In this document: positions 1 to 64,000 of the stretch, in pieces | Numbering within the stretch: position 1 is the stretch's first letter | Layout: each line of letters opens with the position of its first letter | Assembly (NCBI RefSeq): GCF_000186865.1 | Contig: NW_008705565.1 | Span: forward strand, 2,544,709 to 2,608,708 | DNA from: Aureococcus anophagefferens | Lineage: Eukaryota > Sar > Pelagophyceae > Pelagomonadales > Pelagomonadaceae | DNA: 64,000 bases | Reading direction: 5' to 3' | Notes under the pieces: generated by a model | What the model saw: only the letters and a program-made list of their open reading frames with translations | Databases searched by the model: none | Told to the model about the DNA's origin: nothing | Translations under genes and position numbers: made by a program

Positions 1-141
1 CGCGCGGGCGCGCGCTTCCGCCTGCCGCTCGCGCGGCCCGTCGGCGGCGTCCGCGCGGCGTCGTTCTTCGACGCCGCGCGCGACGACCCGCCGGACGTCG
101 ACCTCGAGCCGGACACGACGGACGACGACGAGGACAGGTGA
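1..141 (+). CDS. 3' end of an unidentified gene
   Basis: The first 141 bases read open in frame 1 and end at a TGA at 139-141. The visible 46 residues contain RFRLPLARPVGGVR and then an acidic tail (DLEPDTTDDDEDR). The codon and base composition matches the GC-rich genes of this window rather than the less GC-rich ankyrin gene that follows on the other strand. There is too little to name a family. It could also be the last exon of a longer, intron-containing gene beginning outside the window. Confidence 0.4.
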   Translation, partial: RAGARFRLPLARPVGGVRAASFFDAARDDPPDVDLEPDTTDDDEDR

Positions 142-190
142 GCGCGTGGGGTTTAATAAAGGCTATGGGACGGCGCGTTTAGGAACATTA

Positions 191-1264
191 TTACTCGCTG
201 CGACGCTGGTGAGCTTCGTAAAGGGACATGTATTTTGCGAGGCTCCTGAACAGGGCATCTCGATCGGCTTGTGGCTCATTTGGCCGCCAGTGATCGTGGC
301 AGTGGCTGAAGGTCAAGTGCATCAGAGGCGTGTAGCCAAAGGGTGTGATTTGAGTCAAGAGCGACGGCTGGCGCTCGCAGATGAGCCTGACCATGGATAG
401 CGTGGTCGTAGCGTCATGGTCTTTCGAGGGAGTCGCGAAGCAATGTAGCAAATTTTCCCCGCGTGGTATGCTCCGGAAACTCGATCTGTGGCCTGAATTG
501 TAAAGAAGTCGGAGGACGTCGAGAGCTCCTTCTAGGACAGCGTTAACAAACGCATCGTTTCTTCCCGTGCCCTTGCGATCAGGAGGTATAGAGCCCGCGT
601 CAAGAAGCACCCGAACGACCTCGACCTGCCCATAATAGCACGCATGTTCGAGGACGTGCTCGCTTGTTTCACCATAAAAACCCTTGATTTCCCCATTCAG
701 GTTCGCACCGCGACGGATAAGCTCGGAGATGAAAGCGGCTGGGCAACGCCAAGATAACGCAGCAACGAGCGCGCAGTCCGATTCGAGTTGGAGCAGCAGC
801 GATTTGAACTCGTCACATTCGGCGGAACCTTTCGTAATAAATCCGTAGGGACGGAACATTCGGAGACGGCCGAGCTCTGGTGAATTGGACAGCGTCACGC
901 AGCTCTGACGCCAGGCGGTCTCATCCGTTTCTTTGGCGAATCTGACGGCCACACCGCGGAGATGCCGCAGGGTCTGCAGGGCCCAGGCGAGGCGCTCGAA
1001 CACGAGGGCGTTCCTTGACTCTATGTGAATCATTTCACAGAGAGGGACCTTGTTCAGCAAGTGCGGCGACGACATAACGCGGTCATTCACGCCAGAAAGT
1101 CTGCGAACAGCGCCCAGGACCGCTCGACCCGTACGGTCGGTCGTTGTGGCGCTCAGCACGTCCGGGAACCGTAAGTGGTCAAGCACGAGACCGCGCAGCG
1201 GCGCCGGGAGTCGCCGCATGACGCGCGCGCACGCTGTGTCGCGTCCGGGGAGCGTCGAGGCCAC
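191..1264 (-). CDS. ankyrin-repeat protein
   Basis: A 357-residue ORF. The start could be the first Met (1264) or a second Met 15 residues in (MRRLPAPLRGLVLDHL), which resembles a degenerate F-box-like helix. Ankyrin-type helices are visible, for example ELIRRGANLNGEIKGF, VLEHACYYGQVEVVRVLLDA and VLEGALDVLRLL. The likely role is protein-protein scaffolding; partners are unknown. Its GC content is visibly lower than that of the kinase gene next door and its codon use is more mixed. It shares this with the F-box-like gene at 14 kb, the BTB-like gene at 23 kb and the ankyrin gene at 58.6 kb. No introns are needed. The family call is solid; a specific function is not possible. Confidence 0.75.
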   Translation of the reverse strand: MASTLPGRDTACARVMRRLPAPLRGLVLDHLRFPDVLSATTTDRTGRAVLGAVRRLSGVNDRVMSSPHLLNKVPLCEMIHIESRNALVFERLAWALQTLRHLRGVAVRFAKETDETAWRQSCVTLSNSPELGRLRMFRPYGFITKGSAECDEFKSLLLQLESDCALVAALSWRCPAAFISELIRRGANLNGEIKGFYGETSEHVLEHACYYGQVEVVRVLLDAGSIPPDRKGTGRNDAFVNAVLEGALDVLRLLYNSGHRSSFRSIPRGENLLHCFATPSKDHDATTTLSMVRLICERQPSLLTQITPFGYTPLMHLTFSHCHDHWRPNEPQADRDALFRSLAKYMSLYEAHQRRSE

Positions 1265-1504
1265 TCGAAAGCCTGGCCCACCCTCTCGATGCGAGCGGGC
1301 TTTCAGCTCGAGTCAGTGCCGGCTTCAACACGACTTCAACGAGGCGACAAATCCACGCGAATCGAAAGCAAGAGGATGCAGAAGAGGCAGCTACACACGA
1401 TAAGCGCGCGCCCCCGCCCCGGCGTGGCGTCGGGTCGGGGGCGCGGGGGGAGGGCGGCGCGAGCGAGCGCGGCGGTCGAAAAAGGGCCGCGCGAAAACGG
1501 GGGG

Positions 1505-3142
1505 TCAGTCGACGGTCGCCGAGTTGGCGACGTAGCGCTCGACGGACTCCTTCTTGCGCGTGGACCGGCGCGGGCCGCCGTCGTTCTCGGACGACGGGTC
1601 CGCGGCGTCGTCGCGGCCCCGGGGCTTGCGGGCCCGGGGCCCCGGCGCGGCGGCGCGCGGCGGCTTATTGGCGTCGGGCGCCGGCGCGCCGCGCGACGAC
1701 TTGCCGCGGCGCGGCGCCGGCGCGCCGTCGCGCGGCGCGGCGGCGCCGCGCTTCTTCTCGGGCGAGGCCTTGGCGCGGGGCCGCGCGGGCGCGCCCGGCG
1801 CGGCCGCCGGCGCCTCCTCCTTGGCCTTGGGCGCGCCGCGGCGCGCCGCCGGCGCGGGCGGCGGCGGCGGCGCGTCCGCGCCGCGCGCCGCGTCCCAGGG
1901 CGGCGCGCGCCGCGGCAGGAAGTCCCAGTCGAACAAGTTGTCGTCGCGGAACTTCTCGCGCTTGTAGACGTCGAGGAAGAGCTTGCGCAGGTAGGCGTAG
2001 TCGGGCCGGTCGTCGAAGCGCAGGCTCCGGCAGTACTCGAAGTAGCGGCGAAACTCGGGCGCGAAGCCGTCGCAGAGCGTCGCCGCCGACGTCTCCATTT
2101 TGCGCTTCTTGATGCGCTCGTACTTCTTCGCCTTCGTGTCCGCCTTGAGGCCCTGCCAGGGCAGGGACCCCCGCGCCAAATACATGAGCACGTAGCCCAG
2201 CGACTCGAGGTCGTCGCGGCGCGAGGGCTCGATGCCGACGTGCGTGTTGATCGACGCGTAGCGCGCGGTGCCCGTGAGGTTCTTGTTCTCGCGGTAGGGG
2301 ATGTGCTCGTGGCTCCGCGGGTCCCGGTACTTCTTCGCGAGCCCGAAGTCGATGGCGTGGACGACGCGCGACGCGACGGCGCCGCGGCCGACGAGGAAGT
2401 TGTCGGGCTTGACGTCGCGGTGCACCTGGGCAGGAAAAGGGTGATTCAACGTCGCTTCAACGTGCGTGTTCCGCGCGCGCGCGTTCCGGAAAAAGCATCC
2501 ACGCTTCGAGACCGTTCCGAGAGATGATCGCTCGTCCAAAAATCAGCCGAAACGAGTGGAAAACGGCCGAGATATGAGGCTTTGAAGTTGGGAATTTCGC
2601 TCTCTTTTCCTGCCCTGCGGTGCACGAAGTGGCGCACGTGGACGGCCTCGAGCCGCTCGAGGAGCTGGCCCGCGACGCTCAGGACCTGGGAGGGGTTCGC
2701 TCCAAAAAAGGGGCGGGGGGGGCGTCGACGGGGGGCGCGGGCGCCGCGCGGTCTTGAGCGTGAACCGGCGGCCGCACTGGTTGAAGAGGTCCTCGAGCGA
2801 CGGGCCGAGCCTACGGAGCACGGCTGACCCCCCCCCCCGCCGTGGACGCCCCCGGGGGACGCGGGCCCCGCGCAGCTCCATGACCATGGCGTTGTGGTCG
2901 CCCTCGACGCCGCACCAGCGGACCGTCGGGACGCCCGCCGAGCCCGCGAGCGCGCGGTAGACGCGGCTCTCGTAGAGGAGCTGCGGGTGGCGCGTCTCCA
3001 CGGCCTCGAGCTTGACGGCGACCTCCTCCCCGCCCTCGTTGACGCCGGAGAAGATCTCTCCGAAGGAGCCGGAGCCGATTTTCTTGTGGAGCGTGAAGCT
3101 CTGCACGCGCTTCACCGGGGGGCACGCGCGCTTCTCGGACAT
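1505..3142 (-). CDS. casein kinase 1 family Ser/Thr kinase
   Basis: Four exons (3142-2874, 2810-2750, 2685-2626, 2425-1505) join into 436 residues that follow CK1 without interruption. The glycine loop IGSGSFGE is at 22-29, the catalytic lysine at 44, HRDVKPDN at 132-139 and DFG at 156-158. [10 protein letters not shown] and [14 protein letters not shown] are CK1 signatures. The tail after about residue 300 is basic, Pro/Ala-rich and low-complexity. CK1 enzymes phosphorylate pre-primed or acidic sites in trafficking, clock and signalling proteins. Introns 1 and 2 (63 and 64 nt) both begin GCGCGG and end AG, and only these joins restore MELLGPS and LKTVLSVAGQ. Intron 3 (2426-2625) is an introner. 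The start was chosen because the N-terminus matches family length. Confidence 0.93.
2426..2617 (+). mobile_element. introner element, family A (copy in CK1)
   Basis: A 192-bp element beginning CTGGGCAGGAAAAG and ending CTTTTCCTGCCCTG (inverted ends), flanked by 8-bp direct repeats CGGTGCAC at 2418-2425 and 2618-2625. It forms a 200-nt intron of the minus-strand kinase gene. On the sense strand GT is supplied by the duplicated target (GTGCACCG) and AG by the element end (GCCCAG), so splicing restores the original exon exactly ([11 protein letters not shown]). There is no internal coding capacity, so it is non-autonomous. Structure and target duplication match the introners described for Aureococcus. 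Confidence 0.93.
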
Positions 3143-3309
3143 GGTCGAGCGGGAGGCGCGGGGCGGGGAGCGCAAGCGCGGCGCCTCACGATGCCATGCG
3201 CGCGCGCCCCGCGGCCGGCGGGCAGCGTGTGTCGACGAGGTTCGGCTTCCTGGCCGTGCGGAGTGAGTTTTGCCTCTCGTTTGCGCGAGGATTCGGCTAA
3301 AGTTCGCCT

Positions 3310-5004
3310 TCACGGCAGGCGGGGCATCATGGCCGCCGCGCGCGCGAGGAGCGCGCCGACGTGCGGCGCGTCGCCCCGGCCCGTGTCGACGCGGAAGCAC
3401 GCGGACGCGAGCGCCGCGTCGAGGAGGCCCTCGAGCGTCGACGCGGCGTCGGCGTCGTCCGCGGCCCGGAGGAGCGCGGCGACGGCGCCGGCGAGGAACG
3501 CGTCGCCGGCGCCGACGGAGTCGACGGTCCCCTCGACGGCGAAGGCCCGGCGGAACGCGGCCTTGCCCGCGAGTCCCTCGAGGCGCCGCGGGCACGCGCG
3601 GCCAAGCACCCGGCGGAGGCGGGCCTCGTCGCCCGCGGCGCCGAAGCAGCCCCGGGGCCCGAGCGTCACGAGGACGAGGCCCGCGCCGCGGTCGAGAATC
3701 TTCCGCGCGACGTTCTCCACCGCGGCGTCGTCGAGGACCGTCTCGAGCGAGTCGTCGAGGCCGTGCGCTGCGAGCAGCGCCGCCTTCAGCCCCGCGCAGG
3801 CCGCGGCCTCGTCCAAATTGCCGTGGAAGAGGCCCACGGCGCCGTAGGCGTCCCGCGCGTCGCCGAGCGGGAGCGCCGCGTCGTCCGAGGCCTCGTTGAC
3901 GTCGAGGCACACGCAGCAGCCCCGCGCGTTGGCCTCGGTCGCGAGGGCCCGCAGCCGCGCGCCGCGCAGGGCCGGGCCCATGACGTGGGGGTAGCCTATT
4001 GTCGCCACGTCGTACGCACCCAGCGCGGCCGCGTCGAGCTCGAGTCTCGCGTTCCAGCCCTGCGCGCAGTAGACCGCGCGCTTGCCGTCGCTCCGGTACA
4101 CGGGCAGGCACGCGGCGCCCGTCGCGCAGGCCGCGTCGCGCGCCACGCGGGCCGTGCCGACGCCCGCGGTCCGCCACGCGCCGACCAAGTAGTCGCCGAA
4201 GCCGTCCGCTCCGAGCGTCGTGTGCGCGTCCGCGGCCAGCCCCCCCCCGGCCCCGAGCAGCGCGAGCTGCGCCGCGACGTTGGACACGCTGCCCCCGGGC
4301 CGCAGCTCGAAGGCGTCGACGGCCGCGTAGCCCTCGCGGCTCGGCAGGTCGTCGCTGCCTCGAAGGACGACGTCGACGCACGCGTGGCCGCAGCAGAGCA
4401 CGCGCCGCGTCTCCTCGCGCGCGCCGCCGCGGAAGGCCTCGGCGACGACGCGCGCCGCGAGGGCGCCCATGGCCTCTTCGGCGACGTCCGACGTGTCGAC
4501 GAACGCGTGCGGCCCGGGAGGCCGGTACGCCTGCCGCGCGGCCTCCGCGTCCGCGAGCGACGACCCGGCGCTCGCGAGCTCCGCGGCGTCGCGCCCCGCG
4601 TTGCGCGCCGCCTTGCGCGCCCGGAGCACGGCGGGCGCCGCCGTGACCCAGGCGAGGCCGAAGGCGTCGGCGCCGCAGCGGTTCGCGAGCGTTTGGAGCC
4701 ACGCCGGGTCCTTCGTGTGCGTCGAGAACGGCGCGACGAGGACGACGTCGTTGCCGGCCTTGCAGTTCTGCTCGCAGGCGCGGAAGCAGGTCTCGTAGGC
4801 CAGGGCCTTGAGCGTGCCCGCGTAGAAGTCGCAGTCGTGGGCGTCGGGCGCCTCGCCGCCGGCGACGAGGGCCGCGTTGGCCAGGGGCCACTCGAGCGTG
4901 TCCTTGTCGACGAGGCAGGCGCCGCCGAGCTCCTTGCACGCGAGCGCCGCGAGCGTCGTCTTGCCGCCGCAAGGGCTGCCGGCGACGACGAGGAGCCGAG
5001 GCAT
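3310..5004 (-). CDS. P-loop kinase fused to PfkB-family sugar kinase
   Basis: One uninterrupted 564-residue ORF with two kinase modules. Residues 1-170 carry a Walker A near the N-terminus (GSPCGGKTT) and resemble small P-loop nucleotide or metabolite kinases. From about residue 200 ([19 protein letters not shown]) to the end is a PfkB/ribokinase fold with [10 protein letters not shown] and the anion-hole motif DSVGAGDAF. PfkB enzymes phosphorylate sugars or nucleosides with ATP. The P-loop half may act on the same or the next intermediate, but the substrate cannot be read from sequence. Only about 80 bp separate its start from the 3' part of the upstream kinase-PH gene, so read-through or a larger fusion cannot be excluded. 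Confidence 0.85.
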
Positions 5005-5082
5005 CGAGCTGTTTTTGCGAGAGCTCTCACACCATGCGACGCGCCGACGATTGCAAGGTGCAGTAGACCTTGCAGTGCCTCC

Positions 5083-8000
5083 TTAGCGCCGCGGACCGGC
5101 GCCGCGGCCTTGTCGCGGCGGACGCGGTCGAGGGCGACGGCGAGCGCGCGGAGCCAGGTGCCCTTGGCCGCCGCGGACGGCGCCTCGACGTGGAGCAGGC
5201 AGTCGCCGCCGTCCGCGACGAGCTCGAAGGCGAACTTCTCCGCGTCGCGGTGCGCCGCGGCGCGCGCGAGCGCCGCGGCGCCGCGCGCGAGGTCCCGCTT
5301 CGTGGCGGCCTTGGCCGGCCACGTGTCGAAGCTCAGGCGCTCGCGGTCGCCGTCGCGGTCGTCGCCGCCGCCCGCGCAGGCGCGGACGCGGTCGACGGCC
5401 TCGAGGTCGACGTGCTTCTCCTTGCGCGCCTCGCCGTCGTGGCCCTCCCAGCGGAGCTCCGCGAGGTCGTGCGACAGGTAGAAGAAGCGCTCGTGGCGGG
5501 GCGGCGCCTGGTTCGCCACGTAGGCGCGCTGCGTCTTCAGCAAGAAGCCGCCGCGCGCGCAGGCCTCGACGGCGGCCCAGCCCGCCTCCTCGTCGTCGAG
5601 GTCGACGGCGCCGTCCGCGCCGGCGACCGCGGCCCGGTCGGCGCCGCGCGCGGCCGCGTGCGCGTCCGCCGCGCGGCCGTCGAGCGGCGCGCCGTCCGGC
5701 GCGCGCGCGGCGCCGCGGTCGCCGAGGCGGCCCGCGCACCAGCTCAGCCCCGCGGCCCAGTCGTCGGCGACGGAGGCCGGCGCGTCCGCGGGGAGCACGA
5801 GGTCGTGGACCTCGCCCGCGGCCTCCCGCACGCGCACGACGCGCGACCGCCTCGCGCGCGCGACGGCGAGGTCGCCCGCGCCGGCGACGTGCGCGAGGTC
5901 CTCCGCGCGGAGCTGGAGGTCCTTGAAGGAGCGCCGCCGCCGCACGTTGTCGCGCGCGAGGGCCGCGCGCGGCGGCAGCGACGGCGCCTCCTCGACGACG
6001 GCGACGCCGGCGACCTGGGCAGGAAAAGAGAGATTCAAGTTCGCTTCAACATGAGTGTTCCGCGCGCGCGCGTTCCGGAGATAGCATCCACGCTTCGAGA
6101 GCGCTCCGAGAGATGATCGCTCGTCCAAAAATCAGCCAAAACGAGTGGAAAACGGCCGAGATAGGAGCCTTTGAAGTTGGGAATGTCGCTCTCTTTTGCT
6201 GCCCTGCCGGCGACGCGCGCGAGGCTCACGGCCGTGCGGTGGTCGCTGTACTTGCCCAGCGTCCGCGCGAGGCGCTGGTCGAAGAAGGGCGCGGCGAAGC
6301 CTACGGAGCGCGTCGGTGACGGTCTTTCGTAAAATTTCCCGGTCGACATCTCTCGAAACTCGTCGCGGCCGCGGGACGCCGGGCGACGCCGAGGCGCCGC
6401 AGGTCGTCGGCGAGGAACGCGCGCTTCGCCTTGACGCGCCCCGACGCGGCGACTTTGCCGCAGCGCGTGCCCGCCTGGAGCCGGCCGACGCGCTGCTTCG
6501 CCGCCTCCAGCGCCGACGCCGCGGCGGCGTTCCGCGCGATGGCCGCCCGCAGGCCCTCGGCGACGGCCGCGACGGCCGGCCGGTCCGCGGGCCGCGCCTC
6601 GAAGCACCGGCGCCGCCAGAACGCGAGCGCCGGCGGGCTGCAGGCCCAGGGCGCGGGCCGCTTGCCCGAGAGCACGGCGTGCGCCACGGCCGTCGCGCGC
6701 CAGCTCGGCGGCCAGGGCGTCTCGCCGCGCGCGGACAGCTCGTGGAGCACGCAGCCGAGCGCGTAGGCGTCCGACGCCTCCGAGTACTCGCGGCGCTCGA
6801 GCGACTCCGGCGCCTCCCAGCGCACGGGGCCGAGCTCCTGCGTCGTGAACCCCTTGGACGCCGCCGCGGCCCGGAGCCGCGCGAGCCCGAAGTCGCAGAC
6901 GACCGCCCGCAACTCGCCGTCGACGCGGTGCACGAGGAGGTTCCGGCACGCGAGGTCCCGGTGCACGATGCGCTCCGCGTGGAGCGCCGCGACGCCGCGC
7001 GCCGCGCCGAGCGCCAACACCAACAAATCGTCGCGCGTGAGCGCGCCGCCCGGCAGGAGCGACGCCCGCAGCGCCGACGACGGCCGCGCGCGGAGGAGCG
7101 CCTTCACGGAGCAGNNNNNNNNNNNNNNNNNNNNNNNNNNNNNNNNNNNNNNNNNNNNNNNNNNNNNNNNNNNNNNNNNNNNNNNNNNNNNNNNNNNNNN
7201 NNNNNNNNNNNNNNNNNNNNNNNNNNNNNNNNNNNNNNNNNNNNNNNNNNNNNNNNNNNNNNNNNNNNNNNNNNNNNNNNNNNNNNNNNNNNNNNNNNNN
7301 NNNNNNNNNNNNNNNNNNNNNNNNNNNNNNNNNNNNNNNNNNNNNNNNNNNNNNNNCAACTTCAAAGGCTCCTATCTCGGCCGTTTTCCACTCGTTTCGG
7401 CTGATTTTTGGACGAGCGATCATCTCTTGGAACGGTCTCGAAGCGTGGATGCTTTTTCCAGAACGGGCGCGCGCGGAACACTCATGTTGAAGCGACGTTG
7501 AATCACCCTTGTCCTGCCCTGACGATGGCGACCTGGGGCTCCTTGTACGGGTCCTCCCGCTCGATGACGACGCCGAGGAACTCGACGACGTGCGGGCCGG
7601 ACGCGCGCGAGAGGAGCGCGACCTCGCTCGACACGTCCTCGCGGCTCAGGAACAGCTTCACGGCCACGCGCCCGCCGCGGAACTCGCCGCGCCAGACCTC
7701 CCCGAACGACCCCCGGCCGACGCGGCCCAATAGCCGCACGGCGCGCTTGTCGATGAGCAGGCTCGCGGGGATCGCGAGCTCGTCCATGCACCCGAGGCTC
7801 GGCCGCACGCCGAGGCGGCCCGTCGGCGTCGCCCAGCCGCCCTCGAAGGACGCGCGCGCGCTCGCCGGCGACTCCGCGTCGTAGGCGCCCCCCGGCGAGC
7901 CCGACTCCGCGTCGTAGACGTCCTTGGACTCCTCGCGCGAGAAGAGCGCGCGCCCGTCGACGTAGGACGCGCCCGCCGACGCGAGCCCGTCGTAGACGGG

Positions 8001-8282
8001 GCCGCTCGCGTCGTCCCGGGCCGCCTCCTCCTCCGGCGACGCGCGCGGCGGAGCCGGCGGCTCCGGCGCGGGCGCGGCGGGCGGCGTCGGTGGCGTGGCC
8101 GCGGGCGCGGCCGGCGGCGGCGCCGGCGGCGCCGACGCCGCGCCGTCCCCCGCGGCGCCGCCGTCGACGTCGCCGAGAGCGCCCTGCTTGGCGAGGAGCG
8201 CCCGGAGGCGCTCGAGCTCCGTGTCCCGCTCCTGGAGCTGCGCCTTCAAGCGCGCCAGCTCGGCGGCGGCGTCGTCGCCCAT
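5083..8282 (-). CDS. protein kinase with PH-like C-terminus (interrupted by gap)
   Basis: The N-terminal exon (8282-7530, 251 residues) has a short coiled coil (residues 5-32), a Pro/Ala linker and a kinase N-lobe (GRGSFGEVWRGEFRGGRVAVK). After an introner and a 242-base gap the C-lobe continues with HRDLACRNLLV, CDFGLARL and GPVRWEAPES, typical of tyrosine-kinase-like (TKL) kinases. A frame change near 6301-6390 needs an intron ending TAG at 6301-6303; a GC donor at 6389 fits but is not proven. A second introner (6015-6214 as intron) lies before a region resembling a PH domain (LLKTQRAYVA, ERFFYLSHDLAELRW, ending in the helix TWLRALAVALDRVRRD). The 3' end is unresolved because the frame stays open into the next gene; 5083 is approximate. 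Confidence 0.72.
6015..6206 (+). mobile_element. introner element, family A (second copy)
   Basis: 192 bp, starting CTGGGCAGGAAAAG and ending GCTGCCCTG, with 8-bp duplications CCGGCGAC at 6007-6014 and 6207-6214. It is nearly identical to the copy at 2426 and in the same orientation relative to its host gene. In the minus-strand kinase-PH gene it makes a 200-nt intron: GT from the target copy (GTCGCCGG), AG from the element. The spliced product reads SLARVAGVAVVEEAP. Confidence 0.92.
7115..7356. other. assembly gap (242 N)
   Basis: A run of 242 Ns inside the kinase-PH gene. It hides the last roughly 27 bases of an introner (if that copy is the usual 192 bp), its second target duplication, and part of the kinase coding sequence around the hinge. 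The gap probably reflects repeat collapse at the introner. Confidence 0.95.
7357..7521 (-). mobile_element. introner element, family A (third copy, cut by gap)
   Basis: 165 bp of a family A introner in inverted orientation relative to the copies at 2426 and 6015, ending CCTGCCCTG at 7521 and followed by ACGATGGC (7522-7529), the visible target copy. On the sense strand of the host kinase the target reads GCCATCGT. An exact restoring splice would use GC at 7529-7528 as donor and leave the exon ending in CAG GTC. The acceptor end lies in the gap, so the GC donor is inferred by analogy with the FKBP copy. Confidence 0.85.
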
Positions 8283-8477
8283 GGCGCGGCGCGGCGCGTC
8301 GGCCGCGGCGGCCCTCTAGACGATCATCGCGAACGGCGGGGGCTGCCCGCCCATGATCATCACATCCATCGAGCAGGAGCCAACGTAGAGGATCCTCGCC
8401 GGGGGTCGACTTCCGCGGCCGCCAGGCGGGGGCTCGGGCGACGTCTCGGGCGCCGCGACACGGTCCTTAGGACCCCC

Positions 8478-8897
8478 TCACTTCAAGAGCGGCTCGGCCT
8501 CCGCCGCGGCCTTCTCCGCCGCGATGCGCTCCCGCCGCAGCTTGATGGCGTAGGCGCCGAAGATGGAGCCCACGAAGACGACGACGCAGACGACGATGAA
8601 CGCGATCGTGCGCGTCGACATGGCGTCGTCGTCGGTCTTGAGCGTCGAGTCGTCCGGGTTCGTGGGCTTCGTCGTCGGGTAGGGCGTCGCCGTCGTCGGC
8701 GCGGCCGTCGGGTCGAAGGCCGAAGGATACCACGTCACGGGCGTCGGCTCCTTCGTCGGCGCGAACGACGGGTGCTTGGCGCGCGCCGACGGCGCCGGCG
8801 TCGGCGCCTTCGTGCGCGTCGGCGCGTAGGTGACCGTCGGCGCGTCCGTGTTCTGCGCGAGGGCGCAGGAGAGCAGCAGTAGCCAGCGCGCCCGCAT
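8478..8897 (-). CDS. small type I membrane protein with Pro/Thr-rich ectodomain
   Basis: 139 residues starting at MRARWLLLLSCALAQN, a classic cleavable signal peptide; longer upstream starts lack this and were rejected. The mature ectodomain is a run of TPAPT/APTK/PTTKP-like repeats, likely a site of O-glycosylation. It is followed by one transmembrane helix (TIAFIVVCVVVFVGSIFGAY) and a short cytosolic tail rich in Arg, Ala and Glu that ends EAEPLLK, an acidic di-leucine-like sorting signal. It probably sits in an endomembrane or the cell surface. No family is recognised. Confidence 0.65.
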   Translation of the reverse strand: MRARWLLLLSCALAQNTDAPTVTYAPTRTKAPTPAPSARAKHPSFAPTKEPTPVTWYPSAFDPTAAPTTATPYPTTKPTNPDDSTLKTDDDAMSTRTIAFIVVCVVVFVGSIFGAYAIKLRRERIAAEKAAAEAEPLLK

Positions 8898-9439
8898 CGT
8901 CGTCGACGACGCTGTGGTGCGCTCGGCCTGTCCGCGGTGCCTGCTCGACGCGACGGGCGCTCTTTCGCAGCGGCGGTGCTCTCGCGAGCGTTCCGCGTGC
9001 GCGTGCGTTTCTCCGCGATGGGCTGCCCTCACGCGGATCCTACCATCGTCGACGTCGACGAAAGTCGTCAATCTACGGCACGGTCGGCGTGGAGCACGGC
9101 ACGTATCCACGGGAGAAGTACTTGGAGCTTCTCGCAAAAACAACGATGACATGGTGTATAGAGGAGATCTGGTGCTGCTGCAAATGCTGCTACAAATATG
9201 GCTGCAAAAGCAAGTCATCTGAAAGTGCGGTTTCACCCGGTGCTCCGCACAGCCCGGACGTGATGATCATGGACCGCCACGGCGGCGAGGAGTGATGTAA
9301 ATGGAGCCCTCGGACATAAAATCGAGCCTCGGAGCGGCCGCGATGATGAGCATGTCATCTAGATCCTCCCCTCTAGCGCCGATCGTTCTCGTCGCGCGCC
9401 GCGCCGCCGCGGAGCTCTTCCTGCGGCGGCGGCGGCGTC
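8898..9439. other. intergenic, no supported gene
   Basis: 542 bp between the start of the type I membrane gene and the end of the RING gene. Short overlapping ORFs exist on both strands but none shows a domain, and base composition drops in 9100-9380 (ATG-rich, lower GC). It should contain the 3' UTR of the RING gene and the promoter of the membrane gene. No RNA gene or repeat was recognised. Confidence 0.5.
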
Positions 9440-10177
9440 CTAGGCGGCGAGGATGGGCATGACGAAGGTCCGCGCGAAGGCCTGGGCGTCGGAGATGGGC
9501 TCCGCCGCCGCCCGCGGCGGCGACCCGGCGCCCGCGGCGGCCGCGTCGCCGTCAGGGTCGCCGTCGCCGTCCGCGAAGAGCTTGCGGACGTTGTCCCGGC
9601 AGCAGCCCGTCTCCTCGTAGGACAGCATCTTGCGCCGCAGGGTCTCGTAGGAGTCGCCGATGCGCACGGGCGAGTCCAGCGACGCGACGGGCACGCCGTC
9701 GTCGTCGTCGTAGGACCTCACCGGCCCGCGCGCGGCGACGAGCGCGAACTTCTCGACGTTGCAGGCCGGGCACCGCAGGGGCCCCAGGCCGTCCTCGCCG
9801 TCGTGGAGGTGGGCCTTGGCCGCGAGGCGCTCGTGGCGGCCGACGAAGTCGCGCGCGCAGCCGCGGCAGACGTAGTTCCGGCAGCATTGGGTTTCGAAGA
9901 CCGCGCGGAAGTGGCGCATGCAGATGGGGCAGAAGTAGGCGTACTCGCGCTTCGCGGCGGACTTGGGCGTCGTCTCCATGCCCTCCTCGTAGGCCTCGCG
10001 CTCGCCCAGCGCGATGGGCGGCACGCGCACGGCGGGCGCCGGCTCCACGGCCGTGGCCTCCGGCGGCGCTTCGCCGTCGGTGAGGGCCGGCGCCCGCCGC
10101 TTCCGCTTCGCGAGCTTGAGCATCTTCGGGTAGGTGAAGACGACGACGCGCGCCGCGCAGGACGCCGCCGAGCCCAT
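9440..10177 (-). CDS. RING-like zinc protein, probably N-myristoylated
   Basis: 245 residues from MGSAASCAARVVVF. This start was chosen over the upstream Met because Gly2/Ser6 plus Cys7 forms a good N-myristoylation/palmitoylation signal. A zinc-binding region FCPICMRHFRAVFETQCC...YVCRGCARDF...LRCPACN has the spacing of a C3HC4-like RING with a long insertion. The C-terminal part has a conserved-looking DSYETLRRKMLSYEET segment and an acidic, Ala-rich tail. The inferred role is a membrane-tethered E3 ligase or zinc-dependent adaptor. No E2-contact residues can be confirmed by eye. Confidence 0.65.
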   Translation of the reverse strand: MGSAASCAARVVVFTYPKMLKLAKRKRRAPALTDGEAPPEATAVEPAPAVRVPPIALGEREAYEEGMETTPKSAAKREYAYFCPICMRHFRAVFETQCCRNYVCRGCARDFVGRHERLAAKAHLHDGEDGLGPLRCPACNVEKFALVAARGPVRSYDDDDGVPVASLDSPVRIGDSYETLRRKMLSYEETGCCRDNVRKLFADGDGDPDGDAAAAGAGSPPRAAAEPISDAQAFARTFVMPILAA

Positions 10178-10433
10178 GGCGGGGGCTGCCCCCGTCGGCA
10201 AGACAACCGCTTCCGGGTTACCCGTCGCGGACGTCGTTTCGGTGGTTGCGTGGGAAAGGCAAACACGTTGCATTTTTTTTGGTGAACTCCCAGGCTACTC
10301 GCGTAGAGCGGGAACCGCGCACGACCACAGGAGCACCCTCGCCCGCTCCAGGCCACCCCCCGAGCTCGACTCAGGCGCAACATCGACGCCGGGCTTATCG
10401 TCCAACGCGCGCGCCTCGCGACGCCGGCCGCGG

Positions 10434-11271
10434 TTACCCCGCGGCCTGCGCGACGCGGTTGAGGCGGATGAAGTATTTCAGGTTCATGTTCGGCTTGATG
10501 AGGCACTCGCCCCCCTCCGTGCAGACGCCCTTCTCGCCGTAGGCGAGCTCCGCGGGCACCAAAGCCTGGACCTCCTCGCCCGGCTTCATCTGCGATACGA
10601 CCTGCTCGATGCCGACGATGACCTGCTTGTCGCCGAGGCGGAAGGCGAGGGGCTTGCCGCCCTTCTTCTCCGTCGAGTCGAAGACCTCGCCGCTCGGCAG
10701 GAAGCCCGTGTAGTCGATGATGCAGAACGAGCCTGTGTGGAATTCAACCACTGGTTTGGGGGGTCCCCACCAAACTTCAGAACTCTCTATCTCGGTCAAA
10801 TCGAAGTCGATTCGGCTGATTTTTGGACGGATCGATTGCTCTCGTCGAGTTCTCGAAGCACATCAGAAAGCCTTGCGCCGAAACGGTCGCATACGCGCAC
10901 ATTGAAGTCGGGTTGAAGATTTGATTTCCACACAGGAACGAGCCGCTCGTCGGCACGCACGACCCCGCGAGGCCCGTCGGGTCCGCGTTGGGGCACTTGC
11001 CCTCCTTGACGATGACGTACTTGACGCCGCCCTTCGTCTTCTGGATGGCAGACGCGGAGACGACCTGGTCCGCGACGGCGCGCGGCGCCGCCGCCGCCGC
11101 CGCCGCCGCCGCGAGGCCCGCGGCGGCGGCGCGGCGGTCGAGGGCGCGCGGCGCGTCGAGGTTTCGCGCGTCCGGCTCTGCGCGCAGGCGCGTCGCCGCG
11201 CGTTGCGCTGCTGGCGGCGCGAAGGCTGCCGCCGCGGTGAGCGCGGCCAAAGCCGTCAGAAGCCGAGCCAT
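10434..11271 (-). CDS. thylakoid-lumen FKBP-type peptidyl-prolyl isomerase
   Basis: Two exons (11271-10944 and 10732-10434) give 208 residues. The N-terminus is a tripartite import sequence: an ER signal peptide MARLLTALAALTAAAAFAPP with the stramenopile A-F-A-P cleavage motif, a transit stretch, then a twin-arginine lumen signal (DRRAAAAGLAAAAA ending PRAVA). The mature protein is an FKBP (FCIIDYTGFLPSGEVFDST, GKPLAFRLG, VIVGIEQVVSQMKPGEE, LAYGEKG). FKBPs speed prolyl isomerisation; lumen members assist photosystem assembly. The intron is a family B introner with a GC donor (G|GCTCGTTC), and only this join restores TSGSFCIID. The gene is divergent from the helicase gene. Confidence 0.9.
10733..10935 (+). 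mobile_element. introner element, family B (copy in FKBP)
   Basis: 203 bp with perfect inverted ends CTGTGTGG / CCACACAG and 8-bp duplications GAACGAGC at 10725-10732 and 10936-10943. It is spliced as a 211-nt GC-AG intron of the minus-strand FKBP gene (donor GCTCGTTC from the target copy). It shares an internal core with family A (TCGGCTGATTTTTGGACG) but has different ends. Confidence 0.92.
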
Positions 11272-11655
11272 GTTGAGATCGAGCCTGAGGACTGAATCAC
11301 CATGTTGAAGGGCAAATGAGCCGGCGCCGCGCGTCGTACATGCTTCCGCGCGTGAACTCTCCGGCTGCTGCCTTGGGAAGCAGACGCAGCTTCGCGAGGA
11401 TCGAGCCCGCGCGCGCGCACCGGCGCGCGCGCGCCCTCTCGCCGGCCGATACCGGGACACATCGAGCTCGTTTTCGCAGGAAATTCGGCACACGAACGCG
11501 AGCGCTCGCGCGACACCGCGGTCTCCCGGCTGCAGGCCGCGGACCGATGCGGCCCGCGCGTTTTTTTCCGCCACAAGATGGCTCAAGTTTGACACCACGC
11601 ACCTGTGCCAAAAGACGAATCTGCCGAAGGGATGGGAGGCTACCGTTGCCGGCCC
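11272..11655. promoter_or_regulatory. divergent intergenic region, FKBP / helicase
   Basis: 384 bp between two outward-facing genes, so it must carry both promoters. No TATA-like box or repeat stands out. If the helicase starts at the upstream ATG (11605) the region shrinks to 333 bp. ORFs cross it on both strands but show no domain. Confidence 0.4.
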
Positions 11656-13932
11656 ATGCGGCTCGCGCTGGCGCTCTGCGCGTGCGGCGCCGTCGCCTTG
11701 CAGCCCGCGCGAACACAACAACACCGGCGCTGCGACCCCCTGGCGTCGACGGCGTCGCGGCCGCCGCGGACGGGCCGCGGGCGGGCGGCGAAGTTCATCG
11801 CGAGCCGCGAGGCCGAGGCGAGCTACGCGGCGCGGCTCCGGGGCCTCCTGCGCTGGGAGCGCGAGGCCGAGGAGCGGGCGGCGAAGCAGCGCCTCGAGGA
11901 GTGGAGCGACGCGCGCCTCCTGGACGAGGGCGTCGCCGTCGTCGGTTTAGGCGCGACGCGGCTGCCGCGCGCGACGCTCTTCGGCCGCCCCGTCGTGCGC
12001 CTCGAGCTGCCGCGGGCGCGCGGCGACCGGGCGCCGCCGCCCCTGCCCCACCACCGCTTCACCGGCGGCGACCTCTGCCTCGTCAGCGAGCGGCGGCCCT
12101 CCGGCGGCTCCGGCGGCGGCGTCGAGGGCACGGTGCTCGCGCGGGGCCCGCGCCACGTCGACGTCGTCGTCGGCTCGGCGAGCGCCGCGGACAGGCTGGC
12201 GTCGGGCCCGCCCCTGCGCCTCGACATGTACTTCTCCGGCGTGAGCTACGACCGCATGGACGCGGCGGTGGACGCCTTAACGTCCGGGTCGTCGGGCTAC
12301 CTCGACGCGCGGCGCCTCAACGCCGACGACGACGTCGTCCTCGAGCTGCGGCGCGCCCTCGTGCGCGACGACCGCGACGAGGTCGTCGCCCTCGCGACCG
12401 CGCGCGCGGGCGGCTTGTGCCGAAAAGCGCCCTCGGAAGGCGCCGCGCGCGCCGCGGTCCGAGCCGCGACGGCGGACGCGCCCCTCGACGCCGCCCAGGC
12501 CGCGGCGGCGGCGGGCGCCATCGGCCGGCGCCTGAGCCTCATCCAGGGCCCGCCGGGCACGGGCAAGACGCGGACCGCGGCCGCCGCGCTCGCGGCCGCC
12601 GTCGTTTTACGGGATTCGGAGCGCGGGCGGGCGCCGCGGGGCTTCTCCACGCGGCGGGCGCTGGCCTGCGCGGCGTCGAACGTCGCCGCGGACAACCTGC
12701 TCGAGGCGCTGCTGGCGTTGAACGTGTCCGCGGTCCGCGTGGGACACCCGGCGGCGACGCGGGAGGCGCTCCGGCCCGCGTGCCTCGACGCGAAGCTCGC
12801 CGCGCTGGCCAAGGAGAATGGACTCGACTTAAACAAGCCCGGCGCGCGCGACGAGCTCCAGCGCGAGGCGCTGCTCGCCGCGGACGTCGTAGTGTGCACG
12901 ACGGTCGGCGCGGGCTGCGACGCCCTGGCGCCGTTCCTCGTCGACGCGCGGGGCAGGAAGCCGCCGCCGCCGCTGGATTTCGGGTTGGTGTTATTAGACG
13001 AGGCGGCCCAGGCGACGGAGCCCGCGTGCTTGGTCCCCATCGCCTGCGCGCGCGCGTGCTCGCAGCTCATCCTCGTCGGCGACAACAAGCAATTACCCCC
13101 GACGGTGCTGAGCCGCGAGGCCGCCGCGGGCGGGCTGCCCGTGAGCCTCTTCCAGCGCCTCGCGGACGCCGGCGTGCCGCCGGCGCTGCTCACGACCCAG
13201 TACCGCATGCACCCCGCGCTGAACCGGTTCTCGAGCGAGCGCTTCTATGGGGGCCGCGTGAAGACGCACGGCGCCGTCGCGCGCGAGCGCGCGAGCAGGC
13301 CGCCGCCGGCGGGCATCGACTGGCCGAACCGGAACAAGCCCATCGCGATCCTGCCCGTGCCCGCGCCCGCGGGCTCGGGCGGCAACGAGGAGCGCGAGTC
13401 CGACCAAACGAAGACGAGCGCGGGCGGCGCGTCGTTCCTCAACAAGCCCGAGCTCGACGCCCTCGTGGGCGTCGTGGCATCGCTGCTCGCGACGTCGGAC
13501 CTGCGCGCCGAGGACATCGGCGTCATCACGCCCTACGCGGCGCAGCGCCGCGCGATCGCGGACGCGCTCGCGGCCGGCGGCGGCGGCGACGTCGAGGTCA
13601 ACACGGTCGACGCCTACCAGGGCCGCGAGAAGGACGTCATCATCATCTCGACCGTGCGGTCCAACGCGCGCAGGACGCTGGGCTTCGTCCGCGACGACCG
13701 CCGCATGAACGTCGCGCTCACGCGCGCGCGCCGCGCCGTCGTCCTCGTCGGCGACCCGGCGACGCTCCGCGAGGACGACACCTGGCGCAAATTCATCCAC
13801 CAGTGCACCGACGACGGCTGCGTCCTCACGCCGCCCGACGGCGCGAAGATCCCGCCGCCGATCCTCGTGCCCGCGCCGCCGCTCCTCCTCGGCGGCGGCG
13901 ACTCGGTCTCGTCGGCGACGGCGCAGGCTTAG
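11656..13932 (+). CDS. UPF1/IGHMBP2-like superfamily 1 helicase, possibly organelle-targeted
   Basis: 758 residues from MRLALALCACGAVALQPA; an in-frame ATG at 11605 would add 17 residues. SF1B motifs are complete and in order: GPPGTGKT (Walker A), VLLDEAAQATEP (Walker B), GDNKQLPPTV, TTQYRMHPALN, VNTVDAYQGREKD and RRMNVALTRAR. The helicase core starts near residue 290. The first 280 residues resemble the SMUBP2/UPF1 1B region (long helix with KFIASREAEASYAARL). The hydrophobic N-terminus ending ALQPA looks like a signal/plastid leader, so it may act on plastid nucleic acid rather than in nonsense-mediated decay. Family certain, location inferred. Confidence 0.88.
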   Translation: MRLALALCACGAVALQPARTQQHRRCDPLASTASRPPRTGRGRAAKFIASREAEASYAARLRGLLRWEREAEERAAKQRLEEWSDARLLDEGVAVVGLGATRLPRATLFGRPVVRLELPRARGDRAPPPLPHHRFTGGDLCLVSERRPSGGSGGGVEGTVLARGPRHVDVVVGSASAADRLASGPPLRLDMYFSGVSYDRMDAAVDALTSGSSGYLDARRLNADDDVVLELRRALVRDDRDEVVALATARAGGLCRKAPSEGAARAAVRAATADAPLDAAQAAAAAGAIGRRLSLIQGPPGTGKTRTAAAALAAAVVLRDSERGRAPRGFSTRRALACAASNVAADNLLEALLALNVSAVRVGHPAATREALRPACLDAKLAALAKENGLDLNKPGARDELQREALLAADVVVCTTVGAGCDALAPFLVDARGRKPPPPLDFGLVLLDEAAQATEPACLVPIACARACSQLILVGDNKQLPPTVLSREAAAGGLPVSLFQRLADAGVPPALLTTQYRMHPALNRFSSERFYGGRVKTHGAVARERASRPPPAGIDWPNRNKPIAILPVPAPAGSGGNEERESDQTKTSAGGASFLNKPELDALVGVVASLLATSDLRAEDIGVITPYAAQRRAIADALAAGGGGDVEVNTVDAYQGREKDVIIISTVRSNARRTLGFVRDDRRMNVALTRARRAVVLVGDPATLREDDTWRKFIHQCTDDGCVLTPPDGAKIPPPILVPAPPLLLGGGDSVSSATAQA

Positions 13933-13996
13933 TGCTCGCCCGCTCTTGTTCATAACACCCCCTTGTACATTCAGATAGATCTTCGCGAGGCGGAAC

Positions 13997-14956
13997 TTAC
14001 AGCCACTCGAGGCGCGACAGGATATCTCGGAACGCGGGGATGACGTTGTCCACGCGCTGATCGAAGTTCGCCGCCTGCTCTTCTGAATCCTTTGTTCGTG
14101 CATATTCTTCCTCCTCCCAGTTTGCGGCGCGAAGCTGAATGTCGGCGACGAGGCCCGTGGGGTCGGGGCCCATCGGGAACGAGACAGTGAGGTTGGTTTC
14201 GAAGCGCCACATAGGATCTTCGAGATTGATCGTCCGTCGGTAGAACGTGACGAGCGAAAAGTAGGGATCGTTCCAAGAACTCGCACAATCCCGCGACTTC
14301 ATGTCCAAGGACACCATTTGGAGGAGCTTCGCGATGCGTCCGTCCGGCTTTTCGAACATCCACGTGATATAAAGTTCGCGATCCGGAATAGGACTACAGT
14401 TGGCCGCTTCTCCAGGCAACGCGGTGAATGGGACCTTGATCTCCGGGATCGTCGCGGTGTCGGTCCAGCATTTCATCCCGTGCTCGTTCTCGGTGCCGAT
14501 TTGCAGGCTGATCATGTCCGGATCTATACCCATAGGGTCCGTCGCCGGCACGTATGGGAATCGCGCCAGGAAGACGACGTCGCCACCAAGCTTGTCGATG
14601 TCGCTATTGGCCTGTGTGACGGTGACGACCACCGTCAATTCACAATCCAAATCTTCACGGAAGTCTGGTCCATGTGGCTCAAAGTTTATGTCCCCGTAAA
14701 ACTCGAGCATCGTCGCACGCCGAAAACGCTCGCGACCGGACCCGCCGATCGCGCACCAGAGATCCGGCTCGTCGCGCGCGGCGAACGCGTTCCACAGGCC
14801 ATCACGCTGCGCCGCATTATTAAGCGCTTTCGCGGCCCGCGCCGGCGCGCCAGTTTCGTAGAACTCTAAGAAGAGGAAGACTTCCTGCCACAGGTCCTCG
14901 CTCACCGCCGCGACCGCCCGGTTCTGGGCCACAGCGCGGGCGTGGCGTGTCTTCAT
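13997..14956 (-). CDS. F-box-like protein
   Basis: 319 residues from MKTRHARAVAQNRAV. Residues 15-60 (VSEDLWQEVFLFLEF, then AKALNNAAQRDGLWNAF) have the L-x-E-V-F-x-F-L pattern and second helix of an F-box. The rest is a beta-rich C-terminal region with no recognised repeats (GGDVVFLARFPYVPATDP, LLQMVSLDMKSRDCASSW). If the F-box call is right it would bind SKP1 and bring a substrate to a cullin ligase. GC content is clearly lower than in the neighbouring genes. It is divergent from the GH28 gene. Confidence 0.55.
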   Translation of the reverse strand: MKTRHARAVAQNRAVAAVSEDLWQEVFLFLEFYETGAPARAAKALNNAAQRDGLWNAFAARDEPDLWCAIGGSGRERFRRATMLEFYGDINFEPHGPDFREDLDCELTVVVTVTQANSDIDKLGGDVVFLARFPYVPATDPMGIDPDMISLQIGTENEHGMKCWTDTATIPEIKVPFTALPGEAANCSPIPDRELYITWMFEKPDGRIAKLLQMVSLDMKSRDCASSWNDPYFSLVTFYRRTINLEDPMWRFETNLTVSFPMGPDPTGLVADIQLRAANWEEEEYARTKDSEEQAANFDQRVDNVIPAFRDILSRLEWL

Positions 14957-15235
14957 TAGCACGATCAGGGGGCGTCGGGCGGCGCCACGCGTTGAGTTGC
15001 AAATTTGCCACTGGCGAGTGGCGCCGATGGCGCCGTGGCGATGCGCACGGAAGTGCAGCGGCCGAAGACGCCTTCGACGTGCACCGCGAAGACGTCTTCG
15101 CACTTCGGCGTTCCGATGTGGACGTCCCAAGCGCGCACACGTTCGCGCGATGGCGCGCGCCGCTGTGCTCGGACGCGCACCGACGCGCTGCCGCGCGGCG
15201 CGCCCATGCACAAGTCCGCGCGGCCCGCGTGGCCC

Positions 15236-16807
15236 ATGCGCACCCTCGCCCTCGCGCTGCTGCTGTCCGTCGCGAGCGCCGCCGAGTTCTCCATCGAGGC
15301 CCACGGCGCCGTCGCGGGGACGACGGACAGCGAGAGCGCCGCGGCGAACGGCTACGCCCTCTTCTACGCGCTCAAGAACGCGTCCGCGGGCGACGTCGTC
15401 GTCGTGCCCGCGGGTTTACGCTTCGACGTCATCCCCTGCTGCACGCTCGTGAACCTCAAGGGCGTGTCCCTGCGCGTCGACGGCGCCCTCGCGGGCCACG
15501 ACTGCAGCTCGAGCGGCTACGACAAGTGGCCCCTCGACGGCCACGACTTCCGGTCGATCCTCAAGTTCGAGGACTGCGAGGGCCTCCGCGTCTCCGGCGC
15601 GGGCGCCATCGACGGCCAGGGCCACCACTGGTGGTGGTCCTTCGCGCTCAACCGCCTCGAGCAGAAGCGGCCCCTCGCGCTCGAGGTCAACGGCTGCTCG
15701 GACGTCGTCCTGGAGGGCCTCGCGGTTTTGGACAGCCCGCGGTTCAACGTCTTCTTCGGCGCCTTCAGCCGGAACGTCCGCGTGCGCGGCGTGACGATTC
15801 TCTGCGACTGGGAGTCGCAGCAATCGGCCGCGGCCGCCGCGCGGCGCCGCGCGGAGGCCCTCGGCCTCGAGCTGCCCATGTTTCCCTTCAACACCGACGG
15901 GATCGACGTCGCGGGCGCGGACATCCTAGTCGAGGACAGCGTCATATCCAACTGGGACGACGTCATCGCCGTCAAGCCCGCGGACTCGCTCGGCGACGAC
16001 GGGTTGCCCAAGGCGTTCGGCGAGGACTGCACGCGGAACGTCACCGTGCGGAACCTGACGGTCTATCGGGGCGCGGGCCTCTCGGTGGGCTCCGTGCACC
16101 CGTCGACGCGCAAGCCCTGCGTCGACGGCGTCTTGTTCGAGGACATCGTGCTCTACCAGCCGACGAAGGGGCCCTACGTGAAGCCCGACTTGGCCGGTTC
16201 GGACTGCGACGGCTTGGGCTTCGACGACTGCGCGGCGACGATCAGCGACGTCGTCTATCGTTCCATCAAGATGACGCGCGCCGTGCCCGACGCCGAGCCC
16301 CCGGGCTGGGCCGCGCTGGAGGCGTCGGCGCGCGCGCGCGCGCTCGACGGCGCGCGCGCCGTCCGCGCGCGGTTCCTCGCCGACGTCGCGGCCGCGGACG
16401 CCGAGGCGACGGCGGCCTACGCGGCGTCGCGCAGACTCGAGCACACCTACGCCTGCTCCGCGAAGAACTACTTCTGCATGGAGTGGCCCCTCTTCCTCGG
16501 CACGCAGCAGCAGCTCGAGCCCGACGGCTCGGGCAGCGGCATCTGGGCGCAAACGGAGCCGCGCGTCGCCGTCTCCGGCGTCACCTTCTCCGACGTCAAG
16601 GCCCACGGCGGCACCTGGCCCATGTCCGCCGCCGTCGTCCGCTGCAACGCCTCCAAGCCCTGCGCGGACCTCGTCTTCGACGACGTCGTCATCGACGCGG
16701 ACGTCTTCGCCACGGGCCGCAAGTACGTCTGCGACGGCCCGGACGACGCCGCCGGCGCCGTCGGCGACGGCAACGACCCGGACCCGTCGGACTGCGTCGC
16801 CGAGTAA
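15236..16807 (+). CDS. secreted GH28-like glycoside hydrolase (polygalacturonase fold)
   Basis: 523 residues from MRTLALALLLSVASAAEFS, an excellent signal peptide; upstream in-frame Mets at 15206 and 15005 add non-signal sequence. The right-handed beta-helix pattern is obvious, and the GH28 acid residues are present: NTDG at 219-222 and DD at 241-242 (NWDDVIAVK). The third motif reads YRGAGLSVGS, whereas active polygalacturonases have G-H-G, so the family histidine is Ala here. A long Ala/Arg insertion interrupts the later coils. It may act on an algal uronic-acid polysaccharide, or be inactive. Two Cys-rich segments suggest disulphides. Confidence 0.8.
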   Translation: MRTLALALLLSVASAAEFSIEAHGAVAGTTDSESAAANGYALFYALKNASAGDVVVVPAGLRFDVIPCCTLVNLKGVSLRVDGALAGHDCSSSGYDKWPLDGHDFRSILKFEDCEGLRVSGAGAIDGQGHHWWWSFALNRLEQKRPLALEVNGCSDVVLEGLAVLDSPRFNVFFGAFSRNVRVRGVTILCDWESQQSAAAAARRRAEALGLELPMFPFNTDGIDVAGADILVEDSVISNWDDVIAVKPADSLGDDGLPKAFGEDCTRNVTVRNLTVYRGAGLSVGSVHPSTRKPCVDGVLFEDIVLYQPTKGPYVKPDLAGSDCDGLGFDDCAATISDVVYRSIKMTRAVPDAEPPGWAALEASARARALDGARAVRARFLADVAAADAEATAAYAASRRLEHTYACSAKNYFCMEWPLFLGTQQQLEPDGSGSGIWAQTEPRVAVSGVTFSDVKAHGGTWPMSAAVVRCNASKPCADLVFDDVVIDADVFATGRKYVCDGPDDAAGAVGDGNDPDPSDCVAE

Positions 16808-17006
16808 GCCGCCTTTTGTGTGCGCGGGGCTGGTCCGCGCGGGCCGGGGCGTCGGCGTCCAAGCGTCCGTTGCGCCGCGCGGCTTTGTGCAGGCGATCCA
16901 GCCCCCGCGAGCCACTTCACCATGTCGGACGCACCCGAGGCCTGTATCTCCGCGTCGTCGTCTCTGCTTGAGGCCGGATCGCGCGGCACCTAACCTCGCA
17001 CCAACC

Positions 17007-17613
17007 ATGCGCGGAATCATGACGGCGGTGTTGTTGGCGTCGGCGCAGGCCTGGACGCCGGCGTCGAAGGTGTCGGGCTCGGGGCTGTCGTGCGGGCCGG
17101 CGTCCGGGGCCGCGCGCGCCGCCGCCGGAGAGCGCGCGCGCTACGGCAACATCGCGCCGCCGCGCGCGCACGGCCGCCGTCCGCAGGATGTCGAGGAAGC
17201 GGTGCACGGCGCTCCAGGGCATGAAGGACCTCGGGTCCGAGGGCGACTTCGACAAGGCGGTCAAGGCGCGCGCGCCGCGTCCCCGCCGGTCGCCCCCCGC
17301 GCGCGCCGCGGCCCCGACGCCCGCGCGCCCGCAGGACGCCGGCGACTCGCTCATGGTCGTCGACTTCGCGACGACGTGGTGCGGCCCGTGCAAGGTCATG
17401 GAGCCGAAGATGAACGCCATGAGCGAGGAGTACACCGACGCCATCTTCTACAAAGTCATCGGCGACAGCAGCGCCGAGGCGAGCAGCCTCATGAAGCGGG
17501 AAGGCGTGCGGGCCGTGCCCTCCTTCCACTTTTGGAAAAATGGCGAGAAGGTCGACGTCGTCAACGGCGCCAACATCGAGGCCGTGACGTCCAACGTACA
17601 AAAGTACCTCTGA
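17007..17613 (+). CDS. thioredoxin, probably plastid-targeted
   Basis: Proposed exons 17007-17131, 17187-17265 and 17335-17613 (160 residues). The start MRGIMTAVLLASAQAWTP is a signal peptide with an aromatic after the cleavage site, the stramenopile plastid pattern. The mature protein has the active site WCGPCK, a cis-Pro loop AVPSFHF and ends VTSNVQKYL. The second intron (69 nt, GCGCGC...GCAG) is well supported because it joins FDKAVK to DAGDSLMVVDF as in other thioredoxins. If retained it would add 23 in-frame residues. The first intron is tentative: a frame change is certain, but the GC donor at 17132 is one of several choices. Thioredoxins reduce disulphides on target enzymes. Confidence 0.82.
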
Positions 17614-17767
17614 GGCGGGCGCCGCAGCGCGCCGCGCTCGGAGGCGACGCGGCCGCGCTCCCGGGGACAGCACCCCTGGTTCCAACTAAGTAGTGTCTCG
17701 AGAGGCCGCGGCGTTGCTGTCGGAAGGGTCGTCGTCGTCGTACCGCCGCGCGGAGACCGGGCCGCCG

Positions 17768-19117
17768 TCACGGAACCGCGCCGTCGTCGTCGACGGCGAT
17801 TTCGACGAAGCGGAGGTGGCCCGCGCCCGTCGGGAGGACGGCGGCGTCCGCGCCGCGGGCGGCGAGGAGCCGGTCCGCGCGCGGCGCGACGTCGTCCGCG
17901 GACCCGTCGCCGCGGAAGACGCGGACGCCGCCGCGCGGCGCGTCCTCGAAGAAGTAGTAGTAGGCCGCGGCGGGCGCGCGGGCCCGCCGCGATTGGGGCG
18001 GGTAGAGCGCGAGCGCGGCGCGGCCGCCGAGCGCCGCGGCGAGCGCGGCCGCCTCCGGCGCGGCGGCGTCGACGGGTCGCGCGAGGTCGTCGCGCGACCC
18101 GTCCGCCGGCCCCGGCGCGACGAGAAACGGCGCCGCCGCGGCCTCCGCGGCGTGGTCTTCGCGCGTCCTCGGACGGGCGTCGAAGCGCGGCAGCAGGCGC
18201 CGCGCCTCGGCGGCGAGCCGCGCGGCCGCGGCGGGCCCGAGGAAGCCGTCGACGACGGCGACGGCGTCGGGCGCGCGCGGCGGCGGCGGCGGCGGCCGCG
18301 GCGCGTGTTCATCCCGGAGCGTCGCGGCCGCGTGTTCATCCCGGAGCGTCGGCGCCCCCTCCGGCGTCCGCGGCGCGACGCGGCGCAGGCCGAAGCGGCC
18401 CAGGTCGCCGTCGTCGAGGAGGCCGCTCGCGTCGCGCACGTCGCGGTCGCCGAGCGCCGAGAAGAAGGCGGCCTCGGACCGCGCGTGGAGGCCCCGCCGC
18501 TCCCAGCAGACGAAGGCGACGGCCCGGGACGCGGCGAGCGCCGCCGCGAGGTCCCGCGACGCCGCCTCGCCGGCGTGGACGCAGTCCGCCAGCAACACGA
18601 CGTCGACGTCGCGCCCGACGGCGCCGGCGCCCCAGACGCGCCGCTCCGCCGTCACCCGTCGTCGCGACGCGGCGGCGTTCGCCGCGAGGACCTCGACGGC
18701 CGCGGGCTCAAAGTCAGAGATAACGACGGCCGCCGCGCTGGCCGCCGCGGCGACGAGGCCGGGCACGCCGCTCGCGCCCGCGCCGAGCTCGAGGACCCGC
18801 TTCCCCGCCACGGGCACGCGGCCCGCCGCGACGGCGCGCGCGAGCACGAGCGACGCGGGCCACACGGCGCCTCCGGTCGGCGCGACGTCGCCGGTCAACA
18901 GCGCGTCGAGGCGCCGCCGCGCGAGGAGCGGGACGTCCCCGACGGGCGGGCCGACGGCGACGGTCGTCCAGCACCAGTGCTCATCGTCGAAGTCGGGCGG
19001 CGCCGACGCGAGGAGGTGGCGGACGTCTTCGACGGACCGCCGGGCTGGGGCGTCGCCGCGACTTGGGCGCGCCGCGCGGCGCGCCGCCAGGCGCGCGCGC
19101 AGGCGCTCCGTCGACAT
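17768..19117 (-). CDS. METTL21-like methyltransferase fused to a 2OG-dioxygenase-like domain
   Basis: 449 residues from MSTERLRARL. The N-terminal half is a class I methyltransferase of the lysine-methylating METTL21 group: VWPASLVLARA, motif I RVLELGAGASGVPGL, VVISDFEP and VVLLADCVHAGE. After a tandemly repeated linker (TLRDEHA twice) the C-terminal half looks like a prolyl-4-hydroxylase-type fold (DAVAVVDGFLGP, LALYPP, AYYYFFED, GGVRVF, then AGHLRFVEIAVD). The iron-binding H-x-D expected between LALYPP and AYYYFF is missing, so the second domain is probably not a normal oxygenase. It is head-to-head with exportin-2. Confidence 0.72.
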   Translation of the reverse strand: MSTERLRARLAARRAARPSRGDAPARRSVEDVRHLLASAPPDFDDEHWCWTTVAVGPPVGDVPLLARRRLDALLTGDVAPTGGAVWPASLVLARAVAAGRVPVAGKRVLELGAGASGVPGLVAAAASAAAVVISDFEPAAVEVLAANAAASRRRVTAERRVWGAGAVGRDVDVVLLADCVHAGEAASRDLAAALAASRAVAFVCWERRGLHARSEAAFFSALGDRDVRDASGLLDDGDLGRFGLRRVAPRTPEGAPTLRDEHAAATLRDEHAPRPPPPPPRAPDAVAVVDGFLGPAAAARLAAEARRLLPRFDARPRTREDHAAEAAAAPFLVAPGPADGSRDDLARPVDAAAPEAAALAAALGGRAALALYPPQSRRARAPAAAYYYFFEDAPRGGVRVFRGDGSADDVAPRADRLLAARGADAAVLPTGAGHLRFVEIAVDDDGAVP

Positions 19118-19408
19118 GGCACATGGGCGCGAGCACGGTGGGTTCGGCTGAGGCGCACCGGTCGACGCCTGCGGTGTCGGCGCGCTGCCGCCGACGGACG
19201 ACGGCGGTGTCGGCGCGCTGCCGCCGACTGACGAAGCCGGACGGACGACGGCGCGGGCTGCCCTGGGCCTTGCGAAGAGGCCTCGTCGAGCGCAGCGTCG
19301 GTTTGGACAGCTCTCGCCGCCGCATCGCCTGCGCGCCTTGACTCGTTGCGCCGGCGCCGGCGGTCGTTGGGCGGGCGAGCGGCGCCTCGCGCGCTTCCGA
19401 GGGACGCC
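19118..19408. promoter_or_regulatory. divergent promoter region with tandem repeat
   Basis: 291 bp between the starts of the methyltransferase fusion and exportin-2. It holds two copies of a roughly 35-bp unit (GCGGTGTCGGCGCGCTGCCG) at about 19169-19240. No TATA-like element was recognised. Confidence 0.45.
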
Positions 19409-22400
19409 ATGAACACGGACGAGATCCAGGGCGCGCTCGTGGCGACGCTGTCGCCGGACGTGACGGTCCGGCGCCAGGCCGAGGCCTACTTGGACAACTG
19501 CCGGCGGACGGCGGGGTTCCCCGTGCTCCTGCTCCAGCTGGTGCGTCTCTCGCGCGGCGCGCGGACGACGATTTCGAACCCGCGACCCCCTTTTTGTTCG
19601 CAGGTGCAGCAGCACTGCGGCGCGGCGCCGACGGCGCAGTCGCCCGTGCTCCGGTCGTCGGCGGCGGTCTACTTCAAGAATCTGGTGAAGAAGGGCTGGG
19701 ACGTGGACCCCGAGAGCAAGGAGACGCCCGTCGCGGCCGGCGACCGCGACGCCATCAAGAGCCACATGGTCACGCTCGTCTGCGCGTGCGGCAAGTTCGG
19801 GGACGTGAAGCAGCAGCTGTCGCAGGCGCTGACGCTCATCGCGTCCACGGACTTCCCGGGCAAGTGGCCCAACCTCTTGCCGGAGATCGTCGCGCGCTTC
19901 GCCGACGGCGACGCCGCGACGGTCCAGGGCATGCTGCTGACGTCGAACTCGATCCTCAAGCGCTTCCGCTACGCCTTCAAGTCCGACGCGCTCTACGCGG
20001 AGCTCAAGTACGCGCTCGACACGCTCGCGGCGCCGCTGACGCGGCTCTTCGGGACGCTGGGCGAGGAGCTGCGCGCCGCCGCGGGCGACGCGGCGCGGTC
20101 CGCGGTCGCGCTCGAGTCGCTGCGCCTCGCGTGCCGCGTCTTCTTCTCGCTGAACTGGCAGGACCTGCCCGAGTTCTTCGAGGACCACATGGCCCCCTGG
20201 ATGGGCGCCTTCCAGGAGTTCCTCGCCTACGAGGCGCCGGGCGCGGCCGCCGACGACGAGGACGACGACGAGGGCCCCGTGGAGCGGCTCCAGGCCGCCG
20301 TCGTCGAGAACGGGGCGGGAAAAGAGTGATTCAAGTTCGCTTCAACGTGAGTGTGCCGCGCGCGCGCGTTCCGGAAACAGCATCCACGCTTCGAGACCGT
20401 TCCGAGAGATGATCGCTCGTCCAAAAATCAGCCGAAACGAGTGGTACACGGCCGAGATCGGAGCCTTTGAAGTTGGGAATGTCGCACTCTTTTCCCGCCC
20501 AGGTCGAGAACGCGAGCCTCTACGCGCACAAGTACGAGGAGGAGTTCCAGCCCCACCTGCCCCAGTTCGTGTCCGGCATCTGGCAGCGGCTCATGAAGAC
20601 GTCGCTCTTCCCGAAGCACGACCGGCTGGCCGCGACGTCGATGCGGTTCTTGGCCGAGGTCGTCGGGCAGCAGATGCACGCGGCGCTCTTCGCGGACGAG
20701 TCGACGCTGCGCCAGGTCGTCGAGGCCATCGTCATCCCGAACATGACGCTGCGCGATTCCGACGTGGAACTCTTCGAGGACAACGCGGTCGAGTACATCT
20801 CGCGGGATCTCGAGTCCGCGGACAGCGAGACGCGGCGCCGCGGCGCGCGCGACCTCGTGCACGCCATGTGCAAGCACCACGACGCGACCACCACCAAAAT
20901 CTGCGGCGAGCACGTCGCGGCCATGCTCGGCCGCTACGGCGCGAGCCCCGGCACGGAGTGGCGCGCGAAGGACGCGGCGCTCCACCTCGTCGTGTCGCTC
21001 GCCGTCCGCGCGGAGTCGTCCGCGCGCGGCGTGTCGAAGATGAGCGACCAGCTCGACATCCTCGAGATCTACAGCGCCCACGTCGCGCCGGAGCTCGGCG
21101 GCGCGACGGCGACGCACGGCGTGGTTCTGGCGGACTGCGTGCAGTTCGCGTGCACGTTCCGGAACCAGATCCCCGGCGACGAGCTATTACGTCTACTCCC
21201 GCTGCTCGGGGGCCACCTGGGCCACGGCGACGTCGTCGTCCAGTCCTACGCGGCCCACTGCCTCGAGCGCGTGCTCGCCGTGCCCGGCTGTGTGGAATTC
21301 GACCAGTGAGCTGGGACGTCGGGGCCAAACTTTGAAATTCTCTAGCTCGGTCAAATCGACGTCGATTCGGCTGATTTTTGGACGAATCGATTGCTCTCAT
21401 CGAGTTCTCGAAGCACAGCGGAAGTGATCGTGTCAAAACATTCGAATACGCTCACATTGAAGTCGGGTTGAAGATTCGAATGCCACGCAGGTGCCCGGGA
21501 AGATCCACCGGCCGCAGCTCGCGCCGCTGCTGCCCGCGCTGTTCCAGGCGTTGTTCGCGGTCATCGACGGCGCGCTGGCCAAGGGCGGCGACGCGCCCTG
21601 GGAGAACGAGTACGTCATGAAGGCCGTCATGCGCTTGCTGGTCGTGGGCCAGGCCGACGTCGTGCCCCACGCGGCCGTCGTGACGGAGAAGCTCTGCGCG
21701 TCGCTCGGCCGCGTCTGCGCGAACCCGCGGAACCCGAAGTTCAACCACTACCTCTTCGAGAGCTTGGCCGTGCTCGTGCGCGTCTGCTGCGAGGCGAACC
21801 GGGACGCGACGGCGACCTTCGAGGGCCTGCTCTTCCCGCCGTTCCAGTCCGTGCTCCAGATGGACGTCGTGGAGTTCGCGCCCTACGTCTTCCAGATATT
21901 GGCGCTCCTGCTGGGCTACCGCGCGCCGCGGTCGGGTCTGGGGGACGCCTACGCGGCGCTCCTGCCGCCGCTGCTGCACCCGTCGCTCTGGGAGCGCCGG
22001 GGCAACGTGCCCGCGCTGGCGGCGCTGCTCGAGGCGTATCTGGTCGCGGGGCCGGACCAGATCCTCGCCGCGGGGCAGCTCGAGCCCATGCTCGGCGTCT
22101 TCCAGAAGCTGCTGGCGTCCAAGGCGTCCGAGGGCCACGCCTTTGGGTTATTGAAGTCGCTGGTGGTGCACGTGCCGCAAGCGAATTTGGACGGCTACGT
22201 GCCGACGGTGCTGCAACTGCTGCTCACGCGGCTCCAGCAGAACCGGGACCGGTTGAGCTACTGCCACAACCTCCTCGCCTTCCTCGGGCTGCTCGCGGGC
22301 AAGCACGGCGCGCCGCAGCTCGTCGCGAAGCTCGACGCGCAGCAGCCCGGGCTCTTGCCGCAGCTGGTGGTCCACGTGCTCGCGCCGCACGTGCTCGGCG

Positions 22401-22792
22401 AGGCCGCGGCCTTCGCGAGCGCCGTCGACGCCAAGGCCGCGGCCGTCGGCGCCGTCAAGCTGTTGGCCGAGGCGCCGGACGCGCTGACGCCCAACGGCGA
22501 CACGTCCGCGTGGTCCTGCCTCGGGTCCGTGCTCTTCGCTTTGCTCAAGCGGCTCGCGGGCGCGGCGCTCGCCGGCGACGCGACCATCGACCGGTCCGAC
22601 GACGTCCCCGACGAGCTCCTCGCGGGCTACGACGCGACCTTCTCGAAGCTCCACTTCGGCACGCAGAAGAGCGACGACGCCTTCGCCGAGATCCCGGACA
22701 CGCAGACGTTCGCCATGACGCACCTCACGCAGCTCGTCGCCACCAAGCCCCACTTCCAGCCCCTCCTCGCGGCGCTCCAGCAGCCGAGGTAG
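19409..22792 (+). CDS. CSE1: exportin-2 (importin-alpha re-exporter)
   Basis: Four exons (19409-19540, 19604-20302, 20503-21279, 21491-22792) give 969 residues, close to yeast and human CSE1. All introns are phase 0. HEAT-repeat signatures of the family are clear: VQQHCGAAP, SSAAVYFKNLVKKGW, DFPGKWPNLLPEIV, VENASLYAHKYEEEFQPHLP, VPGKIHRPQLAPLLPALFQ and NPRNPKFNHYLFES. The protein exports importin-alpha from the nucleus with RanGTP. Intron 1 is a 63-nt GT-AG intron (GTGCGT donor). Intron 2 is a family A introner and intron 3 a family B introner, both spliced with GT from the duplicated target. One gene therefore records two independent introner insertions. Confidence 0.95.
20311..20502 (+). 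mobile_element. introner element, family A (copy in CSE1)
   Basis: 192 bp, starting CGGGGCGGGAAAAGAG and ending CTTTTCCCGCCCAG, with 8-bp duplications GTCGAGAA at 20303-20310 and 20503-20510. It makes the 200-nt intron 20303-20502 of the plus-strand exportin gene. Relative to its host it lies in the opposite orientation to the CK1 copy, showing that either strand can be spliced. Confidence 0.92.
21288..21490 (+). mobile_element. introner element, family B (copy in CSE1)
   Basis: 203 bp, starting CTGTGTGGAATTC and ending GAATGCCACGCAG, with 8-bp duplications GTGCCCGG at 21280-21287 and 21491-21498. It makes the 211-nt intron 21280-21490. Splicing restores VLAVPGKIHRP. It has the same length and orientation on the plus strand as the copy in the minus-strand FKBP gene. 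Confidence 0.92.
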
Positions 22793-23059
22793 GCGCCGCG
22801 CCTCCCTCTCTTCCCCCCTCCCGGTAAGCGGGCGCCCCTCTACGTCGGACCACTCCGCGCGCCCGATTCCGGCGGCAGCGCCCTCGCTCGACGAGTGAGG
22901 CGCGATCGCCCGGGGCATAGGAGCGGCGGCGCTACTTAGTAACGCGGCACGCGACCGCCCTCGGCTGGCTGGCGCGGCCAGCGTCGGTCTCGTCGCGCGC
23001 GTCGCCCGAGCGCCCAGGCGCGCGCGGCGCGAATAAGGTGCGAAAAGGAGGCGAGCTCA

Positions 23060-23767
23060 TTAAGTGGATGCCGGACAAACCTGTTCGAGCAGGCACTTCA
23101 CCATTTTATATAACATAATAGCTTCACGTTCCGCGTCAGTGGAACCAATAAAAGGGCCATTGGAATAGAGACCGGGGTCTCTATTACGAACTTTTCCTAA
23201 AGCCAGTTGAAACAATTCGTACGCTTTCTTCTCGTACTTTTTCTTGATTGTCTCGTCTAACGATAGGTATGCCTTAGGAAAATCGCGCAATGACTGGTCA
23301 TTTAAGGTGAATGTCTTCCCCGGCAGGTTCAGATCGAAAATAGCAATGAAGTCGCGGCCAGCCCTTGGCCGATATGGTTGCAGCTCAGCCCACCAGCGAT
23401 CCAGGAGTTGGGGCGCATCCAAGAAGTGTGCTAATTTGACCAGTTTGCAAAGTTTTTGGAAGTTGCCTATCGGGGGCAATGCGTCCAAGCGCGGCAAACA
23501 CGCGCGACAGAACTTGACGACCGTCTCTGCGTCGAATGCGATCAGGGGGCACTCAGAATTTTCGGTTTCTGGAAGGTCATTAACAATTTTGGAGAAATGG
23601 GAGATGAAATCGCGACGAGCCGGAATCCGAATCTGATCCCCGTCCGGTTCAGTCACCACAAAAAAAAGATTCGCGGTTCCTTCCTTCTCTTCTATCCACG
23701 ATTTCACTACCGACGCCAACGGCTTCGACGATGTTTTCGAACGTTTGCGGCTTAACGTTTGCGCCAT
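23060..23767 (-). CDS. BTB/POZ-like domain protein
   Basis: 235 residues from MAQTLSRKRSKTSSK; an in-frame Met at 23869 would add 34 Arg/Pro-rich residues. Residues 30-130 resemble a BTB fold: IRIPARRDFISHFSKIV, ETVVKFCRACLPRLDALPP, then NFQKLCKLVKLAHFLDAPQLLDRWW. The C-terminal half is helical and Lys-rich (DETIKKKYEKKAYELFQLAL). BTB proteins usually bridge CUL3 to substrates; that role is inference. GC content is far lower than in the flanking exportin and NSUN2-type genes, as in the ankyrin and F-box-like genes of this window. It is convergent with exportin-2. Confidence 0.6.
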   Translation of the reverse strand: MAQTLSRKRSKTSSKPLASVVKSWIEEKEGTANLFFVVTEPDGDQIRIPARRDFISHFSKIVNDLPETENSECPLIAFDAETVVKFCRACLPRLDALPPIGNFQKLCKLVKLAHFLDAPQLLDRWWAELQPYRPRAGRDFIAIFDLNLPGKTFTLNDQSLRDFPKAYLSLDETIKKKYEKKAYELFQLALGKVRNRDPGLYSNGPFIGSTDAEREAIMLYKMVKCLLEQVCPAST

Positions 23768-24122
23768 TGATCGGGAGGGACGAGGCCGTGGCGGCGCGCC
23801 CGTGGCGAGGCGCGGCGACGGCGCGCGGCGCCGGCGCGGCAACTGCTGTCCAAAAGACCCGTTCTCCACAGTCTTTCGGCGAAGGGCTTCCCCCCCCTAC
23901 AGACACGTGTACGACGCCATCGGGTCCTTGAGCGCTCGGGAGCGCCTCGGGGGATCGTGTGGGGGACCGCTCGCGGTCGCCGGAGCGCGCGGGTTCGCCC
24001 CCGGAGTCGGCGGACCCAGGTGTCCCGAGCCCCGGGGGCGCGCGGGTCAAGGTTCCCGGTCCTTAGTCCCGTGGGCCAGGTCGCCGGGGCTGTCGGGGCG
24101 GATTACATGGGCCCGCGCCCCT
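23768..24122. other. intergenic, no supported gene
   Basis: 355 bp between the BTB-like start and the stop of the NSUN2-type gene, both on the minus strand. It contains a C-run (about 23890-23897) and Gly/Arg-type coding-like composition in several frames but no domain. It should hold the 3' UTR of one gene and the promoter of the next. Confidence 0.4.
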
Positions 24123-25748
24123 CTACCTCCCTACCTCTCGGTAGGACCCGTCGTCGCGCCGGGACCACCGGATCTCCCCCGCGGCGACGAGGCGGAGGCC
24201 CGCGAGCTCCGCCGCGGCGCAGGGCGCGACGGTCACGCGCCGCGCCGCCGCGCCCGCGGGCGACCGCGTCAGCAGGCGGCCGCGGAGCTCCGGGGGCGCC
24301 GCGCGCAGGGCCGCGGCGTCGCGATGCGCGTCGAGGGCGCGGTAGCCCGCGACGGGCGCGCCCGCGCGCGGCCTCCGCGGCCGCGTCCGCGGGTCCCCGG
24401 CGGGCAGCTCCGCGACCTTGTCGAAGACGGCGGCGAAGAAGCCGCCGCCGTCGCGCGAGTCGTGCGGGTAGAAGCGGAGGCACCGCGGGAGCTGGCTCGC
24501 GATGTCCGGCTCGGCCGGCGGCCACATGGACGCGCGGCGCTCGCGCTTCGCCGCCGGGTCGTAGGCGAGCGCGGCGCCGCCGTCGTCGAGCACGGCCCAC
24601 GTCTCGAGGCCCGGCCGCGGCGCGAGGCACGCGAGGAGCGGGCTCGACGCGACCAAGGACGCGCAGTCGCGGACGACGAAGGCCCCCTTGCACGCTCGCA
24701 GCGCCGCGGCGACGACGGCCTCGTTCTCGAGCGGGTCGAAGGAGCACGTCGAGAAGACCATGGTCCCGCCGACCTTGAGCAATCGCAGCCCGCGCAGCAC
24801 GATCTGGAGCTGGAGCGCGTGCAGCCGCCGGCCGGGCCGCGCCCAGACCTTGAGCAGCGACGGGATCTTGCGCACCGTGCCGTCGCCCGAGCAGGGCACG
24901 TCGCAGGCGACGCGGTCGAATTTGAGGGCCGTCGCCGGGAAGGCCTGGCCCCGGTGGCACGTGACGACGCACTTCGAGGAGCAGCCCAGACTCCGGAGCT
25001 TCGACGCGAGGATGTAGGCGCGCCGCGGGTCCGCGTCGTTGGCGACGACGAGGCGCGCCGCCTCGCAGTACTGCGACGTCTTCGAGCCCGGCGCGGCGCA
25101 GACGTCGAGCACGGCGTCGCCGGGCCGGACGCCGAGGAGCTCGCTCGGCGCGCCGGACACGAGCTCCTGGCGGACGACGCCGCCGCCCTTCGCCGCGGCC
25201 TGGAGCCAGCCGTTCAAGGCGCGCAGCGCCGGGTCGTCCGCGTGCTTGAGCGCGCTCCGCCCCAGGTCGAGGCGCCACCACGCGCCGCTCGCGAGCGTCT
25301 TGACGACGTCGCCGCGGCAGCGCGCCGCGACGGCGTCGAAGGTCGCCATGGCCGCGTCGAAGGCCGCCGGCCGCAGGCCGTTGCGCCGGAAGGTCGCCGG
25401 CAACGGCGCGCGCAGCGACCGCAGGAAGGCGACATGGTCGCCGGAGCGCGGGAAGAGCTTCTGCCGCTTGTAGTAGTCGGCGTAGGCCTGGAACCGGTCG
25501 CCGCGGTCGTCCTCCTCGTCGTCGTTGTGTGTGTCGTCCTCCGCCGGCGCGGCGCGGGGTCTGTTGTCGCGCGCGCGGCGGCGCTTCAAGCGCTCGCGCT
25601 GGCGGGCCGAGACCATCTCGGCCAGGAGCGGCACGAGCTGCGGGTTCGTCAACGGCGAGTCCTGGAAGCACTCTAGCCGTCCACGATGTCGAAGCAGGTC
25701 CGCACGAGCGTCGCGGCTCAGCCTCGCTCCATGCTCTCGCAGAAGCAC
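24123..25748 (-). CDS. NSUN2/Trm4-type RNA cytosine-C5 methyltransferase
   Basis: 541 residues as an ORF. The family-like N-terminus (RFQAYADYYKRQKLFP, RAPLPATFRRNGL) suggests the real start may be the Met at 25616 (497 residues). SAM and catalytic motifs are complete: VLDVCAAPGSKTSQ, DVPCSGDGTVRK (release cysteine) and MVFSTCSFDPLENEAVV (attacking cysteine in TCS). The C-terminal PUA-like half has FYPHDSRDGGGFFAAVF. These enzymes make m5C in tRNA, using S-adenosylmethionine, usually in the nucleus. Length is shorter than animal NSUN2 but near yeast Trm4 minus its tail. The downstream gene lies on the same strand after 355 bp. Confidence 0.88.
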   Translation of the reverse strand: MLLREHGARLSRDARADLLRHRGRLECFQDSPLTNPQLVPLLAEMVSARQRERLKRRRARDNRPRAAPAEDDTHNDDEEDDRGDRFQAYADYYKRQKLFPRSGDHVAFLRSLRAPLPATFRRNGLRPAAFDAAMATFDAVAARCRGDVVKTLASGAWWRLDLGRSALKHADDPALRALNGWLQAAAKGGGVVRQELVSGAPSELLGVRPGDAVLDVCAAPGSKTSQYCEAARLVVANDADPRRAYILASKLRSLGCSSKCVVTCHRGQAFPATALKFDRVACDVPCSGDGTVRKIPSLLKVWARPGRRLHALQLQIVLRGLRLLKVGGTMVFSTCSFDPLENEAVVAAALRACKGAFVVRDCASLVASSPLLACLAPRPGLETWAVLDDGGAALAYDPAAKRERRASMWPPAEPDIASQLPRCLRFYPHDSRDGGGFFAAVFDKVAELPAGDPRTRPRRPRAGAPVAGYRALDAHRDAAALRAAPPELRGRLLTRSPAGAAARRVTVAPCAAAELAGLRLVAAGEIRWSRRDDGSYREVGR

Positions 25749-25962
25749 CTTCAGCTGATTGCCTTCATCATCGATTCAGCTGTTTTTATTGCCGTCTTCG
25801 TCTCGTGTGCATTCCCACGTCGGGCCTTGGCTTCCATCGTCGTCGACCTGTGAAGCTGCCCTCCCCTCCCTCGCGACCAAAACGATGCGGCCCGTGGCGC
25901 CCCGCGTCCGCTCCCAAGGACTTTTCACTTCCAGAGTTGTCAACGCCTGGTCCCAGGACCAA

Positions 25963-25998
25963 CCGTGCGAATGGGCTGCCCCGTGCGAATGGGCTGCC
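25963..25998 (+). repeat. 2 x 18-bp perfect tandem repeat
   Basis: Two exact copies of CCGTGCGAATGGGCTGCC in the short region between the divergent NSUN2-type and homocysteine methyltransferase genes. It may lie in the 5' UTR, promoter or first exon/intron of the latter. Confidence 0.85.
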
Positions 25999-26043
25999 CC
26001 GAAACGTCCCCCCAGTCACTGGTCACCGCGCTGCACCTCCTAG

Positions 26044-27012
26044 GTCGTCCTCGACGGCGGCATGGGCCACCAGCTCAAGGCCATGGGCATCAAGATCGAG
26101 GGCGAGGTCGGCACGCTGGCGCGGTTCCTGGGCGTGGCCCTCGCGAACTCGACGCGGCCGGACCTCGTCCGCGACGCGCACGTCGCCTACATCGACGCGG
26201 GCGCCGAGGTCATCACGACGAACTCCTACGCGGTGATCCCGGGCTGCCTCGAGCTCTGCGCGGACGTGCCGGCGCACGCGCTCGACGCCAAGGTGCGGGA
26301 GCTCGTCGGCGCCGCGGGCCGCGCCGCGCGCGCGGCCGTCGCCGCGCGGCCGGAAAAGCGCGTGCGCGTCGCGGGCTGCCTGCCGCCGCTCGCCGAGAGC
26401 TACCGCGCGGACAAGGTCGGCGCCTTCGAGGCGAACCGCGCGCAGTACGCGCTCATCGCCGAGTCCGTCGCGCCCTACGCGGACCTCTTCCTCTGCGAGA
26501 CCATGTCGACGGCGGCCGAGGCGGCGGCGGCGGCGGCGGCGGCCCGCGCCGTCGACGGCGACCGGCCCGTGTGGGTGTCCTACACGCTGCGCGACGCGCC
26601 GCCGACCGGCGTCGGGGGCCGCATGCCGGCGCTCGGCGCCGCGCCGGCGCTGCGGAGCGGCGAGTCCATCGACGAGGCCCTGGCGGCGCTCGACGCCGCG
26701 GGCGTCCTGGAGGGGGTGGAGGGCTTCCTCGTCAACTGCTGCTCGCCCGAGGCGACGTCCGCGGCGATCCCCGTCCTGAAGGCCCTCGCGCCGCCGGGCG
26801 CTCACGTCGGCGCCTACGCGAACGGCTTTGTCACGGCGGACTCGGGCACGGGCGCCTACCGCGACCTGTCGCCCGACGAGTACCTCGCGTTCGCCGCGGA
26901 CTGGGTCGCGAGCGGCGCGTCCGTCGTCGGCGGCTGCTGCGGCATCTTCCCGGACCACATCGCGCGCCTGGCGGCGGCGTTCGACGCCGACGCCGCGCGC
27001 CGCGTCGGCTAG
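26044..27012 (+). CDS. homocysteine S-methyltransferase (5' exon unresolved)
   Basis: The coding exon begins after an acceptor CTCCTAG at 26037-26043 with GTCGTCCTCGACGGCGGC, encoding VVLDGGMGHQL, the family N-terminal motif; starting at the ATG at 26062 would lose it. The zinc/homocysteine residues are present: single Cys in FLVNCCSPEA and the Cys pair in VVGGCCGIFPDHI. The enzyme transfers a methyl group from S-methylmethionine or SAM to homocysteine. About 322 residues are visible; the family is usually 310-340, so only a short first exon is missing, somewhere in 25750-26000. It shares a short divergent region with the NSUN2-type gene. Confidence 0.87.
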   Translation, partial: VVLDGGMGHQLKAMGIKIEGEVGTLARFLGVALANSTRPDLVRDAHVAYIDAGAEVITTNSYAVIPGCLELCADVPAHALDAKVRELVGAAGRAARAAVAARPEKRVRVAGCLPPLAESYRADKVGAFEANRAQYALIAESVAPYADLFLCETMSTAAEAAAAAAAARAVDGDRPVWVSYTLRDAPPTGVGGRMPALGAAPALRSGESIDEALAALDAAGVLEGVEGFLVNCCSPEATSAAIPVLKALAPPGAHVGAYANGFVTADSGTGAYRDLSPDEYLAFAADWVASGASVVGGCCGIFPDHIARLAAAFDADAARRVG

Positions 27013-27035
27013 GGCGTCCTAGTCATAACGCGCGC

Positions 27036-27539
27036 CTAGTCGAAGCGGACATGCGTGCCGCGCCACTCGGCGGCGGGGCCCGTCGACTTGATCGCGGCGC
27101 CGCGGTCCGTGGGCAGCGCGCTGAGGACGTTGTCCACGTCGCCGAGGGCCGGGCGCGCGTCGTCGACGGCGACCTTGGCGAGCTCGTCCGCGAGGTCCGT
27201 CACCTGGAGGCTCTCCGTCGAGTCGCGCCGCGGCGCCGCGGCGTCGTCCTTGAGGCCGCTGATGCCGAGGCTCGCGCACGACGGCGCCACGGGGCTCGGC
27301 GTCGCGGTGCCGAAGGACGGCGCCGGGCTCCGCGCCTGCGGCGCCGGGCGCCGCGGCTCGTCGGCCTCGGCCTCGCTCTTGAGCCAGTCGTTGAGGCTCG
27401 CGATCATGTGCGCGTTCGTGCCGTTCGCCTTGCACGCGCCCGTCGACTTCGCCGCCTTCTGCAGGTCCTTGCGCACCGACGACGCGAGCGCCGCGCGCAC
27501 GAGGTCGCGCGGCGTCGCCGCGGGCGTCGTCGGCGCCAT
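27036..27539 (-). CDS. unidentified protein
   Basis: 167 residues from MAPTTPAATPRDLVRA; an in-frame Met at 27593 exists but lies only 5 bp past the stop of the upstream gene. The N-terminal third is helical and basic (VRAALASSVRKDLQKAAK), followed by NAHMIASLNDWLKSEAEAD, a Pro/Ser linker and a final LADELAKVAVDD...DNVLSALPTD segment. It ends close to, and convergent with, the homocysteine methyltransferase. No family recognised; coding status rests on codon composition and the lack of a better frame. Confidence 0.5.
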   Translation of the reverse strand: MAPTTPAATPRDLVRAALASSVRKDLQKAAKSTGACKANGTNAHMIASLNDWLKSEAEADEPRRPAPQARSPAPSFGTATPSPVAPSCASLGISGLKDDAAAPRRDSTESLQVTDLADELAKVAVDDARPALGDVDNVLSALPTDRGAAIKSTGPAAEWRGTHVRFD

Positions 27540-27598
27540 TCCAACGTCGATCCCGGGCTGCCTCCGAGTCGTAAAAAACTTCAACCAAGACATTCATT

Positions 27599-28396
27599 TT
27601 AGGGGAAGACGCGCTTCGCCGTCGCCGCGGCGGCGAGGAAGATGAGCGGGTTGTCCCAGTCGCCCGTGTCGAGGGACTCGACGAGGGCCGACGCGGCGGC
27701 GACCTTGGCGACGCCCGCGATGAGCGCGCGCGCCGGGAGCGGCGCCCACCAGCCCAGGCGCGCGAACGCGAGCCCGAACGCCGCGCCGGCGCCGAGCGTC
27801 GAGAGGAAGAAGGCGGCGGAGCCGGCGAGGGACTTGCGCCGGCACCAGGGCACGCGCGGCGACGCGGCGCCGAGCGGCGACGCGCCGACGACCTCGGCCA
27901 TGCCGTCGCCCGCGCACAGCGCGAGCAGCGCGAGGACGCCGCCGAGCTCGCGCCAGCAGCACAGCGTCGCCGCGACGAAGACGGCGCCGTAGAGCGTCGG
28001 CCCGCGCAGGAGCTCGCGCCGGTCGCCGGACCGGCTCATGGACGCCACGGTCTTGGGGTCGTCGACGAGACCGGCGCCGGCGAGGAAAGCTTTCATTGTC
28101 AGCGCGAGCGGCCCGACGGCGGCCCAGCGCTTCGCGCTCGGCGACGCGCTGAACATGGGCCAGCAGAGCAGGTAGAGCGGGCCCGCGCCCATGTGCATGA
28201 CCTTGCGCGCGGCCCGGCGCGACACGACGCGGCGCTCGGCGAGCACCTGCACGCACTTGTCGAAGCCGCCGAGCACGCCGAAGGCGCAGGCGAGGGCCCT
28301 GCCGTCCGCGGGGATCGTTGCGCGGACTTTCGGCCGGTTGATGGCGTGCGTGCGCGCCGCGACGAGCGCGAAGAGCGGCCAGAATCGGCCTGCCAT
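27599..28396 (-). CDS. phytol/farnesol kinase-like membrane protein
   Basis: 265 residues from MAGRFWPLFALVAARTHA, a likely signal sequence; an upstream Met at 28423 is possible. Family motifs of the dolichol/phytol kinase group are clear: RKVMHMGAGPLYLLCWPMFS (compare R-K-x-x-H-x-G-x-G-P), CAGDGMAEVVGA, CRRKSLAGSAAFFLSTLGAG, and an aspartate-asparagine near the end (DTGDWDNPLIF). There are six or more hydrophobic helices. Plant VTE5 uses CTP to phosphorylate phytol for tocopherol and chlorophyll recycling. The plastid envelope is the inferred site. It is head-to-head (56 bp) with the next gene. Confidence 0.82.
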   Translation of the reverse strand: MAGRFWPLFALVAARTHAINRPKVRATIPADGRALACAFGVLGGFDKCVQVLAERRVVSRRAARKVMHMGAGPLYLLCWPMFSASPSAKRWAAVGPLALTMKAFLAGAGLVDDPKTVASMSRSGDRRELLRGPTLYGAVFVAATLCCWRELGGVLALLALCAGDGMAEVVGASPLGAASPRVPWCRRKSLAGSAAFFLSTLGAGAAFGLAFARLGWWAPLPARALIAGVAKVAAASALVESLDTGDWDNPLIFLAAAATAKRVFP

Positions 28397-28452
28397 CTCA
28401 CAGCTGTAGGTTGAAAAGGGCAAGAATCGCGGATTACCACAGCAAAAGGGCT

Positions 28453-29855
28453 ATGGCTGCGCCAATAATATTGCGCTGCACCTGGCCGGCGTCCGAAGGC
28501 GACGTGGTGCTACGCGCGAACGACGGCCAACTCGACCTCGCAGCACCGATCGTCCTCACAAAACCAGCGGACGACAGCAAGTGTGAACTCATGCTCACGG
28601 GCACGGCAGGCGCGACGCTCGAGTCCGTGGCGATTGTGTCCAACGCCCGCAACGTCGAGCTCTACATCAACAGCACCTACGTCTCGACCATCCGCGGCGA
28701 GGCCGTCGCCGGCGCCCTTGACCGCTTCCGCGTCTCCGCGGCGCCCAAGGGTGCAGAGTCGGCGACGCTCCGCTTGCTGTCGCTCCGCGGCGGCGGCCAG
28801 ACCGCGCGGCTCGACGCCGTCGAGGCGCGCTACGCGGCGCCCAGCGGCGCGGCGGCGGCGCGGGCCGCGTCGCCGACGGCGCGGCGGCGAGCGTGCCCGC
28901 GCCGGCGCCCGCGGACTCGTCGTCGACGGCGATGTTGGCGACGATGGGCGTGCGGCTCCTCGCGGCGGCGGAGTCGCGCCTCGCGGCGCACGTCGACAAG
29001 TGCTGCCGCGACATGGAGCGCCGCCTCGGGCGCAAGCTCGACGACCAGCGCGCGCAGCTCGAACGCGTCGAGGCCAGGCTCGACGGCCTCCGCGCGGACC
29101 GGCCGAGGCCGCCGCCGCGCGCCGCGCCGCCGGAGGGCCCGCGGCTCGAGGGCTCGCGGTTCGAGTCCGACTCGACGATTCGCGTCGCGGAGGGCCCGCG
29201 GCTCGAGCGAGTGACGACGATGTTCGGGCCGCACGAGATCGTGACGCACCTCCGCGCCGCGGGCGACGCGGGCGCCGCGCCGCCGGCCGGCGGCGCCACC
29301 GACGACGACGCGACGGGGCTCGATCTGTGGAAGGGCGCGACGGCGCTCGCGAGCGCGCTCGAGGGGGAAGACGTCGTGGGCAAGACCGTCGTGGAGCTCG
29401 GCGCCGGATGCGGTCTGCCGGGCCTCTTGACCGCGAAGCTCGGCGCGTCCAGGGTTCTCCTGACCGACAAAGACCCCGTCGTCCTCGAGGCGCTGCGTCT
29501 GTCCGTCGCCGCGAACGGCCTCGGCGACGTGTGCTCTGTCGCGCCCCTGGCCTACGGCGTCGACGCACCCGGTGCGGACCTGGTCCTCGCCGCGGACGCT
29601 CTCTACCTCACCTGCCAGGTCGCGCCGCTCGTCGCGACGATCAGCTCCGCGCTCGCGCCGAGCGCCGTCTGCCTCCTCGCGCACGAGCCGCGACGCGCCT
29701 GGAAGCTCGACGCGGATCGACGGCCCGTCCAGGAGGCCGAGGACGAGGTCCTCGCGGCCTTCCTCGCCGCGTGCGCCGCCGCGGGCCTCGCCGCGGGCCC
29801 CCTTTTTGACGACCACGGGGACGTCTGCGTCCACCGCATTAGGCGACCGCCCTAA
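28453..29855 (+). CDS. beta-sandwich domain fused to METTL21-like methyltransferase
   Basis: Two frames make one gene: 28453 to about 28865 and about 28885 to 29855. The 5' part (MAAPIILRCTWPASEGDVVL, ELMLTGTAGATLESVAIVSN) resembles the N-terminal domain of PAAT-type proteins. It is followed by a coiled coil (CCRDMERRLGRKLDDQRAQL) and a class I methyltransferase: LDLWKGATALASAL, VVELGAGCGLPGLL, VLLTDKDPVVLEAL and LVLAADALYL. The frame change in the Ala-rich linker needs either a short intron (only one usable AG) or a sequencing indel. The methyltransferase half probably modifies a lysine on a protein. Function of the fusion is unknown. Confidence 0.68.
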
Positions 29856-29909
29856 CCCGCGCGGGGACGTCCGCGTCTACCGCATTACTAGGCGAGCGCC
29901 CTAAGCCCG
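29814..29909 (+). repeat. imperfect tandem duplication over a stop codon
   Basis: Two roughly 48-bp units that begin CGGGGACGTC and contain CCGCATTA and GCGCCCTAA-type ends. The first unit supplies the stop of the methyltransferase gene (29853-29855); the second is a degraded copy just downstream, before the AP-4 mu stop at 29919. Confidence 0.75.
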
Positions 29910-29918
29910 CGCAACCTC

Positions 29919-31250
29919 TCAGCAGCGGCAGACGTAGGACGAGGACCGCGTGACGTAGCGGACCCAGCGGTAGGGGTTGTAGGCCTTGGACTGCTCGGCG
30001 ATGCGGAGGTACTTGACCTGGAGGTTGGAGACGTTGTACATGGGGATCTCGAAGGTCAGCGAGACGGGGCCGACCTCCTTCCGCGCCTGCGCCGTGCACA
30101 CGGCGGACAGCGTGATCTTCGCGCGGAAGGCGTGCTCGACGCCGCCCTGGAACTTCTTCACGGTGAAGACGAGCTTGCGGTTCGCCGCGTCGTAGTCCGC
30201 GCCGTGGCCGATCGCGCCGCCGCTCGGCGGGCCGCACGACGCGCCGGCCGTCGTCCGCGGGCACGGCACGGTGATGACGACGTTCCCGCCGTAGTTCGTC
30301 TCCGGGATCTCCGCGCGCACGAGGACGACGACGTCGATCGTAAACGGCGAACTCTCCTCGATCTGGGGCAGGACCCGGAACGGCGCGCGGAAGTCGCCCG
30401 TGCACCGGTAGTTCAAGACCACGAACTCGCCCTCGGGCGGCAGGAAGCTCAGCAGCCGCGACGACTCGAAGTCGTCGAGGCGCACGCACTCGTGGAAGTT
30501 GCAATCATCTAAGACGACGGCGCCGTAGGCGCCGCCCTTGCCCACCACGAGATCCTCGTTGAGCGCGAGCCGCAATTCGGGGTTCCCCGACAGGTAGCTC
30601 TTCATCTGGATGCAGCCGTCGATGGTGGAGTTCACGACGGCGCCGGACGGCGAGAAGAGCATGGTCAGCCGCTCGAGGATGTCGACGAAGATCTCGTTCT
30701 TGTCGGACCGCGCGCCGCCCATCACCGACGACTTGCCGCCGGCGATGGGCTTGTGCACGGACGTCGACGGCGTCGTCTTCGCGGACAGCGACGGCACGCG
30801 CGTCTTCTGCGCGTCGACGAGCACGGGCTCGTTGTAGACGAAGGCCTTCAGATTCTCCGTGGACGTGCCCTGCGGGTAGCCGAAGTCGATGACCTCGTCG
30901 AGGAGCTCGTAGATCAATATGAAGTTCTTCCGGATCGCCTCCTCGCTCAGCACGCCGCAATAATCTTTAAACACTTTCACGACGCGGTTCAGGAGCTCCA
31001 GCGTCATGGACGGCGAGCAGTTGAACCGCGAGTTGCACGCGAACATGAGCCCGGACTTCTTGACCCAGACGTACGTGACGTCGCCGACGCGGAACACGGG
31101 CGGCGCGGCGCCGCTCGCGCCCTTGTCGTTGCTCCAGAACTTGACCTTGCGGAAGAAGGCCTCGGCGGCGCCCTGGGGCGAGTCGCCGCGGAAGTCCTTG
31201 GAGATGATCGTGTCGCCGCGCGGGCTCAGCACGAAGAACTGGCTCAGCAT
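29919..31250 (-). CDS. AP4M1: AP-4 adaptor complex mu subunit
   Basis: 443 residues, close to the human protein. The start MLSQFFVLSPRGDTIISKDF matches the AP-4 mu N-terminus (longin-like domain, residues 1-140). The mu homology domain follows from about residue 180 (NEIFVDILERLTMLFSPSG, NSTIDGCIQMKSYLSGNPEL) and ends in KAYNPYRWVRYVTRSSSYV, where the YRWVRY block is diagnostic. AP-4 sorts cargo with tyrosine signals from the trans-Golgi network without clathrin. No introns. It is divergent from the Cwc2 gene across 240 bp that contain a GGC microsatellite (31300-31330). Confidence 0.93.
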   Translation of the reverse strand: MLSQFFVLSPRGDTIISKDFRGDSPQGAAEAFFRKVKFWSNDKGASGAAPPVFRVGDVTYVWVKKSGLMFACNSRFNCSPSMTLELLNRVVKVFKDYCGVLSEEAIRKNFILIYELLDEVIDFGYPQGTSTENLKAFVYNEPVLVDAQKTRVPSLSAKTTPSTSVHKPIAGGKSSVMGGARSDKNEIFVDILERLTMLFSPSGAVVNSTIDGCIQMKSYLSGNPELRLALNEDLVVGKGGAYGAVVLDDCNFHECVRLDDFESSRLLSFLPPEGEFVVLNYRCTGDFRAPFRVLPQIEESSPFTIDVVVLVRAEIPETNYGGNVVITVPCPRTTAGASCGPPSGGAIGHGADYDAANRKLVFTVKKFQGGVEHAFRAKITLSAVCTAQARKEVGPVSLTFEIPMYNVSNLQVKYLRIAEQSKAYNPYRWVRYVTRSSSYVCRC

Positions 31251-31490
31251 GGTGTGCTGAGGCGAGGAACGGCGCGGCGGCGCTTCTTTTTCGCGCGCGG
31301 ACGGCGGCGGCGGCGGCGGCGGCGGCGGCGCGGACCGGATCGGCGGCGGCTCACCGGCGCGCGGCGCACGACGCGGACGTCGACGACGGCGGTGGTGGCG
31401 CGAGGCGATTGCCCGATTGGCCGAGAGCGAGCTGTGGCAATGGACCGGCCTGAGAGCGCTTGAGAGTCCCCCGCCACCGCGCCGCTCGCC

Positions 31491-32705
31491 ATGAAGTCCT
31501 ACGCGCGCATGCAGCACGAGGCCGCCGAGGGCGGGAAGCGGCTCCCCGAGAGCGCGGGCTACGGCGGGGCGGCGGTCCGCGAGCCGCCGCGGAAGCTGGC
31601 GCGCGTGCAGATCGAGTGCGCCATGGACGAGCCCGACGCGCGCACGGACCTGGCGTCCATGGGCCTCGACAGCCAGAAGCTCAGGGAATTGCGGTCCCAG
31701 TACGGCCACGAGGACGCCGGCGGCCTCGCGCGTTTGGGCGACATCACGCCGAGCCACCGGAAACGTTCTATGACGCGGTGCGTGCCGCACCTCGACTGCG
31801 GCGCGACGGAGGGCTCGACCGACGGCGCGCGGCTCTTCTGCCTCGACTTCGCCCGGGGCCGCTGCCCCGACGGCCCGGCGTGCACGCACCGCCACGAGAT
31901 CCCGCGGCGCGACGACGACGACGACGGGGAAGTGCTGAACGCGACGTACGACGTCTTCGGACGAAAGAGATCGCTGCTCCTCAGCGCCTGGGAGCGGCAC
32001 CACGGCAAGAAGGAGGAGGGCGCAATGGAGACGGGCAACTGCACGCTCCACGTCTCCGGCCTCCGCGCGCCGCCCAAGAAGCGCACGGAGCTCTGCGGCG
32101 GCGCGGGCGCGAGGTCGCGGTCCGTCGCGGGCGACCTCGACGCGGCCGTGCGCAAGGCCTTCGGCGCCTTTGGGGAGGTCGTCGAGACGCGCGTCATCCT
32201 CGACGGCACGAAGGGCCACTGGGCGCTCGTCACCTACGCCGCGCGCGCCGCCGCGGAATTCGCGAAGGAGGCGATGACGGGCCAGGGCCTCCGCGTCGAC
32301 GGCGGCGAGATCATCCAGGTGCGCTGGGCCAAGGACCAGCAGGCCACGTCGAACGCCGGGGGCTACTGCCACGCGCCCCAGGCCAAGCCCGTGCCCCGCC
32401 TCCCGCCGGCTCAGACCGCGCGGCCCGCGCCCGCGCCGCGACCGGCGCCGCCGCTGCCGCCGGGCTGGGCCGCGACGCTCGACGCGGCGTCGGGCAAACA
32501 CTACTACCACCACGCGGCGTCGGGCAAAGTCCAGTGGGACGCGCCCGCCGCGCCGGCCGAGGAGCCGGACGCGCTGCCGCCGGGCTGGGCGCGCGTCGTC
32601 GACGAGGCCAACGGCTACGCCTACTTCTACCACGCGGCGACGCAGCGGACGACCTGGGACCGGCCCAAGGCCGACGACGACGACGCGGCGCGGGGGGGGA
32701 CGTAA
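31491..32705 (+). CDS. Cwc2-like splicing factor with two C-terminal WW domains
   Basis: 404 residues. Residues 90-175 form the Cwc2/RBM22 torus and CCCH finger: RCVPHLDCG, FCLDFARGRCPDGPACTHRH, and YDVFGRKRSLLLSAW. An RRM follows (CTLHVSGLRAP, KGHWALVTYAARAAAEFAKE). Cwc2 belongs to the Prp19 complex and contacts the U6 snRNA and intron in the catalytic spliceosome. The C-terminus adds two WW domains (LPPGWAATLDAASGKHYYHH and LPPGWARVVDEANGYAYFYH), which usually bind proline-rich proteins; I know of no such extension in yeast Cwc2 or human RBM22. The start at MKSYARMQHEAAEG fits the family. Confidence 0.87.
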   Translation: MKSYARMQHEAAEGGKRLPESAGYGGAAVREPPRKLARVQIECAMDEPDARTDLASMGLDSQKLRELRSQYGHEDAGGLARLGDITPSHRKRSMTRCVPHLDCGATEGSTDGARLFCLDFARGRCPDGPACTHRHEIPRRDDDDDGEVLNATYDVFGRKRSLLLSAWERHHGKKEEGAMETGNCTLHVSGLRAPPKKRTELCGGAGARSRSVAGDLDAAVRKAFGAFGEVVETRVILDGTKGHWALVTYAARAAAEFAKEAMTGQGLRVDGGEIIQVRWAKDQQATSNAGGYCHAPQAKPVPRLPPAQTARPAPAPRPAPPLPPGWAATLDAASGKHYYHHAASGKVQWDAPAAPAEEPDALPPGWARVVDEANGYAYFYHAATQRTTWDRPKADDDDAARGGT

Positions 32706-32828
32706 CATGAGGAAGCGGCGAGACGCGTCGAGATCCGCGGGGTCGCGGAGGGCCTTGGTTGAACACATGTTTGACTGCAAGTTCAGCGAATTGCAAGGCT
32801 GCCCCGCTCTACGCCCTCGCGCCACACG

Positions 32829-34260
32829 ATGAGCAACTACGACGGACAGGGCTGGCAAGGCGGCGGCTATGGCAAGGGCGGCGGCTATGGAGGCGGCAAG
32901 GGAAGCGGCAAGGGCGGCAAGGGCTACGGCCGCGGTGGTGGCGACTACGGCGGTGGCCGCGGCGGCGGCGGTGGCTTCGGCGGCGGCGGCGGCGGCTTCG
33001 GCGGCGGCCGCGGCGGCCGCGGCGGCGACTCCATGCCCGCGGCGGCGGCGGACCCGTCCGAGGTCGCGGACTTCGACCGCGCCTGGGCGTCGGCGCGGCC
33101 GCTGGACGAGGGCCACGCGGCAAGCTGGCACGGCCTCGGCGCGGCGCTCGTCGGCTCCGCGGCGCTCGCCGCGGCCCCGAAGGCGCCCGTGCTCTGCGCC
33201 GACGGCGAGACGCTCTACAACCGCGTCGAGGTCCGCGAGACCGGCGACGAGCTGCTCTTTATGTGCAACGGCGTGCCCGACTACGCGCCGCGGAAGATCA
33301 GCGGCGGCGTCGCCGTCGAGAGCGACTGGCAGGGCCTCTGCCGCAGCGGGCGGCTGGACCGGAACCCGAACAAGATCGTCGCCCAGGACTACCGCTTCCG
33401 CGTGCCCGTCGTGCCCGGCGCGCCGCTGGAGACGCCGATCACGGCGACGCCGATGGGGTGCGTCACGCTCCGCCCGGAACCTCCTCGAAGAAGCCGCTCG
33501 ATCCCCGCGCAGGCCCATCGGCATCGCGCTGAACGGCGTCCCGATCTACCACGGCGCGTTGCGGCGAACGAGGTTCCTCTGTGTGCGATAAAGCGAAGTG
33601 GATGTACTCTCAGGCGACATGCAGTACACGAACCCCAAGCTCCCGGAGGGCATGTTCGCGAACCAGGACGAGTCCTTCGACCAATGCTGCGGCCACCCGG
33701 ACGGCCGGGGCCAGTAGCGCGTTCCCGCGGCGCCTCCGTTTCGCGCGTCTCATCGCCGCGACCCCTTTCCCTCCCGTCGCAGCCACTACCACCAGTACCC
33801 GCGCTGCGTCGTCGGGGCGTCCGCGCTGGGCCTCGACGCGCCCGACGCGCTCATCGCGGCGCTCAAGGACGACGCGGACCTCACGGCGGCGCCGCTCGCG
33901 AAGGCGCTCGCCGAGCAGATCGCGCGCGGCGAACCGTCCAAGTGCATCGGCGTCGCCTTCGACGGCCACCCCATCATGGGCCCGATCGGCGTCTTCGGCG
34001 GCGAGGTCCGGCTCGCGCGGCCGTCCTTCGTCGGCCCGCTCGACGTGTCCGCGGGCGACCCCGTCTTCGTCGCGGGCAGCGGCGATCTGGACGCCTGCAA
34101 CGGCGCGACGGGCGCCGACGGCGTCTGGCGCTACTACGCGACGGTGCGCCTCGAGGGCGACGACGTCGTCCCCGCGTTCCCCTATGTCATCGGCGCGTAC
34201 CGGTCCCAGCCCGCGGTCACGAATTTCCCGCAGCACCAGCGGTCCAAGGTCGCGCCCTAG
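32829..34260 (+). CDS. YHYH-domain protein with glycine-rich N-terminus
   Basis: Exons 32829-33457, 33513-33553, 33614-33716 and 33783-34260 give 416 residues. Residues 1-66 are Gly/Tyr/Lys-rich (GGYGKGGGYGGGK), RGG-like. The rest is a YHYH domain: MGPIGIALNGVPIYHGDMQY, DQCCGHPDGRGQYHYHQYPR and CIGVAFDGHPIMGPIG. Intron 1 uses GT (GTGCGT, 55 nt). Introns 2 and 3 (60 and 66 nt) use GCGCGT donors, and only those joins rebuild YHGDMQY and GQYHYHQY. YHYH proteins are mostly secreted or periplasmic in bacteria and of unknown function; no signal peptide is visible here, so an intracellular role is possible. Confidence 0.88.
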
Positions 34261-34297
34261 GCCGCCCGGTGTTCCTAACGCGGGCGCTTACTGGCGC

Positions 34298-35005
34298 TTA
34301 CGAGCGCGGGAGCACGAAGAGGGCCGTGGCGTCGGCGAGGTGCGCGCCGGTCTTGGCGCAGGTCATCTTCCCCTGGAGGAACCGCTTCCGGCCCTCGACG
34401 CGGTCGAGCGCACACTCGATGACGACGGTCGTGCCGACGAAGACGGGCTTGCGGTAGTTGACGTGGAGGTTCGCCGTGAAGCCGAAGAGCTTCGTGCTCG
34501 ACTTCCGGAGCGCGGCGGCCTCGAGGTCCGCGCCGCGCTCGCCGAGCACGGAGTAGGCGTTGGCCCAGCCGAGCGTGTTGTCGAAGAGGAGCGACGTGAC
34601 GCCGCCGTGGACGACGCCCGGGTGGCCGACGCAGCAGTCGCCGAAGGTCGCGATCGCGGACACGGCGGAGCCGTCCTTTTTCGCGAAGATCTTGTACTGG
34701 CGGAGGCCCTCGGTCCGCGCGCCGAGCGCGTCGTAGATGGCGCTGTTCGCGGCCAGGCCGTCCTTGACGATCGCCGCGTCGGCCCTAGTCCAGCCCTCGA
34801 ACGTGGCCTCGAGCGCCGGGTCGTCGACGCGCTTCGACCAGTCCTCGATGGACAGGCACCAGGCCGACGCGCCGCCGAGGCCGAGGAGGCCCAGCGCGGC
34901 CGGGAGGGCTGTCGTCGTTGCGTTGCGCTGGGAGCTGGCGCTTCTCTGGACGCGCGGCGCCGCGGGGCGTCGAATTGCATGGCGGAGGCCTCGACGCAGC
35001 AGCAT
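34298..35005 (-). CDS. PaaI/THEM4-like hotdog thioesterase, organelle-targeted
   Basis: 235 residues from MLLRRGLRHAIRRPAAPRV, a basic amphipathic leader typical of mitochondrial import, then a hydrophobic stretch (ALPAALGLLGLGGASAWCL). The hotdog domain has the nucleophile/oxyanion block VGHPGVVHGGVTSLLFDNTL and VNYRKPVFVGTTVVIEC, matching acyl-CoA thioesterases of the THEM4 group. It would hydrolyse acyl-CoA in a mitochondrion or another organelle. The start is 151 bp from the divergent TLC gene. Confidence 0.85.
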   Translation of the reverse strand: MLLRRGLRHAIRRPAAPRVQRSASSQRNATTTALPAALGLLGLGGASAWCLSIEDWSKRVDDPALEATFEGWTRADAAIVKDGLAANSAIYDALGARTEGLRQYKIFAKKDGSAVSAIATFGDCCVGHPGVVHGGVTSLLFDNTLGWANAYSVLGERGADLEAAALRKSSTKLFGFTANLHVNYRKPVFVGTTVVIECALDRVEGRKRFLQGKMTCAKTGAHLADATALFVLPRS

Positions 35006-35156
35006 CGTGCCTCTGTGTGTGCAGTGGACAGCGCACGACGAGTGGCGTAGGCGGCTGGACTGCGACGACTTCTTGCCACAGGAGCTGCTCCTTTGGCGAA
35101 GAGCACCAAACATTGCGGTTACAGTATCTCCGTGTCGACGTGGGCTGGCGAGAACG

Positions 35157-36025
35157 ATGTGCCGTGCCCCCACCCTCGCGCCGCAGCGCGACCCGCCGGC
35201 GTCGAAGAGCGCCGTCTGCGCCGTCGCCGGCGTGCTGCACTTCGGCGCTTTCCTCCAGGCGACGAAGTGCTTTGGCATCGCATTGGGCAACATCTTCGGC
35301 TTCCACGACACGCCCCTGGCGCCGGGCAGCGTCCTTGCAGCCACGACTATGTTCGAGAGCTTTTGAAACGAAAACGTCGTCACCGACGCACTTGGTAGGC
35401 GCCGGGCCTCGAGGAGATCGCGCGCCTGAGCGCCTGCTGCGTCGTGTCGTACTGCTGGGACCTCTTCGCCATCGGCGCGCTCGGCGTCGTGCCCCTGTCG
35501 CGCTGCCGGTCCGGCGGCGACATCGTCGGGCACCACGTGCCCGTGCTCGTGCTCATGATCCCCTTCGCGGCGCCCTACCTCGCGGGCTGGGACTGGGAGC
35601 CGGCGGTGGCGCTGCCGGACCGCCACACGTGGCTCCTCTTCATCGACGGCCTCGCCTTCATGAGCTCGCTCAACGAGTCGATCATGTGCTGGCAGTCCGT
35701 CGGGGCGACGCGGCGACTCTTCCGGTCGCGGGCCGTCGTGTCCTTCGAGCTCGCCTACAAGGTGCTCATCTTCACGCTCATGGCCGCGGGCTGCGCGCTC
35801 GGCTGCGTCGCCGTCGACGCGAAGCTCTTCCTCCTCGTCGGCCGGTCGCCGGCCGCGATGGCGACGTCGCCGATCGTCGTCCGGACCGTCGCCTACCTCA
35901 CCTTCGTCGCGTCGAAATACCCGTCCATGGGCAAGCGCGCCGTCCGCAAGCTCCAGGCCCACCTCGAGCGCGGCGACGGCGCGCCGCCGCTCTCCTGGGA
36001 CGACGTGCCCGCGAAGCGGGCCTAG
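35157..36025 (+). CDS. TLC-domain-like membrane protein
   Basis: Two exons (35157-35318 and 35399-36025, 262 residues) joined as DTPLAPGLEEIARLS. Several hydrophobic helices are visible, including CWDLFAIGALGVVPLS, VPVLVLMIPFAAPYLAGW, VLIFTLMAAGCALGCVAV and a final TVAYLTFVASKYP. The GGDIVGHHVPVLVLM block with paired histidines resembles the TRAM/LAG1/CLN8 (TLC) signature. TLC proteins handle sphingolipids or act in lipid sensing, in the ER. The 80-nt intron has no good GT donor at the family-consistent point and is flanked by a 9-bp direct repeat (see separate entry). A GT donor at 35331 would add four in-frame residues. Confidence 0.68.
35319..35398 (+). other. 80-nt GC-AG intron flanked by a 9-bp direct repeat
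   Basis: GCGCCGGGC occurs at 35319-35327 and again at 35399-35407. The 72 bases between the first 8 and the second copy (starting CAGCGTCC, ending CTTGGTAG) are less GC-rich than the exons. Layout equals that of the introners (target duplication supplies GC, insert supplies AG) but the insert has no inverted ends and no match to families A or B. Confidence 0.5.
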
Positions 36026-36156
36026 CCGCGCGTAAGCAGCCGCCCCGGAGAGGGTCGGAGTTCGGAGATCGATCCGGCGCGTCCCTCGACGTCCCACCGG
36101 TGGAGCCCAGGCTTCAAAAGCAGCGTGCTTTCGGACGTCTTATGCGCGCGGCCGGC

Positions 36157-36478
36157 CTATCGGCCCTTCTTCGCCGCGAGCTTCTTCTTCTTCGCCGCGC
36201 TCTTCTTCTTCTTCGCGGGCGGCGGCGCGGGCTCGTCCTCCGAGGACTCGTCGTCGGAGCCGTCCGCGGCGAGGCGCTTAACGGCGTCGTCGTCGATGTC
36301 GATGGACCGCTTGCGCACGGCGCGTTCGAGCTCCTCGTCGCCGTCGAAGGCGTCGTCGTCGTCCGAGAAGTCGACGAACTCGTCGGCGAACGCGTCGCTG
36401 TCGTCGTCGTCGCTGTCGCTCGGGCCGTCGAGGTAGCGCCGCGCGACGTCGAGCTCGTCCATGTAGGCGCGGTACTCG

Positions 36479-36512
<34 letters not shown>

Positions 36513-36837
36513 AGGTCGCGCCCATGGGCCCCTCGTCGACGCACTGCATGGCGCCGCAGAGGTCCACCGCGCCGCCATCGGCCGCGAACGTGACGGCCTC
36601 GCCCGGCGGGAACGACAGGTCGACGAGCGCGTGGTCCTGCTTCTTGGGCTGCAGCGTCAGCAGGTGCGCCGCCGCCGTCGCGCCCGTGTAGTCCGTCGTC
36701 ACGAGGCTCAGGCGCGTCGTCCCGGCGTCGGGCGCCGCCGCGACGTGCGAGATGGTCAGCGTGAGGTCGTCGGGCACGTTGACGATGCCGGGCTCGCCCG
36801 GTTCGACGCGCAGCGCGAAGAAGCCGCCCTCGGACAT
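36157..36837 (-). CDS. nucleoplasmin-like/acidic histone-chaperone-type protein
   Basis: 226 residues from MSEGGFFALRVEPGEPGIVN. The first 100 residues resemble a nucleoplasmin-like domain as in HD2-type proteins and FKBP39 (LTISHVAAAPDAGTTRLSLV, HLLTLQPKKQDHALVDLSFP, EAVTFAADGG). Two acidic tracts follow, one a ten-residue Asp run from a GTC microsatellite (36481-36512), then a Ser/Asp/Glu region and a Lys-rich nuclear signal (AKKKKSAAKKKKLAAKK). The inferred role is a nuclear histone or ribosomal-protein chaperone. It is divergent (122 bp) from the triple-fusion gene. Confidence 0.68.
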
Positions 36838-36959
36838 GGTTTTTTTGAGCGGTTTTTGTGTGTGCGTGTGGCAGCGTGCGAGGCGGGCGTCGAGTGCAGC
36901 GCAGCTCTCGATCGAGGCGATCGCCGACGGCACCTTCACTCGTTGAAGGGAGTTGAGGC

Positions 36960-39461
36960 ATGGGCGGCCGCAAAATGAACCTTCTGCAGCTGATTTGCAC
37001 CCTGCACGGTGCCCTGGGCTTGCTCGGGGCCGCCCCGGGGCACCGACGCAGCGCGCTCCGGCTCCGCGCCCTGCCGGACCACCCCCAACCGCCCGCCGGC
37101 GACCTCGTGCTCATCGATGGGGATAACGTGCGCGGCAAGACGGGCTTCGGCCTCAGCGCCGAAGGGTTGGTGCATCAGGCGCGGCGCTACGCCGCGGGCG
37201 GCCAGGACGCCGTGCTCTACATCGACCACGGCCTGGCGCACGAGGCGCTGTCGCCCGGCCCCGAACCGAACTGTCGGCTCTGCTTCGCCGGCACGCAACA
37301 GTCCGCGGACGACGCCATCGCCCGCGACGTCGCCTGGCTCCTCAACGCCGACGAGTCTCTACGGCTGTCCGTCGTGACCTCCGACAGCGGTCTGGTGGCG
37401 CGGTGCCGCAAGGCCGCGCGGTCCGCGCCTAGCGGTCCGCAGCGCTTGGAGATCGCGGGGTCCATGCGCTTCATCGACGCCGTGTTGGTCGAAGAAACCG
37501 CCAAGCCCTACGACGCACCCGCACCGAGCGACGCCGGCGACCGGCTCGCGGCCGTCGCCCGGGCCGTCGCGGTGTCCAGCGAGCGCGCGTCGCTGAAACG
37601 CGTCAAGTCGAAGCGGCGAGTGGCCAAGGCGGGCCGCGCGAAGCGCCTCGCGGCGAAGCGCGGCGCCGCGGAGATCGGCGCGCGCCTCGCCGCCAACAGC
37701 GCCGCGAACCTGGACGCCGAGGTCTTCGCGTCGACGGACGCGGAGCTCGAGGCCGCCGCGGGCGTTTTAGATCCCGCCGTCTTCGAGGCCGCGATCCGAA
37801 AGAACGGCGGCGGCGTGGCCGGCCGCGAGAAGACCTGGGAGCGGGTCCTCCGGGCCGCGTCGCTCCACGGCCGCCTGCGAAACGCCGCGGTCGACGAGCG
37901 CCACGGCCTCCTCGCGCGGTTCCAGGCCCGCGTCAACGACGGCGCGGACCGACGCGCGGACGCGAAGACGCGCGCGGGACCCGCGGCGCCGCCGGTGTTG
38001 CGCCGCAAGCCGAAGACGACGGCGCCGCGCGCGAAGCTGGACCTCCTGCGCCAGCTCGACGCGCGGCGGGCGCACGCGTCGGGCACCTGGCCGTCCGGCT
38101 TCGCGCTGTCCTCTACTTCGACGAAGCGCGACGACGACGTCTTTTTCGACCTCCCCGGCCTGCCCCGCGTCGTCGTCGTCTCGGACACGCACGGCTTCCC
38201 CATCGCGGACGTCGACGTCGCCGGCGACGTGCTGATCCACGCGGGCGACTGGGCGCTCGACGGCGCGGTCCGCGGGGCGAACCGCGCCGCCCACGAGGCC
38301 TTCGACGCCTGGCTCGCGCGCCAGGACTTTGCCCACAAGGTCGTGCTCCGCGGGAACCACGACCCGAGCCGCGCGGACTTTCCGCTCTCGAACGCGACGT
38401 ACGCGACGAAAGCCGGCCCGGTCGCGCTCCCCCTGGCGAACGGCCAGGTCTGCCGCGTCTACTGCGCGCCCCACGGCTCCTACCGCGCCTTCGGGGCGGA
38501 CCTCGCGCGCGAGCTGAAGGCGGGAACGGTGGACGTCTTTTTGAGCCACGCGCCGCCGCGGGGCACGCTCGACGTCACGTACCAGGACCGTTCCGCGGGC
38601 TCGAAGCAGCTGCTAGCGACGCTCCGCGACGCCTGCGCGCGGGGCGGGCGCGCGCCGCCCCTCTGGGTCTGCGGCCACATCCACGAGGCCGCGGGCGCGG
38701 CCGAGGTCGCACTCGCCGGCGAAAAGCCGACTCTTATAGTCAACGCGGCGGCGGCGAACGCGGGCCGCGCGAAGCGCCTCGAGCGCGGCTTCGTCGCGCT
38801 GAACGTGGCGGCGCCGGGCGGCGAGCGGCCGGTGGTCGTCGAGGCTGAAACCCCGGAGGAGCTCCGCGCCCCTCCGGCGCCGGCGATCGCCGCCGACGAG
38901 GCCGCGCCGCCGCTGCTCCTGGCCGTGGACCTGGGCCTCCGCACGGTGGGCGTCGCCTGCTACGACGCCGCCGGCGCGCTCGTCGCCTTCGCGTCCGCCG
39001 ACGACGGCGACGACGGCGCGGCGGCCGTGGCCGCGGCCGCGGCGCGCTGCGGCGTGTCGCCCGCGCGGCCCGCGACGAAGGTCGTCTGCGAGGGCACGTC
39101 GCGGCGCCTCGCGGCCGAGGCCTTTGGCGCCCTCGAGGCCCGGGGCTTCGTCGCGATTTCCGCGGGCGGCGCGCCGACGCTCGTGGACCCGGAGGACTGG
39201 CGCTCGGCGGTTTTGGCGCCCAAGGAGCGGCTCGACGCGAAGAAGGCCAAGCACGCCGCGCGGCTCATCGCGCGCCAGCTCGCCGACGACCTGCCGGGCT
39301 GGGCCGCGCGGGACCTGACGACGGACGCGGCGGAGGCCGTCGTCCTCGGCGCCTGGGCCGCGACGGAGCTCGGCTGGCGCGCCGGCGCCGTCGGCCGCCG
39401 CTTCTCGAACGGCGACCTCCGCCACGTGGCGAAGCGCGCGGACGTCGCCGTCGCGCGCTAG
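36960..39461 (+). CDS. NYN nuclease - calcineurin-like phosphoesterase - RuvC-fold fusion
   Basis: 833 residues, intronless. A possible leader (NLLQLICTLHGALGLLG) precedes an NYN/PIN-like domain (LVLIDGDNVRGKTGF with D53/D55; ADDAIARDVAWLL; VVTSDSGLVARC). A basic linker leads to a metallophosphoesterase with D409-x-H411 (VVVSDTHGF), LIHAGDWAL, GNHD at 465-468, FLSHAPP and GHIH at 572-575. The C-terminus is an RNase H/RuvC-like fold: LAVDLGLRTVGVACYD (D657), VVCEGTSRRL (E711) and TTDAAEAVVLGAW (D789), a plausible acidic triad. All three modules would use divalent metals on phosphodiester substrates, which suggests an organellar RNA or DNA processing enzyme. That is inference. Confidence 0.82.
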   Translation: MGGRKMNLLQLICTLHGALGLLGAAPGHRRSALRLRALPDHPQPPAGDLVLIDGDNVRGKTGFGLSAEGLVHQARRYAAGGQDAVLYIDHGLAHEALSPGPEPNCRLCFAGTQQSADDAIARDVAWLLNADESLRLSVVTSDSGLVARCRKAARSAPSGPQRLEIAGSMRFIDAVLVEETAKPYDAPAPSDAGDRLAAVARAVAVSSERASLKRVKSKRRVAKAGRAKRLAAKRGAAEIGARLAANSAANLDAEVFASTDAELEAAAGVLDPAVFEAAIRKNGGGVAGREKTWERVLRAASLHGRLRNAAVDERHGLLARFQARVNDGADRRADAKTRAGPAAPPVLRRKPKTTAPRAKLDLLRQLDARRAHASGTWPSGFALSSTSTKRDDDVFFDLPGLPRVVVVSDTHGFPIADVDVAGDVLIHAGDWALDGAVRGANRAAHEAFDAWLARQDFAHKVVLRGNHDPSRADFPLSNATYATKAGPVALPLANGQVCRVYCAPHGSYRAFGADLARELKAGTVDVFLSHAPPRGTLDVTYQDRSAGSKQLLATLRDACARGGRAPPLWVCGHIHEAAGAAEVALAGEKPTLIVNAAAANAGRAKRLERGFVALNVAAPGGERPVVVEAETPEELRAPPAPAIAADEAAPPLLLAVDLGLRTVGVACYDAAGALVAFASADDGDDGAAAVAAAAARCGVSPARPATKVVCEGTSRRLAAEAFGALEARGFVAISAGGAPTLVDPEDWRSAVLAPKERLDAKKAKHAARLIARQLADDLPGWAARDLTTDAAEAVVLGAWAATELGWRAGAVGRRFSNGDLRHVAKRADVAVAR

Positions 39462-39551
39462 GCTTGTCGTTCCTACTAGGTGTTCTATGCTTGCTTTGGT
39501 ATTCCGCGGGGGGAGGGGGCGCGCCGCGGGCGGCGGGCCCCGCGCGGCCGC

Positions 39552-40307
39552 CTACGCCGTGGACGCTCGCTGCGCGAGGACGCCCGTGATGCGGTAGGAG
39601 AGCGCGAAGAGCTTCGACTGGAGCGCCTGGAGCTCGTCGGGCGCGAGGGCGTCGACGGGCGCCCGCTCGAGCGCGAGGCCGAGCGCGTCGACGACGTCCT
39701 TCGGGCTCCGCTCGGGCGCGGCCGCGGGCGGCGCCGCGGCGGCGGCGGCGGCGGGCGACGGCGCGCGGCGCCGGGGGCCCGGCGGCGACGACGACGCGCT
39801 GCCCGCCGTCGCCGACTCGTCGCCCGACGCCTCGACGGCCGCGAAGACGGACAGGAGGCCGCTCGCGGCCGCGCGCTCCTCGTCGGACCGTGACGGCGCC
39901 CTGGGCGCGGGCCGCGGCCGCTTCGCCGGCGGCGACGTCGACACGCGGGGCTCCGCCGCCGCGGGCGCACCGGGCGCCGCCGCGGCGTAGCCCGCGGCGT
40001 AGATGGACTGCGTCGTCGGCTTGGCGTACTCGGCCATGTCGAGGCTCCCGAGCGGGATCGGCACGCGCGTCGACCGCCGCGTGCCCTCGGGCCGCTCCTT
40101 CGCCGCGGGCGGCGCGGGCCGCTTCGCCGGCGCGGGCGGCGCGCCCCGCGCACCGTCGGCCGCCCGGGGCGGCGCCGCGGCCTCGTCGGGCGTCGGCGCG
40201 TAATGAGGCGAGAAGATGGACACGGGCGCCTTGGCGTACTCGCTCATGTTCATCGGGCGCGCGATGGGCGCGCGCGTCGAGCGCCGCGGCTCGACCTGCC
40301 CCATCAT
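39552..40307 (-). CDS. unidentified protein with repeated RRSTRxPI motif
   Basis: 251 residues from MMGQVEPRRSTRAPIARP; upstream in-frame sequence to 40634 is Arg-rich and looks non-coding. A motif occurs twice: RRSTRAPIARPMNMSEYAK and RRSTRVPIPLGSLDMAEYAK, each followed by a Tyr-containing tail (SPHYAP, AAGYAA). The middle is Pro/Ala/Lys-rich with a likely NLS (PPAKRPRPAPR). The C-terminus is a compact leucine-rich helix pair (LAPDELQALQSKLFALSYRI) resembling a dimerisation or adaptor helix. RRSTR motifs occur in chromatin proteins, but no family could be named. Confidence 0.55.
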   Translation of the reverse strand: MMGQVEPRRSTRAPIARPMNMSEYAKAPVSIFSPHYAPTPDEAAAPPRAADGARGAPPAPAKRPAPPAAKERPEGTRRSTRVPIPLGSLDMAEYAKPTTQSIYAAGYAAAAPGAPAAAEPRVSTSPPAKRPRPAPRAPSRSDEERAAASGLLSVFAAVEASGDESATAGSASSSPPGPRRRAPSPAAAAAAAPPAAAPERSPKDVVDALGLALERAPVDALAPDELQALQSKLFALSYRITGVLAQRASTA

Positions 40308-40748
40308 CCTCGCCGCCTTCGAATGCTTGGTCGCGGCCGAAATCGTCGGCGTCGACAACACTGACGTTCCACGCGTCAACGATACGGCGGCACAGCGGCG
40401 GCGAGCGGGCGGGCCCCGACGTCGACGAGGGCGACGACGCGTGCGCTGCTGCGTCGGCGGCGCGTCGAGGCGCGACAAGGGCTTAGACTTCCGAGGCGCG
40501 ACGACGCGACGACAGAGCCTCAGGTGTTGCACGAGAGCCGAGCTTGCAAGGGCAAGGCTCTGCGGGCCCGGACAAAAAGATTCGAGCCTGCATTGAACAC
40601 ATCTTGCTGGGCAGTTTGCTGCCCCCAACTTCACGTATCCGGGGCAGCAAGCTGTTCGTTTTGCCGGGAACAGGACTGCTGGTGCGGCCCGGGGCGGTGC
40701 TCGTCGGGTGCCGCGGCGGCCGGGAGCGGTGGTCGTGCCCCTGGCGCC
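40308..40748. promoter_or_regulatory. divergent intergenic region
   Basis: 441 bp between the RRSTR-motif gene and the SH3-WW-EML gene, which face away from each other. ORFs run through it in several frames without any domain. Base composition falls in 40540-40700. It should hold both promoters; no specific element was recognised. Confidence 0.4.
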
Positions 40749-43700
40749 ATGCCGGCCTACTACGCGCGGGCGCTCTACGACTACGCGCCGGCGGCGGGCG
40801 AGGACGAGCTCGCCCTCGTCAAGGGCGAGTTGGTGGAGGTGGTGAGCACGGAAGACGACGACTGGTGGCGCGGCCGCGCGCGGGGGCTCGAGGGCGACTT
40901 CCCCGCGAGTTACGTCGAGGTCGTCGACGGCCCCGACGAGGAGATCGCCGAGGACGGCGGCCTGAGCCTCGACGGCGGCGGGTCGTACGAGGAGCCCGCG
41001 ACGCCCGAGGAGGAGCTCATGCCCGCGGCGCCGCCGCCGGAGGACGCCGAGCCCGCGCCGCCGCCCGTGGAAGATTTAGGCGACCTGCCCCCGGACTGGG
41101 AGTCCGCCGAGGACGACGCCGGCGAGACCTACTATTGGAACGTGAAGACGAACGAGACGTCGTGGACGAAGCCGGCGGCCGACCCGCCGAAGCCGCGCGC
41201 GGCGCCGCCGCCGCCGAAGCGGCCCGAGGGCACGCCGCCGAAGAAGGCGCCCCACGCGGGCCGCTCTTTAAAACCGACGACGCCCGAGAAGGCGCCCGAG
41301 CGGCCCGAGGAGGACCAGCCGCGCGGCGGCCTCCGCGGCATGCAGAAGGCGCTCGCGCGCGCCGAGGCCGAGTCGCAGCAGCTCGAGGAGGAGGCCGAAG
41401 CCATGCGCCGGCTCAAGGTCGAGGGCACGGAAAACGCGGCCCAGGACAGCGAGCGGGCCCAGGCGCTCGTGCGCCAGCTCGAGGCCGCCGCGTCCGCGGC
41501 CGAGCGCCGCCAGGCCGCCGCCGAGGCCGCGGCGCGCGACGCCGAGGCCGCGCGGGCCCGCGAGGAGGCGCGGGCCATCGAGGCCCAGCGGGAGGCGACG
41601 GCGGCCCAGGCCGCGGCCAAGTCCGTCACGCCCGCGGTGCCCGACACCGCGACGATCGACCTGATCGCCAAGGTCGTCAACGAGCGCATCAAGGCCGAGT
41701 TCGAGGAGCGCGACACGGTCATCCAGTCCGTGCGCGTCGCCATGGAGCGCCTGCGCCACGAGCTGCTCTCCCAGCAGGAGCTCCTCAGCGCGCGCACGGA
41801 GAAGCGGTCGCGGGCCCGCCACGCGGCGAGCCAGGCGCCGCGGAGCTCCCGGTCCGAGAACAGCGCGATGTCGAAGATGGACGAGCGCGCGCAGCACCGC
41901 CAGGCCGCGTCGAAGCTCCGCCTGCCCCGCGTGAAGACGCGGCCCCAGCCCAAGACCGCCGACGCCGAGTCTCGCATGCCCGAGCCCAAGAAGTACGTGC
42001 CCCGCCATTTGGACGCCGGGGAACCGGCCTTCGACGAGAATTTGCCGCGAGTCGCCAACCTCGCGTCCCACGACAAGGCGCGGCGCGTCCACGAGACCAA
42101 GGCCGTGCGCACGCTCGCGGCCCAGGCCGCCGTGCGCTACGCCAAGTGCAAGTCGACGGTCTTCGCGCCCGACGGCGCGGAGCGGGCGCCCGCGGAGGCG
42201 CCCGAGTCGAACCTCTGGCTCGAGCACGTCCATGGGTATGCCGGCGAGCCGCCGCGCAAGGGCACCTTCGGCGGCCGCAACGCCGTCTGGATGAAGGACG
42301 GCGCCACGGCCGTGTTCCCCGCCGCGGCGTTGGTCGTCGTCCACGACCCGCCGAGGAACCAGCAGCGGTTCTTCAACGGCCACGCGGCGTCGGGCGAGGC
42401 CGTCACGGCCGTGAGCCGCCACCCGCGCTACGACGTCTTCGCGTCGGGCCAGGCCGGGCGGCGCCCCAAGGTCTGCATCTGGAAGCTCGGCGACGAGAAG
42501 GCGATCGAGCCCGTCGCGGATTTACAATTGCCCCAGGGGTCGCGCCACGTGTCCCACCTACGGTTCTCGCCCTGCGGCCACCTGCTCCTGTCCATGTGCG
42601 CCGACGAGTCCCACACCTTCACGCTCTGGGACTGGCAGCGCGCGGCGCCGCTCGTGTCGCAGCGCGCGGGCAACGCGGCGGTCTTCGGCGTCGAGTTCCA
42701 CCCGGCGCTCTACTCCATCACGTCCCCCGTGGGGCCGGACCACCCGGACTTCCGCGTGGGCAACCTGCAGCCCGACGAGGCCCAGTACACGCTGTCGACC
42801 TGCGGCGTGCGCAACGTCAAGTTCTGGACCGTGACCTGCGTCGCCCGTCCCAGCGCCGCGGGCGCGCCCGGCCAGCTCCCCGGCGGCGGCGGCGCGTCGA
42901 CGTCGCCGCGGCACAAGCGCGGGTCCGTGTCCGGCTTCGCGCCGCCGACGCAGTGGAAGGTCGAGGGCAACGCGGCGCCCGTGGGCCGCCACCCGGAGCT
43001 GCAGCACGTGACGTTCACGGCCATGGCCGCGGCGGTGGACACGGAGGACCACCGGTCCGGGCCCGCCATGCCCCTCGGGCGCTACGTGCTCGCGACGGAC
43101 CGCGGCGCGGTCTGCGTCTGGCAGCAGCTCGAGGACGACGCGTTCCCGCGCGACCAGCAGGTCGACGTCGTCGACGGCAACGCGAGCCCGATGATGTTCG
43201 TGCGCTGGCTCGCGCGCGGCAAGTGCGTCGCGCTCCACGGCACGGCCCACGACGGCGCCGTGCTCGACGTGGCCTGCGCGGCGGGCTCCGCGCTCCGGGG
43301 CGGCCGCGCGGCGCGCGTCGCGACGGCGGGCCGCGACGGCAAGGTCAAGCTCTGGCTCCTCGCGTCCACGGCGGGGCCCGGCGCGATCCGCGACGCGCCC
43401 ATCGTCCAGGTCGGCGAGCTCCTCGTGGCCGCGCAGGCGCCGCTGTTGGGCGCGCCCCGGTCGCTCTGCTGGGACGACGCGGAGACGAAGCTCCTCGTGG
43501 GCACGCAGGGCAACGCGCTCGCCGTCGTCGAGGCGACGCTCGCGTCGTCGGCGGCCGTCGACGGCTCCGCCGAGTCGCCGGAGCAGGCGCAGAAGGCCTA
43601 CGCGGCGGGCTTCGGCGACTGCGCGCGCGAGGCCCAGGCCGCGCACGCGGGCTTGGGCCTCGCGATCTTCCACCACGGCCACGTGGGGCGCGTCAACATG

Positions 43701-44672
43701 CTCGCGGCCCACCCGTCCTTGCCCGTCATGGCGTCCGTGGGCAACGACCGCACGCTCCGGCTCTGGGACAACACGGACCGGCGCCTCGCGCAGCTCCTGC
43801 GCCTGCCCGACCGCGCGACGGCCGTCGCGTTCCACCCGGACGGCGCGTGGCTCGCGCTGGGCACGGAGAGCGGCGACCTGCTGCTGGCGACGTGCGAGTC
43901 GGGCGCGGGGCCGTCGGCGCGGGGCTGGGCCGTCGTCCAGCGCCGCAAGTGCGCGGCCAAGGGCAAGACCGCGAAGCCGCCCGGCGCGGCGCAGAAGGTC
44001 GAGCACAAGGGCGGCCACGTCGTGCTCACGAACGCCGCCGAGGGCCACGGCGGCGACGAGACGAACGCGGCGGGCGTCGCGGCGCCGCGCGAGCAGGAGA
44101 AGCGCTGCGCGGTGACGGACCTCAAGTTCTCGCCCGACGGCGCGAATTTGGCCGCGTGCTGCATGGACAAGTCCATCTACGTCTTCGCGGCGGACGCGGC
44201 CTACAAGCGGCGCCTCGTGCTCAAGGGCCACAGCTCCACGCCCCTCCACCTCGACTTTTCGGTGGAGGGCGCCATCCTCCAGACGAACGACGCCGCGCAC
44301 GAGGTGTTGTTCTGGGACGTCGCGCGCGGCAAGCAGATCACGAACGCGTACTCCCTCAGGAACACGCAGTGGGCGTCGTGGACCTGCGCGCTGGGCTGGC
44401 CCGTCCAGGGCATCTTCGACGCGGAGACGGAGGCCCACAGCCACGAGATCGCCGCCGTCTGCCGGTCGAACAAGTCCGACGTCGTCGTCGCGCCGGGCGC
44501 GAACAACGTGCTCCGCCTCATGAAGTTCCCGTCGATGCGCGGCTGCGCGTCGAAGAACTACGGCTGCCACCGCGACCAGATCTCCTCCCTCGCCTTCCAC
44601 GCCGACGACGCCAAGTGCCTCTCCGTCGGCGGCAAGGACGCGACCATCGCCCTCTGGGCCCACTTCACCTAG
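40749..44672 (+). CDS. SH3-WW-coiled-coil-EML-type WD40 protein
   Basis: 1307 residues, no introns. Residues 1-60 are an SH3 domain (ARALYDYAPAAGEDELALVK, DDDWWRGRARGLEGDFP), and 108-140 a WW domain (LPPDWESAEDDAGETYYW). Next come a Pro-rich linker and an Ala/Glu coiled coil (about 200-350). From about 490 the EML signature appears: the HELP motif (LWLEHVHGYAG, RNAVWMKDGATAVFPAAALV, FFNGH) and a long WD40 array ending DDAKCLSVGGKDATIALWAH. EML proteins bind and stabilise microtubules, and algal members are often flagellar. The start ATG directly precedes the SH3 domain. The SH3-WW head is not part of EMLs that I know. Confidence 0.85.
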   Translation: MPAYYARALYDYAPAAGEDELALVKGELVEVVSTEDDDWWRGRARGLEGDFPASYVEVVDGPDEEIAEDGGLSLDGGGSYEEPATPEEELMPAAPPPEDAEPAPPPVEDLGDLPPDWESAEDDAGETYYWNVKTNETSWTKPAADPPKPRAAPPPPKRPEGTPPKKAPHAGRSLKPTTPEKAPERPEEDQPRGGLRGMQKALARAEAESQQLEEEAEAMRRLKVEGTENAAQDSERAQALVRQLEAAASAAERRQAAAEAAARDAEAARAREEARAIEAQREATAAQAAAKSVTPAVPDTATIDLIAKVVNERIKAEFEERDTVIQSVRVAMERLRHELLSQQELLSARTEKRSRARHAASQAPRSSRSENSAMSKMDERAQHRQAASKLRLPRVKTRPQPKTADAESRMPEPKKYVPRHLDAGEPAFDENLPRVANLASHDKARRVHETKAVRTLAAQAAVRYAKCKSTVFAPDGAERAPAEAPESNLWLEHVHGYAGEPPRKGTFGGRNAVWMKDGATAVFPAAALVVVHDPPRNQQRFFNGHAASGEAVTAVSRHPRYDVFASGQAGRRPKVCIWKLGDEKAIEPVADLQLPQGSRHVSHLRFSPCGHLLLSMCADESHTFTLWDWQRAAPLVSQRAGNAAVFGVEFHPALYSITSPVGPDHPDFRVGNLQPDEAQYTLSTCGVRNVKFWTVTCVARPSAAGAPGQLPGGGGASTSPRHKRGSVSGFAPPTQWKVEGNAAPVGRHPELQHVTFTAMAAAVDTEDHRSGPAMPLGRYVLATDRGAVCVWQQLEDDAFPRDQQVDVVDGNASPMMFVRWLARGKCVALHGTAHDGAVLDVACAAGSALRGGRAARVATAGRDGKVKLWLLASTAGPGAIRDAPIVQVGELLVAAQAPLLGAPRSLCWDDAETKLLVGTQGNALAVVEATLASSAAVDGSAESPEQAQKAYAAGFGDCAREAQAAHAGLGLAIFHHGHVGRVNMLAAHPSLPVMASVGNDRTLRLWDNTDRRLAQLLRLPDRATAVAFHPDGAWLALGTESGDLLLATCESGAGPSARGWAVVQRRKCAAKGKTAKPPGAAQKVEHKGGHVVLTNAAEGHGGDETNAAGVAAPREQEKRCAVTDLKFSPDGANLAACCMDKSIYVFAADAAYKRRLVLKGHSSTPLHLDFSVEGAILQTNDAAHEVLFWDVARGKQITNAYSLRNTQWASWTCALGWPVQGIFDAETEAHSHEIAAVCRSNKSDVVVAPGANNVLRLMKFPSMRGCASKNYGCHRDQISSLAFHADDAKCLSVGGKDATIALWAHFT

Positions 44673-44735
44673 GCGGCGCCGATTCGTCGTGTCGCCGCCT
44701 CCGCCTCCCCCAGCTTCGAGCCCCCAGCACCACCC

Positions 44736-45617
44736 TTACGCCCCCTCTCTTTGCGTTTCCTCGATCGCGGCGGCGAGCCACGGCGGCAGCGGCGCGTCGG
44801 GTTTCGCGGACGCCTCGAAGCGCCACGTCGCGGGGCACCGGCCCGCGGGCGCGTGCGCGTAGCCCGGGCCCGGGCTCGTCGCCTCGAAGGCGCCGACGAA
44901 GCGGAGGCCCTTGGGAGCGAGGTCGCGGCAGTCGCCCGCAAAGGCGTCCGGCCCGCGCGCGCAGAGCGTCACGCGCGCCTCGCGCCGGCCCCGGGCCTTG
45001 CCCGCGGCGAGCGCGGCGCGCAGGGACTCGAGCACGGCCGCGACGAGCGCCCGGTTCGACTTTGGGTTCGACTCCCCGGTGTGCGGGTAGTTGAACTCGA
45101 AAATCGTCGCCTTCGTCGGCGGCAGCGGCTCCGTCGCGTCGACGTCGAAGGACACGTCGCCGGTCTCGGCGAAGGCCTCGAGCGCGTCGAGGCCGTGCTC
45201 CGTGAAGATCGTCTCCTCGTCGTCGGGCGTCGTGGCCCAGATCTTCCAGCGGGGCCGCGCGCGCTGCAGCGCCAAGGCGTAGGAGAAGTCGCCCTCGCCG
45301 AGGAGCAGCACGGACTCGTGTTCGCCGTCGGCCGGGCGGCCGGCGTCGGAGGAGCGCTCATCCGCCCGGCGGCCGGCGCCGGAGGAGCGCTCCTCCGCCC
45401 GGCGGCCGGCGCCGGAGGAGCTCGAGGGCGGCGCTGCGGCTGCCGCTGATGCTGGTGCTGCGGCTGGCGCTGCGGTTCGTGGCGCTGCGCCGGGTGCTGC
45501 TGGCGGCAGCACGAGCTGGCCGCTCTTCTCGAGCGACAGGAGCGCGTCGTAGACGCGCCGCTTGGCCTGCGTGCGGCGCCGGGCGTCGCGCCGCCGGCGA
45601 CGGATGCTAGTGCGCAT
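44736..45617 (-). CDS. BMT5-like (DUF2431) rRNA uridine methyltransferase
   Basis: 293 residues from MRTSIRRRRRDARRR; an in-frame Met lies 6 codons upstream. The N-terminus is basic, then Ala/Pro/Ser-rich with a tandem repeat (SSGAGRRAEER type, three units from 33-bp DNA repeats at about 45340-45425). The core has the diagnostic SVLLLGEGDFSYALAL motif, IWATTPDDEETIF, VSFDVDATEPLP and FEFNYPHTGE. The yeast relative Bmt5 makes m3U in 25S rRNA in the nucleolus using SAM. The basic leader could be nucleolar. Convergent with the EML gene, 63 bp apart. Confidence 0.8.
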   Translation of the reverse strand: MRTSIRRRRRDARRRTQAKRRVYDALLSLEKSGQLVLPPAAPGAAPRTAAPAAAPASAAAAAPPSSSSGAGRRAEERSSGAGRRADERSSDAGRPADGEHESVLLLGEGDFSYALALQRARPRWKIWATTPDDEETIFTEHGLDALEAFAETGDVSFDVDATEPLPPTKATIFEFNYPHTGESNPKSNRALVAAVLESLRAALAAGKARGRREARVTLCARGPDAFAGDCRDLAPKGLRFVGAFEATSPGPGYAHAPAGRCPATWRFEASAKPDAPLPPWLAAAIEETQREGA

Positions 45618-45689
45618 CGTGAATGAGCTCGCCACAAGAGCTGCTCTTTGCCTTCAACCAACGAGCCTTTTAGCCCTCCCCGCGGACGC

Positions 45690-46685
45690 CTAGAGCTCCT
45701 CGGCCGGCGCGCCCGCGGCGTCGGCGACGCCGGCCGGCGGCGCGCCGAGCTCGAACTCGCCGTCGTCCTCCGCGGAGAAGTCCGTCTGGTTCGCGCGGTA
45801 CTCGGCGAGGCGCTGGGCCTCGAGGACCTCCATCTGCTTCGCGAGGTCGGCCTCGAGCTTGGGCTGCATGTAGAACTTCATGTAGAGCATGGCGCCCGTC
45901 ATGACGACGAGCTGGACGGCGCACTGCTTGAGGAGCTTCTTCCACGAGAACGGCTCCGGCGCGGGCAGGTCCTTGAACATCTTCTTCTCCCACTTCTTGT
46001 AGTGCTTGTCGCGCGCCGCCTTCTCGAGCTGCTTCCGCTCCTCGGGCGTGGGCTCCGGCGGCGGCGGCGCGGGCGGCGGCCGCTCCCAGATCGTCCGCCG
46101 CCGCTTGAAGACCGCGTCGATCGGCGCGCCGATGCCCGCGCGCTTGCACGCCGCGTTGAGGCGCATGATCTTGGCCAGCGCGGGCTTGAGGTAGGCGCGG
46201 TACTCGTAGGAGTCCTCGCTGAAGAGCTCGTTGGCCTCGTCGGACGGCAGCCGCACCTCGTTCGTCCAGTGGCGGATCGCCTTGTCGAGCGCGGGCCGGT
46301 CCAGGTCCCGCTGGAAGTCCTCGTCGTCGCAGAGCTGGCCCAGGATGGCCTCGATGCACTCGATGTGGTCCCGGATCTCGTCCTTGGCCTTCTCCTTCTC
46401 CTTCTTCGTGACCTTTTTCTTCCGGCCCTCGGACCAGTCCGACGCCTCGTCCGGCGCCGCGTACTCGCCCGGCGCCGCGACGCGCGGCGGCAGCTTCTCC
46501 GCGACCTTGAGCTTCTCGTCGATGGCCTTGTAGCCGTCGAGCTCGTGCTGGATGAGCTCGTCGCGCCGCTTCTCGCGCTTCGCCTTCTTCTCCGCCTCGC
46601 TGAGCCGCCACTCGTCCTCGTCGCTGTCGGGCTCGTAGTCCTCGATCTTGTCGAACTTGCGGTAGTCCGTCATCCCCTGCGGCAT
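45690..46685 (-). CDS. unidentified charged protein with one membrane segment
   Basis: 331 residues; the true start may be the second Met (MTDYRKFDKIEDYEPDSDED). The N-terminal half is highly charged with a Lys/Glu coiled coil (SEAEKKAKREKRRDELIQHE) and a Lys-rich run (KKKVTKKEKEKAKDEI). The middle has helical pairs (HIECIEAILGQLCDDEDFQ, LKPALAKIMRLNAACKRAGI) that look like a small alpha-helical repeat domain. Near residue 260 is a candidate membrane helix (LLKQCAVQLVVMTGAMLYMK), then a short coiled coil. No family recognised. Confidence 0.62.
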   Translation of the reverse strand: MPQGMTDYRKFDKIEDYEPDSDEDEWRLSEAEKKAKREKRRDELIQHELDGYKAIDEKLKVAEKLPPRVAAPGEYAAPDEASDWSEGRKKKVTKKEKEKAKDEIRDHIECIEAILGQLCDDEDFQRDLDRPALDKAIRHWTNEVRLPSDEANELFSEDSYEYRAYLKPALAKIMRLNAACKRAGIGAPIDAVFKRRRTIWERPPPAPPPPEPTPEERKQLEKAARDKHYKKWEKKMFKDLPAPEPFSWKKLLKQCAVQLVVMTGAMLYMKFYMQPKLEADLAKQMEVLEAQRLAEYRANQTDFSAEDDGEFELGAPPAGVADAAGAPAEEL

Positions 46686-46863
46686 GGCGCGAGCGACGAT
46701 GCGGGCGCGGCGGCCGCGTCAGGTCTCGGCGCGCACGTCCACGCCGTGCGGCGTCGTCGATCGACGCAAGGCGTTTTTTTTACCACAGCAAGTCAAGCAA
46801 CGCGACACGTTGAAGACCCTCTACGCGCGCCGCCGCATCGCTGCGTCGCGCGGCCAACACACG

Positions 46864-47490
46864 ATGCGACTGCTCCGGCTCGGTGTCGACATCGCTCTGC
46901 GCGGCGGCTGCTTCGCGTCGCTCGTCGTGGCCTACTCCTACGCCGAGGTCGCCGGCGGCGCCCACCTGCCGGCGCACGTGGCCCCGACGCTCGCGCTCTT
47001 CGGGTGCGCGGCCCTGGGCGCCGTCTGCGACGGCGCGCGCGTCGCCTGGACGGCGCTGTGCCTCGGCGCCGTCGGCGCGCTGCGCGCGTACCGCGCGGCC
47101 GCGGATCGCGGCGACCACGCGTCGCAGCGCGCGGCGGAGCTCGCGAAGCGGGCGGCGGCGCGCCTCGACGCCCTCGAGTTCGCGGCCTTCGTCGCCTTCG
47201 CCGCGGCCTACTGCCTCGCGCCGCGGCGGCGGCCCGCCGGCGGCGCCGCGGCCGCGCCGACGTTCGGGCCCTGGGAGGCCGAGGTCCGGCGGCTCCTGGT
47301 CGCGCGGCGCGCGACGGAGGACCTCCACCGCGTCGACGGCTGGCTCGCGGACCACAGAGGCCGCGAGGCCGACCTCCTGCGCGACCTCGAAAGGCGGTAC
47401 GCGGCGGACGCGGACGGCCGCCCCGCGGACTCGCCGGGCCTCCGCGCCGTCGCCGCGACGGCGACGGGGCTCCGGGACCTCTCGCTCTAA
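46864..47490 (+). CDS. unidentified small multi-pass membrane protein
   Basis: 208 residues from MRLLRLGVDIALRGGCF; longer upstream starts add Arg-rich sequence. Three or four hydrophobic stretches occur in the first 130 residues (CFASLVVAYSYAEVAG, VAPTLALFGCAALGAVCD, LDALEFAAFVAFAAAYCLA). A soluble helical tail follows with repeated Arg/Glu (RRLLVARRATEDLHRVDGWL). It faces away from the previous gene with 178 bp between starts. No family was recognised. Confidence 0.55.
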   Translation: MRLLRLGVDIALRGGCFASLVVAYSYAEVAGGAHLPAHVAPTLALFGCAALGAVCDGARVAWTALCLGAVGALRAYRAAADRGDHASQRAAELAKRAAARLDALEFAAFVAFAAAYCLAPRRRPAGGAAAAPTFGPWEAEVRRLLVARRATEDLHRVDGWLADHRGREADLLRDLERRYAADADGRPADSPGLRAVAATATGLRDLSL

Positions 47491-47564
47491 GAGTCGTCTT
47501 TTCCTCCACCGTCGGTGCTCTTAGGTCGCGCGCGCGCGCGGCCCCCGCCGCCGCCGCGGCCTCC

Positions 47565-47982
47565 CTAGTAGAGGTCGTCGTACTCCTCGTAGTACTCCTC
47601 GTCCTCGCCCTCCTCGGAGACGAGCCCCCAGATGATGAGGCCGATGACGAAGATCATGAGGAAGACGCCGACCCAAAACCTGCGCGCCGCGCCGTCGGCC
47701 GGCCGCGCGCGAAAAGCCCCCGGGCGTTCGACGCCGCGCGACGCGCTGCGGCGTGAGCCCCTCCGACGAGTCGTCCCAGTCGCGCGCGCCGCCGCCGCGG
47801 CTCTCCCAGCCGCGCGGCATCTCCGCGAGCTTCGCCTTCGTGCGCGCGAGCTCGTCCTGGAAGGACTGCTGCCGGTGGCGCAGGCGGCTCGACTCGTCCT
47901 CGTACTCGGGCATGGCCTGCTCCGTCGGCCCGTCGTCGTAGCCGACGTCGTCCTCGTCGATGTCCAGCTCCTTGCCGGACAT
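47565..47982 (-). CDS. small tail-anchored membrane protein (GC-AG intron)
   Basis: Exons 47982-47747 and 47679-47565 give 116 residues: an acidic start (MSGKELDIDEDDVGYDD), a helix (SSRLRHRQQSFQDELARTKA), then FWVGVFLMIFVIGLIIWGLV as a single membrane helix and an acidic Tyr-rich tail (EEYYEEYDDLY). The 67-nt intron starts GCGCGTCGCG and ends GCGCAG. Without it the frame runs into Arg/His-rich nonsense; with it TPQFWVGVF is continuous. The membrane helix near the C-terminus suggests tail anchoring. Function is unknown. Confidence 0.68.
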
Positions 47983-48156
47983 GGTGTCGGAAGCGGCGCG
48001 GCGCTGCGGAGCGGCGCGCGCGCGGCCGAGCACTTGTAGCTGTGCTTTGCCGCAACGGGCTGTTCGATCGGCGAGCGGCGCAGGCAGCCTGCAGGCCTCG
48101 GTGTCGGAGAGCTCTCCCGGCCGCCGCCGCAGCTGCAGCGACTCCTCCCAGGCGAC

Positions 48157-49284
48157 TTACACATCGAAGCCCATGCCCGCGGCGCGGAGCCGGTCGACGA
48201 GGACCGTGCCCAGCGCCGCCGCGGGCGTCCAGACGCCGCCGCCGGCGCGCGGCGGCGGCGCGCCGTCCGCGAGCGCGAGCGCGGCCTCGGAGACCATCTT
48301 CGCCGTCTCGTCGTAGCCCGGGTCGCCGCCGGAGACGGACGCGAGCAGATCGTTCGTCGCCGCGTCGACGACGTCCAGCCGGAAGGAGCTCGCGGCCCGC
48401 GTCGCCGCGTCGGGCCCCGCGCCCGGCGCGAAGAGGCGGCCGCGGTCGACCAATTTTTGCAGCGCGTCCGGCGGCACCGCCGCGTTCTTCGCCATCTTCG
48501 ACGCCGCGGCCTCGCTGGGCGCGACGGCGTACTCGTCGTAGGAGAAGCCGGCGCCGTAGCCGAGGAGCTCGCCGGACCGGCGCACGACGCGCGTGTTGAT
48601 GGGCGCCATCCCGAACGGCGCGAGCCAATAGGGCCGCGCGGCACTCGGCGCGACGGCCGCGACGACGTCGCCGTTGACGACGGCCGGGTCGCCGCCCAGG
48701 AGGCACGCGTTTGCGACGTCGCCGGGGAAGTTCTTGGCCATGAGGATGCCCGTCGCGATGGTCCCGCCGGACATGGCGCCCTTCATCGTCGCGTGGCCCT
48801 GCAGGGCCGCGCCGGGCCCGGCCTTCCGCGTCGCCAGGAGGACGCCGAGGTCGCTGGGCACGCTGTCGAAGCCGCAGTTGGGCACGATGACGGCGCCGGA
48901 GTCCGCGGCGGCGGCGTGGTCGCGGTCGATGATCCGCCGGACCCACGGCACCTCGCCGTCGATGTCGACGTAGTGCGCGCCGGCCCGCGCGCACGCGGCG
49001 ACGACGGCGTCGGAGTAGAGCGAGAAGGGGCCGGCCGTCGAGAGCACGACGCGCGCGGCGGACGCGAGCGTCTCGGCGTCGGCGGGCGCGTCGCTCGGCG
49101 ACGCGACGACGGTCTCCTGCGGCGGCGCGGGCGCGCCGGCGAGCGACGCGGCCAACGTCTCGAGCTTGGCTCGGCTCCGGCCCGCGACGGCCCAGCGCAG
49201 GCCGGGCGTCTTCGACAGGTAGGCCGCGACGAGCGACCCCGTGAAGCCCGTGGCGCCGTAGACGATGATGTCGAGCTTGCCCAT
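48157..49284 (-). CDS. saccharopine-dehydrogenase-like oxidoreductase
   Basis: 375 residues from MGKLDIIVYGATGFTGSLVA, where GATGFTG is the NAD(P)-binding turn. The family pattern continues with RWAVAGRSRAKLETLAASL, RVVLSTAGPFSLYSDAVV, GAHYVDIDGEVPWVRRIID, VPNCGFDSVPSDLGV and MSGGTIATGI, matching SCCPDH and trans-acting enoyl-reductase-type proteins. These sit on membranes or lipid droplets and probably reduce a lipid; they are not lysine-pathway enzymes. The start is 189 bp from the divergent KH-Smr gene. Confidence 0.88.
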   Translation of the reverse strand: MGKLDIIVYGATGFTGSLVAAYLSKTPGLRWAVAGRSRAKLETLAASLAGAPAPPQETVVASPSDAPADAETLASAARVVLSTAGPFSLYSDAVVAACARAGAHYVDIDGEVPWVRRIIDRDHAAAADSGAVIVPNCGFDSVPSDLGVLLATRKAGPGAALQGHATMKGAMSGGTIATGILMAKNFPGDVANACLLGGDPAVVNGDVVAAVAPSAARPYWLAPFGMAPINTRVVRRSGELLGYGAGFSYDEYAVAPSEAAASKMAKNAAVPPDALQKLVDRGRLFAPGAGPDAATRAASSFRLDVVDAATNDLLASVSGGDPGYDETAKMVSEAALALADGAPPPRAGGGVWTPAAALGTVLVDRLRAAGMGFDV

Positions 49285-49322
49285 CGTTCTCGCCACGCTT
49301 CGGCGAAGTTTACCCTCGATGT

Positions 49323-49470
49323 TGAACTTTGTAATTCGGGCTGCCCGCGGCGACCACTCGAGCCGCCGCAGCCGCCGCCGCGAGCGCCGCAGCCGCGAAC
49401 TGAGCTTTGTAATTCCGGCAGCCCGCGGCGACCACCCGAGCCGCCGCCGCCGCGCGCCGCGAGCACCGCA
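49323..49470 (+). repeat. imperfect tandem duplication in a 5' region
   Basis: Two roughly 75-bp units. Each begins CTTTGTAATTC, continues with a CCCGCGGCGACCAC block and ends in a Cgc-rich GCCGCAGCC stretch. They lie between the divergent SCCPDH-like and KH-Smr genes, immediately before the KH-Smr ATG, so probably in its 5' UTR or promoter. Confidence 0.8.
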
Positions 49471-49473
49471 GCC

Positions 49474-50190
49474 ATGGGCATCTGCTTCGGCATCCACAGC
49501 CCGGAGCCGGCGGCGGACGCCGCCGCCGCGAGCGATGCGCCGGCGCACCTGGAGAGCGAGGAGATCGTCGCCGTCATCGGCCACGGCGGGTCCACCATAA
49601 AAAAGATCGAGCACGACAGCGGCTGCAAAATCCACATCGATCGCGGGAGCGGGTCCATCGCCTACGACGGCTCCGACACCGCCGTCGCCGCGGCAAAGAA
49701 GGCCGTGGCCGTCGCCGTGGCCAAGGCGCACGAGATGCCCGATTACACCGGGCCGGAAGGCGGCAAGCAGCGCGCCGAGGCCTTCAAGCTCTCCAAGAAG
49801 CGGGACGGCTTCAAGCACGACGCCAAGGCGGCCTACGACCGCGGCGACAAGGCCGCGGCGCACGCGGCGAGCGTCAAGGGCAAGGACCTCGACGCCGAGG
49901 TCGCGAGGCTCCACGCGAGGGCCGCGGCGACGATCTTCGCGTACCGCAACAAGGGCCACCCGGAGACGTTCATCGACCTCCACGGGCTGCTCGTCGACGA
50001 GGCCCTGCGGTTCCTGACGCAGCGGCTGGACGCCCTGAAGCAGGGCGACCTCGAGGTCGTCACGGGCGCGGGCCACCACTCGGAGAACCACGTCGCGAAG
50101 ATCAAGCCCGCGGCCATCGCGCTCTTCAAGGAGCGCCGGCTGAAGTTCTCCGAAATCAACGCGGGCGACGTCAAGGTCCACCTCAAGTAA
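49474..50190 (+). CDS. KH - DUF1771 - Smr protein
   Basis: 238 residues. MGICFGIHS at the start fits N-myristoylation with a nearby cysteine for palmitoylation. A KH domain follows (EEIVAVIGHGGSTIKKIEHD, where GHGGSTI replaces the usual GxxG loop), then a DUF1771-like helical region (RAEAFKLSKKRDGFKHDAKA), then an Smr domain with the nuclease motifs DLHGLLVDEAL and TGAGHHS. Smr domains cut RNA, often on stalled ribosomes (compare Cue2/NONU-1). A KH domain would add RNA binding. A membrane-linked Smr nuclease is unusual, and the acylation is inference. Confidence 0.85.
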   Translation: MGICFGIHSPEPAADAAAASDAPAHLESEEIVAVIGHGGSTIKKIEHDSGCKIHIDRGSGSIAYDGSDTAVAAAKKAVAVAVAKAHEMPDYTGPEGGKQRAEAFKLSKKRDGFKHDAKAAYDRGDKAAAHAASVKGKDLDAEVARLHARAAATIFAYRNKGHPETFIDLHGLLVDEALRFLTQRLDALKQGDLEVVTGAGHHSENHVAKIKPAAIALFKERRLKFSEINAGDVKVHLK

Positions 50191-50200
50191 GGATACCTTC

Positions 50201-51152
50201 TTAGCTGTACCAGAGCTCCACGGGGACGGTGACGAGGCTGCAGGGCGGCACCCAGAACTTGGCCTTGCTCCAGCGCGGGCCGCCCTTCCAGGACCCCGCG
50301 GCGCCGCGGCTCGCGCCGACGCCCTCCTTGGGCTTGCCGACGGCGTTGGTCTTCATCTTCCCGTTGAGGTCCTTGTCGTGGAGCACGAGGACGCCGTAGT
50401 TGCCGATGGACTCCTCGAGCCGCACGGTCCAGGTCACGTTGTTCTTGTCGACGATGGGCTTCGTGTCCACGAGGAACGCGCCGCCGTCCTCGTCCCAGTC
50501 CTGCGGTGCGGGGAAGGGTAAAACGACGAAACGGGGGCGGACGCCGCCGGCGCGCGTCCTTGTCCTCGTTCCACTCGTCGCCGTCGTCGTGGAGCCAGAG
50601 CTTGGCGCCGCCGTCGTCGTTCTTGAAGTCGGACGCGACGATTTTTATCATGGACGCGAGGCACGGCGTCGGGGCCCGCGTCGGCCGCCGCGTGGGCACG
50701 GGGACGGGCACGTGCGTCGCGTTCGTGGCGTTGCTCAGCTTCCAGGGCACGAAGGCGGCCGCCGGCGCCTCGGTCGCCGCCGCGGCGTCGCGCCGCAGCG
50801 ACTCGACCGTCACGGGCTGCCCGCCCCGCGTCGCCTCCGTCCGTCGGAGCCGCGTCTCCCACACGAACAGCGCGCCGCAGGCGACGAGGAACAGGAACCA
50901 GGCGAAGACGCGGCAGGCCCAGCGGCCGGCGCAGCGCGCGCTCCGCCGCTCGCAGCGCGCCGGCGCGAGGCAGCAGAGGTAGCGGCAGAGGCGGTCGCAG
51001 CAGGATCGTTTGCGTGTTGGTCTTTCGGCGACGACGGCGGGCAGCACCTTGGTCCGAGGGTGGTCCACAGGTTCGACGAGGGCCTCCTCCACGACTTCGC
51101 AGTCCTCGGCGTCCACGTAGCGGACCACGGCGGCCTTCTCGGGTGACGACAT
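50201..51152 (-). CDS. unidentified type II membrane protein
   Basis: Exons 51152-50556 and 50500-50201 give 298 residues. The cytosolic N-terminus is acidic, then Cys/Arg-rich (SCCDRLCRYLCCLAPARCER), perhaps palmitoylated. One signal-anchor helix (VFAWFLFLVACGALFVWET) follows, then a lumenal region with N-glycosylation sequons (NATNATH), a Pro/Thr stalk, and a beta-rich domain (MIKIVASDFKNDDGGAKLWL, TWTVRLEESIGNYGVLVLH) resembling a secreted C2-like or lectin-like fold. The 55-nt intron has donor GCGCGCC and acceptor GCAG, joining EDKDDWDEDGGAF. No family was recognised. Confidence 0.65.
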
Positions 51153-51246
51153 CGTTCGCGGGATCGTGCGGCTAGGCTGCCCTGAATCGTCAACATTGAC
51201 TGCAAGCAAGCACGCGACGGCTGCAACTTAGCGACCGCGCGGGCTT

Positions 51247-52269
51247 ATGCGCACCATCTTGGCCGCGGCGCTCTCGTGGTCGTCGGCGCGCTCCCTCGTC
51301 GCGCCGCGCACCCCGCTCCGGCGCGTCGCCTCGTCCATGGGCGGCACGAGCTCGCGCGCGGACGTGCTGGACGCCCTGCGGTCCGTGGACAGCGAAGCGC
51401 TGCTGAACGAGGTCGCGCGGCGCGGCCTCGACGCCGGCGACGCGTCGGCGCCCGGCGCGAAGCGGCCGCGCCAGGAGCACGTCGTCGGCGAGCTCCGCGC
51501 GAAAGACGAAAGCTCGGACGCGCGCGAGGCCGAATTGCGGGCCGCGCTCGGCCGCGTCGGCGTGGACTGGGCGGAGCTCGCGGGCGGGCCGCCGCTCAAG
51601 GCCTACCACACGTACTGCCGGCCGCGGTCCGGCGGCGACGCGAGCCAGAGCGCCGAGAACGCGGCGCACCAGATCGCGTTCCTGCAGCGCCACGAGCTCG
51701 CGCGACGCGACGAGCACTTCCGGAACACGGACCTGGCGGCGCAGGGGCGGAAGGCGCGGGGCGAGGCGCCCCACCGCATCCACGTCGTGCTCGACAACGT
51801 GCGCTCCGCGGAGAACGTGGGCTCCATCTTCCGCAGCGCCGACTGCGGCCGGTGCCTCGAGGTCGTGACGTGCGGCTTCACGCCGAATCCCCTGTCGACG
51901 GCCAAGCTCGCGAAGACGGCCTTCGGCGCGGAGGCCGCCGTGGCGCACCGCCACTTCGAGTCGACGAAGGCGGCCGTCGAGGAGTTGAAGGCCGCGGGGG
52001 TCTCCGTGTGGGCGCTCGAGACCGTCGACGGCGCGGCGCCCTACGCGGCGGCGCCGCTGCCGCCCGGCGCCTTCGACGGGCCGGGCGTCGCCCTCGTCCT
52101 GGGCAACGAGGTCACGGGCGTCGACGGCGCCGTGCTGCCCCTCGTCGACGCCGTCGTCGAGATCCCGACCTTCGGCACGAAGAACTCCATGAACGTCGCC
52201 TGCGCGGCGACGACGGTCATCTTCGACGTCCTCCGCCGCTGGCGCGACGAGGACGCGGCGTCGCGGTAA
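51247..52269 (+). CDS. SpoU/TrmH-family RNA 2'-O-methyltransferase, organelle-targeted
   Basis: 340 residues from MRTILAAALSWSSARSLVAP, a signal/plastid-type leader. The SPOUT knot motifs are complete in the last 160 residues: VVLDNVRSAENVGSIFRSAD (motif 1), ALVLGNEVTGVD (motif 2) and IPTFGTKNSMNVACAATTVI (motif 3). It would methylate the 2'-OH of a tRNA or rRNA ribose with SAM. The stretch before motif 1 (GGPPLKAYHTYCRPRSGGD) is an extension also seen in algal relatives. It is divergent (94 bp) from the type II membrane gene. Confidence 0.88.
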   Translation: MRTILAAALSWSSARSLVAPRTPLRRVASSMGGTSSRADVLDALRSVDSEALLNEVARRGLDAGDASAPGAKRPRQEHVVGELRAKDESSDAREAELRAALGRVGVDWAELAGGPPLKAYHTYCRPRSGGDASQSAENAAHQIAFLQRHELARRDEHFRNTDLAAQGRKARGEAPHRIHVVLDNVRSAENVGSIFRSADCGRCLEVVTCGFTPNPLSTAKLAKTAFGAEAAVAHRHFESTKAAVEELKAAGVSVWALETVDGAAPYAAAPLPPGAFDGPGVALVLGNEVTGVDGAVLPLVDAVVEIPTFGTKNSMNVACAATTVIFDVLRRWRDEDAASR

Positions 52270-52451
52270 GGGGCGCGTCCGTTCGTTCGGAAGAAGGGGC
52301 CCCGCGAGAGAAGGGGCATGGGCCGCAAGTTGAAGGCTCAGTGAAGCAGGCCTTGAAGCTTTGTTGACGAGGTTGCAGCTGCTTCCGCTGCGGGCTGAGA
52401 ATCGTCACACAGCCTCGCACAGCACCCTCATCGCACGCCGGACGCGCAAGT

Positions 52452-53174
52452 ATGACCCGCATCATCGCCCTCGTCGTCGCCCTCGCGGCGTGCACGCAAG
52501 CATTCGTGCAGCCGCAGCCTCTGCGCAAGGCCTCGAGCTCCCTCCAGGCCACGACCTTCCTCCTCCCGGCGCGCGCCCGCCCGTCGCGCTTCCCCCGGTC
52601 TCGCGAGCTCAAGACCATCACCCAGGACCCGCAGCCTCCGCGCACGACCTCGAGCTCCCTGCACGCCACGCCCTTCCTCGTCCCGGCGCGCGCCCGGCCG
52701 TCGCGCTTCCCCCGGTCGCGCGAGCTCACGACGATCACCCGGGACCCGACGCTCGCGACGTCCGTGTCCACGGCCGGCGCGGCGCTCGTCGCGTGGCACA
52801 GCGTCGTCGGCGCGGCGTACTGGCGGGGCTCCTTCGTCCTCGACCTGCCGTTCCTCGTCTTCTCCCTCTTCCTGTTCCTGCAGACCTACCGCACGCGCTT
52901 CGTCTTTGACGGCTCGGCCTTCGAGGTCACGAAGCGAAACCTCGACGGCGCGCCGCTCGCGACGGACAACTTCGTCGTCGGCGGCCGGAGCCGCTGGGAC
53001 TACGGCGCCATCGGCGGCTACAAGTTCCTGCCGGCGCGCGCGGCGCCCGCGCTCCTCTACTTCACCGAGACGGCGACGACGGGCGCCGAGCCCCAGATGC
53101 ACCTCTGCCCCGTCCTCGGCGCCGCGGGCGAGCTCGAGCGCGAGTTCGCGCGCCACGGCGTCCCGCGGCTCTAG
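52452..53174 (+). CDS. DUF3119-like plastid membrane protein with duplicated leader
   Basis: 240 residues. The start MTRIIALVVALAACTQAFVQ is a signal peptide with the A-F motif of stramenopile plastid proteins. Residues 21-98 are two copies of a 39-residue transit-like unit (PARARPSRFPRSREL in both). The mature part has two hydrophobic helices (VSTAGAALVAWHSVVGAAYW, LPFLVFSLFLFLQTYRTRF) and a small beta-rich domain (FDGSAFEVTKRNLDG, GRSRWDYGAIGGYKFLP), matching my recollection of DUF3119 proteins of cyanobacteria and plastids. Function is unknown. Confidence 0.68.
   Translation: MTRIIALVVALAACTQAFVQPQPLRKASSSLQATTFLLPARARPSRFPRSRELKTITQDPQPPRTTSSSLHATPFLVPARARPSRFPRSRELTTITRDPTLATSVSTAGAALVAWHSVVGAAYWRGSFVLDLPFLVFSLFLFLQTYRTRFVFDGSAFEVTKRNLDGAPLATDNFVVGGRSRWDYGAIGGYKFLPARAAPALLYFTETATTGAEPQMHLCPVLGAAGELEREFARHGVPRL
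52512..52745 (+). repeat. 2 x 117-bp in-frame tandem duplication
   Basis: Units at 52512-52628 and 52629-52745 differ at scattered third positions and a few codons. Each encodes 39 residues of transit-peptide-like sequence. The period is a multiple of three, so the reading frame is kept. Confidence 0.9.
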
Positions 53175-53194
53175 GGCGCGCGGTTCCAAAAGAG

Positions 53195-54556
53195 TTAAGG
53201 CGGCTCCCAGGCCGCGTGGCGCGTGTTCGAGACGCCGGGGCTCAGGCCGAGGGGCGACGCCGCCGGCCGCGGCGGCGCGCCGGCGGTCCCCAGGCTGCCG
53301 CGGCGGCTCGGCTTCCGCGGCGTCTCGCGCGGCGCCTCGTCGCCGAGCGCGAAGGTCGCGCGCGTGGGCTTGTGGTCGCTCAGCGCGACGCCGTGGGCCG
53401 CGGCGTGGTCCGCGAGCGTTGCGCGGCCGCGGTAGAGCACGCGGTCCGTGTACGCGGGGATGCGCTTCTCGCTATACACCGTCGGCGCGGCGCCCTTGAG
53501 GACCTTGAACGTCGGCGCGAAGCCGTCGCAGGGCGCGTCGCGCCACGTGAGGACGCGCGCCGGGTGCGCCGCCGCGAAGGCGCCGCGCTTGCGCCGCACG
53601 TGCGCGAGCAACCTCCCGAGCTCGTCCCACGCGAGGATCGCCGCGAAGTCGCCCGCGGCGACGCGCGCCAACACCAGTGACCGCGCCTCGGGGTCGTCCT
53701 CCATGACCACCGCCGGCGCCGCGTGCTTCGGCGACAGGTCCCCCTCGTCGCGGCTCAGGTCCGCGGCGGCCTTCAGAGCGGCCCGAAACGCGCCCGCGTC
53801 GCGGTCGTCGCGCGGGTCCACCCGAAAATTCAGGTCCCCGAAGAAGAAGGCCGCGTCCGCCCGCGCGACGTAGTCGCCGAGCGCCTCCTGGATCGTCCCG
53901 ATGGCCTTGACGCGCTGGGCCGCGCGGCCCTCGTGCGCCGGCAGGTGCGCGACGACCGCGCAGATCTCGAACGCGCGGTCGTCGCCGAGGTCGCTCCGGA
54001 GGCCGACGCGCGCGGCGAGAGCGCCCTTGAAGGCCTGGGCGGGCTGGGCGCCGTCGAGGGCCAGGTTGACGTAGCGCGCGGGCGCCGCGGCCGCGCAGCG
54101 CCAGCCCTTTGCGACGAAGCAGAAGAGCTGGAGGCCGATGCGCCGCGCGCTGGCCGTCTCGCGCGCGTCGTCGTGCTCGTAGGCCAGGGGCACGCGCTCG
54201 TGGTCCACGAGGTGGCGGGCGAGCAACGTTTCCGTCGACTTGTAGGCGCGGTGCGACGCCTCCTGGAGGCCGACGACGACGACGGCCGCGGGCGACCCGT
54301 CCCCGGCGGCGCCGCGCCGCAGCCACACATCGAGCGACGGGCCGTCGAGCTCGCCGCCGCCGATGTTGAAGCTCGCGACGACGACGCGCGGCGGCGGCGG
54401 CAGGACGACGTCGACGATGGGACCGCTCGACGACAGCATGAAGGCCACGCGCCCGGAGAGCTGCTCCTTGAGCGCGGTGTCGGGCGCCGCGTTCGTCGCC
54501 TCGCCGAGCGCGGGCGTGTCCTTCGCGCGTTTCTTCCGCCCGAAGAGGAAGCGCAT
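53195..54556 (-). CDS. inositol polyphosphate 5-phosphatase
   Basis: 453 residues from MRFLFGRKKRAKDTPALGE; an in-frame Met at 54637 is less likely. The IPPc domain is complete: VVVASFNIGGGELDG, VVGLQEASHRAY, VVAHLPAHEGRAAQR, AFFFGDLNFRVDPRDD, DGFAPTFKVLKGA, KRIPAYTDRVLYRG and SDHKPTRATFAL. It removes the 5-phosphate of phosphoinositides or soluble inositol phosphates with Mg2+ and acts at membranes. No SH2, Sac or RhoGAP domain is present; the Ser/Pro-rich tail is short. Confidence 0.93.
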   Translation of the reverse strand: MRFLFGRKKRAKDTPALGEATNAAPDTALKEQLSGRVAFMLSSSGPIVDVVLPPPPRVVVASFNIGGGELDGPSLDVWLRRGAAGDGSPAAVVVVGLQEASHRAYKSTETLLARHLVDHERVPLAYEHDDARETASARRIGLQLFCFVAKGWRCAAAAPARYVNLALDGAQPAQAFKGALAARVGLRSDLGDDRAFEICAVVAHLPAHEGRAAQRVKAIGTIQEALGDYVARADAAFFFGDLNFRVDPRDDRDAGAFRAALKAAADLSRDEGDLSPKHAAPAVVMEDDPEARSLVLARVAAGDFAAILAWDELGRLLAHVRRKRGAFAAAHPARVLTWRDAPCDGFAPTFKVLKGAAPTVYSEKRIPAYTDRVLYRGRATLADHAAAHGVALSDHKPTRATFALGDEAPRETPRKPSRRGSLGTAGAPPRPAASPLGLSPGVSNTRHAAWEPP

Positions 54557-54832
54557 GGCTGCGGTCGCGCGCCGCCGACGGCCGCTCGGGACAAAGCAGC
54601 GCTGCTTGCCGAAATGCCAACCGGCGAAATTCGCCAATCACGCGACGGCATCACGCGGTGACCTCGGCGTCACAGCCCCTCTACTCGTGGTCGAGACGCA
54701 TCGTGCGCCTAAATACTCGCCCCGGGTGGAGCCAGGACGAGCCGTCGGAGCTCAAAAAGGAAGCGGCTGCCCTGGTGCGCTGCTCGGACGTGAGGAGCCC
54801 CGTCCGCGCCTCTCAGGAAACCGCCGCGCGCT

Positions 54833-55618
54833 TTACTCCGAACAGAGCCCGGGGAGGAGCGCCGTCGGCGGCTCCGCCGCGTCACAGAGCACGCCGCCCT
54901 CGGGCTCGAGGACGGCCACGCCCGCGTCTCGCAGGAGCGACAGCGTCGCGGCCCACGCGCGCCGCCAGTGCGCGCGCTCGTCCGGCGAGAACGCGTCCGA
55001 CGGGACGGGCGGCGACGGCGCGCGCGGCGGCAGGCGGAGCCCCTCCAGCGCCAGGAACGCGCCCACGCGGCCCGCGTCGTCGCGGAGGGCGTCGCTGTGC
55101 AGCGCGCGCACGGCCGCCGCGCCGAAGACGCGGAGCGCGGCTCGGAGGTGGGGGCAATAAGTAGCGCACGCGGCGTAGGGGAGCCCCGGCGCGGCGACGT
55201 CGCGCGCGGCGCAGAAGGCGCGCATCGACGCGTGGATCTCGCCCTCCACCCTCGCGCGGTGCGCGCGGTAGGAGACGAGCTGCGCCGCGGGGTCGCGGAC
55301 GCAGACCACCGGGACGACGCGCCACGCCGCGAGCCGCGCCGCGAGCCGCCGCATGTTCGCCTCGTCCAAGATCCACGTCGGCGTCTTCGCCGCGTAGCTG
55401 CGCGCCGGGTCGAGGTCGGCGTCGAAGAGGCGGTCGGCGATCTCGGCGGTGCCCGTGGCGGGGTGGCGCAGCGCCGTCACGTGCGGCAGTTTCTCGAGGG
55501 CCTCGAAGAGCGCCGTCGTGCCACATTTCGGAAAGCCCAGGCAGAGCACGAAGGTGGCTTTCGCCGCTGCGGCCTCGTCGAGCGTGCGCTCGGTCACGGC
55601 CGCATCGAACGTGCTCAT
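54833..55618 (-). CDS. PAPS-dependent sulfotransferase
   Basis: 261 residues from MSTFDAAVTERTLDEAA; an upstream Met adds 8. The 5'-phosphosulfate loop is FVLCLGFPKCGTTALFEALE, and the 3'-phosphate region is VVPVVCVRDPAAQLVSYRAH. KTPTWIL is a common companion motif. The acceptor could be a carbohydrate, tyrosine or metabolite. There is no signal or membrane helix, so it is probably cytosolic, unlike Golgi sulfotransferases. The gene is divergent (57 bp) from the hydrolase gene. Confidence 0.82.
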   Translation of the reverse strand: MSTFDAAVTERTLDEAAAAKATFVLCLGFPKCGTTALFEALEKLPHVTALRHPATGTAEIADRLFDADLDPARSYAAKTPTWILDEANMRRLAARLAAWRVVPVVCVRDPAAQLVSYRAHRARVEGEIHASMRAFCAARDVAAPGLPYAACATYCPHLRAALRVFGAAAVRALHSDALRDDAGRVGAFLALEGLRLPPRAPSPPVPSDAFSPDERAHWRRAWAATLSLLRDAGVAVLEPEGGVLCDAAEPPTALLPGLCSE

Positions 55619-55675
55619 GCCATGCGCATGCAGCCCAAGCAAACGTCAACAACGGCGATGTTTGCCCCCTGAGGC

Positions 55676-56572
55676 ATGGTGATTTCTTGGCCCGCCGTTG
55701 GCGGCGGCCTCGCCGTCGTCGTCGCCTGGCTCTGCGCGAGCGTCGACGGCGGGTCGCGCATCGTCGGCGAGCTCGACGTGGCGCCGTACCGGCCGCCGCG
55801 CTGGGTCGCCCACTTCCCGCTGCTGTCGCTGGGCTGGGAGGGCCTGCGCGTCTTGCTCGACTTCCTCTGCCGCGCCGAGGGGTGGACGGTCCGCGAGTTC
55901 TGCCTGCCCTTCGACGACGTGCCGTGGATCCGCTGCCTCGCGCTCTCCGGCGCGGAGCCGCCGGCGGGCGCGCCCGTCGCCGTGCTCCACCACCCGAGCG
56001 CGCCCGCGGCCGTCTTCTCGGAGCGCCTCGCGCGGGCGCTGCGGTCCGCCGGCTACCGCGTCTTCGCCGTGCCGCCCGCGGGCATCCCCGGCTCCATGGC
56101 GGACCATACCGCGTGGTATCTTCGCGTCGTCGGCGCGATCCACGAGGCGTACCCGGGCGCGCCGATCCTGCTCCACGGCGCGTCCGGCGGCGCGGAGCTC
56201 CTCTGCGTCGGGCTGCTGCGCACGCCCGGTGAGTTGCGCCGCGTCGGCGTCCGCGGCGTCGCGCTCCAGGGCTGCCCCTACCAGCGGCTGGCCGAGAAGC
56301 ACGGCGCCGCGGACGACGACCCGGGCGTGGCGACGCTCGCGCTGAACGCGGGCGACGACCCGGTCTACGGCCAGATCGCCGGCCCCGAGGCCTGGCGCGC
56401 GGACCTCGGCGCGGACGCGGCGACGCTCGGCGCGCGGCCGGGGACGACGCTCGCGTACTGCGACCGCGGGTCGCACTGCGCCTTCCTCGACGGCTGGTGC
56501 GGCCGGTCGTCCTGGGCCGAGCGGTGCGTCGTCGCCTTCGCGGCGCGCGTGGCGAAATCTGGGCCCACGTAA
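55676..56572 (+). CDS. alpha/beta-hydrolase-like protein with N-terminal anchor
   Basis: 298 residues. MVISWPAVGGGLAVVVAWLC is a signal anchor. The hydrolase-like core has AVLHHPSAPAAVFSERLARA, a nucleophile elbow ILLHGASGGAELL (G-x-S-x-G), LALNAGDDPVYGQIAGPEAW (acid region) and DRGSHCAFLDGW with the expected histidine. This resembles the ABHD1/3 or Eht1 group of lipid esterases. Substrate unknown. The start is 57 bp from the divergent sulfotransferase. Confidence 0.72.
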   Translation: MVISWPAVGGGLAVVVAWLCASVDGGSRIVGELDVAPYRPPRWVAHFPLLSLGWEGLRVLLDFLCRAEGWTVREFCLPFDDVPWIRCLALSGAEPPAGAPVAVLHHPSAPAAVFSERLARALRSAGYRVFAVPPAGIPGSMADHTAWYLRVVGAIHEAYPGAPILLHGASGGAELLCVGLLRTPGELRRVGVRGVALQGCPYQRLAEKHGAADDDPGVATLALNAGDDPVYGQIAGPEAWRADLGADAATLGARPGTTLAYCDRGSHCAFLDGWCGRSSWAERCVVAFAARVAKSGPT

Positions 56573-56635
56573 GACGCCGGCTCGTCGCGACCATCGGGGG
56601 GGCGGCGCGATTTCAACCTTACGTCGAACCGCGCC

Positions 56636-58518
56636 CTAGAAGTAGGTCGTGTTCACCCGGCTCGTCGTGACCATGTGGTTCGCGTCGACGACGGTGAGCT
56701 GGTCGGGCGCGCGGCGCACGGGGAGGGGCTGGGAGATGTTGAGCTTGCCGTTGACGACGAAGAGCGGGTTCGCGGAGCGCATGACGGCGTCGTTGACGGA
56801 GACGCCGTCGAAGTACTGCTTGAGGATGGTCTGGAGGTCGCCGTTCTCCGCCTCGAGGCGCTCGCGCTCGCGCTCGATCGCGAGCTTGTCGAGGAGCACC
56901 TTGTTGTACTTGCGGAGGAAGTTGTCGAGGTGGCACCACTCCTGGACGGGCTTGCCGTCGGCGGTCCAACTGGACGTCTGGAGCGCGGCCGCGGCCTCGT
57001 CGGCCTCGAGCGGCCGCTTCTCGTCGTCGCCGTCGCCGCCCGGCGCGCCGGACTCGGCCCAGTCGTCCTTCTGGCTCTGGGTCTGGGCCGCGGCCATGGC
57101 GACGTCGGCCTCCGTGTTGTTCGGGTTCGCCTGAAACGGAATCACCTTCTCCTGCTCCGTCTCCATCTTCCGCGCGAGCTCCGAGAGCACGAGGATCCGC
57201 TCCGCGAGGCCGATGCGGCCCGAGATCTTCTTCTTGCAGGCGTGGGCGTTCTGCGTGAGCTCCGTGAGGCGCTTGCCCTGGGACGTGCGGAAGCGGTTCA
57301 TGCGCGCCTTGAGCTGCTGGAAGTGGCCCTGGATCTTGTTCTTCTCCTCGAGGAGCAGCGCGTTCCGCGTCGAGCACTCCTTCATGTTCTGCATGAGCTT
57401 CGTGCGCCAGTGGTGGAGCGACGCCTGGAGGCGCTCGATCTTGCGGATCTTGATCTCGATCTCCTTGGACAGCTCCTGGTCCTTCTTCGTGTAGTACTTG
57501 AAGTCGTGCGTCCGCTGGTCCGTCGTCTGGAGATAATTCAAATGCGCGGTCTCGAAGTGCTGCTCCAGGTCCTCGATCTGGGAGTCCAACCCGATGCGCA
57601 GCATGTTGATCTCCTCCAAGTTCTTGTTGCGGATCTCCTCGCGGAGCTGCTCGTGCTCCTGCTTCGCCTCGGCCTCGCGCTCCTGCTCCTCGGACTCGAC
57701 GGCGGACATGATGTCGTTGAGCTCCTGCGTCTCGAGCGCGTGCTGCTTGACGATGGCCTCCTTCTCCGCCTGGAACTCGGCCTCGAGCGTGTGGAGCTCC
57801 TGCTCGAACTCCTGCTCCGACGTCAACAGCCGCGAGTCCTGGAGGTCGATGAGCTGGTCCATGTTCTGCAGGTGGCTCCGCAGCGCCATCTGGAACTGGT
57901 CCTCGGCCTCCTCGAGGTCGCGGTCGAGCATCTGGATGATGGCGTCCTTGCGGTCGACGTCGCGCTCGTGGTTCTGCGACAGGATCTCGATGCCCTTGCG
58001 GAGCGACTCGACCTTGGCGAGGCGCATGATCTTCCGCCACTGGTTCTGGATCTTCAGGCGGTTCATGCGGCTGTTGGCCTTCTCCTGCTCCATGCGCTGC
58101 TTCAGCTCGTTGCGCGCCGCCTGGTACTTCTGGTTCTGGGCGTCGTACTCGCGCTGGCGCATGAACTTCTCCTCGAAGTCGAGGCCCTTGGACCGGCCCT
58201 TGACGGGCTTGCCGAGCAGCGCGCCGCCGCGGCACCGCGGCACGAGCGACAGCTGCGACCCCTCGCCGACGAACTCGCGCAGCTTCTGGCGCAGCGCCTT
58301 ACCGCCCAGCACCTTCCGCGACGACTGGAGGCTGTGCGCGTCCATGTCCGCCGACGTGCGCGCGGCCACGGCGTCGCGGAGCTCGCCGACGGTCGCATCG
58401 GCCCCGACGGTGACGACGAGGGACTGCGGCGGGGGGCGGGGATGACGCGGGGGGCGCGTCGCGGGGTCGGGGGGCGCGCGGGTCGCACCTGGTCCCCGTG
58501 GCGGAGGAGGAGCTGCAT
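56636..58518 (-). CDS. DRC2: ubiquitin-like domain fused to DRC2 (CCDC65)
   Basis: Exons 58518-58489 and 58423-56636 give 605 residues. The first exon encodes MQLLLRHGDQ and splices (65-nt intron, GTGCGA...GCAG) to SLVVTVGADATVGELRDAVA. The result is a ubiquitin-like fold of residues 1-77 ending QLSLVPRCRGG, followed by ALLGKP. The rest matches DRC2 of the nexin-dynein regulatory complex: RMNRLKIQNQWRKIM, GIEILSQNHERDVDRKDAII, ALRSHLQNMDQLIDLQ, and NKVLLDKLAIERERERLEAE / LKQYFDGVSVNDAVM near the end. DRC2 is an axonemal coiled coil, so the organism has or had motile flagella. Starting at the longer ORF's Met (58600) would replace the first ubiquitin-like strand by Pro/Arg-rich sequence. Confidence 0.9.
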
Positions 58519-58638
58519 CGCGTCGAGGCGGGGCAGCGCCGTTGTCGGCTCGACGGGGCTGCCGGATACAATTTTTGTTGAGGTCGTTTGTTGCCGGCAT
58601 GAATTAAATTAGCATGGCGGGCAGCGCATAGTGATTGA

Positions 58639-59625
58639 GTGTGGCCGAAAGTGTTGGCTGACTGCGGCATGGACGCGGCGTCGATCAATTCAGACGCGAT
58701 GCGCGAGATCCTTGCGCATTTTCACGTGGATGTCAACCAGACGGACGAGGAAGGAGACACGCTGCTGCACAAGGCCGCCCAAGCAGGGAACACCTCCATG
58801 GTTGCGGCGCTACTCGACGCGGGAAGCGTTGATCAACCAGACCCAGGCCGATTCGGTTACCACGCTCTCCACCGCGCTGCTTTGCATGGACATGTGGAGG
58901 TCGCGCGCCTATTGGTCAACGCGGGTGGAGATCCGAATGTTCGCGACATTTTCAACTGCACCCCCCTGCACAACGCGGCCGAGACAGGGCACGTGGAAGT
59001 CGCGCGTTTCCTCATCGCGGCGGGCGCATATATCAATTGCGTGGACAATTGTGTTGAAACGCCCCTCCATAAGGCGGCTTCTTGCGGTAACCTCGGGCTA
59101 GATGTCGCGCGTCTTTTACTCGAAGCAGGCTGCAAGACTGACACGAAAAATGTGCTCATGGGGGAGCCGCTGCATGCCGCAGCGAGGTTCGGAGCTGATG
59201 AAACGATCAAATGCCTTCTTGCCTTCGGCGCCAACGTGAATAGCGGCAGTGGCACTTCCAACACGCCTCTCCACGCGGCTTTGGACATGGGCAGGCGTCG
59301 CACCCTCGCGGTGCTGCTCGAAGCTGGCGCGACCGTTGACATGGACCAGTTCGAGCGACTCCCGCGCTACAACAAGAATTCCACACAGGTAGTCGAGAAT
59401 GCCCATCGTCGCGCGGTCCTGCTATCTCGCGAGCCCGCCATGCGCTACCTCGACAAAGTCGTCGCCGCGGGCGGCTACGAGCACCTCGTGCGGACGTACC
59501 GCCGCGTCCTCACGGCGCCGCGCGGCTGCCTCACGCGGTACCTGCGGCGGCGCTTCGGCCGCGACGCGCCGCACGACGTCGCCGCGCGCGTCCTGGAATA
59601 CTGGAAGCCGCCGGGAGGGCCGTAA
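58639..59625 (+). CDS. ankyrin-repeat protein with GC-rich C-terminal block
   Basis: 328 residues. At least six ankyrin repeats run from residue 38 to about 235 (GDTLLHKAAQAGNTSMVAAL, YHALHRAALHGHVEVARLLV, TPLHNAAETGHVEVARFLIA, TPLHKAASCGNLGLDVARLL, EPLHAAARFGADETIKCLLA, TPLHAALDMGRRRTLAVLLE). The C-terminal 70 residues (RYLDKVVAAGGYEHLVRTYR, ending AARVLEYWKPPGG) are a separate helical block. Base composition changes sharply near 59435: the repeats are AT-richer, the tail is typical of the local genome. Role: protein binding; partner unknown. Confidence 0.85.
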   Translation: MWPKVLADCGMDAASINSDAMREILAHFHVDVNQTDEEGDTLLHKAAQAGNTSMVAALLDAGSVDQPDPGRFGYHALHRAALHGHVEVARLLVNAGGDPNVRDIFNCTPLHNAAETGHVEVARFLIAAGAYINCVDNCVETPLHKAASCGNLGLDVARLLLEAGCKTDTKNVLMGEPLHAAARFGADETIKCLLAFGANVNSGSGTSNTPLHAALDMGRRRTLAVLLEAGATVDMDQFERLPRYNKNSTQVVENAHRRAVLLSREPAMRYLDKVVAAGGYEHLVRTYRRVLTAPRGCLTRYLRRRFGRDAPHDVAARVLEYWKPPGGP

Positions 59626-59693
59626 CACGAAAGCTCCAAGAGGAGCTTACTGTGCGTGGCGAACGGCGCCGGCGCGGGAATCACAAGGGGCGG

Positions 59694-61943
59694 CTAGGCG
59701 CCGAGCTTCGCCTTGGCCTTGGCGACGTCGGCGTCCGTGAGCTCGAGCTTGGAGGCCATGTAGTAGGGCGCCATGACGTCGCTGGGGTCCGAGGAGTGGT
59801 CGAGGCCGAGGACGTGGCCGATCTCGTGGAGCAGGACGGGCGCGACCTTGAAGTAGGGGTCGAAGAAGCCCGGCTCGCCGTCGAACTTGCGGCGCGGGTG
59901 CGGGCGGCCGTCGAGCTCCCACTTCTCGGCCTTGTCGAAGACGATGGTCTCGAGCGTCGCGTTCGCGAGCTGTCCCCCGGGGCCGTCGGAGAAGGCGACG
60001 TCCTTGTTCGACGTGAGCTTCCAGGCGAGCGTGAGCTTCGGCGCCGCGTCGTCGCGGGCGAAGGCGATGCCCGTCGCCGCGGACCACTTGGCGAACTGCG
60101 CCGCGGCGACCTCGCCGAGCGCCGCGGCGTCGAGCGACGGCGGCACGGTGTCGAGCTCGATGGTCCAGCCGACGGTGTCGCCCGGCTTCCACGACGCCGC
60201 GCCCTCGGGCGCCAGATCGTCGCCGTGGAAGTTGTTCAGCAGGAGCGGCTTCGTCTTGGGCCCGACGACGCCGTCGTCGACCAAGCCCGCGGCCCGCTGG
60301 ATCTTCCTGACCTCGTCGGACACCTCGGCCGTGAAGCCCGCGCCGGGCTCCTTCCCCAGGAGCTTCAGCACCTCGGCCGCGTCGTCGTCCGCGTCGCCCT
60401 CCTTGACGGATTTCTCCATGGACGCGAGGCGCGGGCCCTTCAAAACGGGCGTCGGAACGCCCGGCACGTCCGCCGCGGGCTTCGCGTCGCCGCCGCGGGG
60501 GAACGTGACGAGCACGTGGAGCGCGACGTCCCTGGGCCGGAGGTCCAGGGCCCGGAGCGCGGCCGTGACGTCGACGTGCTCGTCGAAGGGCGGCCGCGTC
60601 GCGCAGTTCGCGCAGCCGGCCGGGTTGTCGATGAAGAAGACGTCGCAGGAGCCCGCGTAGCCCGGCGCCTCCAGGAGCGCCTTGTCGTCGCCCGCGGGCG
60701 CCGCGAAGGCGTCGCCGGCTTTGACGACGTAGACGTGCAGCGAGCAGGGCCCGAGCTCGAGCTTCGTGACGTCGATGGCCGGGAACGTCGCGAAGTAGGG
60801 CATCTCGCGCATCTGCGGCGGCGACGGCGTCGCGAGCGCGTCGTAGACGAAGCCCAGCGCGGGCGTGTCGAAGCTGTGCTTCGCGTGGTAGGGCTCGCCC
60901 GAGGCGTGGTGCGTGAAGGGGCAGTAGATGCCCCAGGGCCCCTCGGGGAACCCGTCGGCCGTCTTCTTCGCGGACCCGAGCGACCGCTGGTGCTTCTCGA
61001 ACTCCGCGGCCGAGTCGGGCTCGACGGCGAGGTAGGACTCGTAGAGGCGGTCCACGTTGCAGTGGTGGAGCCAGAAGACGGGGTGGAAGGCGCTCTGGAA
61101 GCCGCCCATGATGCCGCCGACGTACATGTGGATCGAGTTGTGGCACGACTCGACGGACGGGTTCGCGTGGTCGCTCCAGGACGTGCACGCGTGGGCGCCG
61201 TGGAACGTCGACGACAGGCACCGGTCCGCCGTGCGCGCCACGGACCCGCCGTCCAGCTTCATCTTGATGCGCCAATCCTCGGCGACGTCGAGCGCGGGGT
61301 CGAACGCCCACCGCGGGTTCATCGTCTTCTTGCCCTCGTGGTACGCGGGCGGAAAAAAGTCGTCGGGGAAGGGCACGGTCATGAGCTTTTTGCGCACGAT
61401 GCCCGGCAGGATCTCGCCGTTGACCTCGGGCTCGCACCAGTCCCAGTACGGCAGGCCGATGTTCCCGTCGTTGCCGAGCGCCAGGTCCGCGCGCCTTAAC
61501 GCGCGCTCGAAGTCGAGCAGGTAGGGCCGGTGCCACGTCGGGAAGGCCTCCTGGCCGTGGACGCAGTACTCGGGGAAGCTCGCGCGCGGGAGCTCGGGCA
61601 TGCCCCCGTGCATGACCGCGAGCCGGAAGTACTCGGACGTGCCGGGCGCGCCGTCCTTGTTCTCGCGCATCTTGAGGACCGCGGCCGCGTAGCGCTCCTG
61701 CAGCGCCGGCGGCATCTTCCGCGCCTCGCAGCGCGTCACGACGCCGCTCAGCGGCGCCTCCCACCACGGACCGGCCGGCGCCGGCGGCGGCGCGGGCGCG
61801 GCCGCCGGCGGCGGCGCGGGCGCCGGCGCCGCGGGCTGCGCCGTGACGGGCTCGGCCGCGGGCGGCTCCGGCGCCTTCGCCTTCTCCGGCGCGACGGACG
61901 CCTCCTTCTTGGGCTTGCCGCCGCCGAGGCACGGACACGCCAT
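59694..61943 (-). CDS. tyrosinase fused to peptidoglycan-binding-like and matrixin metalloprotease domains
   Basis: 749 residues from MACPCLGGGKPKKE; an upstream Met adds 18. After an Ala/Pro-rich linker (20-60) comes a type 3 copper tyrosinase: MHGGMPELPR and VHGQEAFPTWHRPYLLDFER (CuA, His112/129/138), then ESCHNSIHMYVGGIMGG and HPVFWLHHCNVDRLYE (CuB, His268/272/294). Residues 370-480 resemble the tyrosinase C-terminal beta domain. A PGB-like helical motif (VRKIQRAAGLVDDGVVGPKT) leads into a matrixin with HEIGHVLGLDH at 706-716 and the Met-turn VMAPYY. The copper site oxidises phenols and the zinc site cleaves proteins. No signal peptide is visible, which is odd for both partners. Confidence 0.9.
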   Translation of the reverse strand: MACPCLGGGKPKKEASVAPEKAKAPEPPAAEPVTAQPAAPAPAPPPAAAPAPPPAPAGPWWEAPLSGVVTRCEARKMPPALQERYAAAVLKMRENKDGAPGTSEYFRLAVMHGGMPELPRASFPEYCVHGQEAFPTWHRPYLLDFERALRRADLALGNDGNIGLPYWDWCEPEVNGEILPGIVRKKLMTVPFPDDFFPPAYHEGKKTMNPRWAFDPALDVAEDWRIKMKLDGGSVARTADRCLSSTFHGAHACTSWSDHANPSVESCHNSIHMYVGGIMGGFQSAFHPVFWLHHCNVDRLYESYLAVEPDSAAEFEKHQRSLGSAKKTADGFPEGPWGIYCPFTHHASGEPYHAKHSFDTPALGFVYDALATPSPPQMREMPYFATFPAIDVTKLELGPCSLHVYVVKAGDAFAAPAGDDKALLEAPGYAGSCDVFFIDNPAGCANCATRPPFDEHVDVTAALRALDLRPRDVALHVLVTFPRGGDAKPAADVPGVPTPVLKGPRLASMEKSVKEGDADDDAAEVLKLLGKEPGAGFTAEVSDEVRKIQRAAGLVDDGVVGPKTKPLLLNNFHGDDLAPEGAASWKPGDTVGWTIELDTVPPSLDAAALGEVAAAQFAKWSAATGIAFARDDAAPKLTLAWKLTSNKDVAFSDGPGGQLANATLETIVFDKAEKWELDGRPHPRRKFDGEPGFFDPYFKVAPVLLHEIGHVLGLDHSSDPSDVMAPYYMASKLELTDADVAKAKAKLGA

Positions 61944-62191
61944 GGCGCTGTTCCGCGAGAAGGCAGCCCGCGGACTCAGATCACTTGCGGCGTTCACTCG
62001 TTATCATATCAAAAGCAAGATCCGTGCAACATCACTTCACACGGTTTGCTACCAAAACTCAAAAAACGATGTGCTAATCAACCGGGCAGCCTCTCTCAGC
62101 TGCAGCGTACCACCCGACCCGCTCGTCCCACTCCTGACGCCGATTCGCACCGCACCGCCTCGTCCGCCGGTCCCGGCGAAAAAAAACAATC

Positions 62192-64000
62192 ATGTCGGGC
62201 TACGACTACGACCTCAACAACGACGACGACGACGACCCCTACGGCGACATCGGCGACCTGTCGGCGTCGAGCAGCGCCGACATCGGCAAGTACCGCGCGG
62301 CCCTGGAGAAGCGCCAGGGGGGCGCGCGGCCGAGGTCCACGGAGGAGATCCTGCGCCAGTCGCGGGAGCAGAGCGGCCGCGCGGCGTTGCTGCGCGCGTC
62401 GGCGGCGACGACGGACCGGTCGCTGACGAGCGACGCCGGCGGCCCCGAGAGCGACGCGAACGAGCGCACGGGCCAATCGGAGTTCGCCAAGGGCGCGCGC
62501 GACATCTTCGCGCTCGACTCCCTCTCCTCCGTGGACCACCTCCTCGAGTCGCACGACCGGTCGACGCCGTCGACGGGCGGCCGCGGCGGCAAGCGCCGCC
62601 AGCGCCGCGGCCAGGACACGTTCAGCCCGCCGCCGACGCCCGACGACGACGGAATCGGCGACTCGCCGCGGTCGCCGTCGGACGTCGCCGACGACGACTC
62701 GAGCGACATCGACCCGGAGCGCGACTTTATGACGACGGCGCAGCGCGAGCAGCGGGAGGCGGCGAAGGAGGCCCTCCAGCGCCGGGAAGAGGACGCGCGC
62801 GCCGGCGAGGCCGCGCGGCTCCAGCGGGAGGCCGCGCGGCTCGCCGACGAGCGGCGGCGCGAGGCCGACGACGAGGAGGCGCGGCGCGGCGCGGCGATCA
62901 AGAAGGCCGCCGCGGCGCTCACGCAGCGCGAGGCGGACGTGCAGCGGCGGCAGGAGGAGCCGTTCCTCGGCGAGAAGGTGAGCGACGACGACGACGACGA
63001 CGACGACGGCGCCATGTTCCACGAGCTCGTCGAGTCCATGGGCGACGACGACGACGGCGCGTCGCCGGCGCCGGCGCCGCGGCGCGCGCCGTCGGAGCCC
63101 CCCGCGCGGTCGCCGTCGGAGCCGAGCCAGCGCGGCTCGCTCACGCAGCAGAGCGAGACGTACGGCGACGACGACTTCGAGGACGACTTCGAGGCCTTCC
63201 GCGAGGACGAGGCGGCGTCGCTCTTCGCGTCCGTGGGGCTCGAGCTGCGCGAGGCGCGGCGGGAGGCGCTCCTGCTCGCGAACGGCAAGGACGCGGACGC
63301 GAACTTCGTGCCCCGCGCGGCCTTCGACGAGCTCATGCGGGGCTTCCCCAACGCGCGCGCGAGCCTCGAGAGCCGCGGCGGCGCGTCGAGCGCGGCGTCG
63401 GGCGACGTCGACGTCGCCTGGCTCCGGGGCGACTTCGCGTCGTCGCTCGAGAAGGACGCGGCGGCGCACGACTGGTACGACGCGGCCGCGGCCGCGTCGG
63501 GCCGCGAGGGCCTGAGCTCGGAGGATCTCTGGGCGGCGCTCGACGCCGACGTGAACCTCGCGACGCGCCGGGAGGAGACGCTCGACGTCGACGACCTGCG
63601 GCGGTCCGCGGGCTTCGCCGCGCGCCTCGCGCCGCGCCACGTGTCGCGCGACGACCTGTCCAGGTTCTGGCGGTCCCTGGGGTCCATCGACGGCGCCATC
63701 GACGGCGCGGGGCGGCTCACGGACCGCGACAAGTTCCTCGAGGGCGTCCGCGCGTCCGTCGAGTTTCGGCCCGAGACGGCGCCGCCGGAGATGGACCGGG
63801 GCTGGGACCTCGGCGACGACGACGACGACGAGCCGGAGGAGCCGGCGTCGCCGGACTCGCCCGCGTCGCCGGACTCGCCCGCGCCGCCCGCGCCCGCGCC
63901 GCCGCCGGCGCCGGAGGCCGTCACGCCCGCGCCCGCGCCCATCGAGATCCCCGCGTCGCCGCCCGCGCCCGCGCCGCCGCCCGCGCCCGCGCCGCCGCCG
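62192..64000 (+). CDS. acidic coiled-coil protein, 3' end beyond window
   Basis: 603 codons are open from MSGYDYDLNNDDDDDPYGD to the last base. The protein is Asp/Glu/Ser-rich with a coiled coil around residues 185-265 (REQREAAKEALQRREEDARA, DERRREADDEEARRGAAIKK), a YGDDDFEDDFEAF block typical of ciliary and centrosomal proteins, and a helical region with EF-hand-like spacing (SSEDLWAALDADVNLATRRE). It ends in an APAP/PPAP low-complexity tail. The start is 248 bp from the divergent tyrosinase-matrixin gene. No family can be assigned; a ciliary role is a guess. Confidence 0.68.
   Translation, partial: MSGYDYDLNNDDDDDPYGDIGDLSASSSADIGKYRAALEKRQGGARPRSTEEILRQSREQSGRAALLRASAATTDRSLTSDAGGPESDANERTGQSEFAKGARDIFALDSLSSVDHLLESHDRSTPSTGGRGGKRRQRRGQDTFSPPPTPDDDGIGDSPRSPSDVADDDSSDIDPERDFMTTAQREQREAAKEALQRREEDARAGEAARLQREAARLADERRREADDEEARRGAAIKKAAAALTQREADVQRRQEEPFLGEKVSDDDDDDDDGAMFHELVESMGDDDDGASPAPAPRRAPSEPPARSPSEPSQRGSLTQQSETYGDDDFEDDFEAFREDEAASLFASVGLELREARREALLLANGKDADANFVPRAAFDELMRGFPNARASLESRGGASSAASGDVDVAWLRGDFASSLEKDAAAHDWYDAAAAASGREGLSSEDLWAALDADVNLATRREETLDVDDLRRSAGFAARLAPRHVSRDDLSRFWRSLGSIDGAIDGAGRLTDRDKFLEGVRASVEFRPETAPPEMDRGWDLGDDDDDEPEEPASPDSPASPDSPAPPAPAPPPAPEAVTPAPAPIEIPASPPAPAPPPAPAPPP

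Follow-up and report, generated by a model that had tools for sequence, protein, structure and literature searches.

The abundant GC-AG introns of Aureococcus anophagefferens, a GC-rich brown-tide alga, are probably explained by U2-type splicing that tolerates GC donors, combined with the insertion of mobile introns (introners) into GC-rich coding DNA. The ten short introns of the window, the whole stretch of 64,000 nucleotides analysed here, would be ordinary U2-type spliceosomal introns of this species or of a very close strain, and the exons of the window match the A. anophagefferens records P0004, P0122 and P0123. The splicing machinery would take GC donors slightly under half as readily as GT donors and would demand little at positions +3 to +6. 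Many introns would be born from the insertion of introners, short elements with terminal repeats, at a G followed by a C for those that start with GC; the element would come with its own AG acceptor, and the 8-bp target duplication would provide the donor through its upstream copy. Since targets starting with GC far outnumber those starting with GT in coding DNA of about 72% GC, GC tolerance would suffice for GC to become a leading class of donors. The older introns of GC-rich genes, of 55–69 nt, would share an equal GC tolerance together with a preference for G[C/T]GCG.

That GC-AG introns are abundant in A. anophagefferens is already published: Iwata and Gotoh 2011 (PMC3033335) gave 39.6% of GC-AG introns for a genome of 69.5% GC and termed their origin an enigma. 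Our contribution, for which no priority is claimed, is the origin of GC donors from introner target duplications; introners whose borders are defined by sequence make this enigma measurable, as the freedom with which the spliceosome accepts each donor.

Borders of the ten short introns

The original prediction listed ten short introns, whose coordinates, lengths (55–69 nt) and donors proved exact in every case, with seven introns running from GC to AG and three from GT to AG:

2811..2873, minus strand: GC-AG intron, 63 nt, CK1-like kinase gene; rule-free alignment exact with four references
2686..2749, minus strand: GC-AG intron, 64 nt, CK1-like kinase gene; rule-free alignment gives an equivalent one-base slide
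17266..17334, plus strand: GC-AG intron, 69 nt, thioredoxin-like gene; AG-required alignment, small margin
19541..19603, plus strand: GT-AG intron, 63 nt, Cse1 gene; IBN_N profile gain
33458..33512, plus strand: GT-AG intron, 55 nt, YHYH-domain gene; rule-free alignment and family score
33554..33613, plus strand: GC-AG intron, 60 nt, YHYH-domain gene; rule-free alignment and family score
33717..33782, plus strand: GC-AG intron, 66 nt, YHYH-domain gene; alignment and family score, no equivalent slide
47680..47746, minus strand: GC-AG intron, 67 nt, gene without recognised family; open-frame continuity as the one line of evidence
50501..50555, minus strand: GC-AG intron, 55 nt, DUF2141 gene; family score gain
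58424..58488, minus strand: GT-AG intron, 65 nt, ubiquitin-like start of a DRC1-like gene; UBXL gain, below cut-off

Sliding the borders with the spliced product unchanged left each of the ten with a single GY-AG reading. A spliced aligner devoid of any donor or acceptor rule, for which an exact placement or an equivalent one-base slide was counted, places five introns of this set, four of them GC-AG and one GT-AG, and a sixth is recovered once an AG acceptor is required. Both CK1 introns are placed rule-free with four reference proteins, GC-AG being for 2686..2749 the one reading among equivalent slides that ends in AG. The three YHYH introns are placed rule-free with reference P0121, two of them also with the distant P0125, and the family score reaches 66.2 bits for the spliced product versus 36.5 bits for the last exon alone. 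For the thioredoxin intron, the AG-required alignment scores 207 versus 196 without an intron, a rule-free run favours by a small margin (6 points) a placement two bases later, and the second thioredoxin reference stops short of the junction. Splicing furthermore raises the IBN_N score of Cse1 from 25.5 to 28.6 bits, with coverage of profile positions 1–69 versus 25–69 if the intron is retained, the DUF2141 score from 56.6 to 59.9 bits, and the UBXL score at 58424 from 15.8 to 22.2 bits, still under the cut-off of 22.7. As far as predicted splicing goes, the ten introns are confirmed as real with the ends first assigned to them, and protein alignments provide GC donors paired with AG acceptors at junctions fixed by the protein product.

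Introners and the probable origin of their donors

Two introner families were found, in both of which the element carries the AG end and duplicates 8 bp of its target, the upstream copy of the duplication becoming the donor. Aureococcus introners have reportedly been treated by Huff et al. in 2016. In the window they measure about 200 nt (family A) and 77–89 nt, occur in some genes and are absent from the earlier list of ten introns:

2426..2625, minus strand: family A introner, 200 nt, GT-AG; target GTGCACCGC duplicated, core GGGCAGGAAAAG...CTTTTCCTGCCC, terminal stem of 12 bp
6015..6214, minus strand: family A introner, GT donor; target GTCGCCGGC duplicated
20303..20502, plus strand: family A introner in the Cse1 gene, GT donor; target GTCGAGAACG duplicated, core reverse-oriented
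6301..6389, minus strand: family 2 introner, 89 nt, GC-AG; donor copy GCGTCGCC, one mismatch with the exon copy
35319..35398, plus strand: family 2 introner, 80 nt, GC-AG; duplicated target GCGCCGGGC, read by eye

Many near-identical copies of both families lie at different gene positions. Family A copies were drawn from 40 scored of 2082 first-look candidates, and family 2 has at least 41 matches, 40 of 390 candidates having been scored. The flanks of 39 further family A copies of at least 97% identity were examined, the 40th match being the query copy of the window itself. The duplication is observed in 32 of the 39; one of these has an ambiguous CC start and the other 31, which were counted, have 22 GC and 9 GT donors. 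Each of the 32 sits in sense orientation within coding DNA and has its frame restored, the restored-frame join outscoring both shifted joins under a coding model fitted to this genome; that model also served for the frame test of family 2 and for background site frequencies. Among the 29 family 2 copies examined, 2 have no resolvable ends, 5 an unclear duplication and 22 a clear one; the latter show 13 GC, 8 GT and 1 GA donors, with the frame restored in 21. Sense insertion and a predicted removal that leaves the frame unchanged thus characterize 32/32 copies of family A and 21/22 of family 2, and target duplication is joined by terminal inverted repeats, as shown for family A. A further set of 21 distinct family A copies, encountered through their location or through homology, comprises 15 clear ones with 6 GC and 9 GT donors. 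Each copy is presumably spliced at the border that its duplication defines.

In four introners (L031, L032, L049 and L050) protein homology speaks for a GC donor, in L032 by 2–6 points over other classes with one rule-free placement 6 points better; in L033 GT and GC score equally. In L048 the alignment prefers a GT site by 6 points and the duplication gives GC. Kept outside the donor count are the by-eye copies L025 (near 6300, GC) and L035 (GT), the copy at 35319..35398, for which automatic detection gave no ends, and L045 and the second gap of L044, whose margins or borders are unclear. The first 8 bases of the ten short introns match the downstream exon at 1–5 of 8 positions and thus show no clear duplication, although old copies would lose it. 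The 3' end of 2811..2873 is similar to the 88-nt introner family on visual inspection only, the automatic check giving no clear duplication.

When a donor motif was learned de novo from coding periodicity alone, an unconstrained motif converged on wrong registers, and imposed GC-rich motifs called numerous false introns, even for the GG and GA controls; the resulting counts are unused. Searches of kinesin, CCT, HSP70 and myosin genes gave few ordinary short introns, and the suspected introns L034, L037 and L038 are continuous frames.

Donor composition and comparison with known systems

The 68 clear copies among the 89 introners examined have 41 GC, 26 GT, 1 GA and no GG donors. GC accounts for 61% of GC and GT donors (41/67) versus 79% in coding sequence (p = 0.0014), an acceptance of 0.43 of that of GT after correction for the coding GC:GT ratio. 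Without the 15 other clear family A copies, the GC share of the remaining 53 donors is 67% and the acceptance 0.56. The GC fraction is 22/31 in near-identical family A copies versus 6/15 in the other family A copies (p = 0.058); the latter, unselected for similarity, are mostly GT (9/15), their 6/15 GC being close to the published 39.6%. The idea that GC-AG is the main class of short introns is supported in the form of a major class, with 41 of 68 introners starting with GC, seven of ten being too small a sample to prove the word main. At the far end of the duplication a purine-C is found in 18/68 with no mirrored rule, which argues against a symmetric transposase preference. As the copies sampled all lie within genes, a G[C/T] target preference of the transposase is not fully separable from selection for splicing.

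We tentatively entertain a broader reading, in which a donor may need little beyond a G followed by C or T, the choice of donor being set mainly by acceptor, branch site or length, and the excess of GC-AG introns in GC-rich algae would stem from composition and introners. Introner insertion would then be a natural experiment with random donors, in which GA is rare (1/68) and GG is not seen (0/68); U1 pairing elsewhere would give weak help, at GC sites only, and GC would perhaps be replaced by GT as copies age.

The haptophyte Emiliania huxleyi has a majority of GC donors, which make up 56% in a curated set of 241 junctions, partly confirmed by RT-PCR, and are ascribed to high GC content. Its automatic models are GT-biased; introners are not discussed in the part of that paper drawn on here (PMC4028052). 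Introner families with 0–50% GC and 0–40% GA donors are described in PNAS 2022 (PMC9860276), in whose relevant passages the element likewise carries the AG and the duplication yields the 5' splice site. The Aureococcus sp. example given there carries both splice sites and lengthens the transcript by 12 bp, whereas families A and 2 recruit their donor from the target and do not alter the frame. The exceptional GC-AG fraction of Iwata and Gotoh 2011 concerns, by homology, the same species with a canonical putative U1, but the sections of PMC3033335 relevant here make no link between GC donors and the target duplications that mobile introns leave, as is done in the present work.

Donor recognition and alternative explanations

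The original prediction also placed GCG at +3 to +5 in both donor classes and proposed altered U1 pairing or a different recogniser. GCG is indeed present in 10/10 short introns versus 8% of coding GC/GT sites, but in only 4/68 introner donors, where positions +3 to +6 are nearly free; it is not general among donors, and in the older introns (10/10) it is not explained by introner insertion. A change in U1 RNA, its modification, or U1C, LUC7 or PRP8, such that GCGCG and GTGCG pair well, is unlikely as the cause of the GC donors, even though the motif of the short introns, the near-free +3 to +6 of introners and the GCGCGC donor of an HSP110 intron speak for it; in that intron, GC-AG ties with the rule-free best at 146 with reference SSE1, and another placement is 2 points better with HSP105. 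RNA modification or U1 proteins were also put forward by the 2011 authors in the pertinent part of PMC3033335, where the putative A. anophagefferens U1 is nonetheless given a canonical 5' end, AUACUUACCUG. Furthermore, U6 has a canonical ACAGAGA box in this genome, and five CCT2 introns at a locus of 48% GC use the donors GTCACT, GTGGGT, GTAATA, GTGGAA and GCATTG. A U2-type machinery would call for a canonical U6, which this assembly has, and for a U1 with 5' end ACUUACCUG, which is canonical in the literature. Rfam RF00003, run twice with 41 of 370 candidates scored, did not find U1 in the assembly, which does not imply its absence; a search with ATACTTACCTG gave two matches, neither an Rfam U1 and with folds no better than shuffles, and a loop-pattern search gave six, none an Rfam match. 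At the seven remaining positions, GC introner donors match canonical U1 more often than background does (1.88 versus 1.47 matches, P = 0.005), as a normal U1 would ask, whereas GT donors show no enrichment (1.23 versus 1.32), which together with the near-free +3 to +6 supports an unusually relaxed donor recognition. Altered U1 pairing is not supported, and recognition presumably proceeds via a normal U1 at low stringency.

It is very improbable that splice sites of introners are defined by terminal-repeat hairpins and not by the donor sequence, as in Amoebophrya, whose introns are mobile with terminal hairpins and non-canonical borders and whose U1 is likewise undetected, according to the relevant part of PMC7789003. 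The family A copy of the window folds with a 12-bp stem closing the intron beside both ends, and complementarity is kept despite changed bases in several copies; transposition alone, however, predicts complementary terminal repeats, in several family A copies the arms do not pair fully, the overall fold of the copy in the window is no better than shuffles (z = -0.56), and no special fold was seen in the eight further sequences folded, which comprised two copies of family 2 and six of the ten older introns. Donors moreover remain G[C/T] in 67/68, and borders described in that source as highly variable contrast with the GY-AG found here, with one GA exception. Least probable of all is that many apparent GC donors are misread, with GT sites close by as the real donors. 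The borders are sequence-derived, with margins that are small or point elsewhere in the thioredoxin intron, L032 and L048, but a GT-AG-only model loses 36 points in CK1 with P0029 (1047 versus 1083) and 42 in the YHYH gene (1630 versus 1672) and breaks conserved motifs in both. It also speaks against misreading that the public gene models of A. anophagefferens, a bloom-forming alga, drop conserved exons adjoining GC donors; for the protein sets of GC-rich algae, gene finding should therefore allow for GC donors.

Borders of the short introns

The original prediction had placed ten introns of 55–69 nt in the window, seven GC-AG and three GT-AG, and all of their ends proved exact; sliding the borders in ways that leave the spliced product equivalent gave no alternative GY-AG reading in any of the ten. 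Junctions were aligned with a purpose-written protein-to-DNA spliced aligner that can run without any donor or acceptor rule. In the CK1-like gene, this rule-free run returned the intron 2811-2873 exactly (GCGCGG...GTAG) and the intron 2686-2749 within a one-base slide, both with 4/4 reference proteins, and the same alignment also yielded a 200-nt GT-AG intron; against reference protein P0029 the score dropped from 1083 to 1047 with GT donors only and to 1069 with GC donors only. All three introns of the YHYH gene were likewise recovered against reference P0121, two of them within a one-base slide, the score falling from 1672 to 1630 under GT only, and two of the three agree with the distant reference P0125. 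The thioredoxin intron is recovered if an AG acceptor is imposed (207 versus 196 intronless); with no rule imposed, the aligner puts it two bases downstream (213), and a second reference stops short of the junction. Pfam scores rose on splicing for YHYH (36.5 to 66.2 bits), DUF2141 (56.6 to 59.9), the IBN_N domain of Cse1 (25.5 to 28.6) and UBXL at 58424 (15.8 to 22.2, still beneath the cut-off of 22.7), and the intron at 47680 has frame continuity as its sole basis.

The observation of GC-starting introns is correct and relevant to annotation. GC-AG abundance is already known for A. anophagefferens, and another alga shows it more strongly. PMC3033335 puts the GC-AG share of introns at 39.6% for A. 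anophagefferens and 22.2% for Micromonas pusilla, with a canonical putative U1 5' end in both, and ties the abundance to GC content while terming its origin an enigma; PMC4028052 gives 56% GC donors among 241 curated junctions of Emiliania huxleyi, thirteen checked by RT-PCR, and blames GC content. A. anophagefferens is also listed in PMC7789003 as one of the species rich in non-canonical introns. PMC9860276 describes introners drawing their 5' site from the target duplication, in families with 0–50% GC donors. The new element of the present work is the tally of donors via target duplications.

Donors of the introners

The 200-nt intron, third in the CK1 gene, is mobile: its target GTGCACCGC is duplicated around the core GGGCAGGAAAAG...CTTTTCCTGCCC, and its spliced product is the empty site. 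In gene sense, an introner of this family (family A) consists of the 8-bp target, a dinucleotide that is CA in all but rare cases, the core, AG and the 8-bp target again. Of 2082 genome candidates, 40 were scored, and flanks were taken for 39 besides the window copy; among these near-identical copies the duplication is present in 32 of 39 and unclear in 7, and, one of the 32 having an ambiguous CC start, 31 donors were read (22 GC, 9 GT). All 32 lie in sense in coding DNA, which is stop-free once they are removed, and removal beats both shifted joins on coding score in 32/32. Copies chosen without regard to similarity, namely those met by chance in the window or fetched stretches and four diverged ones fixed by myosin homology, make 22 entries, one of which is the copy at locus L083, hence 21 distinct, with 15 clear donors (6 GC, 9 GT). 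This 6/15 is near the published share and differs from the 22/31 of near-identical copies at p = 0.058; GC may be replaced by GT as copies age, or chance may be at work. At L026, a family A locus counted as GC, the exon copy reads GT. The core of a family A copy can point either way (loci L013, L020, L048 and window 20313-20500), yet at the gene-sense 3' end AG still precedes the duplication; the copies may fall into two subfamilies that differ in which end bears the AG.

Family 2 introners are mostly 88–89 nt and end in TAG. The genome search gave at least 41 matches, 40 of 390 candidates being scored, and the sample joined 20 fetched regions to 9 further copies; of these 29, ends were unresolvable in 2 and the duplication was unclear in 5 and clear in 22 (13 GC, 8 GT, 1 GA). 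The frame is restored in 21/22, the exception, locus L124, carrying two insertions and a stop. The 88-nt introner at L110 (C6:1379232-1379550) has a GA donor copy, GAACGAGT, with one mismatch, and its frame is restored.

Over both families, 68 of 89 copies have clear donors: 41 GC, 26 GT, 1 GA and 0 GG. The corresponding coding-sequence dinucleotide shares are 0.154 (GC), 0.042 (GT), 0.070 (GA) and 0.092 (GG), and simple arithmetic at the GT rate would predict about 57 GG and 44 GA donors. Because GC makes up 61% of GC+GT in introners (interval 49–73%) versus 79% in coding sequence (p = 0.0014), GC donors would be accepted at about 0.43 times the GT rate. A symmetric target preference fails to explain the G[C/T] start, since the far end of the duplication follows no mirrored rule (purine-C in 18/68) in the sampled copies, which lie within genes. 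Protein homology supports the GC donor at loci L031, L032, L049 and L050, with a margin of 2–6 points at L032; at L048 it prefers a GT site by 6 points whereas the duplication says GC, and at L033 GT and GC tie.

Donor motif, base composition and U1

The proposed donor motif G[T/C]GCG holds for the older short introns (10/10), with GCG at +3 to +5 in all ten against a background of 8%, but it does not extend to introners, being found in 4/68 of their donors. An intron of the HSP110 gene (donor GCGCGC) scores 146 with GC versus 115 with GT on the SSE1 reference, and the HSP105 reference gives a different placement 2 points more; with it, GC donors number 8 of 11 in this older group. No clear target duplication was found at the ten introns (1–5/8 matches), and none of the six that were folded showed a special fold. 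Nor does the GCG motif extend to introns at loci of 45–51% GC, where donors are six GT and one GC:

CCT2, five introns: donors GTCACT, GTGGGT, GTAATA, GTGGAA and GCATTG
Locus L041, one intron: donor GTTTCC
Locus L044, one intron: donor GTAAGA

Stretches on contigs C22, C24, C41 and C42 of this assembly (loci L001, L002, L040, L041, L044 and L045), where CCT2 with its five short introns lies, have 45–58% GC versus 72% in the window (assembly 49.05 Mb, 86 contigs). They may be contamination or may come from a region of the same nucleus that is poorer in GC and rich in introns. If they belong to this nucleus, one machinery would handle both intron kinds, the donor tracking local composition.

The best supported reading is a standard U2-type splicing that would be unusually tolerant at +2 to +6, donors being supplied by base composition and by introners that make a donor out of a G[C/T] target. 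The sequences show borders, duplications, sense orientation, frame and counts; splicing at these borders and the role of U1 are what we infer. At the seven remaining positions, GC donors match canonical U1 more often than background (1.88 versus 1.47, P = 0.005; 1.94, P = 0.0036 for the first 53 donors by themselves), with G at +5 in 20/41 and at -1 in 18/41, and GT donors have no excess there (1.23 versus 1.32, P = 0.71). Such a pattern would be expected from a normal, low-stringency U1. The altered U1 pairing suggested in the original prediction is not supported by the evidence assembled here. U6 is canonical in the genome; the U1 snRNA itself was sought in the assembly and not found, 41 of 370 Rfam candidates having been scored. 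A role of hairpins in introner splicing deserves little weight: a 12-bp terminal stem does close the family A intron of the window, but its whole fold equals that of shuffled sequence at best.

Public gene models and neighbouring genes

The CK1 product is identical to A. anophagefferens protein P0004 over the alignable part of the first exon and near-identical over the start of the last, and the YHYH product matches records P0122 and P0123 of the same species; the genome therefore belongs to that species or to a strain very near it. P0004 skips exon sequence adjoining GC donors, DHNAM being joined directly to VHRDVKP (window 1505-3142), and P0122 and P0123 skip those of YHYH, TPMG being joined to HYHQYP (window 31464-34262). 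Related proteins keep the skipped residues (P0013 and P0026 for CK1, P0121 for YHYH). The public models appear to be wrong at these exons.

P0122 and P0123 also fuse YHYH to the adjacent Torus-domain gene. Window 31464-32702 encodes a single protein with Torus, RRM and WW domains, which we take to be a splicing factor of the Cwc2/RBM22 type that also bears WW domains. Tandem protein repeats of about 50 residues at locus L027 (about 4000-6300) repeatedly misled the de novo model into calling spurious introns, and a PRP8-like match at L004 (C25:154867-155268) lies inside a single open frame of 2389 residues.
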